A DNA stretch of 64,000 bases from Hexactinellida sp. DTS-2022 (taxonomy: Eukaryota; Porifera; Hexactinellida): the NCBI GenBank assembly GCA_028753945.1, contig JAPNXP010000011.1, positions 372,001 through 436,000 of the forward strand, given 5' to 3'. Positions 1-64,000 of this stretch are shown here, one piece after another (position 1 is the stretch's first letter; each line of letters opens with the position of its first letter). Made by a program: the position numbers and the translations under genes. The notes below the pieces were generated by a model. That model did no database searches. It was not told the DNA's origin and was given only the letters and a program-made list of their open reading frames with translations.

Positions 1-150
1 GTCCCGTAGGCATTCAGGACGTGTATAGGATTTACGCTTAACAAATAGTTTAGTAGGATGAAGAAGGAAGTTCAGGGATATGAGTATAAACATCTTAAAT
101 ATCCTACAACAAGCGTAGACGAAGAGTAAAGCAAACCGCGATATTTTCAT
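1..150 (-). CDS. EPHX4-like alpha/beta hydrolase, N-terminal fragment (runs off left edge)
   Basis: Reading the minus strand from an ATG at 148-150 gives 50 open codons to the window edge. The peptide begins MKISRFALLF, has a hydrophobic N-terminal stretch (about residues 5-30) and then LHPTKLFVKR. This aligns with the complete hydrolase at 1722-2750, whose N-terminus has IHPTKLFAKR after a similar membrane anchor. It is therefore the start of a second, tandem paralogue on the same strand. Only the anchor and linker are visible; the catalytic domain lies outside the window, so activity cannot be judged. The match is by eye and rests on about 20 well-aligned residues plus an equivalent start position. 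Confidence 0.72.
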   Translation of the reverse strand, partial: MKISRFALLFVYACCRIFKMFILISLNFLLHPTKLFVKRKSYTRPECLRD

Positions 151-554
151 TCTAATTCACAGAAATAAGTACTATATTAACAAACAGTTAATGTATAAAA
201 TGACTGGTGGAAGAAAAAGTAGATAAATTATTAAATTTGAAAAACTAAAGAGAATTACTTATTATACTGCTATAGATTTACTAATAATTAAGGTTTTCTA
301 TTATTGGATAAGTAACTCTGCAAGTTATAATGTATAATGGAAGATGAAATTTGAATATTGATTGTATATTTATATTGACTTAATATGAAATCCTATTATA
401 TCGTACAAATTCAATAATAAGTTGGACAAATTTAGCTATAAAACCAAGTAACATCTTAGCTTGACCTTTGGTCTTAGGTTGTGAACTAAAGTTTACATTA
501 CCGAGTGTAATGGGACTGGAGGTCTGTATATGAACAAGATAGTAGTATTCGATA

Positions 555-820
555 TAGCGCTCGACAAATTAGGTGGTAAGCCATCAAATTTTGCCTTTGG
601 TGGCTTAACTAATCCACCATAAATTAAGGATTATTTGACTTTGTGGAGATTATATTTTTCGTTGCATTATTTGTTATTCATATTAGTGCTGTTTTACAGC
701 ATTATAAGTTTGTTAAGCCATAAATGGTTTGTTAAACAGGCCGTTTTTTATATATTTAGCCACCAGAAAAAGTGAGGTGGTGGCTTAATTAGCCAGCATC
801 AAAATTTCATTTTGTCGTGT
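555..820. repeat. Family D inverted-repeat element (copy 1, degraded)
   Basis: Starts GCGCTCGACAAATTAGGTGG and ends ...AAATTTCATTTTGTCG, so the ends are inverted copies of each other. Internally GGTGGCTTAA and its complement recur. A better-preserved copy sits at 35920-36218 in intron 1 of the TRP gene, with complete CAGTGCTCGAC termini. No coding capacity. Most likely a non-autonomous DNA transposon. Confidence 0.7.
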
Positions 821-1245
821 TTTTACTGATAGACAGGCTTCCAATTTGGTGTAGTTTTTCCATGCCAACATTTAGTTTGGATTCGCTCATATCGCCTAAA
901 AGACTCGTTTTGTCTGGATTTTCTCAATTTTCGCGTGCCTAAAAGTTTTCTTTCAAACTTGTGCACATCCAAGCAGCTCAAAGATAGTGTATCTAGATTT
1001 TGATTACCGAATGATTTTCTACGTACATTCTTTATTAAAATATCAATTACTAGAGTATTTATGGTAAGGATGCCTTACATACGGCCCGCTAAATAAGGAC
1101 CAAACCTATTACAGTAACTATGTATGTATCCATGTTTGAAATCAAATAAAGTTGATTACCCTGGTACGCTGAAACATTTCAGAGATTTTATGCAGCCTGC
1201 GAGTAAAATAAGTTGGAAAATTTTGATCTATGGCATTAAAATTAG

Positions 1246-1373
1246 TACAGTGGATGCTTGCTATAAGAACATCGTCGGGAACTGCATTAATGTTCTTATA
1301 ACCGGCATAAATTATATAGGGGTATATGGCAACTGTTTTCCAGTAGAATGTTCTTATACCGGCATCTTATGTA
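1246..1373. repeat. Family A MITE (copy 1)
   Basis: Begins TACAGTGGATG and carries the family core (ACATCGTCGGGAACTGCA, AACCGGCATAAATTATATAG). It ends with the ATGTTCTTATACCGGCATC arm. Other copies are at 35085-35248 and 50234-50373, and an expanded copy is at 12996-13720. The CAGT terminus and TA flanks recall Tc1/mariner-type non-autonomous elements; that classification is inference. Confidence 0.7.
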
Positions 1374-1721
1374 ATAGTTTATATTGTAGTATTCTTCTGA
1401 ATTTGTATAACTCACTAAATCTACGTATAAAATGCTAATTCATTAAGATGTATAACTTATTGCATTTGTAAATTTGGAATACCGATATTTAATACATGAC
1501 TGGATGGATTGTATTCATGTATCGCAATGTCGGGATTTGATTTCATTTAGTTTTTTGGACAATTGACTACCAAACTCCCTTAAATTACAAATGTATATTT
1601 ATTAGCAAACGCCTTATCAAACAATGCACTAAGTACTACCATAAATTGATCAGAAATCCTTCAAACTAGTATTATCAAAAATAAATCAAATTTGATGTCA
1701 ATCCGATTACTTATGTTAAAA

Positions 1722-2750
1722 TCAATTTACTAAAAAATCTCTCATCTCTCTATTAACTTCATCTGGACAATCTTGCTGTAGCCAATGACTCCCGTTAATA
1801 TTTTTGACCAAAATATTCTCCACATACTTTTCATGACCTTGTCCTAAAGCGAGAGTTAAAAAGGCATCGTGTATACCCATCATTAACAAGGTTGGGACTA
1901 CAATTTTATGACCTTGTGGATTCCCACTACGTACAGTAGGATTTTTAGCAAACATGTTCCTAAAATAAAATAATGGACATTTTATTGCATTCTCTTGCGA
2001 AAAAGTGTAAAGAAACGCGAGCATATCTTCTTCACTCATTCGATCAGAATGAATCAATCCTGAATTCCGGCCTTTAAATGTTTCCCATAACCATGAATAG
2101 TTATCAGCTTGTATGATTAAAACAGGGATTATTGGAATCTGGAATAAAAACACATACCATTGATGGAATAGAGTTGAATTATCTTGACTGGTTAACTCCA
2201 TATAACGTTTTGCATGCGGACAACACAAAACAATGTATTTCTCTACCAAATCAGGTCTTTGGTACACCACACGCCATGCAAAAATACCGCCCCAATCATG
2301 TGCAACTAAAATACACTTTTCTTTACAAACTGAATTTATTAGTTCTATTATATCAGATGTTACTTGTTGTATAGTGTAGGTATCTTTGCTTAAAGGTTTA
2401 TCACTTTCTCCATACCCACGTAAATCTACAGCGATCACACGATGGTCTTTGCTAAATTCTCTAATCTGATAACGCCATGAATACCAAAATTCTGGAAATC
2501 CATGTAACATTAACATTACTGGTGCAGTTTCAGGGCCACTTATAACACAGTGTAGTTTTATACCATTAACAGTAATGAATTCGTGCATCCCTAATGCATC
2601 ACCTTGTAGGCAGGCTGGGGAATTGAATATGATACGTTTAGCGAACAGTTTAGTTGGGTGAATGATATATTGGAATATTAAATATAATAATAATGTAGTA
2701 ATCTTGTAGAGAACGTAATTCAATAGAAGAATTACTCGAAGTGCCTTCAT
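1722..2750 (-). CDS. EPHX4-like: EPHX4-like epoxide hydrolase (alpha/beta hydrolase fold), membrane-anchored
   Basis: Complete intronless ORF of 342 aa with an ATG at 2748-2750. Residues about 5-30 form a hydrophobic N-terminal anchor, as in the EPHX3/EPHX4 group (usually about 360 aa). The catalytic domain shows the oxyanion motif HGFP (83-86, within HGFPEFWYSWR), RGYGESDKP (111-119) and the nucleophile elbow HDWGG with Asp152. Asp295 (GIHDAF) and His322 (GSHW) are the expected charge-relay acid and base, so the triad is complete. Family members hydrolyse epoxides to vicinal diols through an Asp-ester intermediate and sit on ER-type membranes. A paralogue lies immediately downstream on the same strand (1-150). 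The family is certain; the exact orthologue (EPHX3 or EPHX4) and the substrate are not. Confidence 0.93.
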   Translation of the reverse strand: MKALRVILLLNYVLYKITTLLLYLIFQYIIHPTKLFAKRIIFNSPACLQGDALGMHEFITVNGIKLHCVISGPETAPVMLMLHGFPEFWYSWRYQIREFSKDHRVIAVDLRGYGESDKPLSKDTYTIQQVTSDIIELINSVCKEKCILVAHDWGGIFAWRVVYQRPDLVEKYIVLCCPHAKRYMELTSQDNSTLFHQWYVFLFQIPIIPVLIIQADNYSWLWETFKGRNSGLIHSDRMSEEDMLAFLYTFSQENAIKCPLFYFRNMFAKNPTVRSGNPQGHKIVVPTLLMMGIHDAFLTLALGQGHEKYVENILVKNINGSHWLQQDCPDEVNREMRDFLVN

Positions 2751-3199
2751 CGATGAAGTTAGTTGAATCGAGTATTCAATGAGCTAGAGTTCTATTTTAG
2801 AAAGAAAATTAATATATTTAAAAAATTAGGGTTGAAAACACTTGTCTGTATATAGTACACAAACGAATAATGTAATCTTTAATGTCTTTAAAAAATGGGT
2901 TTACTTATATATCAGCCAACACATTTTACTATAAAATCATGTTACATAAGGCGAATTTTTTTGATGTTAAAATGACCTTGCCAGTTTCCGAAAATCACAT
3001 TAAAATGGTGTTGGCCGATATACGATACAATCCATCAATATTTAGCATTGTACAAATCTCATTATTGGTGCTGTTATAAAGGAAAGTATAATTATGATTG
3101 AGTAGTAGTATATTATTAAAAAAGACAAATATTGGCATAAAATATAATTGATCTAAATGAATATACAATCCTAGATAAATAGAAAACTTGGAAATAAAG
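2751..3199. other. Short intergenic stretch
   Basis: AT-rich sequence between the hydrolase start and the TTC27 stop. A 65-codon open frame at 2882-3079 has no recognisable features. The stretch near 2955-3010 (GCGAATTTTTTTGATGTTAAAATG) resembles 24337-24366 and 55428-55460, so it is probably a dispersed repeat fragment. Nothing else seen. Confidence 0.45.
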
Positions 3200-6100
3200 T
3201 TAAATAGAAGTTAGTTTATATTTTTTAGAATTATTTTGAATTGGATTAAAACTTTCCTTGATAAATTTCTCAAATAGAACATCTAAATTTGTTACCGCAA
3301 TATCAAAATTTTCATTCGGCACTCCAATTTGTTTTAACTCCTCATTCATTTCCTTTGATGCTTTCAAAATTGAACCAACAGTCAACTTAATAGAAGATGC
3401 TAAAGTCAAATTAACGAGACCATTGATATCCTTCTCAATTACCTCAATTGTAACTTGTACAAAATGAGAAGTAATGTTTATTATTTTCAATAAAACTTCA
3501 GGCTGTTTGTTCCAATTGCTATCCTGTTTTACGATTGAATGCGCTTTTTGTATATGCAATAACCCCTTAAGACGATCCCCATCTTTATCCGATTTTATTA
3601 ACAAATGCGAGAAAAGCTCCCATACATTTTCATCATTTGTAACCATAGATGTAACTCTACCGAATAAAACAACCAATTTACTCCTATGCCTCGAGCAAGG
3701 ACACTGTAATGCATCGAACTCATTCAAAACAACAGAATCGACTAATATTTTCAAACTGTCCAAATTCAAATGTTTTGGTTTAATATCTAGCAATCGATGA
3801 TAAGTTGCTATAGCTTCAGTAACATGGCCAATTCGCGAGGCGACAAGCACGAAATTATCTAAAACCTGCCAATCATCATAAGTATTTCTTTTCGCCTCTT
3901 GCAGTGCTTTATACGCCAAATCATGTGAATTTACTTGTAGAAAAGCTGTTGCTAGATTACTCCAGGCATGTGCATTATCTGGATCAAGAATAACTGCTTT
4001 CTGATAAGCTTTAATGGCCAACTCAGGTTTTTTACTTTTCAAAGCTGACCAGCCTAAACTGAAACATAATGTTGGCTGCAATGCATTGAGTTCAAGTGAG
4101 GTCTCAAGATAAGGTACACTCTTCTCGTACTGTTTAATGTGAAGGTAGTGTAGTCCTAGTGATTTTTGTGAGCGGAAACTTTTGTGTGATGAAAGTATCC
4201 AAGCTTTTTCATAGAATGTGATATCATTTGTAATATCTCCAAGTGTACACCATAAGTCAGGTGTTTCTTTCAGTGAAAGTTGTTTCTTGACTAGTTCTTC
4301 AGCTTGACCTGAGAAAAAATCGATATTCGAAATTAGAAATACAATCGAAACGGGTTTTTTTCGTACACCGGGTTTTTCTAACTAACTATTCGTTCTAAAT
4401 GTGTAAGAAATTCCGTTTTTGTTTCATTTTCAATCGGTTTATCTAACTATCGGATTTTTCTAACTTTATTTTCATGCAAAGAATTGGTTAAAAATACCGG
4501 TTTACGACTGTAATAAATAAAGCCTACAAAGACTCTCGGTAATAGGAACATGGATAAGGCGAAAAATGGTTAAGGAGTATACAAAGTTTAATTCCCCTAG
4601 CTTATATAAATGCATGCAAGTAAATGCGATTAATACGAATTTCTGGAAGATACGAAGAATTTCGACGGTCCCCTGATGTTCGTATTAACGAGAGTCTAAT
4701 GTATAGTATTAGTTATTTAATTAAGTTATTAACAAAATATGAAAAGAAAACGAGAACAATTTATTAGGGAAATGAAACGGTAAATAACTAACAAAATGAG
4801 TAATAATTTTTGGGACAAAAATTGAGACTAAAATATAATATTCAATGTTTAATAACTTAGAATAGTTTTACAATGAAGTCTCTTAGAATATCTATTAAGT
4901 TATTCGATTGAAATAATATTACTACAGTTGAACTAAACTTGATATAATTACTTACTAAATATTGAATTACAGTGTACAGTGAAATAATTAAAACCAACCC
5001 ATAAGATTCTTTTTCGGCTCAGTAATAAGAACCATTAGTTGGGAATAAAAACTTAAGTAACATTCCCAGAGAGATCTGTACTTGTGAACTAAAGTTAACG
5101 TTGCCTAGTGCAATGGGACGGGCGGTCTGAATTCCCAGATCCAACCGTCTTTTCAATTATAAAAGATAGTCATTTATATATTTACTATAAAACCACTTTT
5201 TCATCTAAGCAAAGTTTCTCACAAATTACAAGGTACCTTGCCTCCAATACTCCCTTACACTTTAAGAATAATAAATATAGACCCGTTTGAGCGATCCCAA
5301 ACTAAATCTCAATTTTTTTGTCCAGGTGAAAACCTAGTAGTAAGTTGTAATCATTTATATAGTTGAATACAACATTTCCTGTAATCATAATCGTAATCAT
5401 AATCAAGCTTTTTCTGAAGGATGTAATCGTAATCGTAATCACTCACTAGTAATCAGCCCCAGGTCTGATAGTGGCCCAGTATTGAAATCACTGCCTTTAT
5501 TATTATTTACTTATAGTGACAGACAAGTTCATATGTAAGTATAAATGCCCTTCAAAGAACATTTAAGCGAAACAACTCACCTAATTTCCCTTGTGACCTG
5601 AAACAATGTACTAATTCCTCCCACATCTCAAGTTCTTTGTATATATCACTTGCAGACTGTGCACAACCCAGTGACTGTAGTAACGAAGCCAATCTAGCTC
5701 TAACCTTCCATCTCGGTGGTAATGGCAATGTATAAGTCAAAGATATACGATGATGTAATTCAGTAGGATCAACTTTAGCACATAACAGTGTATTTAATAT
5801 CTCGAGTTGTCTCATACTACGTTCTATTGTACGTGTTTTGCTACTCTCTAATATACTACGCTGGTAAAGTACAGTGGCCTGAATAGACCATAAGGTTGGT
5901 GTGGAAAGTAATGGTTGTAGGTATGCCGCTATTTCCTCATTTGACTGATGACCTTTTGGTGATGCACGAGACATTTCGTGTACAAGAGCTAGAATGAGAG
6001 CTTGTTGGATCGGAGATAAATCATGGTCTTTTTCCAATTTGTCACCAGAGAACTAAGAGCAAAATGAACGTATAAATTACAAAAATTTCTTGATAAAAGT

Positions 6101-9100
6101 AACTACATAATACAAAATTATTCAATATTAGATAGTCAACTCCGTTTAATTGAGCCACCGGTTAATAGATTTCTCCGCTTAATTGGGTCAAAGCAACCTG
6201 GTCCCATCATATGGTGACTCTATTAATAGTGATGATATACGTAGAAAATACCGTTAGATGAATATATTATTCTTCTTTAATGGACGACAAGGCGTTAACA
6301 GCGCATAAATAAATTTTAGAATAATTATATTAATGTTTCTAAATTTAGATCAGCAATACCTATATCTACTAGCTAGCTTGTGTACAAGAATTTATATACG
6401 TACTAGTCGGGCTCTTAACCAAAATAGAAACATTAATATATAATTAACTCTGTTCTAACAAAACAGAGAAGAAATACGTCAATATAAGTATTTACACAAA
6501 GGAATTCAATGGGAATACACATTAAATGAAAAAGAAAACAACCTTGAAACATAGGCGTCGAACTTTACATTTTTAGGAAAATCTGGGGGAGGGGGGGGGG
6601 GGGCAGCAGCCAGAGAACATTTAAAAGACATTTATTTTTATGTTGCAATTTGCAATTAGTAATCAATAATTCACACATAAGTTTATAATAAATAACGTAA
6701 GTAAGAAGTATATTTACTGTGAAAGCTTCATGCAACCTGACATATGGGGCAAATTAAAAACCTATTTCTTTCACTGTTCCAACTAATTTTCAAGACAAAC
6801 ACCAGCTGAGGGGACGAAATCTGGGGGGAGAATTCAAAATCAACCTAGAAGTTTCCTTTCAACTGGTAGTATAAGTATATAACTATGACAAATATTTACG
6901 AGGAGTAAGTTCACACATGGCCTACTATATTATACGGCTAGATAAGTCAAGTATTTGCCATTGTATTTCCAGGCCAGTGTTTACTTTCTAATTGCTCGTA
7001 AAATAAATTACCTATTGTCATGGAATAAACTAAATTAGGTTTTCAAATACGCTGGTAACATCTAAAATATTTTGAGAATGATTTCTCATCGGATTTAACC
7101 ACAATGACGTAATCAAATATGCATACCCATATAATATAGTAGGCCATGGGTCACATAACGGCCGAGACCGAAGGGCTCGTATAATATAAGTAAGATTTAA
7201 ACTATACGAGTAATCACTAAATGACCAAATTCAAAAATCAAAATAATTCTCAGTTGAATCTAGGAAATTTCATTGGATATAGAATATTATTAGGATCCAT
7301 AGGTTTTTAATTTGGATTTAAAGGATCTATAGGATTTTCATCTCGATTTATAGCATTATCAAGTGGAGTCATCGAAATCTTATTTTTGTTCATAGTAAAA
7401 GCAGGTGGATCGAGAAAGCTTGTAGATGTTTCGTGAGCCTTTTTATCGGACTTTCGGACCTTTTTATTGTGATTTGGAGCCTTTTTAGAGAGAAATTGAT
7501 CCATTTCATAAGGACTTTGGGACTCTTCGGGCACAATTTGTAGTTGATGTTCAGTAATTGGAGATTTACTTTCCGTATCTAAAATATCTTCTTCTCCCGG
7601 TAGTTTAATCTCTAAATTAAATTGTACCTCATTTTCGCTAACTAATTGTCGCACAAAAACCATCACTCGAGGTTTGAAATTTTCATCTGAGAACATTACT
7701 AAAACTTCATCATTAATACAAACAATTCCTCCGATGTTTACCATCTTGCTCTTTTCATCCTTATTATTTGCAAGAGTTTGCACTTTATTACAATCCTTTA
7801 AGAAAACTGTAATGAGTTTTGATTCTGTGTCAGTTACAAGAATATTATTTTCTGAATCGATGCAAAAGAAACATGGTGAAATAAGTTTACAAAAAAACTC
7901 GTGACGTATAGTTTTAATCAAATCTCCTTCATATGAAAATATGAGTATGTAATTCGGTGTACTATTGAGCATACAAATTTCATAAGGCTTTAGTTGTATA
8001 TCGCGTGGGTGGGTGATACTCTCATGTTTAATTGTACCTTTATATTCAAGTGTTTTACCTAAAATTTGTATCCGCCTATTAGTCCTATCAGGTATGTACA
8101 AATCTCCTTCTGGTGATATAGCAAGCTGACCTGGGTATTTAAATTGATCATCATTAATTCCCCTTGAACCGAATTTAGATACAAACTTAATTTGATCACC
8201 CTCCTCTTTGTAATGTGTCACACAATGTTTCATTAAGTCAGTTAGATATAGATTATTCTTACAAATAGCGATTCCATAAGGAATGGTCATTTCGTTTAAA
8301 TCATATGACCTTATAAAAGCTACTTTCTCAGAAAAGATTGATACTCTCCCTTGATTCAGGTCATTTGCTTCAGCTACATAAATTAAATTAGTTTCTTTAT
8401 CAATTGTTATGCCATAGTGCATGAAAATATTATCGTTTTCTTTCCAATCTTTCCCAATAATAAGGGCATTAGAACGAAGTGTTTCTCCTTCAGAAATTGT
8501 AGAAAAAGTTTCATTGTTAACGATTTCATGACTTGTAATATAACAATTTACGAGGTCTTCTTCAAGAAATAATCCCCAATTATCAATGAGTTCTTCCAAT
8601 TCCCTGAAATCACATTTGAAATTCAATCGTTTCTTTGTGGTATACTTATCCTTTGTTTTGTTTAATTCCAATTGAATGTCTAAAAGTGTATTATGTAATC
8701 CTTTACTCTGCAAGATTGAATCACTTTTACACTTCATCGTATCTAATTTACCTATGATACTATCTTGTCTGACTTGCAAATCTCTAAATATAGTTAATAA
8801 ATCACTTTTTCTTTTTTCCAAACGCCCAACTATCCTTTTAATTGAATTGTCGATCAAATATTCAACGTCTTCTATGCATTGAGCTTCTTTTGTGCACATT
8901 GAATATGCTGAAGAATATGATAATATTACTTACTCATAAATTGCCTATATACGCATTTAAAGTAACAAGAAAGTATATATAAATTATAACTTTTATTCAC
9001 TTACAGATATAACGAAGCATTGTAGGAGAAAATTAAAATACGAGTCATAAAATTTACCCCAACATTATTAACCAAATAAAATAAGAATATTCGCTTAATC

Positions 9101-12100
9101 AATGGTTTCGTGGCCGTAAGATTTGACAGGAATGATATACAGTCAGGTCTGCTTATTATGAACAAGAATTCGTCTGCTTAATATCAAGATTTTTTAATAT
9201 GAACAAACTCTACGGTCCCAATTTAACAACTTACATAGGGTTTATATTATATTGAGTTCGCTTATTATGAAGTCTCTCTATTATGAGCACAATTTTTGGT
9301 CCCTTGAATGTTCATAATAAAAGAACCTGACTGTATATGGTTTACCTTTTACAAGCAGTTAATAGAACCTCTAGATCCAAATATATATACAAATTTGATT
9401 TATTCACCCTTCCTTCTAGTGTACTAAACAACGTGCTTTGTAATCATCAAATCTATAATATTTTTATGGCCATTCTATATGGATATTGTATTTGAAATAG
9501 ATTGGGGTAGCTGATACACATCATAATACACATCATAATTCAATGGAGTTGTACATATAACAACTAGTTTAAGAACGTTGTTATGTACAAAAGCCTCATG
9601 TGTTCGTACATGGTAAACGAATAAAAATTACAGTCGACTCCGCTTGATAGAATGACTTCGGGATCAGGTTACTTTGACCCGATTAAGCGGATAAACCTAT
9701 TAACCGGTGGCTCTATTAAGCGGAGTCAACTGTACCTTATATGTTGTTTTAAACTAATCTTTGAATAAGTGAGTATTTTTCTATTTTGATATATATATAG
9801 TGACATCATAGAAATACAGTGTAAAAACAAGTAAATTGTCGTTCGGAGTGAATAAATTAAGTCCGGCACAAATAGTATTAACCTTACTTTTATAAAATTT
9901 AGTAACAATTTATGTGCATATTGCAACATTATACTCAATTTAGATTTAGATTAAATTACATGATAATTGAACATTGCAAGCATTCAGTATGCAGTTATGA
10001 CCAATGTAATATTACTTAAAGTTATAATCTTATTTAACAAATGGAAAATAAGTAATTATATAAATAATATAAATAATTGAAGTTGTCAAATAAATTAATT
10101 AATAATCAAAAATAAACAACATTCCAACTGACCTGAATGTATCCAAGTAAAGTATCATCATCCAATGGTATATTCTCAATCTTCTCCGCATAACTTTCAA
10201 TAGGAAAATGGTAAAACAATTGAGGTAAATCTTTCTTCTTTACAATCATTAAAACTAACTGTGCTTTATCATCAATCTGAAATTTTGTCCTTTTACCGAG
10301 CTCACCAGTAACATTCAATTCCATACACAATTCATTTTCAACTGAATTAAGTAGGCTTTTACACTCAACATAATCGTAGTACCTCAATGAACATAATGCC
10401 AACTCGATTTTAATCTCACAGCGTAGTTCTAAATAACCCTCAACAAATAATAATATTTTCTCATAGTAGTTAGTTTTGAATAATTTTATTCTGTCCCATA
10501 ATGTGGGTGATGGGTGTGGGAATAACTGTTGTTTTGTACAATAGAGACGGAATAGCATCCAGTGACAGGCTAGCATATCAACCTGTGTGTCGGATAGGAA
10601 TGTTAGAATTAGCTCAGCTAAGTTTAATAGGAGAGGAGAGCTTGTTAGTTTATATGGAGTTTGTCCATCTAGAGATAATAAGTTTGTGTAGAAAACCGAA
10701 TAATATAATACAAAAGCCTCTAAAAAATTCCCTTGATATTTTGCTGAAATGCCAGGATTTTAGATTTTTTTGTGGATCTAAGTGTTTCCTGGATTGATTT
10801 AAAAACTGAAAAATAGGTATACTATAGTCCTATCGCACTTTCGAATTATTTTCTGGCAGAATGACCTTATTTTTACAATATTTTGGATTTGCTATGAAAA
10901 GTTAGGTACATACTCTTGTAATTATAACAAGTTTAAAATATATCCATGGTCCAAAGTACTACGACAAAATTATATAAATTAAGGAATCTTTAATGAAATT
11001 CAAAAGTTATCCGTATTTATACTAGTAGAGAAACAAATTTATACATCCATTATCTTAAAATTTTTCAATTTCGATTATTTTTTGATTTCTCAAATAAATT
11101 TTTGAAAAAACTAGTGAGACCGATGAATATACAGTCGACTCCGCTTAACATGATAGCTAGTGTCATTATTAACTGATAAGGGATATTTAATTCTTCTATA
11201 TTTAATAGAGTCACCTCGGGACCAGGTTGCTTTGACCCAATTGAGTGGAGAAATCTATTTAACCGAAAATATTTTAATCCAAAATGTAATTCCGTCATAA
11301 AAATCCTGCGAAATTTTGACCCGATTAAGCGGAGAAATCTATAAACCGGTTGCTCTATTAAGCGGAGTCAACCGTAATTCGAATAAAGTGAACAGTTATT
11401 GAATTAACTTGAGTCTTTAACCCACAATAACCAGTGTATTATAGAGCCATTTGTAAATACGCTCCTAATCCTGGTCTGATCCAATTTGCATACGCCTAAA
11501 TCGAAAATTAGTGTTACGGTATAGAGAGGATTCCAAATTTCACGCTCCTAAATTCAAATTTTCCAAAAATCATGCTCCAAAGGAGCGTCTCGCGCACCTG
11601 GATAATTCCTTGACTATAACTCACCTAAATACAGATTTGTGAGTCCATCAGTATTCCACAGCTTTATAACCTCATTAGAAGGCATCCATGATACAATACA
11701 AGACAGATCCACAATAGGACCAGTCCAATTCATCTGTTTGAACAAATTCAGAAATGAAGATGCTATTAACAGCCAGCAAACAGCTAAATAGCAACGCTCC
11801 TCTACACTCTCGGTCTCTGAAAATGATTTCTCCATAGAACTGTTAGCTAGTGTTACTACATGTTCCCATGAACTGAAGATGAACTCACTCACCTAAAGGA
11901 AGTATGGGAATAAAAGGGGGGGAAATCTTAAATATAGTACAGTCAGGTTCATTTATTATGAACATTCAAGGGACCAAAATTGTATTCATAATATAGAAAC
12001 TTCATAATAAGCGAACTCAACTTAATACAAACTCTATATAAGATGTTAAATTGGGACCTTATAGCTTGTTCATAATAATAAGTTCTTCATATTAAGCAGA

Positions 12101-13980
12101 CGAAAAACTGTTAACAATAAGCAGACCTGACTGTATTGTACTTTAATCCGAAATCAAAAATTTAAATTACAGCTGTGCCGACAGCATGTGCCTTTGCAGG
12201 CACTTCACTTGGTGGTTGGTTGGTTGATTGAAAAAGAAAAAGTTTGAAAAAGAAAAAGAAAATTGAAAAAGTTCTCCAAATTTAAGATGCTGTCGGCACA
12301 GCTGTGATTTTAGATTATTTTGGTCACATCATCATCACTAAAAAGGTGTTAAACCATTTCAGAAAGGTGTTTCGGACGGAAACGACCTTTAGCTTTTTGG
12401 AAGTTTTTTTTTAGCCCACTTAAAAAGTTAAAAAGTTAACCAATGTGCGACAGACCATCCTTTTTATAATATAAAATTGTAGAAAAGCATGACATATAGG
12501 GGTGTATAAATTTCGGGAATTTACGTACATAACGTATGAACAGAAGAACTTTATATGCTTTAACATTTAGTAACCCTTTGGCCAAAGTAATTACTACTCA
12601 TGTGTCTAATTTACCCAAGTTTAGCTGATGAATATGCCTGTTTACAGTTACTACGAACAGTTAACAGCCAATATTTATGGCTATTTAGAGAGTATGAAAA
12701 ACGTAACATAAAATTGACAATAATGACAATAAAGTGTGGTAGATTAAATATGATACAGACGGTGGATACAGTAGAACCTGCATAATCCGGAATTCAACAG
12801 AATCGACACTTTTCCTTATCCAATGAGCATCGGAATATGCATTAGAACCTGTATAATCCGACAATTTTGCAATCCGACATTTTATCCCTATATCAAAGGC
12901 TGTCGGATTCGATAGGTTCTACTGTATAAAAATATAAAAAAGTTGTATGTTGGAACGAATATTTGGTATATTTGTTTCAGCCCTACTGTATAGTGTATAG
13001 TGGATGCCGGTTATAAGTACATCGTCGGGGACTGCATATAATGTTTCATAACCGACATAAATTATATAGGGGTATATGACAACAGTTTTCCAGTAGAATG
13101 TTCTTATAACCTGTGTTCTTATAACCGGTGTTCTTATAACCGTCATGTTCTTATAACCGGTGTTCTTATATCCGTCATGTTCTTATAACCGGTGTTCTTA
13201 TAACCGGTGTTCTTATATCCGTCATGTTATTATAACCGGTGTTCTTATATCCGGCATGTTCTTATAACCTGTGTTTTTATATCCGGAGTGTTCTTATAAC
13301 CGGTGTTCTTATATCCGACATGTTCTTATAACCAGTATTCTTATAACCGGTGTTCTTATATCCGTCATGTTCTTATAACCGACATGTTCTTATAACCGGT
13401 GTTCTTATATCCGTCATGTTATTATAACCGGTGTTCTTATATCCGGCATGTTCTTATAACCTGTGTTTTTATATCCGGAGTGTTCTTATAACCGGTGTTC
13501 TTATATCCGACATGTTCTTATAACCAGTATTCTTATAACCGGTGTTCTTATATCCGTCATGTTCTTATAACCGGTGTTTTTATATCCGGAGTGTTCTTAT
13601 ATCCGTCAAGTTCTTATAACCAGTATTCTTATAACCGGTGTTCTTATATCCGTCATGTTCTTATAACCGACATGTTCTTATAACCAGTGTTCTTATAACC
13701 GGTGTCTTATACCCGGTATCTACAAACTTACCTTATTGCTGATACACAGGAGTTTCTGAGTGAGCAGATGGTCCAACACAGCTACATACCTTCCCTCCAC
13801 ATACAGCACTAGGAGCTCAGTAGCACAACCTACCCATTGACTAGCGTCTACCTCGCTACGCATTAGGACGGTGCGTATTATTCTACTGGCTGGAGGGAGA
13901 ACTGATTGGGAGGGGGGAGGGAGCCTCTGGAGAGATAGGATCTCGAGTTGGATGTGTTTGTACTCTGGAGTCGTAGACAT
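3200..13980 (-). CDS. TTC27: TTC27 (tetratricopeptide repeat protein 27), five exons
   Basis: Exons in transcript order are 13732-13980, 11625-11892, 10133-10743, 5581-6052 and 3200-4308. All introns are GT-AG, and the lengths (249, 268, 611, 472, 1109) keep frame to a TAA, giving 902 aa. Human TTC27 is about 840. The ATG is at 13978-13980. Identity rests on several family landmarks: NWTGPIVDL in exon 2, LTGELGKRT-type and LDDDTLL in exon 3, TIERSMRQLEI and LEMWEELVHCF in exon 4, and LWCTLGDI, AWSNLATAFLQ and LFGRVTSMVTND in exon 5. The TPR helices are mainly in exons 4-5. TTC27 is a conserved single-copy eukaryotic protein; its exact role is poorly defined. Introns 1 and 2 (1,839 and 881 bp) and introns 3 and 4 carry many repeats, and a separate NHL gene sits inside intron 3. 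Exon edges were chosen by eye from phase and consensus; most are unambiguous. Confidence 0.92.
4309..5580 (-). other. TTC27 intron 4
   Basis: 1,272 bp from the donor GTGAGT next to 5581 to the acceptor CTCAG at 4309. It holds degraded inverted-repeat pieces: 4320-4480 has repeated GGGTTTTTCTAACTA-like words, and 4620-4700 has GAATTTC...GACGGTCCCCTGATGTTCG, which recurs around 56515-56570. It also holds the dispersed repeat shared with 479-528 and a small GTAATCGTAATC microsatellite at about 5385-5450. No gene seen. Confidence 0.7.
7307..8899 (-). CDS. Coiled-coil/NHL beta-propeller protein nested in a TTC27 intron
   Basis: Intronless 530-aa ORF with an ATG at 8897-8899. Residues about 12-110 are heptad-rich and predicted coiled coil, with no RING or B-box Cys/His clusters. 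Residues about 145-430 form NHL-type blades. The clearest has FGSRGINDDQF (243-253), YPGQLAISPEGDLYIPDR (255-272) and NRRIQIL (274-280), the classical NHL signature. Others include IPYGIAICKNNLYLTD and PCFFCIDSENNILVTD. The C-terminal 100 residues are charged and Lys/Ser-rich. The architecture resembles TRIM-NHL proteins that lack the N-terminal RING/B-box half, so it may be a scaffold or RNA/protein-binding protein; that is inference. It lies entirely inside intron 3 of TTC27 on the same strand, consistent with retroposition or an exonised insertion. An upstream exon adding a B-box cannot be excluded, but none was seen. Confidence 0.85.
   Translation of the reverse strand: MCTKEAQCIEDVEYLIDNSIKRIVGRLEKRKSDLLTIFRDLQVRQDSIIGKLDTMKCKSDSILQSKGLHNTLLDIQLELNKTKDKYTTKKRLNFKCDFRELEELIDNWGLFLEEDLVNCYITSHEIVNNETFSTISEGETLRSNALIIGKDWKENDNIFMHYGITIDKETNLIYVAEANDLNQGRVSIFSEKVAFIRSYDLNEMTIPYGIAICKNNLYLTDLMKHCVTHYKEEGDQIKFVSKFGSRGINDDQFKYPGQLAISPEGDLYIPDRTNRRIQILGKTLEYKGTIKHESITHPRDIQLKPYEICMLNSTPNYILIFSYEGDLIKTIRHEFFCKLISPCFFCIDSENNILVTDTESKLITVFLKDCNKVQTLANNKDEKSKMVNIGGIVCINDEVLVMFSDENFKPRVMVFVRQLVSENEVQFNLEIKLPGEEDILDTESKSPITEHQLQIVPEESQSPYEMDQFLSKKAPNHNKKVRKSDKKAHETSTSFLDPPAFTMNKNKISMTPLDNAINRDENPIDPLNPN
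9138..9335. repeat. Family E MITE (copy 1)
   Basis: Starts TACAGTCAGGTCTGCTTATT and ends AAGAACCTGACTGTA: terminal inverted repeats with TA at both ends. The inside carries ATTATGAAC words in both orientations. A second full copy in opposite orientation is at 11938-12135. Fragments are at 16588-16700 and 62885-62985. Confidence 0.8.
9629..9734. repeat. Family F MITE (short copy)
   Basis: TACAGTCGACTCCGCTT at the left and AAGCGGAGTCAACTGTA at the right form a near-perfect inverted pair around TTTGACCCGATTAAGCGG. Longer or decayed copies are at 11130-11376, about 6138-6245 and about 49785-49880. Confidence 0.8.
11130..11376. repeat. Family F MITE (long copy) in TTC27 intron 2
   Basis: Left end TACAGTCGACTCCGCTT, right end AAGCGGAGTCAACCGTA. 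About 140 bp of extra sequence separate the two TTTGACCC(A/G)ATT cores, as if two short copies were fused or one copy was invaded. Non-coding. Confidence 0.75.
11938..12135. repeat. Family E MITE (copy 2) in TTC27 intron 1
   Basis: Inverted orientation relative to 9138-9335. Left end TACAGTCAGGTTC, right end GCAGACCTGACTGTA. It has the same internal words, including AGGGACCAAAA and AAGCGAACTCAA. Confidence 0.8.
12164..12310. repeat. Inverted-repeat element J
   Basis: AAATTACAGCTGTGCCGACA at the left is mirrored by TGTCGGCACAGCTGTGATTT at the right, about 23 bp per arm. An A/G-rich centre (GAAAAAGAAAAAG) lies between them. Only one copy was noticed in the window. Confidence 0.7.
12767..12926. 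repeat. Family G MITE in TTC27 intron 1
   Basis: TACAGTAGAACCTGCATAAT and ATAGGTTCTACTGTA are terminal inverted repeats. Internally there are AATCCGACA words and a second AGAACCTGTATAATCCGAC block. Non-coding. Confidence 0.75.
12996..13720. repeat. Family A MITE expanded into a ~32-bp minisatellite, abutting TTC27 exon 1
   Basis: The left end is a recognisable family A copy (GTGGATGCCGG, ACATCGTCGGGGACTGCA, AAATTATATAGGGGTATATG). Its right arm has expanded into about 20 units of the form TTCTTATAACCGGTG plus TTCTTATATCCGTCATG, with variants. A longer period of roughly 200 bp is visible: the block at about 13189-13390 is largely repeated at 13397-13570. The array ends only about 12 bp from the splice donor of TTC27 exon 1 (13732). 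Open frames across it are artefacts of the period. Confidence 0.85.
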
Positions 13981-13995
13981 TTGTGCTAATGTACT

Positions 13996-14720
13996 ACAGT
14001 AGAATTCGGTTAGTACTTAGTATGTACCCCCTCGGGAGAGAAAAAATAGTACTATTACAGTAGAACTTGGTTAGTACGTACAGTCTGTTCTCTCTAATAG
14101 TCCACTTATTTACTTGTCCAAATCAATAATTTATATATCTGTAATAGTCCACTTTGGGCCAATTTCCCACAGGTGGACAATTAGAGAGAACAGTGTGTAC
14201 TAACTTGTATAAAATATCCAGATATAACGAAGGAATTTACAGGTCCAAAGCACTTCGTTATAACGAGAGTACACTGTAAAAGGAATTATTAATATACAGA
14301 AGAACTTGGTTGGTACGTACCTGGTTTAGTACGTACTTCGGCTTAGTACGTACTAACTTGTATAAACAAAATCTGTCAAATTTATATGTACAGTGAACTC
14401 CCGTTATAACCAAGTCTGATACATACTAGTACGTACTAATTTTTCTCTCACGAGGGGTACGTACTAACCGAGTTCTACTGTACTTTTTATCTCGTTATAA
14501 CGAAGTGCTTGGGACCTGTAAATTCCTTCGTTATATCCGGATATTCGTTATAAGCGGATAATGATTAATGCATTTAGTGGTCTGGGGGAAATTCTCTATT
14601 TCATTATATCCGACTTGGTTATAAAGGGAGTTCACTGTACACATAAATTTACGAACTTTTTTTAATACAAGTTAGTACGTACTAAGCCAAAGTACGTACT
14701 AACAGAGTTCTACTGTACTG
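13996..14720. repeat. Nested cluster of MITEs (families B and H)
   Basis: A family B element (TACAGTGAACTCCC at 14389 to GGGAGTTCACTGTA ending 14639) is interrupted by family H sequence (TTAGTACGTAC words, ends ACAGTAGAACTTGG / CCGAGTTCTACTGTA). Another small inverted pair (GTTCTCTCTAATAGTCCAC against GTGGACAATTAGAGAGAAC) lies at about 14087-14195. Order of insertion: H sits inside B, so B is older here. Confidence 0.7.
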
Positions 14721-14724
14721 GGAT

Positions 14725-14893
14725 ATAGGAGCATTCAAACGTTACGTAACGCTCAAAGGAGAGGGGGGTCAACCAATGTGTGACAGACAACCCTTTTGTG
14801 TTGAAAATGGTAAAAAGCGTGATATAGGGAGGTCCAGCCCGGGGGTATATAATTTTCGGGAATTTTGCGTTACGTTACGTTTGAACCTCCCAT
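14725..14893. repeat. Family N inverted-repeat element
   Basis: GAGCATTCAAACGTTACGTA at the left pairs with TTACGTTACGTTTGAACCTC at the right. Inside are CAACCAATGTGTGACAGAC and a TAAAAAGCGTGATATAGGG block. Degraded relatives lie at about 12400-12545 and 34865-35035. Confidence 0.7.
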
Positions 14894-15270
14894 AGTGATA
14901 CCTGCATTGTACAATCCCTGTCATGAGCGAACACATTTATTTCAACTGATATTCTGTCTTATCTGTGTTCCTATCATCGAGAGTCTACTGTAATCAACAA
15001 TCGAACGATATTATTTAATAAATAAAATTACACATTCAAGGTTAATATAAGGGAGTGTAATAACTGCGTATACCAACATTTCCCAACTTTTTAGAGGATC
15101 ATCTAGTGTCTGTTTGGTTTCTGTATCTCAATACTACTATTCTCTCATATACATACAAGATTGTCTCTGTAATTGGTTATCATTTGTTAATTAAGCAAAC
15201 TGTATTTAATGATCCGACAGACATAATTATACCGTCAACTGACCATAATAATAATAATAGGATGAGATGA

Positions 15271-15697
15271 GTTTTTGTGACCATAACTAATACGGCCCTG
15301 ATTGGATATGGAGGCTAAATTACTAATCACACCCGAATAAGTTATATTCGCCATCTATGATCCCATTTTGTCATTGCTTATTACAGGACGTAGGCTCGAA
15401 TTGGGGATTGGTAGGGCCTGAATGTCGTGATTAGTTGAGCCAATCTAGTATTTTTCATATTAATTGCTATGGTGGGGCGTAAATTATTGGGAAGGTTTTA
15501 AGTTGCATAATATAGACATTAAATTGGCTCAACTAATCACGACATTCAGGCCCAACCAAGCCCCAACTCGAGCCTACGTCCTGTACTAAGCAATGACAAA
15601 ATGGGATCAGAGATGGCGAATACAACTTTTTCGGGTGTGATTAGTAATTTAGCCGCCATATCCAATCAGGGCCGTATTAGTTATGGTCACCAAAACT
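15271..15697. repeat. Foldback element K
   Basis: Two arms of about 180 bp are near-perfect inverted copies: TTGTGACCATAACTAATACG at the left against CGTATTAGTTATGGTCACCA at the right, continuing through CGTAGGCTCGA and CGTGATTAGTTGAGCCAAT. A loop of about 80 bp separates them. RNA or single-stranded DNA from it would form a very long hairpin. No coding frame. Confidence 0.85.
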
Positions 15698-18060
15698 AAT
15701 CCATTTAGTTATAGCGATTATAACTAAGCCCTATGAAATTACTATTATATTAGGAGATAGATCAAGTGTTTCGTATCGATCCTATCCATTCTAGCCAGCA
15801 TCTTATACTCCATTTTATAGTCGTTGTATGGTTGATATTCTGTGACAGAACTAAGGATAGATACTTCTGAAATAATGATGTAATCAGAAAGCATTTGTTG
15901 CCGAATAAACCTATTTTCACTAATTAAGTTCATCTCCATTATATAAACACAAAAATAAAATAGGCATCCGATGTGGTGCTAATTATTTCTGCTAGTGTTT
16001 TCTTTTCAATAATTCGGACTTCATATATATATATGACTCAACATCTTAGAGATAAAGTAATACTTATGCCAAGTGTCCAAAGGATTGTGCGATTATCGAT
16101 ATCATGAATTTGAGAATTGTTTCACACTCAAAACAATCACTTGCAATGTCTTATATAATGAAAATCTTGACTTCTCAAAATTCTACAATCTTCAAATATT
16201 GATACAATTCTCTCAATGGAATTGTTATTCAAAATGAATGGAGTGTAGAACTGAATTTACCTTTGAAACGCATTTCTTGTTGAATACTGTTCCTATTGAT
16301 GAGATTTCACTGTAGTTCCACATTCCCAATATAGCTAGCTGATTTGGACGCAATAATATATGAGCCAACAACATACATAAATAAGTTATAAAGAATTAGA
16401 TAATAAATAAACAAGCAAATCTTTGACAGTTATTTCAACAATAAAGAAACTAAGGTTGACTAATAAAGGAAATCAAGTGAAAAATTTGATGAGAAAGCGA
16501 TCAATGCTGTATGCCATGAGTTATGAGTGGAACATCAAATTGGAATATAAGATTCTTTAAAAAGAAATGCATTCTACATACGTATATGAAGTCAGGTTAT
16601 TTTATTTATTATGAACACTAAAGGGACCAAAAGTGTGTTCATATTAGATAGACTCCATTATAAGAAGCGAACTCAACTGAATACAAAAGCCTATTAATTT
16701 GAACAAGATGCTATGCCAGGAATAGATCAGATAGATACATCAGTATACTGTACATACAATAGAAATGAGTTCGGATTTCAATGACATTTTTTACAGATTA
16801 AAGTAGCGCGATCCAATTATGAAATCATGAAGATCATACTTTGATCGCAATCACTCCATTTATGGAAATCAAATTTATAACGAAATGCAAAAATTCGAAA
16901 GCAGAAGAATCATTTTCAAGACACAAAATAGATTGAAACATAGGTTAATGTTAATGTTACAATGGTTTACTAATAATTACAAAGTGCATTAGACTAATAA
17001 TCAGCTAGTTTAAGTACGGATTTATATTTACGATCACTCCAAGATAAACAAAAGTAAAGTTGTTGTCCAAAAGTAGTCAACGAATATTCGTTCAATCATT
17101 TCGAAAGAATATTCGGTATATTCGTTTCAGCCTACTAATAAGTTAATTAATAGTCGAAAGTCAAAATTACACAATGAAATAAATCCGTCAGCAAATCTAT
17201 ACAGTAATCACTATTTTCCGCTTTAAAAATGCCAGAGAAATGAGGAGGCTTAGTATTTTTATTATTTAGCTCTACCCTATTAGGAGTGCCGAACTTTTTA
17301 ACTATTAAGTGTTAAAACTGAGGGTGCTCGAAACTTTTAATCTAATTTTGTAGAAGTTTTGGCTACAACAATGTATAATCGATGCTAATAATAAAATTAT
17401 AAAACAGTTTTGTAATCAATAGCAATGTTCACTCTCTTCAAAAATGGAGACTGGCATATTCCGCCCACTACAGTCCGTAAATGGTTTCGGTTTAAATCTG
17501 CTCAACAACAATTGGAGTGTTGCTTAATTGCATTAACGAGGGGAATAACACGTTTAGCTAATGATAAACGCATTCAACTGTAGTCAATTCCATTAACCCA
17601 TTTAAACTGCAGTCTGCAGCTATTACATAGGCGCAACTTCCAAATTTTTCGGCGTCGTAATTTTTGAGGTTTCCATATTAGGACCCGCCCCCACTTTTTT
17701 GTTCGGCCTCAAAAGTTGGCGCCTATAAGCTATTACTATATTTCCCAGATTATAGCACTGAGAGCTTTCTATACTAAGCTATATGATATCTTTGTATCTA
17801 CCCTATATATTCCTGATGTAATATTGGAATTGGATACATCTTGAATCATGTATCAAAATTTGATTTGTCCCACACATATGCAAATAGTACTGTGTGAGCA
17901 AATAAAATATTCCCCATTAATAATCTAATTTCTAACAAATCCGCTATTTATGCAAATTCCTTTACACAATACTATAGTCCAATTCCAGTTAATTGATATA
18001 ATGTCATCTCCTATTAATAACTAATCAGTCCAAATAACTTTAAATTATCCCTTACAAAAA

Positions 18061-18070
18061 ATTATAAATA
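18061..18070 (+). promoter_or_regulatory. Putative TATA box of 7TM gene 1
   Basis: ATTATAAATA about 35-40 bp upstream of the ATG at 18103. The equivalent sequence is conserved in the palindrome partner (21294-21303, minus strand). Similar TATA-like elements sit 35-75 bp upstream of other family members. Assigned by motif and position only. Confidence 0.4.
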
Positions 18071-18102
18071 TTGATTTCCTGAGAATATTTGAAGGGATTA
18101 CA

Positions 18103-19287
18103 ATGATTACTACAACAACTCAGAATATTACAATCTTTTGGGCTACCAAAATTAATGCTTCGATTAATATATTTTGTACTCCAATCCTTACTCTCAATAT
18201 CTTTTTACTACTCATCCTATCCCTTTCCTGGTTAGTATGTATATTCAGACAATTGTTGAAAAGAAATAGAAAATTAAAATCACGCAATATAAGAAATGAA
18301 CCGAGGCAGAAGGAAATGTTGAGTAATCACAGATCCTATATAATTAGAGATGTGTTTCTGATTATGATCTGCCTGTGTGAATCTGTTGTAGGCCCGATTC
18401 TTGGGATTTATGAATTAACATATTTTCTTGCAGAGCTACACCATAGGATAAATACGAATATTCAATTCTCTCACTTTTTTAAGTATCGGCAAGATAGTGA
18501 TCATGTGTTTGACTTTTCTCAAGGATTTTATCTATCTTTATTCCATTTTGACCTTCGACTTTTCAGAGCACTGATTGTCGTCCCAGTATATTGTTCGGTA
18601 GTACTAGTCCGTATTCTGAGTCAATTCTTGGTGCATAAATACAGTTTTTACAAGTACAATTTGAAACTTAAAACTAAACTTGGGATTTCGCTGTCTTTTC
18701 TTCTCGTACTCTTCATCAGTGGGTTATTTCGTAAGTTAATGATACCATTCTACTTTATAATTGCATTCGCTACCCTTCTTGAATACCTTATTCTCGTTAA
18801 GGTAACTAGGCAATTGCGTCGACTGCTCAAACAACGACTCACTGATGCACTCAACAATGAAAGTGTCGAAATATGTTTCTATTACAAAACTGTATACGGG
18901 AATTACAAATATTTCTCCGTTGTCCTACTTTTAACTCTTTTCTTTCAGTGTACATTTTTATTTATTTTCTGCATTCATTCAGTCGTGGGTACTATATTAG
19001 TATTCCCCAACGATTGGTTTGCTAAGATTCTATATCTCCCTGAAGGTCCTGACAAGTTTAAATTTATTTATCATCCAAATGTGATTATTTACAATCTAAT
19101 TGTATGTTCTATACAAGAAATTATTCTCACCATTGGATTGTGTATACAGACCGTGCCTTATCTGTTTGTATCTTTCCTGAATCTTTTTCGTAGCATTAAG
19201 AAGAGGATAAGAGGCAGTAGCATTAATACTGTGCTTATTCAGAGGTTGATTGAAAAAAATAACGATGATTATGCACAAAACCACTGA
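18103..19287 (+). CDS. Orphan 7TM receptor-like protein, copy 1 (left palindrome arm)
   Basis: Intronless ORF, 394 aa. Seven hydrophobic segments at about residues 24-47, 82-104, 153-175, 194-212, 214-234, 271-300 and 331-360. The first inner loop (48-81), the TM5-TM6 loop (235-270) and the C-tail are strongly basic, which predicts N-outside topology as in GPCRs. The N-terminus has sequons at N8 and N18. Conserved family motifs are VRILSQ after TM3 (169-174), LLKQRLTDA (241-249), GNYKYFS (266-272) and the tail IQRLIEKNNDDY (379-390). The outer loop between TM2 and TM3 (105-152) is the variable part. I do not recognise a named GPCR family; there is no DRY or NPxxY. It is nearly identical to the copy on the other palindrome arm except in that loop. 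Membrane receptor function is inference. Confidence 0.85.
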   Translation: MITTTTQNITIFWATKINASINIFCTPILTLNIFLLLILSLSWLVCIFRQLLKRNRKLKSRNIRNEPRQKEMLSNHRSYIIRDVFLIMICLCESVVGPILGIYELTYFLAELHHRINTNIQFSHFFKYRQDSDHVFDFSQGFYLSLFHFDLRLFRALIVVPVYCSVVLVRILSQFLVHKYSFYKYNLKLKTKLGISLSFLLVLFISGLFRKLMIPFYFIIAFATLLEYLILVKVTRQLRRLLKQRLTDALNNESVEICFYYKTVYGNYKYFSVVLLLTLFFQCTFLFIFCIHSVVGTILVFPNDWFAKILYLPEGPDKFKFIYHPNVIIYNLIVCSIQEIILTIGLCIQTVPYLFVSFLNLFRSIKKRIRGSSINTVLIQRLIEKNNDDYAQNH

Positions 19288-20075
19288 AACATCAGAATCT
19301 CAACATTTGAAAAGAACTGAAGAATGAAGTGTTTGATTATATCTGTATTTTATTTATTTACTGGCTATTTATTATAGGGTGCTAAAAATGTTAATAAATT
19401 ACTATACCCTCTGATTGTTTATAATATTCTACTTCTTACTACTTATGTCGTGATTTCGGTTTGACATAAGTTCAAATTGTTTGCTCAATTATAGTATGAT
19501 TTACAATTGGCTCACAAACTGTTCACGCCGGTATATCCAATATCATGTCAGTATTAATGAATTAGTCATATAAAGATTTCAAGTTGTTCAACTGGCTTTG
19601 TGTTTCATACTCAACTTGAGACATATTTATTATACAAACCAAGATACTTGTGATGACAATAAGATCCCTTTTAAGGGAATTGAATGCCATCACAATGTAT
19701 CCTTGGTTTGTATAATATGTCTCAATTTGAGCATGAAACACAAGGCAAGTTTCAACAACTTGGAATATTACTGTGACTAATTCTTGAATTACTGACAGTC
19801 TGACATGATATTGAATATACCGGCCTGAACAGTTTGTGAGTTAATTGTAAATCAAAATACCAAGTCCTATAATTCGAGCAAACAATTTGAACTTGTGTCA
19901 AACCGAAATCACGACATAAGTAGTAAGAACTAGAATATTATATACAATCAGAGGGGTATAGTAATTTATTCACACTATTAGCACCCTATAATAAATAGCC
20001 AGTAAATAAATAAAATACAGATATAATCAAACACTTCATTCTTCAGTTCTTTTCAAATGTTGAGATTCTGATGTT
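19288..20075. other. Centre of the palindrome, gene-free
   Basis: The two 3' flanks of genes 1 and 2 face each other across the centre near 19672, with at most a few unpaired bases. Converging transcripts from 18103 and 20076 would overlap in perfectly complementary sequence if either reads past the centre. A 60-codon open frame (19598-19780) spans the symmetry axis and is not considered a gene. Confidence 0.7.
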
Positions 20076-21251
20076 TCAGTGGTTTTGTGCATAATCATCG
20101 TTATTTTTTTCAATCAACCTCTGAATAAGCACAGTATTAATGCTACTGCCTCTTATCCTCTTCTTAATGCTACGAAAAAGATTCAGGAAAGATACAAACA
20201 GATAAGGCACGGTCTGTATACACAATCCAATGGTGAGAATAATTTCTTGTATAGAACATACAATTAGATTGTAAATAATCACATTTGGATGATAAATAAA
20301 TTTAAACTTGTCAGGACCTTCAGGGAGATATAGAATCTTAGCAAACCAATCGTTGGGGAATACTAATATAGTACCCACGACTGAATGAATGCAGAAAATA
20401 AATAAAAATGTACACTGAAAGAAAAGAGTTAAAAGTAGGACAACGGAGAAATATTTGTAATTCCCGTATACAGTTTTGTAATAGAAACATATTTCGACAC
20501 TTTCATTGTTGAGTGCATCAGTGAGTCGTTGTTTGAGCAGTCGACGCAATTGCCTAGTTACCTTAACGAGAATACGGTATTCAAGAAGGATAGCGAATGC
20601 AATTATAAAGTAGAATGGTATCATTAACTTACGAAATAACCCACTCATGAATAGTACGAGAAGAAAAGACAGCGAAATCCCAAGTTTAGTTCTAAGTTTC
20701 AAATTGTACTTGTAAAAACTGTATTTATGCACCAAGAATTGACTCAGAATACGGACTAGTACTACCAAACAATATACTGGGAGGACAATCAGTGATGTGA
20801 AAAGTCGAAGGTCAAAATTAAATAAAGATAGATAAAATCCTTGAGAAAAGTCAAAAACATGACCGCCATCTTGTCCATACTTAAAAATTGTCGAAAATTG
20901 AAACGTCTTATAGTGTAGGTCTGCAAAATAGTATTTTAATCCATAAATCCCAAGAATCGGGCCTATAAGAGATTCACACAGGCAGATCATAATCAGGAAC
21001 ACATCTCTAATTATATGGGATCTGTGATTACTCAACATTTCCTTCTGCCTCGATTCATTTCTTATATTGCGGGATTTTAATTTTCTATTTCTTTTCAATA
21101 ATTGTCTGAATATACATACTAACCAGGAAAGGGATAGGATGAATAGTAAAAAGATATTGAGAGTAAGGATTGGAGTACAAAATATATTAATCGAAGCATT
21201 AATTTTGGTAGCCCAAAAGATTGTATAATTCTGAGTTGTTGTAGTAATCAT
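20076..21251 (-). CDS. Orphan 7TM receptor-like protein, copy 2 (right palindrome arm)
   Basis: 391 aa from the ATG at 21249-21251. A longer reading starting at 21293 uses TTG, and the partner copy has a stop there, so the internal ATG is preferred. Same seven segments and motifs as copy 1: LVRILSQ, LLKQRLTDA, IQRLIEKNNDDY. From about residue 155 onward it differs from copy 1 at only a handful of positions. The TM2-TM3 outer loop differs in sequence and is three residues shorter (FADLHYKTFQFSTIF region against LAELHHRINTNIQF). At the TM3 entry it reads FNFDLRLFTSLIVLP where copies 1 and 3 read FHFDLRLFRALIVVP. Convergent with copy 1. Confidence 0.85.
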   Translation of the reverse strand: MITTTTQNYTIFWATKINASINIFCTPILTLNIFLLFILSLSWLVCIFRQLLKRNRKLKSRNIRNESRQKEMLSNHRSHIIRDVFLIMICLCESLIGPILGIYGLKYYFADLHYKTFQFSTIFKYGQDGGHVFDFSQGFYLSLFNFDLRLFTSLIVLPVYCLVVLVRILSQFLVHKYSFYKYNLKLRTKLGISLSFLLVLFMSGLFRKLMIPFYFIIAFAILLEYRILVKVTRQLRRLLKQRLTDALNNESVEICFYYKTVYGNYKYFSVVLLLTLFFQCTFLFIFCIHSVVGTILVFPNDWFAKILYLPEGPDKFKFIYHPNVIIYNLIVCSIQEIILTIGLCIQTVPYLFVSFLNLFRSIKKRIRGSSINTVLIQRLIEKNNDDYAQNH

Positions 21252-22477
21252 TGTAGTCCCTTTAAATATTCTCAGGAAATCAATAATATTCAATATTTAT
21301 AACTTTGGAGTAAGGGATAATTTAGGTTATTTGGACTGTATTAGTTATTAATTAGAGATCCATTATTTATCCATTAACTGAAATATGGATTATAGTAATG
21401 TGTAAGGAAGTTAGCGTAAAGAGCGGATATTCCCCTATGGTATAATTCTTAATAATTAAATCAATAATTAATGGGTGTGCTCAGTACAGTACTATTTGCA
21501 TATGTGTGGGACAAATCAAATGTGATACATCGTACAAGATGTATCCAATTCCAATATTACATCAGGAATATATAGGGTAGATACAAAGATATCATATTGC
21601 TTAGTATAGAAAGCTCTCAGTGCTATAATCTGGGAAATATAGTAATAGCTTTTAGGCACCAACTTTTGAGGCCGAACAAAAAGTGGGGGCGGGTCCTAAT
21701 ATGGAAATTCTCCAAAATTACTACCCCTAAACAATTTAGTTGCACCTATGTAATAGCTGCAGACTGCAGTTTAAATGGGTTAATGGAATTGACTACAGTT
21801 GAATGCGTATATCATTAGCTAAACGTTTTATTCCCCTTGTTAAAAGTAATTAAGCAACACTCCAATTCTTGTTGAGTAGATTTAAACCGAAACCATTTAA
21901 GGACTGTAGTGGGAGGAATATGCCAGTCTCCATTTTTGACGAGAGTGAACATTGCTATTGATTCATTACAAAACTGTTTTATAATATTATTCTTAGCATC
22001 GATTATACATTGTTGTAGCCAAAACTTCTACAAAATTAGATTAAAAGTTTCGAGCACCCTCAGTTTTAACACTTAATAGTTAAAAAGTTCGGCGCTCCTA
22101 ATAGGGTAGAGCTAAATTATAAAATACTAAGCCTCCTCATTTCTCTGGCATTTTTAAAGCGGAAAACAGTGATTACTGTATAGTTCTGCTGAAGGATTTA
22201 TTTATCATTGTGTAATTTTGGCTTTCGACTATTAAGAGAATTGAATGTCATCACAATGTATCCTTGGTTTGTATAATATGTCTCAATTTGAGCATGAAAC
22301 ACAAGGCCAGTTTCAACAAGCAGTAAGAACTAGAATATTATATATAACCAGAGGGGTATAGTAATTTATTCACACTTTTAGCACCCTATAATAAATAGCC
22401 AGTAAATAAAATAACAATACAGATATTATCAAACACTTCATTCTTCAGTTCTTTTCAAATGTTGAGATTCTGATGTT
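21252..22477. other. Outer part of the right palindrome arm and junction with third copy
   Basis: From 21252 to about 22235 this is the 5' flank of copy 2, mirrored by 17148-18102. It includes the AGGCGCCAAC/GGCGCC-type repeat near 21650-21740, mirrored at 17630-17735. At about 22236 the sequence jumps (ATTAAGAG|AATTGAATG) back to material equivalent to 19675, creating a direct repeat that is the 3' flank of copy 3. A 73-codon frame at 21597-21818 is not supported. Confidence 0.65.
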
Positions 22478-23650
22478 TCAGTGGTTTTGTACATAATCAT
22501 CGTTGTTTTTTTCAATCAACCTTTGAATAAGCACAGTATTAATGCTACTGCCTCTTATCCTCTTCTTAATGCTACGAAAAAGATTCAGGAAAGATACAAA
22601 CAGATAAGGCACGGTCTGTATACACAATCCAATGGTGAGAATAATTTCTTGTATAGAACATAGAATTAGATTGTAAATAATCACATTTGGATGATAAATA
22701 AATTTAAACTTGTCGGGACCTTCAGGGAGATATAGAATCTTAGCAAACCAATCGTTGGGGAATACTAATATAGTAACCACGACTGAATGAATGCAGAAAA
22801 TAATAAAAAATGTACACTGAAAGAAAAGAGTTAAAAGTAGGACAACGGAGAAATATTTGTAATTCCCGTATACAGTTTTATAATAGAAACATATTTCGAC
22901 ACTTTCATTGTTGAGTGCATCAGTGAGTCGTTGTTTGAGCAGTCGACGCAATTGCCTAGTTACCTTAACGAGAATAAGGTATTCAAGAAGGGTAGCGAAT
23001 GCAATTATAAAGTAGAATGGTATCATTAACTTACGAAATAACCCACTCATGAAGAGTACGAGAAGAAAAGACAGCGAAATCCCAAGTTTAGTTTTAAGTT
23101 TCAAATTGTACTTGTAAAAACTGTATTTATGCACCAAGAATTGACTCAGAATACGGACTAGTACTACCAAACAATATACTGGGACGACAATCAGTGCTCT
23201 GAAAAGTCGAAGGTCAAAATGAAATAAAGATAGATAAAATCCCTCATCGAAACTATAGCCATCATGTCTAAAAAACACAGAGAAAATAGAAACACTTTGA
23301 TCAAAAGATTTATTGAGATGTTTTGTCTCATAACTTATGATAGAAAAAGCTAAAATAATTGGGAGAAGTGCAGATTCACACAGACAGATCATAATCAGAA
23401 ACATATCTCTAATTCTATAGGAATTGTGGTTATTCAATACTTCCCTCCACTCTTCATGACATCTTAACATACGTAATTTTATTTTTTTATTTCGTTTCTT
23501 GAATCGTCTGAGTATACATACTAACCATGAAAGGGATAGGATGAACACAAAAAAAAGATTGAGGGAGATAAGTGGGCTACAAAACAGATTAATTGAAATA
23601 TTAGCTTTGTTAGCCCAATGATATATGTTATCCTGAGTTGTTGTAGCCAT
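22478..23650 (-). CDS. Orphan 7TM receptor-like protein, copy 3 (chimeric)
   Basis: 390 aa, ATG at 23648-23650. Residues 1-136 are clearly divergent from copies 1 and 2: different N-terminus MATTTQDNIY, different outer loop, about half the residues changed. From G137 (GFYLSLFHFDLRLF, codon at about 23242) to the stop it is almost identical to them, and the identity continues through the 3' flank to 22237. It shares RALIVVPVYC with copy 1 against copy 2, but LLVLFMSG with copy 2 against copy 1. This is the pattern expected of gene conversion or unequal exchange with a breakpoint between TM2 and TM3. Topology and motifs are as in copy 1. Confidence 0.85.
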   Translation of the reverse strand: MATTTQDNIYHWANKANISINLFCSPLISLNLFFVFILSLSWLVCILRRFKKRNKKIKLRMLRCHEEWREVLNNHNSYRIRDMFLIMICLCESALLPIILAFSIISYETKHLNKSFDQSVSIFSVFFRHDGYSFDEGFYLSLFHFDLRLFRALIVVPVYCLVVLVRILSQFLVHKYSFYKYNLKLKTKLGISLSFLLVLFMSGLFRKLMIPFYFIIAFATLLEYLILVKVTRQLRRLLKQRLTDALNNESVEICFYYKTVYGNYKYFSVVLLLTLFFQCTFFIIFCIHSVVVTILVFPNDWFAKILYLPEGPDKFKFIYHPNVIIYNLILCSIQEIILTIGLCIQTVPYLFVSFLNLFRSIKKRIRGSSINTVLIQRLIEKNNDDYVQNH

Positions 23651-24538
23651 TGATTTATTTGAAAAACTTCAAATAATCATTATTTATTGTTTTAAAGTTA
23701 GGGAGAATTTAAATGGATTTGAACTGTACTATTACTAGGAGATTTTTGTAATGGATATTTAGTAAATAAATCCTATTAGTGGTTAAATATTGATTACACT
23801 TTTCTAACTGTAAACTATATTGTCATTAAATTTGGGATTTTTTCTCGGTCAATGAGAGAAATAAGCTAGTGTTTATTACTGCCTAATAACAAAATTTAGT
23901 AGTTGTGTGGTTATCCTTCACAAATTATAATTATGAAGATGTTTACTGATGCATGCTAACAACAGGATAATTCTAACAATTCCTGACATAATATTACATA
24001 TTGAAACACCTCTTTATCTAACAAAGAATTACGACAATGGTAATTATTATACAAAACATTATCCGCCCCTGATTCAATGTAGTTAATATTTATTAATTAT
24101 TATATTTAAGTGAACTCGAATTGTGTGTTATTGTATTTTGCCACAACCCTATTGTGTCTGAATTATTGATATTTTAATGTGAATTTAAAGGATCAGTTGA
24201 GTTTTACTGTTAACTTTTAGTATACAACAAATTTGCAATAAGCATTCAGTTAGATAAAAATAAACTTCGTTATGAGACTGTTTTTATAAATTGACCTACA
24301 AATACATCGGTCGACACCTTCCCAATATGACTTCGCAAAGGTGAATTTTTTATGTTAAAAAATTCAACAGTGCAACCAAATTGCAATGGAAAAATTTATC
24401 CAATTAAAAGTACGTAGTTCTAATTAATTTTCAAATTTATGAAAAAATAACAAAGTAATTAATAGGAAGTAGTAAATGAGCAACCAATACTTTGAATAAT
24501 ACATTGGTTAATAAGTAAATAATTGGTTAATAAGTAAA
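23651..24538. other. Intergenic between 7TM copies 3 and 4
   Basis: AT-rich, no gene seen. The stretch 24337-24366 (TTCGCAAAGGTGAATTTTTT) matches 55437-55465 in inverted sense and is a dispersed repeat fragment. Not part of the recent duplication. Confidence 0.5.
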
Positions 24539-25705
24539 TTAATGAAATTGTGAATAAGCATCATGGTTGTTTGTGAGTAGTTTTTGGATATAAGAATTTT
24601 GAACCGAAAAATCCCTACGTATATGCCTGATATACCGAAACAAACGTCTCAAAGATACGAATAATAATGGAACAAGTAACAGGCAATATCCAATGACTAG
24701 AAATATTTCTTCCAGAGAAGATACTATCAGGTCATATTCTTTTGCATATTTGGGATGCATACTCTGTGATGTCCCTGGAATAGTAAATAGAACATTGAAC
24801 TCAATATTAGGGTTTACCATCAATACCATGACAATTGGATGTATAAAGTTAATGGAGAAAGCAATGACTTGGAATAAGAATGCGAGCAAAAGAGCTATAG
24901 AACTGTACTTATAATCTGCATATGCTATTCTGTAGTAGAGCACTACACGGTAACTCTGATTTTCATGAATCCTAGCATCATTAAGACGTTGTTTGAGTAA
25001 TTTTAAAAGCTTTTTAGTAAAAATCGCTATTAAAATGAATTCATAGTTTATTACTAGAACAGTTAAAGCGTATTGGAGCAGTATTAATGGTCGTATTAAT
25101 CCTAATATTGAGATAATGATCAGCAGAGAAATTGAAAAGGTTAACTTGCGTTCCAACTTGAGAGGAGATTTGTAATAACTGTATTGATGAATCAGGAATT
25201 GAGTTAGAATACGAACGAATACAAAAGTGAAACAGACGGAGGTTGCTGTAATTGAATTTGAAATACGTATCACTTTATAAGTTAATGAATTAAGGTATCT
25301 ATCATCAACATGAAATTCATGAAGGGAAAGAACGGGGCTTTTTATCTTAACGGGATTTTTATCTGCCATAATTCCGAATTTTCCAAATTGATATAGAATT
25401 ATAGATAGAGCCCATGCACATTCACTCATACAAATAACAATTAATAGAATTTTCTTAATTCTGTTAGATTTAAAATTTTTACAATTGTTTTCCATCAAGT
25501 AAACAGGTCTTGAAGTTTTCAATTCAATTTGATATTTCTTATTATCCTTAATAATTTGAATGGTTAAATAAATTAACCAGGAAATGGAGAGAAAAAAGTG
25601 AAAAGTAAGTTCAATATACAAAATTCCACCGCAAAATTGGGCTATTATACTATTAGATTTTGAGATGATCGAATATAATTCTGTAGTTTCAGTTGTATTG
25701 TTCAT
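24539..25705 (-). CDS. Orphan 7TM receptor-like protein, copy 4
   Basis: 388 aa, intronless, ATG at 25703-25705. Hydrophobic segments at about 27-49, 84-106, 148-170, 188-208, 209-230, 267-298 and 325-352, with basic inner loops. One N-terminal sequon (N3). Family motifs are present: VRILTQFLIHQYSYY (164-178), LLKQRLNDA (236-244), YYRIAYADYKYSS (257-269), a VSLRRLFR block after TM7 (350-357) and the tail IQKLLTNNHDAY (373-384). It is well diverged from copies 1-3, so it predates the palindrome, and gives the best view of the conserved core together with the members at 51255 and 58532. Confidence 0.82.
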   Translation of the reverse strand: MNNTTETTELYSIISKSNSIIAQFCGGILYIELTFHFFLSISWLIYLTIQIIKDNKKYQIELKTSRPVYLMENNCKNFKSNRIKKILLIVICMSECAWALSIILYQFGKFGIMADKNPVKIKSPVLSLHEFHVDDRYLNSLTYKVIRISNSITATSVCFTFVFVRILTQFLIHQYSYYKSPLKLERKLTFSISLLIIISILGLIRPLILLQYALTVLVINYEFILIAIFTKKLLKLLKQRLNDARIHENQSYRVVLYYRIAYADYKYSSIALLLAFLFQVIAFSINFIHPIVMVLMVNPNIEFNVLFTIPGTSQSMHPKYAKEYDLIVSSLEEIFLVIGYCLLLVPLLFVSLRRLFRYIRHIRRDFSVQNSYIQKLLTNNHDAYSQFH

Positions 25706-26298
25706 TTTAATATTGTGATTTTTTACAATTTTTTCTCAATATTTATACATATAAATACTATCCTAATGGTTATTGATAATATAATCATCACTGTAATCTT
25801 ATAGGTATTATTTTCACATTATGATTTGTATGCTATTACTCTGAACTTCAATATACGTAAACTGATAATCGATTATATATTACACGAAGTGATTTGTTTG
25901 CCGAATTCATGAATTGTATTTTTCTAATACAACTATTTTAAAATAGCTGCGTGTAAAATTAATTTGTGTCCTCTAAAATATATTCCTTTCAATAATATAA
26001 TGAGTTGTAGTTATTTATGATCATATGTCAGTAATTTACACAGAAAGATAAGTTATAAATATATGGAGACAAAAATAACGTAAAAACTTCAGTTTAGCTG
26101 ATTGTACAAAAATCTATTTCACAAATCATTTTTCTAAAATAACCAACACTACATCCAAAATCTTATAGAAATTCTAAAATACACATGATTCTTCCAAACA
26201 AAATTATTTATGCTGGAAATTACTGTGATGATAACAGAACAAACAAATATTAAGCAGTAAAGACATTACAACAATAATAGTATACAACTACAAGTTAA
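25706..26298. other. Intergenic between 7TM copies 4 and 5
   Basis: About 590 bp of AT-rich sequence. Directly upstream of copy 4 the minus strand reads TTATATGTATAAATA (about 25743-25757), a plausible TATA region 40-55 bp before the ATG. Nothing else seen. Confidence 0.45.
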
Positions 26299-27465
26299 TT
26301 AATTAATTTTCTCTAACAATGCTTTAATCAAATCGTGGTTAGGATAATCTCTACTTTGCCTTATATAAGATCTCATTGCATTCACAAACACATTTACCGA
26401 CACAATGCAATATGGAATAACAAGTAAGCCATATCCAATGGTAACCAATATTGTTTCAAACGATGTAAATAAATTTGAAATGATCACCAATTGTGACATG
26501 TAAGGTTGTGGAAGTTGAGATAGATTAGCTATTTCGGTATTCAATAGAATGATTTTGAGCCAATTTGTAGGAGCTGTTGCAACTAGCCAAAATAATGAAA
26601 ATATAAATGTAAAGATTAAATTAACTAATTGTAAAAAAAGTGACAACACTAGTATTGAAGAACCAATTCTGAATTCCAAATAGGCATTTCTGTAATATCT
26701 GATAACATATTTAGCTTGATTTTCATGTGTTTTAGCATCGAAATACCTTTTGTATAATAGGCTACAGAGGGATTTAGTAGCCTTGGTGTAAGAAACAAAT
26801 TCACAAATGAAAATAAGAATTACGAATGTCCATTGAATAATGACTGTTTGACGAAACAATCCCAAAATAAAAACGAATATTAAAAGATATAATTTACGCT
26901 TTATTCTTGAACTAATTTTAAAAGATGAATTTGGATAGAAACTGTATTGTTGGCAGAGATATTGTGCAAAAATATTAACCAAAATTATCAGTAACAGATA
27001 AATTGTCAAAAAACCTGAAATAGAAAGTTTATTCAAAAAATCATTTTGAAGAATTGTATACATCTCATCTTTATAGGATGAGGTTGGAAATCTATGTCTA
27101 TGATCTTCCCTTGATGTTCTCTTAAATTCGGATAAAGTTCTTTCAAGTACAAGCGATGCAACCAAAAACCATTCTATGGTACTAATGGCAATTATAAAGT
27201 TATTCTTAACAATTTGACGCTGACAATTTGCAAACTTTATTTTCAATTCTTCTCTAAAATATGAATTCTGGACTTTAATGAGATATTTGATGCATCTTTT
27301 TTCCTGTATTTGTCTATATATGAAATATATTGACCAAATAAAGGAAAGGACCATCAAAAATCCTAAAAGTAAAATCAAAATACTCGTAAAAGTTTCATTA
27401 ATAGCTACAAAAATATCACAAAAATCCATAGCATTTGAGATATTCGACACATTATTACCTGTCAT
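26299..27465 (-). CDS. Orphan 7TM receptor-like protein, copy 5 (divergent)
   Basis: 388 aa, ATG at 27463-27465. Seven hydrophobic segments (first at about 26-50, last at about 325-350) and three N-terminal sequons (N5, N8, N23). The family blocks are recognisable but drifted: VNIFAQYLCQQYSFY (163-177) for the post-TM3 motif, LLYKRYFDAKTHENQ (236-250), YYRNAYLEF (257-265), and a shortened tail ending LIKALLEKIN. The Arg of RILTQ is replaced by Asn. A candidate TATA (GTATAAATT, minus strand, about 27512-27522) lies about 50 bp upstream. Probably a long-separated member of the same family. Confidence 0.78.
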   Translation of the reverse strand: MTGNNVSNISNAMDFCDIFVAINETFTSILILLLGFLMVLSFIWSIYFIYRQIQEKRCIKYLIKVQNSYFREELKIKFANCQRQIVKNNFIIAISTIEWFLVASLVLERTLSEFKRTSREDHRHRFPTSSYKDEMYTILQNDFLNKLSISGFLTIYLLLIILVNIFAQYLCQQYSFYPNSSFKISSRIKRKLYLLIFVFILGLFRQTVIIQWTFVILIFICEFVSYTKATKSLCSLLYKRYFDAKTHENQAKYVIRYYRNAYLEFRIGSSILVLSLFLQLVNLIFTFIFSLFWLVATAPTNWLKIILLNTEIANLSQLPQPYMSQLVIISNLFTSFETILVTIGYGLLVIPYCIVSVNVFVNAMRSYIRQSRDYPNHDLIKALLEKIN

Positions 27466-28335
27466 TGCTTTGTGCTTGCCAATTTAGGATTATTCTTCAA
27501 TGAATACTCTCTCTAATTTATACTCATTATGGATTGACATAATATATGGATATGATTCATTGATAAGTATATTATGTTAGAATATGATGTAATAATACGT
27601 TAGAAATTATATCTTCTGTAATCTACAGGAATAAGTTCCTTGTAGAGTTGAAAGGGAAAAATAAATTGTATTCAAATGTATTTTTACAAGTGAATCATAT
27701 CTAAACATATTGTGTCATTTGAAATCTCATTTGACAAAAAATTATTAATTTGTGGTATACTCAGTTATGATATGATATTATGTATTTTTATACAGTGCAA
27801 ATTAATTCAGTTATAGTGAATACAGAAAGAGTTAATTCTGTTTACTTGACACCGAGTTACTCTACTGAAATTATAATATCTATAATGATGCATTAACCAC
27901 GCTATTAAATAACCGAAGGAATATTAGTAGTATTACAGTATATAACATAATGAGATGTTAAAGACTTGTGTAAATTATTTTGCAAAGAAGGATATATGTC
28001 GTTTAACCTTTGGGGTATCTGAAAGAAGGAAGGTAAATGGAGTTGCTATTATTTTAATAAATTACTAAATCAATAGTCATACCCATCTCAAGAATCTAAC
28101 TACGTAGATATAAACAACAGTTATGCATAATATCAATTGAAATATAAGTTCCTGTATAAAAGAAACTTGTGTTTGTTTATGTCAATGAATCATCATTCTG
28201 AGTAATTGTAAACTATTGTTCTTGAGAAGAACTAGGGCTTCAGTTCTGATATGAACTAATATATGCATAACTTGTGGTACTTATATCAAGTAAGATTTTT
28301 GAGTAAGTGTATGACTATTGAATTTATAATCTAAT
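27466..28335. other. Intergenic between copy 5 and the Cys-repeat gene
   Basis: AT-rich. Contains the left arm (27962-28034) of an inverted repeat whose right arm is the first part of the coding region at 28336. No other structure noticed. Confidence 0.55.
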
Positions 28336-28422
28336 ATGGCAACTGCAGTTACCTTCCTTCTTTCAGATACCCCAAAGGTTAAACGACATATATCCTTCTT
28401 TGCAAAAGAATTTACACAAGTC
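27962..28422. repeat. Inverted repeat pairing upstream DNA with the 5' coding sequence of the Cys-repeat gene
   Basis: The left arm 27962-28034 is the reverse complement of 28349-28422 over about 74 bp with one clear mismatch. Shared words include TTACCTTCCTTCTTTCAGAT, ACCCCAAAGGTTAAACGACA and TATATCCTTCTTTGCAAAA. The loop is about 315 bp. The right arm encodes residues 5-29 of the downstream protein, its leader before the first Cys repeat. Confidence 0.9.
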
Positions 28423-31400
28423 TGCATCGGCATTAACATTGAGGCAGTGTGTTCTAATCACAGCTGTGAATCTGTACAAAACTCCGATGGACTTGTCATC
28501 ATCAAGTTATCTGGGATAACAAGCTGTGCTTACCAGGACGTAGTCAAATATCTGAGGTGTTCGTCTTGTGGATGTGTGCTTCCGCCAGAGAGAGTTAGAG
28601 GGGTTGTTTTCGTACGGTGTCAAGCCACAATTAATCTTGGTAAGGAGTCTGTGAATTTTCGAGTTAGAGGTGAGGAAACTTTGCTATGGGAATTACCATT
28701 CCAAGGGGTAGATGTACTAATCACCCTCCTAGACAAAGACCCACAGCCCAAGGGTGATTCAAAAGAATATCCCGGTGAAGGAGTGAATCTTTCGACTGTA
28801 TGTCCCAACAACGAGTACCAGGAGTTAAATACTAGCGCTCGCGAAATGTCCAAGTTAGTATGTGAGATAGATGTATCCGGCCCTTCGGCTACCGATGTAA
28901 ACTCAGTACATATTAGCACTCCAGAAACGGTTGAACCCGACAAAGGGAAACCCACCTCCCCAAAGAATACATTAAGCATGTTAAACCAAATTCTAGCAGA
29001 GTTTATGGGAAAGTACAATCTAGCAATCACCCCAGGATTGAATCTTTTGGCCAAATGTTCAAAAGATCGATGTTCCTCTAATGAAAGGGGTATTGGTGTC
29101 ATATGCATTGGTATAGGTAGCGCCAATTCACTCCAGTATAAAGAAGTTATTCTCGGCCATACCTTCCATCTTGCCATCAACCCGTGCCGCTTACCTGTTT
29201 CAAAGGTATATTCCTTTTCCAGTGCAAAGCTAAGATTGCTATGTGTGGTGAGGAAACTAAGTATTCAGTGGGTCGAATCCCTGAGGTATTTGCTATTAGT
29301 CTGGAAAGTGATGAGGTAGAAATTACGGTGCTGGAAACAAGAGCTGAAATTCAAACAGGTATTAAATCTCCAAAAACATCTAAATGGTCCAAAGGAGGTC
29401 TCACCCATTCTGGATCGAGTGAAAAATCATTCAAGCGTGCATGTATTGGACTAAATTTAGAAGCCATGTGTGTAAACCCTAATTGCGAAGCATCACTTGT
29501 TGTTATTCCCTGTCCCAACATCACTGAGTGCGTGTACTCCTCCCTATTAACAGGTATTGCTTGTCCCGGATGTCAATGTGAGATCTCTCCTCTCTGTTTC
29601 ATTGGTATAACACTCGTCAAGTGTAAAGCAGAGGTTAAAATAGGGGATGAAAAAGACATCGTCACAGCAGAAGGAGACGAGACCGTTGACATTGAAGTTA
29701 ACCTGCAAGGACCAGAAGTGTACGTTAGTATTATTAAGCGGCACATATTCAGTTCTAGCGAACTCTCAGGGGGAAGTGGGAAGGAGTACACCAGTTGTAC
29801 AACAGGTCTCAATTGTATAGTTTCATGTGAAAACCCGGAATGTCTCGCATTCAAAGATAATGACGGATATGTAGTTGTTAATTTTAAAGATGTGTCTACT
29901 GGTGTATTGCTGGAAGTGGCAAAGGGTATGAAGTGTCCTGCCTGTTTTCAAGTTCTCCTTTTCTCTAACTTAATAGCAGTCCAATTCGTGCGTTGTAACG
30001 GACAGTTACAGATAGGGTCAGAGACTGAATTGTTCAATTCTGTAGGGAGTATGATATCAAGATTTAGGATATTTTCAGGGGGTCTTGAAGTATCTTTCTC
30101 AATTGTTAATACTGAATCCTTTCGAGATTTTCTAATACCAGAGAAAGGACTTAATCTCATCGGCAAGTGTTCTAACACCTCTTGCCCTTCACAATCCCAA
30201 CAATCGCTTGAGGGTATCATTTGCTTAAAAGTGGGAGAAGTCACAAACTGCAGGATCCAGAGATTAATTCAAAATCGGACTTGTCCACGTTGTGACCATG
30301 CCATCCCCACAGACAGTTTTATATCCACTACATACACTCAATGTACAGCTCAAGTTAAGACCAGTGAGTTTACAATTTCATATATGGTAGGACAAAAAGC
30401 AGAACATGTTCCCATTGCTATACGGACGCAGCCAGTGATTGACATTTTGCCAGTCCAGACAAAGAATTTATCCCTTGAACCCGTTGGGTCTCCATATAAG
30501 CTGATGAAGAGAGGAATGAACTTGAAAGTCATGTGTTCAAACTTAGATTGTGCGACTAAAAAGTCTGGTGATGGCATCTTAATATTCTCTCTTCAAGAAA
30601 TGAAACTATACAAGTTCGAAGAACTCTTATCCACTGTTAATTGTCCTGCATGTCAAAACACTCTCTCTCACATGCAACTATTAACTCTATCCTTCGTCCA
30701 CTGCAGAGCCGAGATGTTAGTTGGAAAAGCGCGGTTTGTCATTGAGGCCAAGAATGAGGAAGTGATAGACTTAAAACTAGATTTTTCTAAATCTGATATC
30801 ACAATCCATGTCATGGAAAAGGAGGCCGATGTCTCTGTTCTATTTCCAGAAATTCAGAGTGAGGGATCAACAAGCAAGGCGGTGGAATTCTCTTACCACT
30901 CAGCATGCCATGGTCTTAATTTCATGGTCGTCTGCTCCAATCCTATTTGTGAGTCTGTTAAAAACAGCGAGTGTGTTGTGATAAATTCAGGACACATATT
31001 GCACTGTGATCTCAGACCAGTTATGCAATTACTGAACTGTTCTTCTTGCGAGGATAGAATATCCCCTGATCAGGTTAGAGAGGTATCATTCTTTTGTTGC
31101 TCAGGTGAGATTATTATTAATGGAAAGGAGGAAAAATTCAATTCCACAGGTTCAGTCACTTCTGATTTCAAAATACCATGCGACAACTCACCTGTCATTA
31201 TTAAAATTTACCACAGAGAATACAATGTCATACAGAATCCGGTTTTTGGATACAAAAGGAGACCATTCAACAAACATCACAATGGAATTAACTTCCACTG
31301 TTATTGTAAAAACCCTTCTTGCACAACTGTTAAGGTGAGATCCGGACTTGTTGTCCAGAGGAATGCCCTATTTATACGAGAGCATGGTTACGATCCTGAT

Positions 31401-31646
31401 ACATGCAATTACAGTCAGGAGATTTCGCATCTTAAGTGTCCCTCATGTGGATCTCATCTCAAGAAATACTACGTGTGGGGAGTGGGACTCGTGCACTGTA
31501 AGGGAACCATAACCAGATACGGATCCCCTTCAGAATCCTTCTATCCCAACACAGGAGTTGTTGTATTGTACCAGCTGGATGCTGAGGATACTTCTTTAAA
31601 GATAGAATTCAAGCTCACTTGGTCTATCTTTTCATTTCTTATGTAA
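28336..31646 (+). CDS. Eight-repeat Cys-rich (zinc-ribbon-like) protein, interrupted by one frameshift
   Basis: Two overlapping frames, 28336-29319 and from about 29163 to 31646, encode one protein of roughly 1,100 aa. It has eight repeats of about 100 aa at 28423, 29023, 29437, 29797, 30141, 30508, 30902 and 31279. Each has G-[LIM]-N, C-x4-C, a Cys-x2-Cys knuckle about 30 residues later (CSSC, CPGC, CPAC, CPRC, CPAC, CSSC, CPSC), a single Cys in a F-x-x-C-x-A/G motif and a following beta-like stretch. The spacing suggests a zinc ribbon per repeat. In repeat 2 the reading shifts from frame 1 to frame 3 at about 29160-29166, exactly at the first Cys of the expected C-P-S-C, leaving PSC in the new frame. 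A one-base loss explains this. Repeat 1 is separated from repeat 2 by a Ser/Thr-rich linker of about 95 aa. No signal peptide or TM. I recognise no named family; function unknown. Either a recent pseudogene or a sequence error. Confidence 0.75.
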
Positions 31647-32039
31647 GTTAACTACCTATTTAGGTACTGAAGTAGAATTCCCATAAACTATTTCCCATCA
31701 ACCCTTGTTAATTTTAGTACACACTTATATACGTGTAGTATGTATCTTATTATTACCTTTCGTCTGAGCTTTATGCAATACATATTTCTCATGTTGTTTT
31801 CGCTAATATAAACCTCAATGTGAATCACCAGTGTTTCACTCTAATTATTAGTATACGTACTAACCATTGGGATTTCTGTATCCCGCAACACTCTAACTTT
31901 TGTTTTTCAATGACACACTCTAGAAATTTGATACTAGTAAATAATCTTTGTTCTGTATAGATTGAAATTACATTCTACCAATTTGATCATAAGATGACGA
32001 AATATGTAACTTAATGAACAAAATAAAGCCCACTATACA

Positions 32040-32205
32040 AGATGCAACAAAGTTACATGCAACTGTTGCATCGTGTATGTTAAATTTTCCATGCAACAAA
32101 GTTGCATACACCTTAGTTGCACGTGTATGTTGATTGTTGCACACAATAATGTTGCATGGAAATTGGACATGTTCAATTTTCTTGCAACATTGTTGCACGA
32201 AAAAA
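32040..32205. repeat. GTTGCA / TGCAAC word cluster
   Basis: About a dozen occurrences of GTTGCA or its complement TGCAAC in about 165 bp, in both orientations and at irregular spacing (for example CATGCAACTGTTGCATCGTG, TCCATGCAACAAAGTTGCAT). Local pairs would fold into several small hairpins. Not a simple tandem array. Confidence 0.6.
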
Positions 32206-32518
32206 TGGAAATTCATTACATATTTTTCAGATTATTTTCGTTTGCATTTTTTCACCTACTCAAAACAATTGAAAAATTAACATGTTCTTTCTAGTGACCT
32301 ATTTAATTTACTCTTACTTCTCAGTACCCTTAATCAAGCCACCTATGATGCGAACACAAATGTATAGATTATAATTTTGAGCACGGTTTTAAAAACACTG
32401 ATCCTATTGCGGCATATTCTTTTCCTAGAAATACTACACATCTTAAATTATCCACGATGACGTTTTTTTTTCGACGTTTTTTACGACGTTTTTTTTTATT
32501 TGTGAATGAATCTAGAAA

Positions 32519-33164
32519 TAGTAGGGTCAAAATCTCAGATTCCGTGACCAACCTCGGCAAGTTAAATTTTATGCCTGATTCTTACACTTTAGGGTATATC
32601 TCGCGATTTGAGCTCCCATGCCAGTCTCGAAAATTTGGGCAAACTTTTTGTAGCGACAAATTCAAAGGGCCTCCGGCAATCATTTTGAAAAATTAAGGGA
32701 TTTGAGACATATCTTTTCCTATATACATGCAATAACCTTTTAACTGGCTATGTAGTATGTCTCCATGTATATAGGAAAAGATATGCTTCAAATCCCTTAA
32801 AAAAGAGTTAAAGAATGGACCTCCCATGGTGATAAATGACTTAGGAATCTTCAAAAGGTTATTACGTGTACATTAAAAGCATAGTACCAATTTGGTTGAA
32901 ATTTTCAGTGCAGCTAGTACTTAATGTATACTGTTCAAAAACAGTCTAATCCAATTTTATGAAATGTTCAGTAGGGGCCTTAATTTTTCAAAATGATTGC
33001 CGGAGGCCCTTTGAATTTGTCGCTATAATAAGTTTGCCCAAATTTTCGAGACTGACACTGACATGGGAGCTTAAATCGCGAGATATACCCTAAAGTATAA
33101 GAATCAGGCATAAAACTTAACTTGCCAGAGGTTGGTCACGAAATCTTAGATTTTGATCCTACTA
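32519..33164. repeat. Foldback element with nested inner inverted repeat
   Basis: Outer arms of about 180 bp (TAGTAGGGTCAAAATCTCAG... at the left, ...TTAGATTTTGATCCTACTA at the right) match through GGTATATCTCGCGATTT and GGGCCTCCGGCAATCATTTT. Inside, a second inverted pair (ACATATCTTTTCCTATATAC against GTATATAGGAAAAGATATGC) lies at about 32705-32785. Non-coding. Confidence 0.85.
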
Positions 33165-33699
33165 TGGTGGGACCAAAATTTCAGGCTAAGTCCATTTTCC
33201 ATGGAATATTTATCCCCCGGACCAATTTTACCCGAAAAAATTGATCAGAGGGACCAATACTCCATAGAAATATGGTCCTAGGACCAGTTTCCATGGAATA
33301 TTGGACCCCGGACCAATATATTAGGGGACCAATTTTCCAGTGACAGTCCCATGAAGTACCTGATACTTCATAGAAGGTATGAATCAATATCATTGCGAAA
33401 TTTTGCCTCAAATTATCAAGAATTCAACTAATGGTGAGAATTGTTGACTAATTCTCATTATTGGGTATTGACATTAAAATAATAAGAATTAAAAATGTTT
33501 TTTGGGTAAAATGCTCGTAGGACTTTGGGAACTAGATGTAATTAACTTAGAATCATTCCGTGCTGATCTGGTCACAGGTGACAACTTCAGAGTGTCACTT
33601 GTGGCAAATTCTGTATGGGTGGTGTAGGGGTCCAAAAGCAAGAAATATTTTTGAAGTCACCTATGGGTTAGTTTCCTGTTGATTGAACCCCCCCCCCTG

Positions 33700-33855
33700 C
33701 AGTGGCGTATCCAGGGGGGGTGCTCAGGGTGCTAGAGCACCCCCCTTAGCTGGGTGATCAAGCACGGCTGTATTAATAGTCAGATGGGCTTCGGTGCAGG
33801 CCTAAGTTTCAACACCCATAGCACCCCCCTTATGAAAATCCTGGATACGCCACTG
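33700..33855. repeat. Short inverted-repeat transposon with CAGTGGCGTATCCAGG ends
   Basis: Left end CAGTGGCGTATCCAGG, right end CCTGGATACGCCACTG, a perfect 16-bp inverted pair. Subterminal GCACCCCCCTTA-type words occur in both orientations. CAGTGGCG-type ends are common among non-autonomous DNA transposons in animals; superfamily not assigned. Confidence 0.8.
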
Positions 33856-33956
33856 CCCTGTTTCAGATGAAAAAAATACTTTTGACAATAGATTGTAAAG
33901 AAACCTAACTCAATACTCTGAATTTGGAGTCTGAAACATTCGGTAATATGCCCTCT

Positions 33957-34223
33957 ATCCATACCCATAGGCGCCGAAGGGGGGGGGTCAGGGAGGGTGT
34001 CACCCCCCCTGGCCGAGGAGAAGTCAGGGGAAAAAAATGGAAAATTATTAATTCCATAATGAGTTTGTATAAATATCAGTGGATGATGTATATATCTTTA
34101 CAATTATGCCCATCCAACATTGATTTTATCTTCATACGCATTGTTTTTTGAACTTTCACATTTGAATATTACGTCACACCCCCCCTAGCAATTGAGAGTT
34201 TCGGCGCCCATGTCCATACCCAT
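33957..34223. repeat. GGCGCCGAA-ended element with 12-bp flanking direct repeat
   Basis: AGGCGCCGAAGG at the left and TTCGGCGCCCA at the right are inverted ends, with G-run and C-run subterminal tracts (TCACCCCCCCTGG, ACACCCCCCCTAG). The 12-mer TCCATACCCATA flanks both sides (about 33957-33968 and 34212-34223), which looks like a long target-site duplication. Related ends occur near 17632-17735 and 21650-21745. Confidence 0.65.
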
Positions 34224-35084
34224 ATTAAAATTTAATCAATAGATCGATTAGACAGTAAATTACCAAAGAAATCGCTAAACACAATTTCATTCTAAGCACA
34301 ACCAGCCCTTCGGTCTCACAAAGGGACTATATAATACAATTAACAGAAGAATACCCAAAAATTGATTACAGTATTAATTACATAATTAATAAAAAATATT
34401 GAAAAAATATTCAAACAGAATAGGGATCTAGAAATTCAATTCAGTGTATGATGGTTCTAATCATTGTCGAATTAATTCATGATTAGGATAGCCATCTAAC
34501 AATATTGATTGAATAATACAATATAGGAATTACATGCCAACTATATAGTTTCATTACTTAGTTTCTAATTTATTTCAATGATATTTTCTAAAGAAACTTG
34601 ATCACAATACTCTCATATTACATTCCATTGTACATATTCTGTTTCTGCCCAAAAAAGTATATATGCAGTAGGTGTAGTGAATACTCATTGATTGATTAAT
34701 TACTTGAAAAGTACTTTTATATTGGTAATTTTACACTTTTTTCACACAGGTTTATAGTTATTTTGTTCATTTTAAATTATCAGGTAAGTTAATTTATTAA
34801 TGATTAAATCAGTATCTATTGTTTCACTTCAGGTTTTTAGGCTAAATCAAGTGTAACGTAATTCGTCATATGAGGCCGTTCAAATGATAATTATGTAACT
34901 CAAAATTCCGTACATTATACACACACCCTATACGTCACGCTTGTTTTGTCTATTTCGTATTACAAATATGGATTGTTTGTCATATTATTTAACTCCCCTT
35001 TGAAGCGTTACGTAACGTTTAACGGCTCATTAGACATAACCTCTGAATTGTTTAAAGTGTATGCTTTAGAGTCCAGACAGCTAA

Positions 35085-35248
35085 TACAGTGGATGCCGGT
35101 TATAAGCACATCGTTGGGAACTCCACTTAATGTGCTTTATAACCGGCATAAATTATATTTAGGGTATATAGCAACCCTTTTCCAACATAGTGTTCCTATT
35201 TCCGATATGTTCTTATAACCGGTGTGCTTATATCCGACATCTACTGTA
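35085..35248. repeat. Family A MITE (copy 3)
   Basis: TACAGTGGATGCCGGTTATA at the left, ATATCCGACATCTACTGTA at the right, with the AAATTATATTTAGGGTATAT core. Intact length about 164 bp, with TA at both ends. Confidence 0.8.
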
Positions 35249-35436
35249 GTAGAAAAGTCAGGTTGGGTAATTATAATTGAACCCAACCCTTGCGAAGGTA
35301 TGAATACAAAAAACATATGACAATCATAAAAGTTGACCAACAGCGTATACACCAATGGGCTGTTGTGTCATATTTTTATATTTTTGCGAACGTAATCTGT
35401 TGTCCGATTAATGCAGTCGACTCACTTTAGTACGAC

Positions 35437-35446
35437 CATATATAAG
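35437..35446 (+). promoter_or_regulatory. Putative TATA box of the ankyrin-TRP gene
   Basis: CATATATAAG about 75 bp upstream of the ATG at 35521, the only TATA-like element in the proximal region. Assigned by motif and distance only. Confidence 0.4.
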
Positions 35447-35520
35447 ATCTCATTCTGTTCAGATAGATATTATTCTATCAGATAATCCCATTACATTAAA
35501 TATAATTCCTTTAAAGATTA

Positions 35521-38500
35521 ATGGCTGATAAAGATTCAACTGAACCGTTAATTAGTAATGAAATGAGTTCAAATGTGGACAATATAACTGCATTGGATGA
35601 TTCCACATTGAAACTATGTTACCTGATTGAAGATGACATTCCATTGGAAGGTTTGGTTACTACGACTGATGAGTTTGCTACAGCTACTGCGAAGAGTTGG
35701 ATTAATGTGAAGTATATCACTACAGGGAAGATCAAGAATGTGGAGGGAGATAAAGTGAAGGTACCGTATTTGTTTAAATAGTAGCCCTAGGCAATTATTG
35801 AATTTAGCCGCCCACAGGGACAGGGGGTATTATTTGAGTTGAGCTACTATTTTTCTATTTGAGGAAATTAGTACCTTGTTAACCAACTCCCCTTCAAGTG
35901 ATATGTGGTGTTGTAATATCAGTGCTCGACAAATTAGGTGGTTTGGTGGCGTTAGCCACCAAAAATCTTTTTAAGCCACCAAATTTTAACTTTGGTGGCT
36001 TAACTAATCCACCATAAATTGTGGAATTATTTGATGTTGTGTTGATTATATTGCTCATTGCAATATTTGTTATTAATATTAGTGTTCTTTTCCGGCATCA
36101 GAAGTTTGTCAAGCCATCAGTGGTTTGTTAAACCGGCCGTTGATTATTCTTTAGCCACCAGAAAAGTGAGGTGGTGGCTTAATTAGCCACCATCAAAATT
36201 TAATTTTGTCGAGCACTGTGTTGTATGATCATTTATCCCTGATTTTCCTAGTAGTAATATTTAACATTCATTCGTGAATATTAATTTTAATTAAGCCTCC
36301 CTGAGGGGTCCACTATGAATTTACTATAGACACCATATAATAGAAGAAGGCAGCCAAGTGCCTCGCAGTATATTTGAATAATTGACCAGGGATAATAGAT
36401 CATATCATGCTAACTAATATTTATATTTACATTAATTCTAAGTACATACATACTTGACACTTCTTGTCACATGTTTTATACAATTTTATTTATTTTGTTG
36501 ACCATTGAGTCTGACCCCCAGGATCGGCGCCTTCACACGGCGACTATAAATAATCCCCCTTTGCTATTAATGTCATAATTAGTAGACGGATCAGTTATGA
36601 CTTATGGGAACCTTATGGGTCACATGTCTCATGGTATGATTGGATATTTTGAACCAGGGATGACAGACTATTGTCACATAGTAAATTAACTGGTTTGTAA
36701 TTTTTCTTATTATTATTATTATTCAAATTTTTCTTTCCATTTAGTTACTTGAGTCTAAAGAATTAATGAATGGCAAGCTAAATGCGTAAGTTTTTCTTTT
36801 TCAGGTCATTATTTTGACCAAATTACACTATATTTACCCGACAATAATTTGCACTGTTTATTTACGCTGAAGAATATTATAATAATTAACTCCTTCCCGG
36901 AACCAACCTATTGTAGTTAAGTAGATTTGGATATAGTACGTACTAATATTTGTAAAATATTATTTTATTTCAATATCAAATTGTGCAATTTTAAGTGTCC
37001 ATAGAAATATATTTTGCTCATTTCGGGATTCCTAATCGACAAGCCTACTATACATTTACATTGTGCTATGTAGGACTGAGGTTATTGACGAAATAGTACA
37101 ACAGACCAATACAGACCCACTCCGTTTAGCTCTACAACAACAAGCCTTTAATATAGACACTATTATTCCAAGCCTTGAGAACACAATAATACACTATACT
37201 GTTAAAACAGGCACTATACAGTGTTTGAGGTATATCGTAGAGTCTGCTAGTACTATACTACCATTCGAGATTAGGAACGAGAAAGGTTATAATATTCTGC
37301 ATTCAGTTGTACATGGTGGGAAGAAAGAACATGTTCAGCTTATCCTGGACTTGGCACTTGCGAAGAATGAAAATGATGCTTCCAAACTTGAAGAGTTTCT
37401 GAATGCGAAAACAAAACTAGGTACAGTGAACTCCCGTTATAACGAAGTCGGATATAACGAAATACCCGCTTATAACGAAATGGATATTTCCCCCAGAGCA
37501 CTAATTGCATTAGTTATGATCCGCTTATAATGAATATCCGGATATAACGAAGGAATTTACAGGTCCCAAGCACTTCGTTATAACTAGAGTTGACTATACT
37601 TCACAATCCATGGTATATTTAACGGTTTGTTGATAAACTTTTTAATCAAGAAACCTTTGGTTTTACGTTCTTTCCATTTTGCTCCTCTTTTGGTTATTGC
37701 CAATTTGTGCTATACTGGACAAATGGATAAAATGTATCTTTAATTTTTTGTGCGAAGGAAAAGTGGAAAGTGAATTCCGTGAAGCCTGGTGGTTTTATCT
37801 TAGGGTAAATTTCGTTATAAATACACACGATAATACGACTTATTTTAACCGAGTTCTACAGTATTAATCCAAATAATATCAGAATAACTATAATCATATG
37901 GTATATGATTACACATTATATGATTGTACTTACGTACGTACCACCCGAGTTCTATTATAGTTTATATACTACTGTACATAGAATGATAATTTCACGATAT
38001 AGTCAACTCTCGTTATAACGAAGTGCTTGGACCTGTAAATTCCTTCGTTATATGAGGATATTCGTTATAAGCGGATAATAATCAACGCATTTAGTGCCCT
38101 GGGGGAAATCTCCATTTCGTTATAAGCGGTTATTTCGTCATAACGGGAGTTGACTGTATATATTGTAGGCAATACTGCACTGCATATGTGTATAATATGT
38201 AAGAAGAGAGACCCAATCAGACCTCTGTTGAAGGCAGGAGTTAAACTGAAGTTGGGAGATGCTAAAAGTAATACAGTGTTGCATTTAGCAGCTGAGAGAG
38301 ACGACACAGAGGTTTTAAAAAGAATAGCTAACCATCATTTAAATGATAGAGAGGATAAGTCTGTTGCATTGGGTTGGTTACACTGTATTTGTATATTTGT
38401 AGATAACCAGGTACCATACCTGACATGACATATTATATCAGTAAAATCCATTGACTTTTGCCAAGAATTCCCTACACACAAACGGCAAAAATTTTTCGAT

Positions 38501-41500
38501 TGTGATCGATGTTAAAAATACCGGGGTTTTTCATATTTTAATTTGGTAATTAAGGTTGCCTTGGTTTATCTCGCTTTCCCACAAAATTACTATCCATATA
38601 CATTTACTGTTAAATTCCTTTCTTTTAGGTGAGTTGAAAGATTGTATGTTACTACAGAACGATAATAAGAAAATACCAGTTTTGCTTGCTACAGAAAAAG
38701 AAGTAATCGACTTAATCCTTAAATACTCCCCATTAGACGCTATAGTAGACAAAGAGATAGGAAGCTTAATTCACAAAGCGGCAGCCGACGATAATGAGTT
38801 GTTAGCGAAGGCTTTGGTTGAGAAGAATATTGATTTGCAGGTAGTCAATAGTAAGGGATTTTCCCCACTTAAAATAGCATCAAAGCGTGGTAATATTAAT
38901 GTCGTGAGAGTTCTGCTTACTGGAGGCGCAGACCCGAATTTTATTGGTAAGAAAGTGCCAGGTTTTTCCGCTCTAAATAATGCAGTACAATTTGGTCAGC
39001 TCGGATGTTCTAAGTTATTGATACAGGCTGGAGCTAATTTAGTGCATAAGGATATGACTAATACTGCTCTGCATTCTGCTTCTTATGGTGGTCATCCTGA
39101 TGTGGTCGAATTTCTAATTCGCGAAGTTGGAATGGATGTTAACCAGAGAAATAACGCAAATAGAACCCCATTATTTCAGTCCATCACACAAGGACATTAT
39201 TCTGTTGCTAAAGTGTTGTTAGGTTTAGGTGCTGATCCTAATGTAGCATTGAATGATGATAATGAAACGTTAGTACATATTGCTGTGAGGGAAGGTGCAA
39301 AGGAAATACTTACAATGTTATTAGAGGCAAAAGCACGGCCAGATGAAACCCTGAGAAATGGGACAACTCCATTAATGCTAGCTGTACAAGATGATCGTGA
39401 TGATTATATTCCATTGATAATGGCACACGGGATTACACTCGCGAAAAAAGATGCGGAAGGTGACACAATTTTGCATTATATCGCGAGGAATGATTCATGT
39501 GCGTCTGCTAAATACCTTTTGAAACGTATCGGTGCTATGAAGGGAATAACACAGGAATTCCAATTATTTAAAAACAAGAATGAGGCGGGTAAAACACCGT
39601 ACGATTTGGCTATTGAATGCCAGAGTGAGAACGTATTGAGTATATTTATTCGGCATGCACCCAAGAATTTCTTCAAAGATTTTCCTAATCATCTGCACAG
39701 TTTTTATGACCAGAAACTTCATGATACTCTGAAGAAGGTTATTTCAGGATTTGTTAAAGTTGATACTGAGAATGGTAGGTTGAAAGTTCGAAATTAAAAT
39801 TTTTTATTTTACACAAAATTTTATTTTTTCTTGGAAATTGTAAGTTAACTTTTGAAAATTTTATCGCCAGCTACCATACTACAAGTTCAATGTAGAAAAA
39901 AATATTGCATTGAATTTTATGTTTATTTTAAGTTAATTTTTAACTAACAAATTGTTGTAATTATTGAATTTTTGTATTCTACTAGGCATAATGTCAGCTG
40001 ATATGACAATATTCGAATCTATTGATAACTCTAAATCCCCAAATGGACAAGCCCCTAACAAATTGACCCTTCTCTACAAACTTATGAAATGTACAGATCC
40101 AGAACTTAAATACCACCCACTGGTTACCTTCATTGTGAATGATAAACTACGCTTCTATCGCTGGTGGCATTTAACATCTCTAATTTTTTTTTCTTTCTTC
40201 TTAATCTGTCTCGGGTATGCTTTGGTACAAGCCTCTACCAAATGTGATTCTATGTTATGGTCCTATGATACTAGTGAGGATATATTAAGACTTCTCTGTG
40301 AAGTAATTTGTCTATTGTATGGGATTGCTTTCATTTTCATTGGTAATGCTAATTTCATGTCTGAATGGAATTTCGTGATTTGTAGGAAAAAGGAAAAGAA
40401 ATGTACCAATAATATAGTAATAAATTATGTAAATGGAAAACAAAATAATCCCTTCTCAAAAGTATGTGCTGCAATACGAAATGGAATTTGTTCGTTAGAT
40501 ATTCAATTGAAATACTTATTCACTGCAATATATGAATATTACAAAGGACAGTTTAACTTAATTGAAGCTATTGCAGTAAAATCCTTTGTAATTTTTGTTT
40601 TTCTACGTTGTTTTGGTTCTCCTGCCCAATGGACAATTGCTGGAATAACATTCATATTCTTCAGTTTGTCTCTTTTAAAATACACTCGAATCTGCCCTAA
40701 ACTCGGCTCATATGTTAACAACATCTTAAAGGTATTCACTACAGAAGTACCATATTTTTTGCTTATTGTACTTATAATACTATTCGCTTTCTTTGGTGGT
40801 ATTCATCTTGCTGCGAGACAACAGTCAGTTCAATTAGCCCAAAATTTGACTGTGAACGGTCCATATCCTGTGTGCAACAATTCACAAACAGCTCTCTTTT
40901 GGTTCAACCCATCTCTCACTGCTATTTACGATCTGAGACGACCTTTGCTCACTGGATTAATTCTATTGCTTGACGGTGGGCTAGGGATACATGAAGAGGA
41001 TATTTTAAAAGATAATTTATTCTTCACAATGATCTACCTTTCTTTCGCATTCATTTTGATTGTGTTAATGTTGAATATTCTAATCGCTCAGTTCATCTAC
41101 ACATACAGAAAAGTTGTGAGTACGAATAGTAACGATTATAAGTTCGAGCAATTAATTGATCTGGAATTAAAGAACTTTATTCTCTTCTGGAAACGTATTA
41201 AGAAGTCTTCCAGTATTACGCGAGTTGAGATGCCACTGAGTGTCTGGTACGAACTAGATGGAGGTGAGTTTATTATTCTAATTTTCAGAAGATTGGATTT
41301 TAATAAGTAAATTTGGGAAATTAATTTGACATAACAAATTGGATTTTCCCAACAAACCAAAATAATTACAAAAAATTTCGATTTGTCAAAATACCGTCAT
41401 TCTATAAAAATGGTTGCTAAATAAATTGTCATTATAAATTGATGACAATTTCATTAATTCCATTATTTATACTCCTTGCACTTAATCACACACAAATTCC

Positions 41501-41918
41501 GATATTTATTGTTTTTTTTATATAAGTGAGGCCGGTAAATTCTAGTGCAATATGTGAAAACGAAGTAGTATGGTTCAAATTGCTCGAAAATGGTATAATT
41601 GAGATCAAATTATTAATTAATGTATTATTAATAGAACCAGCTAGACCTGTAGTAGACCAAGCTATTCTTGACATGAATAAAGACTTCAGTAGGAAAGGTA
41701 CATTGATTGAACAAGAATTCGAAAAGAATTCAAAATCACATGACAATCTGCGTAGCAAAGTCAGTGAGTTGTCTCGAGAGGTTAACACTAGACTAATTGA
41801 GTTTGGAGAGAGCTTGAATGAAATGAGAGACCTGAAAGAGGATAACATTAAAAATATTAACGAGCTTAAAGAAAGTATTCATGAAATAAAAATGCTTTTA
41901 CAGAGCAAAAAGAACTAA
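35521..41918 (+). CDS. Ankyrin-repeat TRP cation channel (TRPA-like), seven exons
   Basis: Exons: 35521-35760, 36745-36785, 37074-37420, 38169-38410, 38634-39774, 39987-41273 and 41527-41918. All are GT-AG with matching phases (0, 2, 1, 0, 1, 1), giving about 1,229 aa; human TRPA1 is about 1,119. The exon 4/5 junction could instead be 38372|38629. Exons 3-5 encode a dozen or so ankyrin repeats, for example NTALHSASYGGHPDVVEFLI and ETLVHIAVREGAKEILTML. Exon 6 encodes the six-TM channel: S1 near YRWWHLTSLIFF, S4-S5 region RCFGSPAQW...LLKYTRICP, S5 VPYFLLIVLIILFAFF, pore helix RRPLLTGLILLLDGG, S6 FILIVLMLNILIAQF, followed by a cytosolic tail. Exon 7 encodes a C-terminal coiled coil (SRKGTLIEQEFEKNS onward). 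Such channels conduct cations in response to chemical, thermal or mechanical cues; the stimulus here is unknown. A 42-nt optional intron may lie at 41593-41634. Introns 1 and 3 carry MITEs. Confidence 0.88.
35920..36218. repeat. Family D inverted-repeat element (copy 2, intact) in TRP intron 1
   Basis: CAGTGCTCGACAAATTAGGT at the left, AATTTTGTCGAGCACTG at the right. Internal GGTGGCTTAA words occur in both orientations, as in the copy at 555-820. Confidence 0.8.
37422..37597. repeat. Family B MITE at the 5' end of TRP intron 3
   Basis: Starts TACAGTGAACTCCCGTTATA directly after the exon 3 G at 37420-37421, so the splice donor GTACAGTG is made mostly of the element's terminus. It runs through GGAATTTACAGGTCCCAAGC to AGTTGACTATA. 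An opposite-orientation copy closes the same intron at 37998-38159. Confidence 0.85.
37998..38159. repeat. Family B MITE at the 3' end of TRP intron 3 (opposite orientation)
   Basis: TATAGTCAACTCTCGTTATA to ACGGGAGTTGACTGTA, the reverse of the 37422 copy. It ends 8-9 bp before the acceptor AG at 38167-38168. Together the two copies form 160-bp inverted ends of the intron. A related copy is at 14389-14639 and a fragment at 50770-50835. Confidence 0.85.
41593..41634 (+). other. Possible 42-nt stop-free mini-intron in the last TRP exon
   Basis: The segment begins GTATAATTGAG and ends TTATTAATAG, is almost pure A/T, is divisible by three and has no stop in frame. If retained it adds 14 mostly hydrophobic residues between LLEN and EPARP. 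Without it the coiled-coil tail reads through smoothly. Both versions are open, so sequence alone cannot decide. Confidence 0.4.
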
Positions 41919-42883
41919 TTATATTATTAATTGTGTGATATGTTTGTATAATATTTTTTGCTTTATGGTATATTTAGATTTTTTTAGGTTTGGAGAGTCA
42001 ATACTTGATATTATGTGCTGTGCTTTGTATATAATTATATGTCTATATGATTTAGATTTAATGATTAAAATTAGCCATATACTTAATATTACATCAAATT
42101 TCCTATACGTAGTATGCCGTATTTTTGCAAATATTGCATTCTACTATTAGACAAACCCTACTACGTATGTATATGTGTATGTACAATTAAACCTTTAGAA
42201 AGTGAACACCCTGGTGACCAGCCATACGTTCACTTTTCATAATTTATCATAACGTGTGTCTAAATCAATGGGGAAATTTGGGACCGAGAAAAAGTGTTCA
42301 TATTTTGGAGTTCTTCATTTCTTGGAGGTTTTACTGTATAAATACGTATACAGTAATACAGTATCTAGTTTAAGAGGAGATTAAAGCAGTAATTGAACTA
42401 TTCTTTGAGTTAGAGAAGATGGCTTCCAATTCATAACATATTTAATCTAATTCGATAACAAAGAATCCCAATTACCTAATATCTGAATACCATTAATTGA
42501 AATAGAACCACAATATGTAGTTTCTTAGTAGTTATAAGTAAGAATAGCTTTAAATTCATTTTGCTTTACTTAAACTTTACACAAACTCTTCAATAAAAAC
42601 TAAACAGGTAAGTTGGCTCTATGCCTGGGTGTCTATCCGATGCCCTTATAATAAAACTAAATTATTTTAGTATTCTTCTTATTACCTAATTCTACATGAA
42701 ATTTCTATTTCTTTCAAGAAAAGTCATTATTTATTTAAGTTACTCGCTTGATAGCCTACAACTTAATTCTCCTTATTCTTTATCGAGTGGATACCTACCT
42801 AAAATCTAAATTCAAATATAATCCGTCGTCCAAGTATAATTTTAGTCAACATGTCATTTTATGTGAAGCTTCTACAATTGCTA

Positions 42884-43379
42884 TACAGTGTAACCTCGCT
42901 AACCGGGGAATTTGGGACTACAGATTTTGAAGTTATTCCCCAGTCCCCGGTTAATGGCTGTCTCTATTTATTGATTTCCTATGGTCTTGACTTTCTATTG
43001 AAACTTATATTTTAGCACACTTAAGCAGGCAAGCATCACAGACTTTTTCGGAAATTCTAATTAGCCGTCTAGCTTATTTGTGTTCTAGAAACTTTCAGAT
43101 TTAGGGAAACTAGTAGAATGCATTGTTTGTATTTAGTAAAGTACAATTAGTAAGACACTGTAATAATACTATTCATCTCGACTTATGCTATAAATTCCCC
43201 GTTTAGCGAGGTTAGGATTTAAAGTAATATACGAAGTCGTAACCAGATCACATTCCCCATTCCCCGCTTAGGGCAATTCTCCGGTTAGAGAGAGTCATTT
43301 GTATATTAAACGACGAAATCAAACAAAGAATTCCCCGCTCCCCGGTTATCGAGGCCCCGGTTAGCAAGGTTACACTGTA
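42884..43379. repeat. Family I inverted-repeat transposon
   Basis: TACAGTGTAACCTCGCTAAC and GTTAGCAAGGTTACACTGTA are terminal inverted repeats. CCCCGGTTA words recur subterminally in both orientations, and an internal CCCCGTTTAGCGAGGTTAGG block suggests a degraded duplicate end. About 496 bp, non-coding, TA at both ends. Confidence 0.8.
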
Positions 43380-44197
43380 TTATGCTAGAAGCTTGAATAT
43401 ATGATTACAAATTATTGTTCAAATACTTTTGGCCAAACAGCAACATCAACTTACAGAGCCCCTCATAGAACTTGGCTACCCTACTTGGCATTATCCTTCC
43501 AGTGAACGTGGGGCTACCTTACTGTATTAGTAGTTGTGTGATGTCTGGCAATTATATAATGACAACACAGGGACATTATTAACTGCCTATTGTACCCCAG
43601 TGGATCAAATAACTTAGGTTTGTCTATTGAGGGTATAGAGTTTCCGATGTCTAGCTCTTATAAAAGTTATCAAATTATACACTTTTTCTTAGGTCGATGG
43701 CGTATCCCTTTATAAACAAGGCCAGGGTGGTGAAATAATTTAACTTTAGTCGACGACTCTTGTTACCAGAATATTTTTGCGCGCCTATATTTAGTTTGTA
43801 CTTTCTCACAAGTGCCTATTATTATAGAATTACGTACTCAATTTTTAGTACGACATCCAAGCGCATCAATTTATAATGAAACTTTACTAGGCGCGCGAAA
43901 ATCGTGAGATCTAAATTGAGTAATTTGAGTGTGAGCGAGCTCAAACTAGGTAAATCTAGGCGCGCAAAAAATTCCTTGGATGAAAGCCTTATTATGGTTA
44001 AGGGAGCATCTCCCGAATTTCGGCATCTAGAAAAATATATTTTCAAATAGAAAACCCTATTGTTTTCGGTTTATTTGTTCTCCACTTTAAGATTTTTCAG
44101 ATTTCGAAATTTAATTAGGGAATTTGGATTTACCGAATCCGAATTATAACTTAGTCAAATAGGTCAGATAAAAGCTCATTGGAACACTCTCTAACTC

Positions 44198-44334
44198 AGT
44201 GGCTGTGGTTCCCAACCTGGGGTCCACAAGATCTCAGAATTTGTATTACGGTCAATGATGGGTCCACAGAATATCTATTTTTTGCTATAGGCTGTCCACG
44301 GATGAAAAAGGTGGAGAATCGCTGCTCTAACTGT
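44198..44334. repeat. Short element with GGTTCCCAACCTGG end
   Basis: CAGTGGCTGTGGTTCCCAAC and the loosely complementary GGTGGAGAATCGCTGCTCTA flank about 140 bp with paired GGTCCAC/GTCCAC words. GTGGTTCCCAACCTGGGG-type ends are familiar from hAT-like non-autonomous elements; degraded here. Confidence 0.5.
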
Positions 44335-44610
44335 AAAGAATAAGAGTTTAATCATTTATCATAAGGGAGATTTATATTTTCTCCAGTGGAAAGTTCCATT
44401 GTATTTTTATACTAGGGCGAAATAAAATTTGAATTTACCCTTGGGGTAACATAAAATGTACATAAAATGTTAAATTATCCCAAAACATCCATATACTATA
44501 TATGTACTATATGTAATCTTATATGCAATATGTAATGCTAGTTGTATTAGAGTAAGGATTCATATTTTAGTATAAAATACTTAATAAATATTATATATAA
44601 ATAATTTAAA

Positions 44611-45732
44611 ATGATAGTAATAGCAATCATCCTAAACTCAGTGTTTTTATTGATTTTCCTAATATTCAGTGGATACTGGGGGTTTATTTTCATCAGGAGA
44701 ATCCATTGCTGCAGAAAATACAAGAGAGGAGTAGCGAGATGTCTCTCAGGTGATTCAGGTTATTTAAATAAACAATTCTATTATCATTATGAAACTGAAA
44801 TATGGAAAAATACTCTATTACTTTTGATCACTTTTTCAGAGATCATTGGGAGTATCGTACTATTTACATCAGATACCATACACCATTACCTTACCTACCA
44901 TAAAGTAAGTAATAATACACTCGCATTACCATTCACTGATTGTACAAGTTATCACAAGCCTGCACTGAATCAAAGTAATATTATATTTGCGGAAATTCCT
45001 TTATTAAATGGACTTAACTCCATAGCGAGATCTGCTGAGTTATTTGTGCTTGCCTTCAGTGCTTGTTTGATGAATTATCTAATTATTCGTTTCAAGAAAA
45101 TCAAACAACCGTACAACACATTGAATTCTCGGCTCTTCTTAATTATAACCACCTTGTTAAGTACAGTCATTATCCTAACTGGGTTTATACAATATACTAC
45201 AGTTATTAATACTGTAATGTTCTACATAATTGTACTCACATATCTCTGTATATTTGTTCGCACTTCCAAACGATTCAAATGTGCCTTGCTCCAGAGAGCT
45301 TTGGAGCGTCTCACACAACACGGTTCCAACAAGGAAGAGATGAAACAATACAGATATTGCAAGCACACTATTAATATATTAACATGGGGATATCTGTTAA
45401 TAATATAATCAGAAGTCTTAATTGATTTTACTGCGGTTTTCACCGGTATAGTATTCTTTGGAGACTGTTATTTCCCGTTTAATTTGTTCAGTTCGTTAAA
45501 TTATGTTATCCAAACTGAAGAAGCTATTGAAACATTTTTTAAAGTAATGCAATATACGGAATTGATTGGAAAAGTTATTTGCTTTCTATCACTGTCTTTG
45601 AGCCTGTCGCCATTCGTGTTCGTCACAATCGGTATTTGGAGTAAACATATTCATAAGTTTATTTATGGCACAAAGAAAATACAGTATACTACTGCAAATA
45701 AGGACTTAGAAGAGTTATTAAATAATCATTAA
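44611..45732 (+). pseudogene. Divergent orphan 7TM gene with a single in-frame stop
   Basis: From the ATG at 44611 the frame is open to TAA at 45406-45408 (265 aa). It then continues in the same frame, with no other stop, to TAA at 45730-45732, a total span of 373 codons plus the terminal stop, close to the family's 388-394. TM1 starts at the N-terminus, so the usual outer tail is missing. Basic inner loop (RRIHCCRKYKRG), sequons in the TM2-TM3 loop (NNT, NQS), a drifted ICL3 block (CALLQRALERLTQHG) and the last TM (VICFLSLSLSLSPFVFVTIG) keep the family layout. The stop falls in TM6. A candidate TATA (AGTATAAAATAC, about 44568-44579) lies about 35 bp upstream. Recent nonsense mutation, polymorphism, readthrough or sequence error are all possible. 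Family assignment is weaker than for other members. Confidence 0.62.
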
Positions 45733-47683
45733 TTTTCTTATTATAATTATTTTTATTGAAAGTAATGCATAATATACTATAAAATATTTGATGTGTAATA
45801 TAAGAACAAAAATTTTTGTTGTTTGTGTGCTAATTTTCTTTGGGGAGTCATAATATTGAGCATATTTTCCTTTCATTACATTGGAGGACACAGTGGTGTT
45901 CGCCTAATAGCAATTGCTCTAATAGCATTATTTCTCTATTTATTTTCACTCCCAAGCGAGCATTTGAATTTATTTATGTTCTCTAATAGAAAGCAAATTT
46001 CGTGCAAAATGCGACTTGATATTACGAGAAAACCACTGTAAATGTGTTAATTGCAGGGGGTTTGAACGTTAGGACCCTAAACGCTGGGATCCATAAAGCG
46101 CGCTTTACACCGGAGCTAATTGTATCACCCGATCCGGTCCGATCGGTTCGTGATTATTGATGGCGCAAATCGGGCCGATATGTTTACTTTAGTTCACATG
46201 TATATTACTGAATTTACTGTGATATATCATTCAATGAATCCAAATAAATAATTGATTTGGAATTGATTAAATATTTGCTTGTTGTGTGAACTCAGCAAAT
46301 AAGTAAAGTAACGTATTAAAATAAATATTTTAATAATTAGACATTAAGTATCTTGCCAGGACGTTTATAAAGATAAATTTCCTAAGGAATAGTATTCCAA
46401 ATAATAATTACTATGTGATATGATATCATTGGTTAGATTTATTTAATGTAATTAAACCTCAAATTCACTCATGATCCAATACAACATGTGCATTCCGTAT
46501 AGATTACGATTGGCTCTTAGAGTAGCCAAAATATTACCATAGTTTTCATAATAAATGAGACTCAGCCCCCCCCCCCCCCCCCCCCCTGAAATTATCATAC
46601 CCCCTTATTATCACTTTCTGGCTACAGGCCTGATTTGATGGCGACTACAGTTTATCTCGTTTGATATAGCCGGCCATAAGTATTTGAACAACACTAATTT
46701 ATATTCATACATTCAAGCTTCTAGCAGCATAATAACATTTGTAGATGCTTCAACATGGATGTGGACATGAAACGATATATTAACAAAAATAAAATAACAT
46801 TATTTTTGAATTTGCATATTTATGGAGGTGTTAAACTCATCAACTATTTAATTAGCTAATTAAATATAGTATAACTTCTGAACATTTTGAAGCAATTATA
46901 ATTTAAGAATTCTAGTTTCAGAATTGAACACTACATGGTCGATTACTCTAGATACATAATTTCTAATGATTACGAATATTTTATACTGAGATACAGCCAC
47001 ATTTCCTTTTGTGCCACAAGTGGCACGTGGGATGGACATTTATGCCACTTCATGGTTATTGGATGAAAATCACTTAAGATCTCAATGTTATTATATTTAT
47101 AGATATAAAAGATATTTAAAGTAATTTCAGTTAGTTTAAGCAACCCTTAATACACTACATGAGTATATTGTGTCTGGAATAAGATTCCTGTTGTTCAAAT
47201 ACTTTTGGTGGCTTAGTGTAGTTGCACCAGTTATATAAATTTAAATAGCTTGAAACTTGATCTGAATAAATTAACCAAGTATAGTAACTAGGCTCATTCA
47301 ATTATTAATATTTATTGTAAGCATATTGCACAATTAAATTGATCGACTTTAATTAATTAAGAAATGACTTCGAAACTTTTCCTTTTGTTTCCCAATTTTG
47401 TAAAAAAGTGAACTTGATTACTCAATTGTTGTTTTATCGAATAATAAACTAAATAATTAAATGTATACAATTTAGTTATGCTACACATGTACCATGGTAT
47501 CATAGAAAATCCTAAGCAAAACAACTTTCCAAATTATGACTAGGTATTTAAAAAATACAATTTTGGGATGTGCATTTTAAAATACCCACAAAACTAAGAT
47601 TCGACTATCAAAATAAAACATTTTACTGATTTTACTGATTTTATTTCAACAATTTTATTACCAAATACCAGTGTGACTTTGGA
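45733..47683. other. Gene-free stretch between the broken 7TM gene and FMO
   Basis: AT-rich, with an isolated GC-rich patch at about 46090-46190 (CGATCCGGTCCGATCGG) and a 22-nt C-run at 46566-46587. A 72-codon hydrophobic frame (45823-46041) has no support. No repeats of the MITE families were recognised here. Confidence 0.5.
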
Positions 47684-49264
47684 ATGAGCGTGGCAATATT
47701 AGGCGCTGGAGCTTGCGGTCTAGTGGCGATCAAAGAAGCTTTGGTTCATGGTCTCAGCCCGAAATGTTTCGAGATTGATAACGACATCGGTGGACTATGG
47801 AATATCAACAAACAGAATTACAGCAGCAGTGTCTTTTACTCTACAATAATCAACACGAGTAAGGAAATGATGTGTTTCAGTGATTTTCCAATGCCAAAGG
47901 AATTTCCATCATACTGCCCACAACATAAAGTATTGGAATATTTCCACCTTTATTGCAATAATTTTGGATTGAGGGATTACATAGCATTTGAGACGCGTAT
48001 TGATTTGGTGGAAAAAAGCGACGATTTCGAAGAAACTGGTAATTGGAAACTGACCATTACTGATTTGAGACAAAACAATACCTATATTGAAACATTCAAT
48101 TTCGTCCTCCTCTGTAACGGGCATCATAGTAGTCCACACATCCCACATTTCCCAGGTCAACACCTCTTTACCGGACAATCTATACATAGCAGAGAATTTT
48201 TCAAGAATGATAATTATGTGGGTAAAAATGTGGTTGTTGTGGGAGTAGGGAATTCAGGCTGTGATTTGGCTGTAGATCTGAGTCGAGTCTGTAAACAGGT
48301 TTATCTCGCGACTAGAAGAGGGACATGGATATTTCCTCGATTGTATAACGGATCTCTACCTTCTGATATGGCTATTACTCGGTTCATTCAAAAATTCGTA
48401 CCTAAATTCTTTTTGAAAATGTTAACTCGCTACATCGTTTATAATCGTGTTGATCTAGATGTGTATGGCTTAACACCAAACTACGATGTGCTATCTTCCC
48501 ATCCTACTGTTAATGAAGATTTAATTGGGCGAATAGCTGTTGGTTCTATTCAAGTGAAACCGAATATAAAATGTATTTCCGAAACAGCTGTTGAGTTCAT
48601 GAATGGAACTTCTGTAGAGACAGATGTGATTGCTTACTGTACTGGATTCAGTATTGGATTTCCATTTCTAGCACCTGGCATAGTCAATGTATCAGACAAT
48701 CAAGTTGATTTATACAAATACGTATTTCCTCCCCATTTACCCAAGGGAACTTTAGCAGTTATAGGATGCATTCAACCGATAGGCGCTATTAACCCTATCG
48801 CAGAGCTAGAAGTAAGATGGGCAATGATGATTTTCAAAAAGCAATTAACACTACCTTCCTCTAAGTTAATGAATGATGACATTGATAAGAAACAGAACGC
48901 AATGGCTCTTCGATACAATAAATCTAGGCGGCATACTATCCAAGTAGAATATGCGGGTTTCTGTGATGAGATAGCAGATATGTTCGGCGCGAAACCTAAA
49001 TTTTTATCCATTTTATTGACTGACCCGAAATTGTTCTCTAAGCTTGTATTCGGGCCTATTACACCGCCTCAATATCGTTTGAATGGACCGCATACTTGGC
49101 CTGGTTCTAGGGATGCAGTGTTCAACGCTTGGAAGAATACATTATATCCTAGCAAAACAAGAAATTTGACCCCTAAACCTTCTTATATGTCATTGAATCA
49201 TTTATTTCTAGTCATCCTCTTATTTATTGTCTTGATTATTGCTGGATTCAAGTTTATAGGTTAG
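47684..49264 (+). CDS. FMO-like: Flavin-containing monooxygenase (FMO)
   Basis: Intact intronless ORF of 526 aa (vertebrate FMOs are about 530). The FAD-binding GAGACG sits at residues 7-12 with GGLWN (36-40) downstream. The FMO signature F-x-G-x3-H-x3-F is at 162-172 (FTGQSIHSREF), and the NADPH-binding GVGNSG at 187-192. YCTGF and the EYAGFCDEIADMFG block near the C-terminus are also typical. Residues about 503-524 form a C-terminal hydrophobic anchor, so the protein is expected on the cytosolic face of the ER. FMOs use NADPH and O2 to oxygenate soft nucleophiles (N, S), or act as Baeyer-Villiger enzymes in the FMO5 branch; substrate unknown here. The lack of introns in an otherwise intron-bearing family in animals is worth noting. 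No partner genes nearby. Confidence 0.95.
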   Translation: MSVAILGAGACGLVAIKEALVHGLSPKCFEIDNDIGGLWNINKQNYSSSVFYSTIINTSKEMMCFSDFPMPKEFPSYCPQHKVLEYFHLYCNNFGLRDYIAFETRIDLVEKSDDFEETGNWKLTITDLRQNNTYIETFNFVLLCNGHHSSPHIPHFPGQHLFTGQSIHSREFFKNDNYVGKNVVVVGVGNSGCDLAVDLSRVCKQVYLATRRGTWIFPRLYNGSLPSDMAITRFIQKFVPKFFLKMLTRYIVYNRVDLDVYGLTPNYDVLSSHPTVNEDLIGRIAVGSIQVKPNIKCISETAVEFMNGTSVETDVIAYCTGFSIGFPFLAPGIVNVSDNQVDLYKYVFPPHLPKGTLAVIGCIQPIGAINPIAELEVRWAMMIFKKQLTLPSSKLMNDDIDKKQNAMALRYNKSRRHTIQVEYAGFCDEIADMFGAKPKFLSILLTDPKLFSKLVFGPITPPQYRLNGPHTWPGSRDAVFNAWKNTLYPSKTRNLTPKPSYMSLNHLFLVILLFIVLIIAGFKFIG

Positions 49265-49305
49265 AAGACAAAGAAGTTCGAGACATTTGGATTCTATAGT
49301 ATATT

Positions 49306-49500
49306 TATCCTTCGTATTATTCTATTCAAATACGCATTATTACATAGTAAACCATAATAATATATGGATACACTATTAGGTATGTAAATAATTTTAACTT
49401 CCATTAACCATCGTATTATATTCAAACACGCATTATTACATAGTAAACCATAATATATGGATGCACTATTAGGTATGTAAATAATTTTAACTACCATTAC
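49306..49500. repeat. Two-copy tandem repeat, ~100 bp unit
   Basis: Both units carry CGTATTAT, ATTCAAA, ACGCATTATTACATAGTAAA, CCATAAT, ATATATGGAT, ACTATTAGGTATGTAAATAA and TTTTAACT. They differ by small deletions. Confidence 0.8.
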
Positions 49501-50233
49501 CATTTACATTAATTATTTAATTGAAGTTGATTTATGCATTTATGATAGCCGTCCAGGCGATGATCCAGGTTTGTGAAAGGGTGAGTGTAGTAAGCCGCCA
49601 AATGGGGTCTTGAAAAAATATTATTTTCATTTTCATTTTTCTTCCCTACGAAAATGCCTCCACCTACAGACGTTTAGGTACGTATGCTATTGTAATGTTT
49701 GTATAACCGTATTTGTTATTTGTTTAATTAAGGTTGTTTGAGTTTAATGATGGTGAACACTATATTTCATGTAGTGAAATACAGTCTGTCAACTCCGCTT
49801 AATCGGGTCACTTTGTCCCAAGGAGTAGTTTGATCCCATTAATTAATCGGAAACCCAATTAACCCAAATTTAATTATTTTGATGGTATAACTATTTATTA
49901 TATATCTATACAACTAGAATATGATGGATACATGTATAATATAAATACAGGAGTGATATAGATCTTTTGCACACGATTTGATACAATTGACCAAACATTG
50001 ACTCTATTGATTTAAATTTTGGATGTTTAAAGTTTATATTGGGGGTAAACAACCCAAATTTTGACAAGATTAAACAAATAATCGAAATCTGACCCAATTA
50101 ACCAAAGAAGTTTGTACAGTACAAGCTGTGCAACTTCTATAAGTGGAGAAGCATGACGGGAAAAAGTTGAATTGCCCCCCATTATCCGGTTATAATTTTC
50201 AATTATAACACTACCTATGGTCATATTATACAA

Positions 50234-50373
50234 TACAGTGGATGCCGGTTATAAGCACATCGTCGGAAACTGCACTTGTGCTTATAACCGCATAAATTAT
50301 ATAGGGTATATGGCAACCGTTTTGCAGCATAGTGTTCTTATAACCGGTGTGCTTATTTCCGACATCTACTGTA
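50234..50373. repeat. Family A MITE (copy 4, best preserved)
   Basis: TACAGTGGATGCCGGTTATA to TTATTTCCGACATCTACTGTA, 140 bp, with TA at each end. Each arm also contains CGGTTATAAGCAC / GTGCTTATAACCG inverted words. Confidence 0.85.
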
Positions 50374-51177
50374 TATGCATTTACATGTTAGTTCTAGTTA
50401 GCATTTGTATATTTTGACAATTTAGTTAAATGCTAATCAACCGTTGATTATTTCTTCTACAAGCATTAAAGTAGAGCCATCGAAGATGTTTGTTTTGTAG
50501 AACTTTATAGTGGATTTATTAGAAATCCATTCTAATAATAAATTTTATTAGTATTTCGTTGGGATTTTTCAGATTTCCCCCTTTAAAAGAATTCATTTTG
50601 TATGGGAATAAATACTTTAAAATTAAGGTCCCCCATTTCCCACTTCCCCGCTAATAGAGGTTCATTTGTATGGAAATTGACGATTATGGACCAAATTTCC
50701 CCGCTTATAGTGGTTCCCAATTTATAGAGGTAAGTTCTCCTTTATCTAATTAATTATAATTTAGCTGTAAATATTACAAAATAACAAAGGAATTTACAGG
50801 TCTCAAGCAATTCGTCTAACGAGAGTTGACTGTATCCCTTTGAGTCGTAAGAAACATGCTGGGCCCAATGTTAACAAATTACCATAATTATTCATTCAAT
50901 ACAAAGATAACCAATGATATTACAATCCTGGGTTAGTAATGTATTTATTGTAAAATAATGTAAATACGTATGTCCAATCGCAAAGTTCAGTTTACTAAAA
51001 ATGAACTATTGCTGCCCAATTTGTTAACAGGAAATTTATTAATGATATTATCATGTTTGGTTCTGTATTAGTTACGATTATGCAAAGTCTGATTAGTGGT
51101 CTGCTAATTTAATGATTTATTCATTGTTAAGACCATACATAGACCATACTACAACCTTGTGAGTTGATAAGATAACG

Positions 51178-51189
51178 TATTATATACCT
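51178..51189 (+). promoter_or_regulatory. Putative TATA region of 7TM gene at 51255
   Basis: GTATTATATACC about 70 bp upstream of the ATG. The minus-strand sibling at 58532 has CTATATAAAGG (59797-59807) at a similar distance from its ATG. Motif and position only. Confidence 0.35.
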
Positions 51190-51254
51190 ATCTCAAGATA
51201 GATAACACATAAATGTATGGAGAAAGTTATAACTAATAAAGTTTATTACTAATT

Positions 51255-52424
51255 ATGAATCACACGATAGAAAACGTTACTTTTTCTGAAATACAAATTA
51301 CGGCAGAATACTTCTATAATGTTAATTCTGTCATTAACAAGATATTTGCCCCAATACTCTATGTAAATTTTTTCTTAACATTAATGGTATCTACTTCATG
51401 GGGCATATATTTAGTTCGAAAGTTGATGAAAGACCATCGAAAAGAGAAATTGAAATCGAAGCTAAGAATGAGTATGGATAAAAATGTTTGGGAAAACTCA
51501 ATGAATAATTTTAAATCCAATCGAATTAAGAATACAATTCTGTTGGTAATCTGCTTGAGTGAATTTGGAGCAACATTCTCTGTAATTTGTAGTATCGCAT
51601 ATTTTATACCTTTGGAATTAAGCTCTACTCATTTAGTACAATCTGTAATTAAGACTTTTAAAGATAAATACGAATTTACAGGTGGATTTCACATTTATAT
51701 TAATTTGGAATTTAATAGAGTATTCCGTATTTCTAACGCAATTACTACAATGTCTGTTTACTGCATTGCATTATTTGTAAGGATTCTAACTCAGTACATG
51801 GTGTATCAATACAGTTATTACAAACCACAGCTAAATTTGAAAACAGATATTATCGTATCTCTCTATATTCTTCTCCCTCTGTTTATTATGGGAATAATTC
51901 CTGAACTGATCTCTATATTTTACATCTGCATAATTCTCGTCATATTTCGTGAGTTCATTCTTCTATTCATTGTTAATAAGCAATTATGTTTGTCACTGAA
52001 ACAACGTCTTAATGATGCTACCCTTCATGAGAATCAACCTAACAATGTAATACTCTATTATAGATTGGCTTATCGCGAATACAAGTATTCTTCGAGAATT
52101 TTCTTATTTGCATTTCTGCTTCAAATCATGGGTTTATCTCTATATTGTATTCAACCAATAATTATGTCAATCGTACTAGTTGATCTTTCTTATATTAATA
52201 ATCCTATTGTAGATATGTATGATATGATGGTCAATTCGTTTGAACTAGTTCTACTAACTATGGGTACTAGCTTCCAGATAATCCTCTATTTAATTGTTTC
52301 ATTGCGACGTCTATTGCGAATCCTTGGTAATAGAATTCGGCAAACCAGAAATTTTTCTGCTTCCCATTCTTCAATTCAATCCTTGATTAAAGACAATCAA
52401 TTAGCCTATTCAAGAAACTTTTGA
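51255..52424 (+). CDS. Orphan 7TM receptor-like protein, copy 6
   Basis: 389 aa, intronless, ATG at 51255. N-terminal sequons at N2 and N7. Seven hydrophobic segments with basic inner loop 1 (RKLMKDHRKEKLKSKLR). It has the family blocks FVRILTQYMVYQYSYYK after TM3, SLKQRLNDATLHENQ and LYYRLAYREYKYSS between TM5 and TM6, and VSLRRLLRI after TM7. The tail is IQSLIKDNQLAYSRN. It is closest to the gene at 58532 (shared LTQYMV, YREYKYSS, SxQIIxYLxVxLRR). The strand is opposite to the other members of this subcluster. Confidence 0.83.
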   Translation: MNHTIENVTFSEIQITAEYFYNVNSVINKIFAPILYVNFFLTLMVSTSWGIYLVRKLMKDHRKEKLKSKLRMSMDKNVWENSMNNFKSNRIKNTILLVICLSEFGATFSVICSIAYFIPLELSSTHLVQSVIKTFKDKYEFTGGFHIYINLEFNRVFRISNAITTMSVYCIALFVRILTQYMVYQYSYYKPQLNLKTDIIVSLYILLPLFIMGIIPELISIFYICIILVIFREFILLFIVNKQLCLSLKQRLNDATLHENQPNNVILYYRLAYREYKYSSRIFLFAFLLQIMGLSLYCIQPIIMSIVLVDLSYINNPIVDMYDMMVNSFELVLLTMGTSFQIILYLIVSLRRLLRILGNRIRQTRNFSASHSSIQSLIKDNQLAYSRNF

Positions 52425-53195
52425 ACTCTAAATGATTTCAATTATCGAGTAGTATGCAACAATTTGTGTATTGGGTCTAAGTATTATTTACATGCACTAT
52501 TACTAAAACTGTACCCTTTATCGAAGGGACTTTTAAGACACTTTTATGATCTTAGGACAATTTCGCCTATTCAAAGCTGGTGCTTTTTCCTAAGGAACTT
52601 TTTTTGAATGCACCATAACAGTGTCTTAAAAGCCCTTGCGATTTAAGGACCTGTTTTGCACATAACCATCATGTCTTAGAAGTAGTTTGGTTATTTAAAA
52701 TGTTGTTGCTATATTTGTGATCCTGTTTGCTGTTTGTACCGTTTTGAGTGATATGATTAAGAAAATAATTACGTTGTTTAATTGTGAAAGAACAAGTATA
52801 ATTGAAGAATCAATTCCATGATACGTAATTGGATTGGTGCAGTAGAGAGAAATCCACAATTTCTGAAAATTACCAGAAATTGTAATATTGTATTAAGGAA
52901 AATTGTATATAAAATACGCCTTAATGTCCGTGATCCAGAAGGGCCCGTGAGATATGTGCATATGTAGTGCACAATAGATCATTGATTAATGTATTTACTG
53001 TAATAAATCAAATGGGAATCGTGAATATTATAAATTGCTCGTGATAGTAGTATTCTCCCATTTTATTTAACTAGAATAAATTATTAGTTCCAACACAATT
53101 TGAAACAGCAGAATCAATAAACAAATTTAACGTATTTTTATCACAATTATAAATTTATTACAAGAATAGTAACAAATTAGTTTACATTTATCGAT
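52425..53195. other. Intergenic between 7TM copy 6 and small-protein gene A
   Basis: An inverted pair GGGACTTTTAAGACACTTTT / AGTGTCTTAAAAGCCCT brackets about 52525-52645 and looks like a small MITE. The rest is AT-rich 3' flank of both convergent genes. Confidence 0.5.
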
Positions 53196-53747
53196 TCAAA
53201 AAAAGTCACTTTTCTCCGTATTTTCATCTTTTTTAATAAGCACCTTACCCAAAGCTCTAAAACTGTTGGTCCTTTCAAGCCGTCTTACACTAGCCTGTCG
53301 GATTTGAGGAATATGAGTTAAATCACTTTTTAGATCCATTATATTCTCATTTCTCTCAGAATCAGATTCATTAATATCTTCTGAAAGTTGAATATTATTT
53401 TTCCAGACATTTACACTAAATGCTGACTCAACGAATACACTTTGAGAAAGTTCATTGTTGACAATTCTTTCATTTAATACCATTTTCCCTATTTTGTAGT
53501 CTGTAAATATTTTGTCATTTTCTTCCTTCCATTGTTTCAAAGTTGTTTTTATTACTTCCAGACCTGCCAAATTCTTCTCTGATTTAGCATCGATTATTCT
53601 CTTCTTTGTGACCATTTCCCCATAGCCTTTTTCGTTTATAGGGGTTCTTTTTGAATAACTAATTTTTGGCATTTTTGGAAGATTATTTCTGCCCTTGAAA
53701 AATCTGAACAAATTCCAATTATCTATCCTAGTTTGTAAGGTATACAT
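53196..53747 (-). CDS. Small basic protein of an unrecognised three-member family, member A
   Basis: 183 aa, ATG at 53745-53747, no signal peptide or TM. Three blocks are shared with the genes at 57533 and 61643: WNLFRFFKGRNN (11-22); DAKSEKNLAGLEVIK to QWKEENDKIFTDY (53-84, probably helical); and RRLERTNSFRALGKVLIKK (155-173). The segments between are acidic or variable. R-T/S-N-S in block III looks like a basophilic kinase site (inference). A TATAAAAGC element (minus strand, about 53778-53788) lies about 35 bp upstream and matches that of member C. I do not recognise the family. It is soluble and probably cytosolic, and lies next to 7TM genes. Confidence 0.72.
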   Translation of the reverse strand: MYTLQTRIDNWNLFRFFKGRNNLPKMPKISYSKRTPINEKGYGEMVTKKRIIDAKSEKNLAGLEVIKTTLKQWKEENDKIFTDYKIGKMVLNERIVNNELSQSVFVESAFSVNVWKNNIQLSEDINESDSERNENIMDLKSDLTHIPQIRQASVRRLERTNSFRALGKVLIKKDENTEKSDFF

Positions 53748-53777
53748 ATTATAATATTTATGATCAAATTCCTTATC

Positions 53778-53788
53778 GCTTTTATATA
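53778..53788 (-). promoter_or_regulatory. Putative TATA box of small-protein gene A
   Basis: On the minus strand TATATATAAAAGC, about 35-40 bp before the ATG. Gene C has TATGTATAAAAGC at the same distance (62224-62234), so a core promoter is conserved between paralogues. Confidence 0.45.
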
Positions 53789-54522
53789 TAATAATTTAAT
53801 TCCCATTGTTTGAACATTATAATTATATCTGGATAAAATAGGAATCCATAATTCACTTAAATGATATCCCACTGATGCGTTAAAACAATTCAATGTAACT
53901 TTTATATTACTTCTAATAACAAAATGCATAGGTATGTATCAGCAACTAATTTCAATGGAATCATATATATGCTATACTATTCTGATTTTAGCTGATTTAC
54001 TTCTTCACAGTTTAGTGAGAAAGATGATTTATTAGACACTAAAATTGACCTTTAGCAAGTAATCCTGGATCTTTTAATATTTTAGAAAAAACCGTGCTTC
54101 GCTAGAGCATAACTCTATGTATGTATTCTCTAAAAACACAGTTTTCCCCGAATTGTCATCCAAGTAATTAATTAATTATTTAATTAATTAATTTTAACCT
54201 GAATTAGGCTTTTGTTTTTCTTAAAATGAATGTTATATTTTAGGTGAAAGATTTACAAACACGCAAAATATTTATACATACATTTGTGTTAATATGTATA
54301 ATGCTGTGAGTGAATAAGCAGAAACCATTCAGTAACATTCAAATAGTTGACAATTCCTAGTGTTTGAAGACAGTTTATCATAGGATATCCAGAAAATGAT
54401 TACTCATGGTCATATTGAGTGTAATGACCGGTGATACTTTCATGAAATAAACGCATAAAATTGGATGAATATTATATAGACAGTAACCTATATTTTATAA
54501 AAAGTACAGATAGGGATGCTCT

Positions 54523-54636
54523 TCAATACAATTTGTATTCACGATATGCCAATTTGTAGAGTATAATGTTATTTGATCGATTTTCATGAAGGACAGCGTC
54601 GTTATAACGTTGCTTCAGTAGCAGACAATTTACGAG
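54523..54636 (-). pseudogene. Relic of an orphan 7TM gene (inner loop 3 region)
   Basis: Read on the minus strand from 54636 this gives LVNCLLLKQRYNDAVLHENR, then SNNIILYKLAYREYKLY and a TGA. It aligns with SLKQRLNDATLHENQ / NNVILYYRLAYREYKYSS of the gene at 51255. One Tyr of the YY pair is missing and the frame dies straight after YREYK. Flanking sequence shows no further family similarity by eye. It is the most conserved block of the family left from a decayed gene, sitting upstream of small-protein gene A on the same strand. Confidence 0.8.
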
Positions 54637-55875
54637 CCTTAAGGGTTAATTGCATTCACGACTTATGTTGAGTTATACAAATAGAGTAGTATTGAACTAA
54701 TTGAGGTTTATTTCCATTGATATAGAGGAATAAGTGTACAGATTAAGAGAAAAATCTTAAACTTAAGATTAAAGCGAGGCTTTTAATAACTGTACTGGCT
54801 GCGTTAAAATGCGAAGAAACAATGTTGCTAAATAGATGAATATTGTGATGACAGCATTGCAAAGACGAAATTTTGTATTTTTAATTATGCTAATATATAA
54901 GATTACCAATGTTGAAGATACGTATACATACTATACAATTATTTTTCCTTTACACTAGCCATCACGATAGCTTACAATCAATCCAAATATAATGAATTGT
55001 AATTCTCAAATAGTAACTAATTTAGTATTCGCTATGACCTTAATCACCTCATTCGGTCTAACAATGGTATGCAGTTGAGAACCTTTTGTTAACAGAATTA
55101 CAAATTGAATCAAATTATTTAGGATCGGAAGTTTTTACCGATATACCCCAATTGTTCTTTCAAGTTGTGTGCTGCAGTAGACAAATTAATTGCAAATTGT
55201 AAGAAAAAGTACATAGGTTGGTTGACTGCTTTCTCGATTGTTTTGTCCTGTAAGTTTCTGAATAATTAATTATAGTAATTAACTAATTATATTAGTGGGT
55301 TGTCTGTATTTCGGTCCAAGTATGCAATTTCAACTAATAGCATTGATGATATGAAGTAATATATATTATAGTAGAACCTCGTTTAACCGTGACACCTTTT
55401 TGTAATGTTATTTTCAGTCACTGAAAAGGCGATTTTATTTCAAAAATTCACCTCTGCAAAGTCGGATTTGTATCTACAAGTGTTGTCGTTTTTAAGTAAG
55501 CCCTATTATTTGTTTATTATAAACATCATTTGTGCAATTAAGAACAATTTAATTAATTAATTAATTAATACTCAATTATCTCAGTTGAACTTGAATTTGA
55601 TTAACTAACTTATATCAAGTTATCAACCACTACTAATTTGGGTTACTTCTATTAATTAACATTCGTAATCATCGTCAGTGCTGTATATAATAGCTTTATT
55701 GTTCCTATTGTTGACTAATGAATTTAACTTTGTGAATAACTTTTAATACAACCACAACTATATTATATATCAATCCAATTCTGCAATGTAACTAATTTAC
55801 ACATTAATTAAACAAATGCATTTGCATCTGTGGTACAAGAATAGCACTAATGACTAATGGGTATATAGTTAGATT

Positions 55876-56389
55876 ACCTTATTATAGGAAATTAACGCGG
55901 CATGAAATTAACGCGAATTGGAGCAATTCGCGTTAATGTCATGGCGCATTAATTTCCTATAATAAGGTCTACCCCCGAGTATATAATGTCCTAGTCTATT
56001 ATACTCCTGAGTATAATGTCCTAGTCTAATTATCCTCCTGGGTATATAATGTCCTAGTCTAATTATACTCCTGGGTATATAATGTCCTAGTCTAATTATA
56101 CTCCTGGGTATATAATGTCCTAGTCTAATTATACTCCTGGGTATATAATGTCCTAGTCTAATTATACTCCTGGGTATATAATGTCCTAGTCTAATTATAC
56201 TCCTGGGTATATTCTGTCCTAGTCTAATTATACTCCTGGGTATATAATGTCCTAGTCTAATGACCATATTATATAGGTAATTAACGCGCCATGAAATTAA
56301 TGCAACGGAAATTAACGATCCATGAAATTAAAGCGAATTGGAGCAATTCGCGTTAGTTTCATGGCGCGTTAATTTCCTATAATAAGGTA
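55876..56389. repeat. 33-bp minisatellite flanked by two palindromes
   Basis: A 93-bp near-perfect palindrome (55876-55968; ACCTTATTATAGGAAATTAA to its complement, centre GCGAATTGGAGCAATTCGCG) is followed by about 8.5 copies of a 33-bp unit (55977-56262; TATAATGTCCTAGTCTAATT plus ATACTCCTGGGTA). A second, partly rearranged copy of the palindrome follows (56270-56389). The unit length is divisible by three, which creates a spurious 119-codon repeat ORF. Confidence 0.88.
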
Positions 56390-57532
56390 CTTCAAATTAT
56401 TTGTCAATTTTCAGAATGTTTGTCAATATTTATGCAATATGTTAGACCTTATTTAACATGGTTAATTTATGTCAAATTCCTACACTGGTGGTCCCCTTGA
56501 AATCGTATTCAATGAATACAAATTTCGAATAGGAAGATCAAATTTTGACGGTCCACTAATGTTCGTAACTGTAAGTGATAACTTAATAATAAATTGAGAC
56601 ATAATTAACTACAATTCTTATTTACGTATCGAAAGTCAGTCATTTAGAAGACGTTTTATTTTGATTCAGTAGCCAAATAAGGCAACGTTAGCAACTAACT
56701 ATTGAGTCATTCTAGATATCATCCTACGCAAAATTATTATGACTATCTTATCCAATTGTATAATTTAAAACTTTGCAACGTACAAATCAGCAAAAATAAA
56801 TTTATCTATTAATAATTGTGACGTCTTTCCAAAATTAAATTAGTAATACAGCATATCACTAAAAAAAAAAATTACGAATTTTCTTGCCCATATATTGTGT
56901 TTGTTATAGTTTCATTATATCATTCAATTTGTATGCAGAATAATCACTGTCCTTTTGCAGTTTACTATTTTTCAGTGGAATAATTTATTGGTAGACAATT
57001 AAATTTAGGGCAGCACAATCGACTTGGCAAGGGTGAATGACTTTGTCATGTAAAAAGCGACCTTCCAGCCCCTAAAGCAGGGATAATTTTAAGGATATTT
57101 TATAACTTCACATCTCCGAAAATGTACGGGTATATTACGTCACCGAGCGATCACGTCCTACAATTCTTCCTTTTACTAGCCAGGTCTTTTATCTAACTTT
57201 GTAGGGATCGCGTTAATGATGTATAATTTATTGTATAAATATCAACATGTTTAGCTACATACTTGAGGAATCTAAAATGATTTCTTAATGATCCTATCTT
57301 TAGTGATGGTATCTATAGTTGTGTCAGATATGTTCGAACACATTTTTATATACTTCACATTTTGCAATTTATTACTAAACATAATCATTTGTAACTTCAC
57401 ATTTATCCGATCATCGGAGCTTAAAATAACCCCTGCCAAAAAATTACATTAGATGTGTTGGCCGTGATATTTTTATAAAAATTAATATCATTACAGACGT
57501 TACTATACAATTGAAAAATAAATTTTATTAAT

Positions 57533-58057
57533 TTAAAGAAATTCCGTATTTTCTTCTCTAGTATCTTTCCTTATAAGCACTTTACCCAAAGCTCTAAAAC
57601 TGTTGGATCTTTCAAGATGCCTAACACTGACTTTTCTTTTTACCCGAATACTAGGTGATCTTGAAAGATTCTCACTATTAACTCTACTTGTGTCAGAATC
57701 TAATATATTATTATATTCATTATTCCAAAAGTCCAATGTAGGAATTAATCCTGGAGAAAATTTGCTTCTGTAATTATACTGGCTGAATAAAGGATTTTCA
57801 GTTTTGTAATCTGTAAATATTTTATTATCTTCTTCCTTCCATTGAAGTAAAGTTGCCTTTATCTCTTCCAGACCTGCCAAATTCTTCTCTGATTTAGCAT
57901 AAATACTATTCTTCTTTGTATTTAGCTCACCACAATCTTTGATTAAATTTTTACTGATGATAATTGGCCTACTGATTATCGGTCTTTTCGCGAAATTATT
58001 TCGCCTTTTAAGAAATCTGAATAAATTCCAAGTCTTCATTATTGTTAATAGATACAT
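57533..58057 (-). CDS. Small basic protein of an unrecognised three-member family, member B
   Basis: 174 aa from the ATG at 58055-58057; a second in-frame ATG seven codons in (MKTWNLFRFL) aligns better with the paralogues. Blocks: WNLFRFLKRRNNFAKRP; AKSEKNLAGLEEIKATLLQW with EEDNKIFTDY; and VRHLERSNSFRALGKVLIRK near the end. It lacks the DSSD-type acidic patch of member C but has DSDTS. About 475 bp downstream of the stop of the 7TM gene at 58532 on the same strand. Upstream (minus strand) is TTATAAATACAAC at about 58084-58096. Function unknown. Confidence 0.72.
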   Translation of the reverse strand: MYLLTIMKTWNLFRFLKRRNNFAKRPIISRPIIISKNLIKDCGELNTKKNSIYAKSEKNLAGLEEIKATLLQWKEEDNKIFTDYKTENPLFSQYNYRSKFSPGLIPTLDFWNNEYNNILDSDTSRVNSENLSRSPSIRVKRKVSVRHLERSNSFRALGKVLIRKDTREENTEFL

Positions 58058-58531
58058 AATAGTATATTCAACTCATTTTGTTGTATTTATAATAAAGATT
58101 TGTGTCTAGTCAGAAGAATATCTTACGTATGTATAATGATTATTAGTAATGACTTCATTTAAAGCATTAATATATTATTAACGTGCATCAAAAAGTATTA
58201 GTCTTTTCCTGTTCTATGTAATCAAATGAGTTATTAATATTCCTTTCAATAGAGTACGTATATGATGTTTGAACGACATTGTTTAATGGAGAATCTTGTT
58301 GTGCAATCGGGTAAGCATATACTGACTTGTAAATTATTATCAATTGAATAGTGTTATGGATATTGAACTACGTACTTACATAATTTTCATACATAATTTA
58401 TTAAAATTTATTACATCAAATACATATATATACGTACTTATATTCATAATAATAATCTCAATATAAATATACAAACATAATAACGTGGTTTGAATCAAAA
58501 CACTTTGAAGTTAATTTTTATAAGTTTATGT
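58058..58531. other. Short gap between 7TM copy 7 and small-protein gene B
   Basis: AT-rich and gene-free. It serves as 3' flank of the 7TM gene and 5' flank of gene B, which point the same way. No repeat recognised. Confidence 0.5.
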
Positions 58532-59728
58532 TTATCTATTCCTCAGGTAAGCAGCATTATTTTCTTCTATTAATCTTTGTATATTTGAATGATACAAATT
58601 AATTCTATTGTTTGTAATCTTACTTCTTAGGTTCCTAATGATTCGTCTGAGTGTTACCATTAAGTAAATAATAATTTGCATGCTTGTACCAGTTGTAATT
58701 AGGAAGGTTTGGATCACGACAAGTAAATTATTGGAAACTTTGTTGTAAAAAAGTAATGCCAGATTTGCTGCAACGTAGTCGTCTTCCTCAAAACCATTCA
58801 TATAATAAAACTTATAAAAGACATAATTATCGTTAAACAATTCCGCTAATGTTAGGTTTATACAAAAAAGAGAGATGCCTAAAAATTGAACAATAAATGC
58901 GAACAAGAAGATTATGGAAGAATACTTATATTCACGATATACCAGTTTATAATAGAGTATTACACCATTAGCATGATTTTCGTGGTGGATAGCATCATTA
59001 CGTCGTTGTTTAAGCAGAGTACAAAGGTTTGTACTGGATATGACTAAGAGGACGATTTCACGCAAGATGATTAAGAGTATACAAATACAATAAAGAGTAA
59101 TTAATTGCGAAATTATTCCCATAATGAATAAAAAGAGGTGAGTATAAAGTGACATAAATAATTCAAATCTTAAACTCCAATGGTGTTGATAAAAACTGTA
59201 TTGAGATACCATGTATTGTGTGAGAATTCGTAGAAATAAAGCAACAAAAGACACAGAAATTATGGTAAGTGCGTAAAAGATGCGAACTCCTAAAAATTGT
59301 TCAATGTAATGGTATAGCCGACCGTTCTTAATAAATATGATTGGACTAAGGGAATGAATTACAGATATGTGTTGAGCATCTTTGTATTTAATTCCATAAT
59401 TTATACCAAGTTCAGCCAACATATATATAATAGAAATTGTGGTCAGGCATTCGCTCAAACAAATGGCCAACAAAAATGCATTCTTAATTCTATTGGACCG
59501 AAAGTTCTTTATTTCATTTTTCCAAATATATTCAGGTTGATTATAGCGTTGTTTTATTTTCATTTTTTCTCTTCTATAATCTTTTGTTATTTTATGAATT
59601 AAATACACTGCCCAAGAACTTGACAGTAAGAAGATTATTAAATAATTTACATACATAACGGGAACTATAAATAGTTGTGCTTTGATAACATTTTGCGAGA
59701 AAAAATCTACATATGACATTAATCCCAT
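58532..59728 (-). CDS. Orphan 7TM receptor-like protein, copy 7
   Basis: 398 aa, ATG at 59726-59728 (a second ATG three codons in). Unlike others it has no N-terminal sequon. Seven hydrophobic segments and basic inner loop 1 (KITKDYRREKMKIKQRYN). Family blocks: LFLRILTQYMVSQYSFYQ, LLKQRRNDAIHHENH, ILYYKLVYREYKYSS, LMVTLRRIIRNLRSK and tail IQRLIEENNAAYLRNR. The outer loop between TM6 and TM7 is longer than in the others (NDNYVFYKFYYMNGFEEDD). Small-protein gene B follows on the same strand. Confidence 0.83.
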   Translation of the reverse strand: MGLMSYVDFFSQNVIKAQLFIVPVMYVNYLIIFLLSSSWAVYLIHKITKDYRREKMKIKQRYNQPEYIWKNEIKNFRSNRIKNAFLLAICLSECLTTISIIYMLAELGINYGIKYKDAQHISVIHSLSPIIFIKNGRLYHYIEQFLGVRIFYALTIISVSFVALFLRILTQYMVSQYSFYQHHWSLRFELFMSLYTHLFLFIMGIISQLITLYCICILLIILREIVLLVISSTNLCTLLKQRRNDAIHHENHANGVILYYKLVYREYKYSSIIFLFAFIVQFLGISLFCINLTLAELFNDNYVFYKFYYMNGFEEDDYVAANLALLFYNKVSNNLLVVIQTFLITTGTSMQIIIYLMVTLRRIIRNLRSKITNNRINLYHSNIQRLIEENNAAYLRNR

Positions 59729-61642
59729 TTAATTTTTAGTTATAAATTGATAGTTGAAGTTTGAAGGAGAAAATTTTTGTATTGGTTATTATATACCTTT
59801 ATATAGTTATTCAAATGTGTGAGCAATAATTTATTAGTTTAATATATTTTCCCGAGGATGATTAGTGGATGTGGGTGTATCCAATAACACAAAATGTATA
59901 ATGCGTTCGCTATTATGGAATAATTAAGTGAGCATATCTTATATGTTAATGCTAATCCTAGAAATTTTCCCCAAATATTAAGTGTTTGATTACTACAAGC
60001 ACTTTTGGTTGTAATCATTTCAATCAGATTATTAATTACATGCGATCCACCAGTAGTTTACTTGATAATTAGATTGAAAATCGATATCTACTGGTTATCA
60101 AAGAAGAATTAAATATTAAACAGTACGAGCCCTTCGGTCTCGGTCGCTTTGCGACAGATCGGTGCTACGCACCTCAAGTTAACGGCCACTATGCGGCCTT
60201 ACTCCTCACTAAACAATTAATTACTTAGTTAGTAATATCTGTCATAGTTATATACTTATAATACCCGTTGAAAGCTAACTTCTGGGTTGATTTTGAATTT
60301 CATTAATTTGTTTACCTATTTGTGTAAACAACAACAACAAATATTCATATTATAATTTATAAACGCGTAATTCGTGTTCAGCATACTTGTTTACCTATAA
60401 TACCCGTTGAAAGCTAAATTCTAGGTTGATTTTGAATTTTCATTTATTTGTTTACCTATTTTGTGTAAACAACAACAACAAAAAATTATATTAGAGATTT
60501 GTAAATGCGAAATTCGAAATTAGCATACTTGTTTACCTATTATAACATTTGTTTACTTATTATAACATTTGGAACTTAGTCTCTATCTCAATTATAAATG
60601 AGGTGTCTATTCCCCCATCACTTTAATACAATCCGGACAAACACACAACAATCGAGATTTAATAATACGAGCCCTTCGGTCTCGATCGCTTCGCGACGGA
60701 TCACTCTCTCACAAAGGTCGCTTCGCGACCTTTGTTCTTTCGTGGTAGACACTATGTAATACAAATAACGGCCGCTTCGCGGCCTTACCCGCCGTGAGGT
60801 AAAACAGAATAGAGAAAAGATTTATCTAGTTCGAATAAGAATTTATATAAACACTTATTCATATCTAAATATCTAAACTTATGCATTTCTGTATGCTATT
60901 AATAAATCACTAATAGAACTAACTAAACTGTATACATGCAGGTGGAGACAGCAGGTAATAACCAAACCTCAATATGTGCAGTGAATTTAATATGTGAATA
61001 TGTGTAATGAATTTAAAGCAATAATAATAAAAAAATAATAATAATAATAATAAATTCCCACGTGACGTCATAAACCCATAAATCGGATTACGTGTGTCTC
61101 ATTTTATGTTGTCTTGCCATCTAAAATTGTGGGTGAATCGGATAAGAACTGAAAGAGTTATTCCCAAATAAGTGCCTTTATTTTGTCTCCTCCCGTTATT
61201 TTGTTTCAAAAACCAATAGATCGTTGTTACTATACTACTTACTATCAAGTATATGTAAATTTAAAAAAGGACACTGAACATTTGTTCTAGTGTTATTTCC
61301 TAATAACTTATAGACTGATGAAATAAATGATGGACTTAGACAGTTACAGTTGTTTCATCTTAAATGTACTACAATAGATCATGATTCATGCATCTCTTAC
61401 AATCGTTGGGATAGGTCGAAATGTCCCACTTCTAATTTGTCGGATTATGTAGTAGAACTACTAAATGTCAACTTCATGGAAATTGATAGCAAGTGTCGGA
61501 TTTAGCTGAATTTAAGATTATGCACTTTCTACTGTATTCCTACCTCACTTTATGACAAAATAGCGAAAAATGACAGCTTATAAAATAAGTTAAAATCGTT
61601 AAAAATGTTATAAAATACTTATTATTTTCCACAAAATAGAAT
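59729..61642. other. Gene-free stretch with TTCG hairpins and tandem repeats
   Basis: Holds the promoter region of 7TM copy 7, two clusters of GC-rich TTCG stem-loops (60121-60210 and 60665-60795), and a two-copy repeat of about 142 bp starting at 60259 and 60401 (ACCCGTTGAAAGCTAA...GTTTACCTATT...AACAACAACAACAA). An AAT microsatellite (61020-61052) follows. No gene seen. Confidence 0.65.
60121..60795. repeat. Two clusters of GC-rich stem-loops with TTCG-type loops
   Basis: Both clusters contain, in the same order, GAGCCCTTCGGTCTC, a GTCGCTT(T/C)GCGAC stem-loop, another stem-loop (GGTGCTACGCACC or GGTCGCTTCGCGACC) and GGCC...GCGGCC. Stems are kept while loop and pair identities vary between clusters. 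They stand out sharply from AT-rich surroundings. Single relatives of the first hairpin lie at about 7160-7175 and 34308-34322. Nature unknown. Confidence 0.7.
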
Positions 61643-62188
61643 TCAGAAATAAACAGTTTCTTGAGTTTTATCTTCTTCTTTGATTAGCACTTTTCCTAAA
61701 GCCTTAAAACTGTTGGATCTTTCAGGGCGTTTAGTGCTGTCTTGTCGAACTGGTATCTTATGGATTACTTCTTGAAAATGCCTTTCTTTCTCCTCATTAT
61801 CGCTAGAATCTGATTCGCTATTAATTGTAGTAACTCTATAACGATTTTTCCAAATATTAAGGGATAATACAGAGTCAAAATTTACACTATGGCTAAGTTC
61901 GTTTCTTAGTCTTTTAGGACTAAAAAATATTTGTTCATTTTCATAGTCTGTAAATATTTTATCATTTTCTTCCTTCCATTGTAGTAAAGTTGCCTTTATT
62001 TCGTCCAGGCTAGCCAAATTCTTTTCAGATTTAGCATCGATTATTTTCTTATTTGGAGCTAGATCACCAAAGTTTCTTTCAATATTAGGACAGATTAGTA
62101 TTGGATTACTAATTGTGGGTCGTTTCACGAATTTAGTTTTCCGCTTTAAAAATTTAAACAAATTCCAATAGCTCATTTTAGTTGCCAA
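61643..62188 (-). CDS. Small basic protein of an unrecognised three-member family, member C
   Basis: 181 aa, ATG at 62186-62188. Blocks: WNLFKFLKRKTKFVKRP; DAKSEKNLASLDEIKATLLQ with WKEENDKIFTDYE; and RPERSNSFKALGKVLIKEE. Between blocks II and III is an acidic patch (SESDSSDNEEKE). The TATAAAAGC element on the minus strand at 62224-62234 lies about 40 bp upstream of the ATG, as in member A. No 7TM gene or relic was found immediately upstream; the TRP gene follows instead. Function unknown. Confidence 0.72.
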   Translation of the reverse strand: MATKMSYWNLFKFLKRKTKFVKRPTISNPILICPNIERNFGDLAPNKKIIDAKSEKNLASLDEIKATLLQWKEENDKIFTDYENEQIFFSPKRLRNELSHSVNFDSVLSLNIWKNRYRVTTINSESDSSDNEEKERHFQEVIHKIPVRQDSTKRPERSNSFKALGKVLIKEEDKTQETVYF

Positions 62189-63239
62189 ATGGAAATCACA
62201 ATCTCCAGATGCAATTCAATGTTGCTTTTATACATAATATCGAAATGGATACTAACGATTAAATTTCATATTCAAATATTTAATTTTAGTATGCTAGGCA
62301 TTCTTATAATATTTGAATAAATTATAATAGAAAAAGTAATTAAAATTTAATATTATTCCAATATTGGACTAATTAGAGTGAGTTCAATTAATCTTGGTTT
62401 GGGGTGAATTTGTTTGGCTCGTTTATATAATGACCAGACATTGAGAATGGCTCGCGGATAATTTTATAGAGTATTCGTTATATAATTGGCAATATCTTAA
62501 TTAAAATTGTAATGAATACATTCTTCAATATAAACTAATCATTTACATCTGTGTAGGCCGATTGATTAAGATACATACTTACAATTATGAATGCTATGCT
62601 AAAACTCTGGCTATTTCTTAAAATGATACGCTTATTAATATGGAAGATGTGTACTAAATTACTAAGTATCTAAATTTAGATTAACTAATCATTGTGTACT
62701 ACTTTGTACTAAATTTTACATGTATAATTAAGATTACATTAATTTTTGAGGATATATATATCGGCTGACACCATTTCAACACAAAAACTTGCCTTAAAAA
62801 TATATTTTATAATAATAATCACCTCAACAGTGCCTTAAAAAATATTTTTCGTCTGCTGATTTGAAAAAAATTATATTATCCCAATTTAAAAAGCTTACTT
62901 ATTAAGTTGAATTCGCTTATTATGATGTCCCTTTATGCAAAATTGTAGTCGCTTTAAAGTTCTTAATGAAATAACCTGACAGCAGTCCAAAAAGGAAATA
63001 TGTTTGTTCCATTTATTATAATGTTTGTCCAATTGTATAAAGAAAACCTGAAAATTAAAACACTAATGTTATTGATAGGGAAATAAATTTATAGCTTTAA
63101 ATCCAATGTTAATGTTACTAGCATTTATACAATACAGAGAAATACTAATTCATATTCTAATATATTTTCAAAAGACAGAAAACATGATAATATAGTTCTT
63201 ATCAATAATGCAAGAGTGTTTATTTATATACAATGCATA
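62189..63239. other. Intergenic between small-protein gene C and the second TRP gene
   Basis: AT-rich. A degraded family E fragment lies at about 62885-62985 (TTGAATTCGCTTATTATGAT, AACCTGACA). The candidate promoter of gene C is at 62224-62234. No gene seen, though a further 3' exon of the TRP gene could hide here. Confidence 0.5.
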
Positions 63240-64000
63240 CTATGGAGATGAGAGTTTACCTTCAATTTCACCAATCTGTCTCTTTATAATACCCTCCAAA
63301 CTTCCAACCATTTTCTCAATAGATCTAATTTGCTTTATAGAGGAGTTGGTATTTAGGAGAATTTCGTCAACCTTTATAATGTTTTCTTCCAATGTTGTAC
63401 ATAAGTTCTCATTAGAAGATTCTAAAGCATCGTTGTCAAATTTCTTGACATGGAAATAAGGTATTTGAGAATAGAATTTTGTAGGTTTCACTGCATTAAT
63501 AGCTGTTTCATTCAAACTAGCTGGATCGGGGAAATGGAAGTAAGCTAACATCTGATCTCTTGAGATTTTAACCTGTTTCAATGGGTATTCCTTTTTGAAG
63601 TTGATTCGTAATGATAGAACTGAGGTGGTTTCTATTTCAACTATAAAGTTCAGCTTTTGAAGAGCATAAATATGATTGGCTTTCTGTTTAACTTCTGCAT
63701 ACCTGTCTGAGAGCTGAGCAATGAACACATTCAGGAAGACAACCACTGTGAGGAATAGGAATGCCAGATAGATACAGGCAGCTAGCCAGTTGAGATGGTT
63801 GTAGAGATAATTTATTTCATAAATATTCCCTTCCAACAAGACCCTGAGACCGGAAAGGAACACCCAATACACTCGATCATCAACTCCCTGTGTGCGTGCA
63901 GTGTCCTGCACGAGTGAGGCATTAGATATTCCCTGGTAAGAGTATGGAGTTCTGAGAGCAATAAAGTATCCCCCAGTGAATATGAACAGCGTGATAAGGA
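63240..64000 (-). CDS. TRP-type cation channel, C-terminal part (runs off right edge)
   Basis: Open in one frame from the right edge to the TAG at 63240-63242, about 253 codons. In order: the end of S5 (LITLFIFTGGYFIAL), an outer segment (TPYSYQGISNASL), a pore-loop region (VYWVFLSGLRVLLEGN), and S6 ending FLTVVVFLNVFIAQLSDRY, the counterpart of VLMLNILIAQFIYTY in the channel at 35521. A cytosolic tail and a short C-terminal coiled coil (IKQIRSIEKMVGSLEG) follow. Ankyrin repeats, if any, lie outside the window. Near the end, GAAG|GTAAAC (about 63258-63263) could be a splice donor, so the true C-terminus may differ. Paralogous in layout to the channel gene at 35521 but on the other strand and clearly diverged. 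Confidence 0.8.
   Translation of the reverse strand, partial: LITLFIFTGGYFIALRTPYSYQGISNASLVQDTARTQGVDDRVYWVFLSGLRVLLEGNIYEINYLYNHLNWLAACIYLAFLFLTVVVFLNVFIAQLSDRYAEVKQKANHIYALQKLNFIVEIETTSVLSLRINFKKEYPLKQVKISRDQMLAYFHFPDPASLNETAINAVKPTKFYSQIPYFHVKKFDNDALESSNENLCTTLEENIIKVDEILLNTNSSIKQIRSIEKMVGSLEGIIKRQIGEIEGKLSSP

Follow-up and report, generated by a model that had tools for sequence, protein, structure and literature searches.

Clustered, lineage-specific groups of class A G-protein-coupled receptors (GPCRs) are known in a sponge, as described in passages of PMC4302439. For eukaryotes more widely, excerpts of a further study (eLife 2025, PMC12716839) present RSF, GPRch1, GPRch2 and GPRch3 as new GPCR families without extra domains. 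The 7TM ligand-gated ion channels of the insect odorant/gustatory receptor (OR/GR) superfamily (7TMICs) have an intracellular N-terminus as a criterion, as set out in a part of PMC9998090. Searching open-licence full text by exact phrases, which can miss papers, returned no paper on a sponge GPCR-type repertoire of the kind analysed here.

The present analysis concerns a window of 64,000 nucleotides from the glass sponge Hexactinellida sp. DTS-2022, which is part of contig C3 of an assembly of 112 Mb in 18 contigs. An earlier note, made from the letters of the window alone, had reported in it a cluster of intronless orphan 7TM receptor-like genes. These genes have the predicted seven-helix fold and N-out orientation in common with class A receptors, but differ from them in lacking a listed match to 7tm_1, DRY at TM3 and NPxxY, and in a very short ECL2; their first inner loop is far longer and their ECL2 far shorter than those of class A receptors. 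The class T receptors TAS2R4, TAS2R46 and TAS2R14 are 8-13% identical to the window proteins in structural alignments, while the window family has no TAS2R Pfam match among those listed and a much longer first inner loop. Seven helices, extreme divergence and large repertoires are shared with the 7TMICs, but the window family has the opposite predicted orientation and neither a Pfam nor a fold match to them among those listed. RSF and GPRch1-3 are likewise described as GPCR-like 7TM proteins outside the named classes that were recognised by clustering and predicted structure; in contrast to the window family, however, metazoans are reported in the same excerpts to lack RSF, GPRch1 and GPRch2 (PMC12716839).

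The receptor-like genes of the window

All seven intact open reading frames listed in the earlier note were recovered at their positions (Table 1), and an alignment of their proteins contains 30 invariant columns. A tblastn search with 37 superfamily proteins (E<=1e-4) matched nine places in the window, namely the seven intact genes, the copy at 44611, matched over 44605-45729, and the relic. The copy at 44611 is nonsense-interrupted as proposed, its one in-frame TAA lying at 45406-45408, and the relic is borne out by seven stop codons in 423 bases (G000:C3:426478-426900). As far as reading frames tell, the genes are also intronless, with the protein spanned by one open frame in all seven and at most loci of the genome. 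The nine homologous places belong to a family that extends beyond the window and is found genome-wide.

Table 1. Members of the 7TM family and their upstream boxes, in window coordinates
Feature	Position	Strand	Evidence
Intact 7TM gene, 394 aa, group A	18103..19287	+	ORF, alignment, tblastn
Intact 7TM gene, 391 aa	20076..21251	-	ORF, alignment, block-wise DNA identity
Intact 7TM gene, 390 aa	22478..23650	-	ORF, alignment, block-wise DNA identity
Intact 7TM gene, 388 aa	24539..25705	-	ORF, alignment
Intact 7TM gene, 388 aa, the most diverged among the seven	26299..27465	-	ORF, genome search, tree, second AlphaFold2 model
Group B member broken by a single TAA	44611..45732	+	ORF check, genome search
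Intact 7TM gene, 389 aa	51255..52424	+	ORF, genome search, first AlphaFold2 model
Group A relic with seven stop codons	54475..54906	-	genome search, tblastn
Intact 7TM gene, 398 aa	58532..59728	-	ORF, alignment
TATAAATA box, 40 bases before ATG of 18103	18063..18070	+	upstream scan
TATAAATA box, 50 bases before ATG of 20076	21294..21301	-	upstream scan
TATAAATA box, 42 bases before ATG of 24539	25740..25747	-	upstream scan
TATAAAT box, 57 bases before ATG of 26299	27516..27522	-	upstream scan

Simple hydropathy gave the proposed seven hydrophobic segments in four of the seven proteins, but eight in two and six in one. The proposed basic inner loops and C-tail were confirmed in the four proteins with seven segments, where 30-33 K+R lie inside and 6-11 outside, and this excess in the inner loops and C-tail predicts an N-terminus on the outside. 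In the seven window proteins, the inner loop after TM1 measures 36-48 aa and ECL2 1-5 aa, and the TM5-TM6 inner loop accounts for 10 of the 30 invariant columns. The shared motifs were less uniform than first described: RILTQ[FY] is exact in three of the seven but reads RILSQF in three others and NIFAQY in 26299, and YKYSS is exact in three only, with the rest deviating. 26299 departs from the consensus at every motif checked. DRY is indeed absent at TM3; its single occurrence in these seven proteins lies in the outer loop that follows TM2, and NPxxY is absent from all of them. Across 37 superfamily members, none has DRY at the TM3 end (two have it at all, at residues 135 and 322) and none has NPxxY in TM7.

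A superfamily spread over the genome

Genome searches with five proteins yielded 95 places, which merged to 88 loci; 64 of these have an open frame of 340-430 aa with no stops, at least five of which look damaged at the start or end (L023, L034, L035, L047 and L062), and 24 are short or broken. The merged count omits, as pieces, 12 small rows of the group B search beside places already counted (C7:794530 is ~1 kb away), and includes three D-group places that rest on weak matches (C11:667482, C11:669562 and C4:515991; E 0.001-0.007). A sixth search added four loci, three of them open, which brings the family to at least 92 loci and at least 67 open frames; since each further branch searched gave new loci, these counts are lower bounds.

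Group A sits mostly in clusters on C3, both inside the window and at ~321-331, 556-559 and 699-735 kb and 3.54 Mb, with members also on C1, C4 and C5. Group B consists of many close copies, mostly 80-86% identical, dispersed over C1, C3, C7, C11, C13 and C15. Its copies are commonest on G000:C1 at 12.5-16.9 Mb. The pairs L040/L043 and L060/L061 (one on C1, one on C13) are recent duplicates with ~97-98% identity along long stretches. In a tree of 40 proteins, the window genes do not group together as a single clade: 26299 groups with L010-L012, located elsewhere on contig C3, and 51255 groups with L002 on contig C1, to which it is 64% identical. The broken copy at 44611 belongs to a distant, younger branch, group B, that is spread over several contigs; it reaches 86% identity to copies elsewhere in the genome whose reading frame is fully open, and is homologous to the other window genes at profile level only.

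At that level, the A and B/C/D branches are homologous. A profile of group A matches 20/20 B and 7/9 C proteins (E<0.01), and a combined B+C profile matches 17 of 27 A proteins, missing 26299 (E 69) and nine others; with the B profile alone, no A protein was matched. No reversed or shuffled decoy fell under E 0.8 in these searches between branches. Aligning the A profile against B+C with hhalign gave a probability of 98.8 (E 1.3e-16, 347 columns), against 0.1 for a reversed decoy and 3.4-54.7 for five block-shuffled decoys. One ECL1 cysteine and one ECL3 cysteine are present in 20/20 B/C/D members and neither is found in group A (0/17); in the B/C/D members, the two would be expected to form an ECL1-ECL3 disulfide.

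Sequence searches and predicted fold

The family could not be placed in a named one, as the earlier note had also concluded: no Pfam match came near a family cut-off and no convincing sequence relative was found in the PDB. For 37 members, the Pfam matches among those listed (25 of 26 families) were scattered and weak, and the best E among the matches listed, 0.0066, belonged to a domain of unknown function common to 3 of the 37. The 7tm_1 model (PF00001) is absent from the complete Pfam lists of the window proteins (E<=5) and, for the 37 members at E<=1, from the matches listed (25 of 26 families). Pfam includes a TAS2R model, and this family, 7tm_6 and 7tm_7 were all absent for the window proteins and, for the 37 members, absent among the matches listed. 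Searching PDB sequences gave no match with query A1 and two matches with query A2 (E 0.15 and 0.96). A screen of viral contigs and prokaryote genomes, which covered the DNA that fits one or two patterns of conserved peptides, found no relative, and a viral or prokaryotic origin was rejected on this screen.

AlphaFold2 models were obtained for 51255 (model 1; pLDDT 73.5, pTM 0.66) and 26299 (model 2; pLDDT 74.0, pTM 0.68) from an alignment of 7 rows only, of which three hardly differ over their rear half. GPCRs account for all of the 50 matches listed for each model by VIA-align and for 48 of the 50 listed for model 1 by Foldseek, the other two being ABC transporters. The first Foldseek match had a probability of 1.00 and a TM of 0.57 to the target; the best E among the matches listed was 0.0088, so none passes 0.001. 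Class T (TAS2R) structures came first in all three fold lists and led the best class A match by only 1.0 Z for model 1 and 1.9 Z for model 2, among the matches listed; class A structures occupy much of these lists, and no 7TMIC structure is among the 50 matches listed in any of them. Model 1 also has helices that run on into the cytoplasm as long extensions. The earlier note had let its claim depend on the predicted structure, and what was found for both models is a seven-helix bundle with GPCRs as the listed matches. It is possible that AlphaFold2 tends to give the same common fold to any 7TM protein that is N-out. On balance, a seven-helix fold of the GPCR kind is quite probable.

Promoter boxes and neighbouring reading frames

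In 14 of 19 A genes (the 7 window genes and 12 loci, with A loci that are short or without an early ATG omitted), an upstream TATAAATA box lies no more than 100 bases from the ATG, and the nine farther 100-base bins of the same genes contain one in total. As a background, 47 of 2295 ATGs of any kind in the window have TATAAATA within 100 bases upstream. Within 120 bases upstream of 22478 and 51255, there was no box match. In group B, TATAAATA precedes 7/16 genes and the looser [AG]TATAAA[AT] 15/16, and five other window ORFs have no TATAAA within 100 bases before their first ATG, which is possibly not the true start. With the TATA box this close to the ATG, leaders are likely to be very short, and each gene copy can bring its own core promoter along.

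Three small intronless ORFs on the minus strand (53196-53795, 57533-58072 and 61643-62215) are interleaved with the receptor genes; they are ~168-185 aa long from the likely ATG and have similar cores. A whole-genome search with one of them found exactly these three places, the two that were scanned had no Pfam match above cut-off, and two of the three have a TATA-like box ~35-50 bases upstream. They are possibly partner proteins of the neighbouring receptors. Elsewhere in the window, 38646-41310 (+) contains an ankyrin-repeat ORF followed by an ORF at 39991 that resembles a TRP-type channel by eye and has no Pfam match; 28336-31646 (+) contains two long ORFs with repeated cysteine-pair modules and no Pfam match above cut-off; and an ORF at 55908-56327 (-) is composed of short tandem repeats. 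TGF-beta domains occur at 4 places in the genome, which marks it as that of an animal, and a COX1 search had no match. A Wnt search gave no match in the genome, with the control silent too; Oopsacas minuta is described as lacking wnt in a passage from one of two glass-sponge genome papers (PMC10282587, PMC10280926).

Duplication, conversion and selection

Pairwise dN/dS is below 1 in 12/12 scored A pairs (of 13; 0.20-0.82) and in 120/120 B pairs (median 0.53, range 0.34-0.98). When 20076 and 18103 are compared over 13 blocks of 30 codons, DNA identity is 96-100% in 11 blocks and 83-87% in the two around ECL1, while 22478 is 96-100% identical to both from about TM3 on and 46-82% in front, lowest at ECL1. 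The near-identical rear of this trio and the divergent front of 22478 point to gene conversion.

In 6/6 chosen A pairs, ECL1 has a higher density of amino-acid changes than the rest of the protein (P 0.03 to 9e-12); these pairs share members, and those with 18103 also show raised synonymous change in ECL1. Positive selection on ECL1 was not supported, with pN>pS not significant in any of the 6 pairs (P 0.12-0.95). ECL1 tops the variation in one of three A sets, with the N-terminus, ECL3 or the C-tail higher in the others. In group B, dN/dS is 0.23 in the TM5-TM6 inner loop, which is the most conserved region, and 0.70 in ECL1, while TM6 and TM7 vary most (1.02 and 0.81). Taking the ranking in the A sets together with the variability of TM6 and TM7 in group B, the variation points to no single ligand site. 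Across these comparisons, outer loops and tails are the most variable parts and the TM5-TM6 inner loop is conserved; a conserved inside with a variable outside or outer bundle is the pattern that would be expected of receptors with changing ligands.

A retrotransposed spread of group B was considered but not supported, as the 3' ends of 18 copies show no poly-A tail and the shared sequence extends upstream past the TATA box (both by eye).

Discussion

The reading that best accommodates these results, to which I assign a rough probability of 0.62, is a large single-exon GPCR-fold family with N-out/C-in topology that lies outside the named families compared and is most likely chemosensory. Its parts differ in strength. 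The genes with their homology and decay, the topology read from charge, the promoter box and the loop pattern are observations, and the fold comes from models. Ligand sensing, G-protein coupling and a sensory role are inferred, and the chances of a sensory role are about even, as are, separately, those of coupling to heterotrimeric G proteins. In the mechanism proposed, an external ligand would bind to the variable outer loops and the outer bundle; the change would then be relayed through the TM3 end and the TM5-TM6 inner loop, which is conserved, to a partner in the cytoplasm, for which a heterotrimeric G protein is the most likely candidate. Duplication, both in tandem and to dispersed sites, would alter the repertoire together with gene conversion and decay. 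Most of the genes are compact units in which a TATA box stands ~30-80 bases ahead of the ATG and a single open frame follows, so that copies can spread and remain functional.

Some of the same evidence could be read as extremely diverged class A GPCRs that lost their signature motifs, for example relatives of the clustered sponge AqRho groups. Class A structures take up much of the fold lists, and sponge rhodopsin groups without orthologues elsewhere, some of 2-8 adjacent genes, are described in parts of Krishnan 2014 (PMC4302439); those parts, however, describe the AqRho groups as Rhodopsin family. Here, 7tm_1 is absent among the matches listed for 37 members, yet this model does detect an ordinary class A gene of this genome with 103.8 bits, and the comparison of the family profile with that gene gave a probability of 0.3. 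The missing DRY at TM3 and NPxxY also speak against this origin. Class A receptors usually have an ECL2 disulfide, for which ECL2 is too short here, and overall a class A origin is improbable. I consider it just as improbable that other seven-helix membrane proteins, such as channel subunits, transporters or accessory proteins, came to look GPCR-like by convergence; in favour of this, no signalling motif is recognisable, the models are shallow with modest Foldseek E-values and two ABC transporters among the 50 matches listed, and the helices of model 1 have long cytoplasmic extensions. Helices continuing into the cytoplasm, together with their number and the divergent, expanded orphan families, also recall the 7TMICs of the insect odorant/gustatory receptor superfamily. 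That assignment is very improbable, as the N-terminus is predicted outside, against the intracellular one required of 7TMICs in the part of PMC9998090 noted above. Furthermore, 7tm_6 and 7tm_7 are absent among the Pfam matches listed, the 7tm_7 profile had no match in the genome (though its control was silent as well), and no fold list has a 7TMIC among its 50 matches listed, which alone is not decisive.

A GPCR-fold family outside the named ones would allow a further, more tentative proposal, which I hold to be somewhat doubtful: that this is an undescribed GPCR family beyond GRAFS and the named eukaryotic ones, forming a major chemosensory repertoire of an early-branching animal, carried by single-exon, TATA-driven dispersing units and held in B/C/D members by an unusual ECL1-ECL3 disulfide. 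If true, it would be an independent, non-neural parallel to the taste and olfactory receptors of vertebrates. Receptor counts based on Pfam would miss such a family, as its GPCR-fold genes, some 67 or more of them open, go unrecognised there. For the question of how animals without nerves sense chemicals, the family is a ready candidate list for expression mapping and ligand screening, and it is relevant to the number of times that large chemoreceptor repertoires evolved independently.
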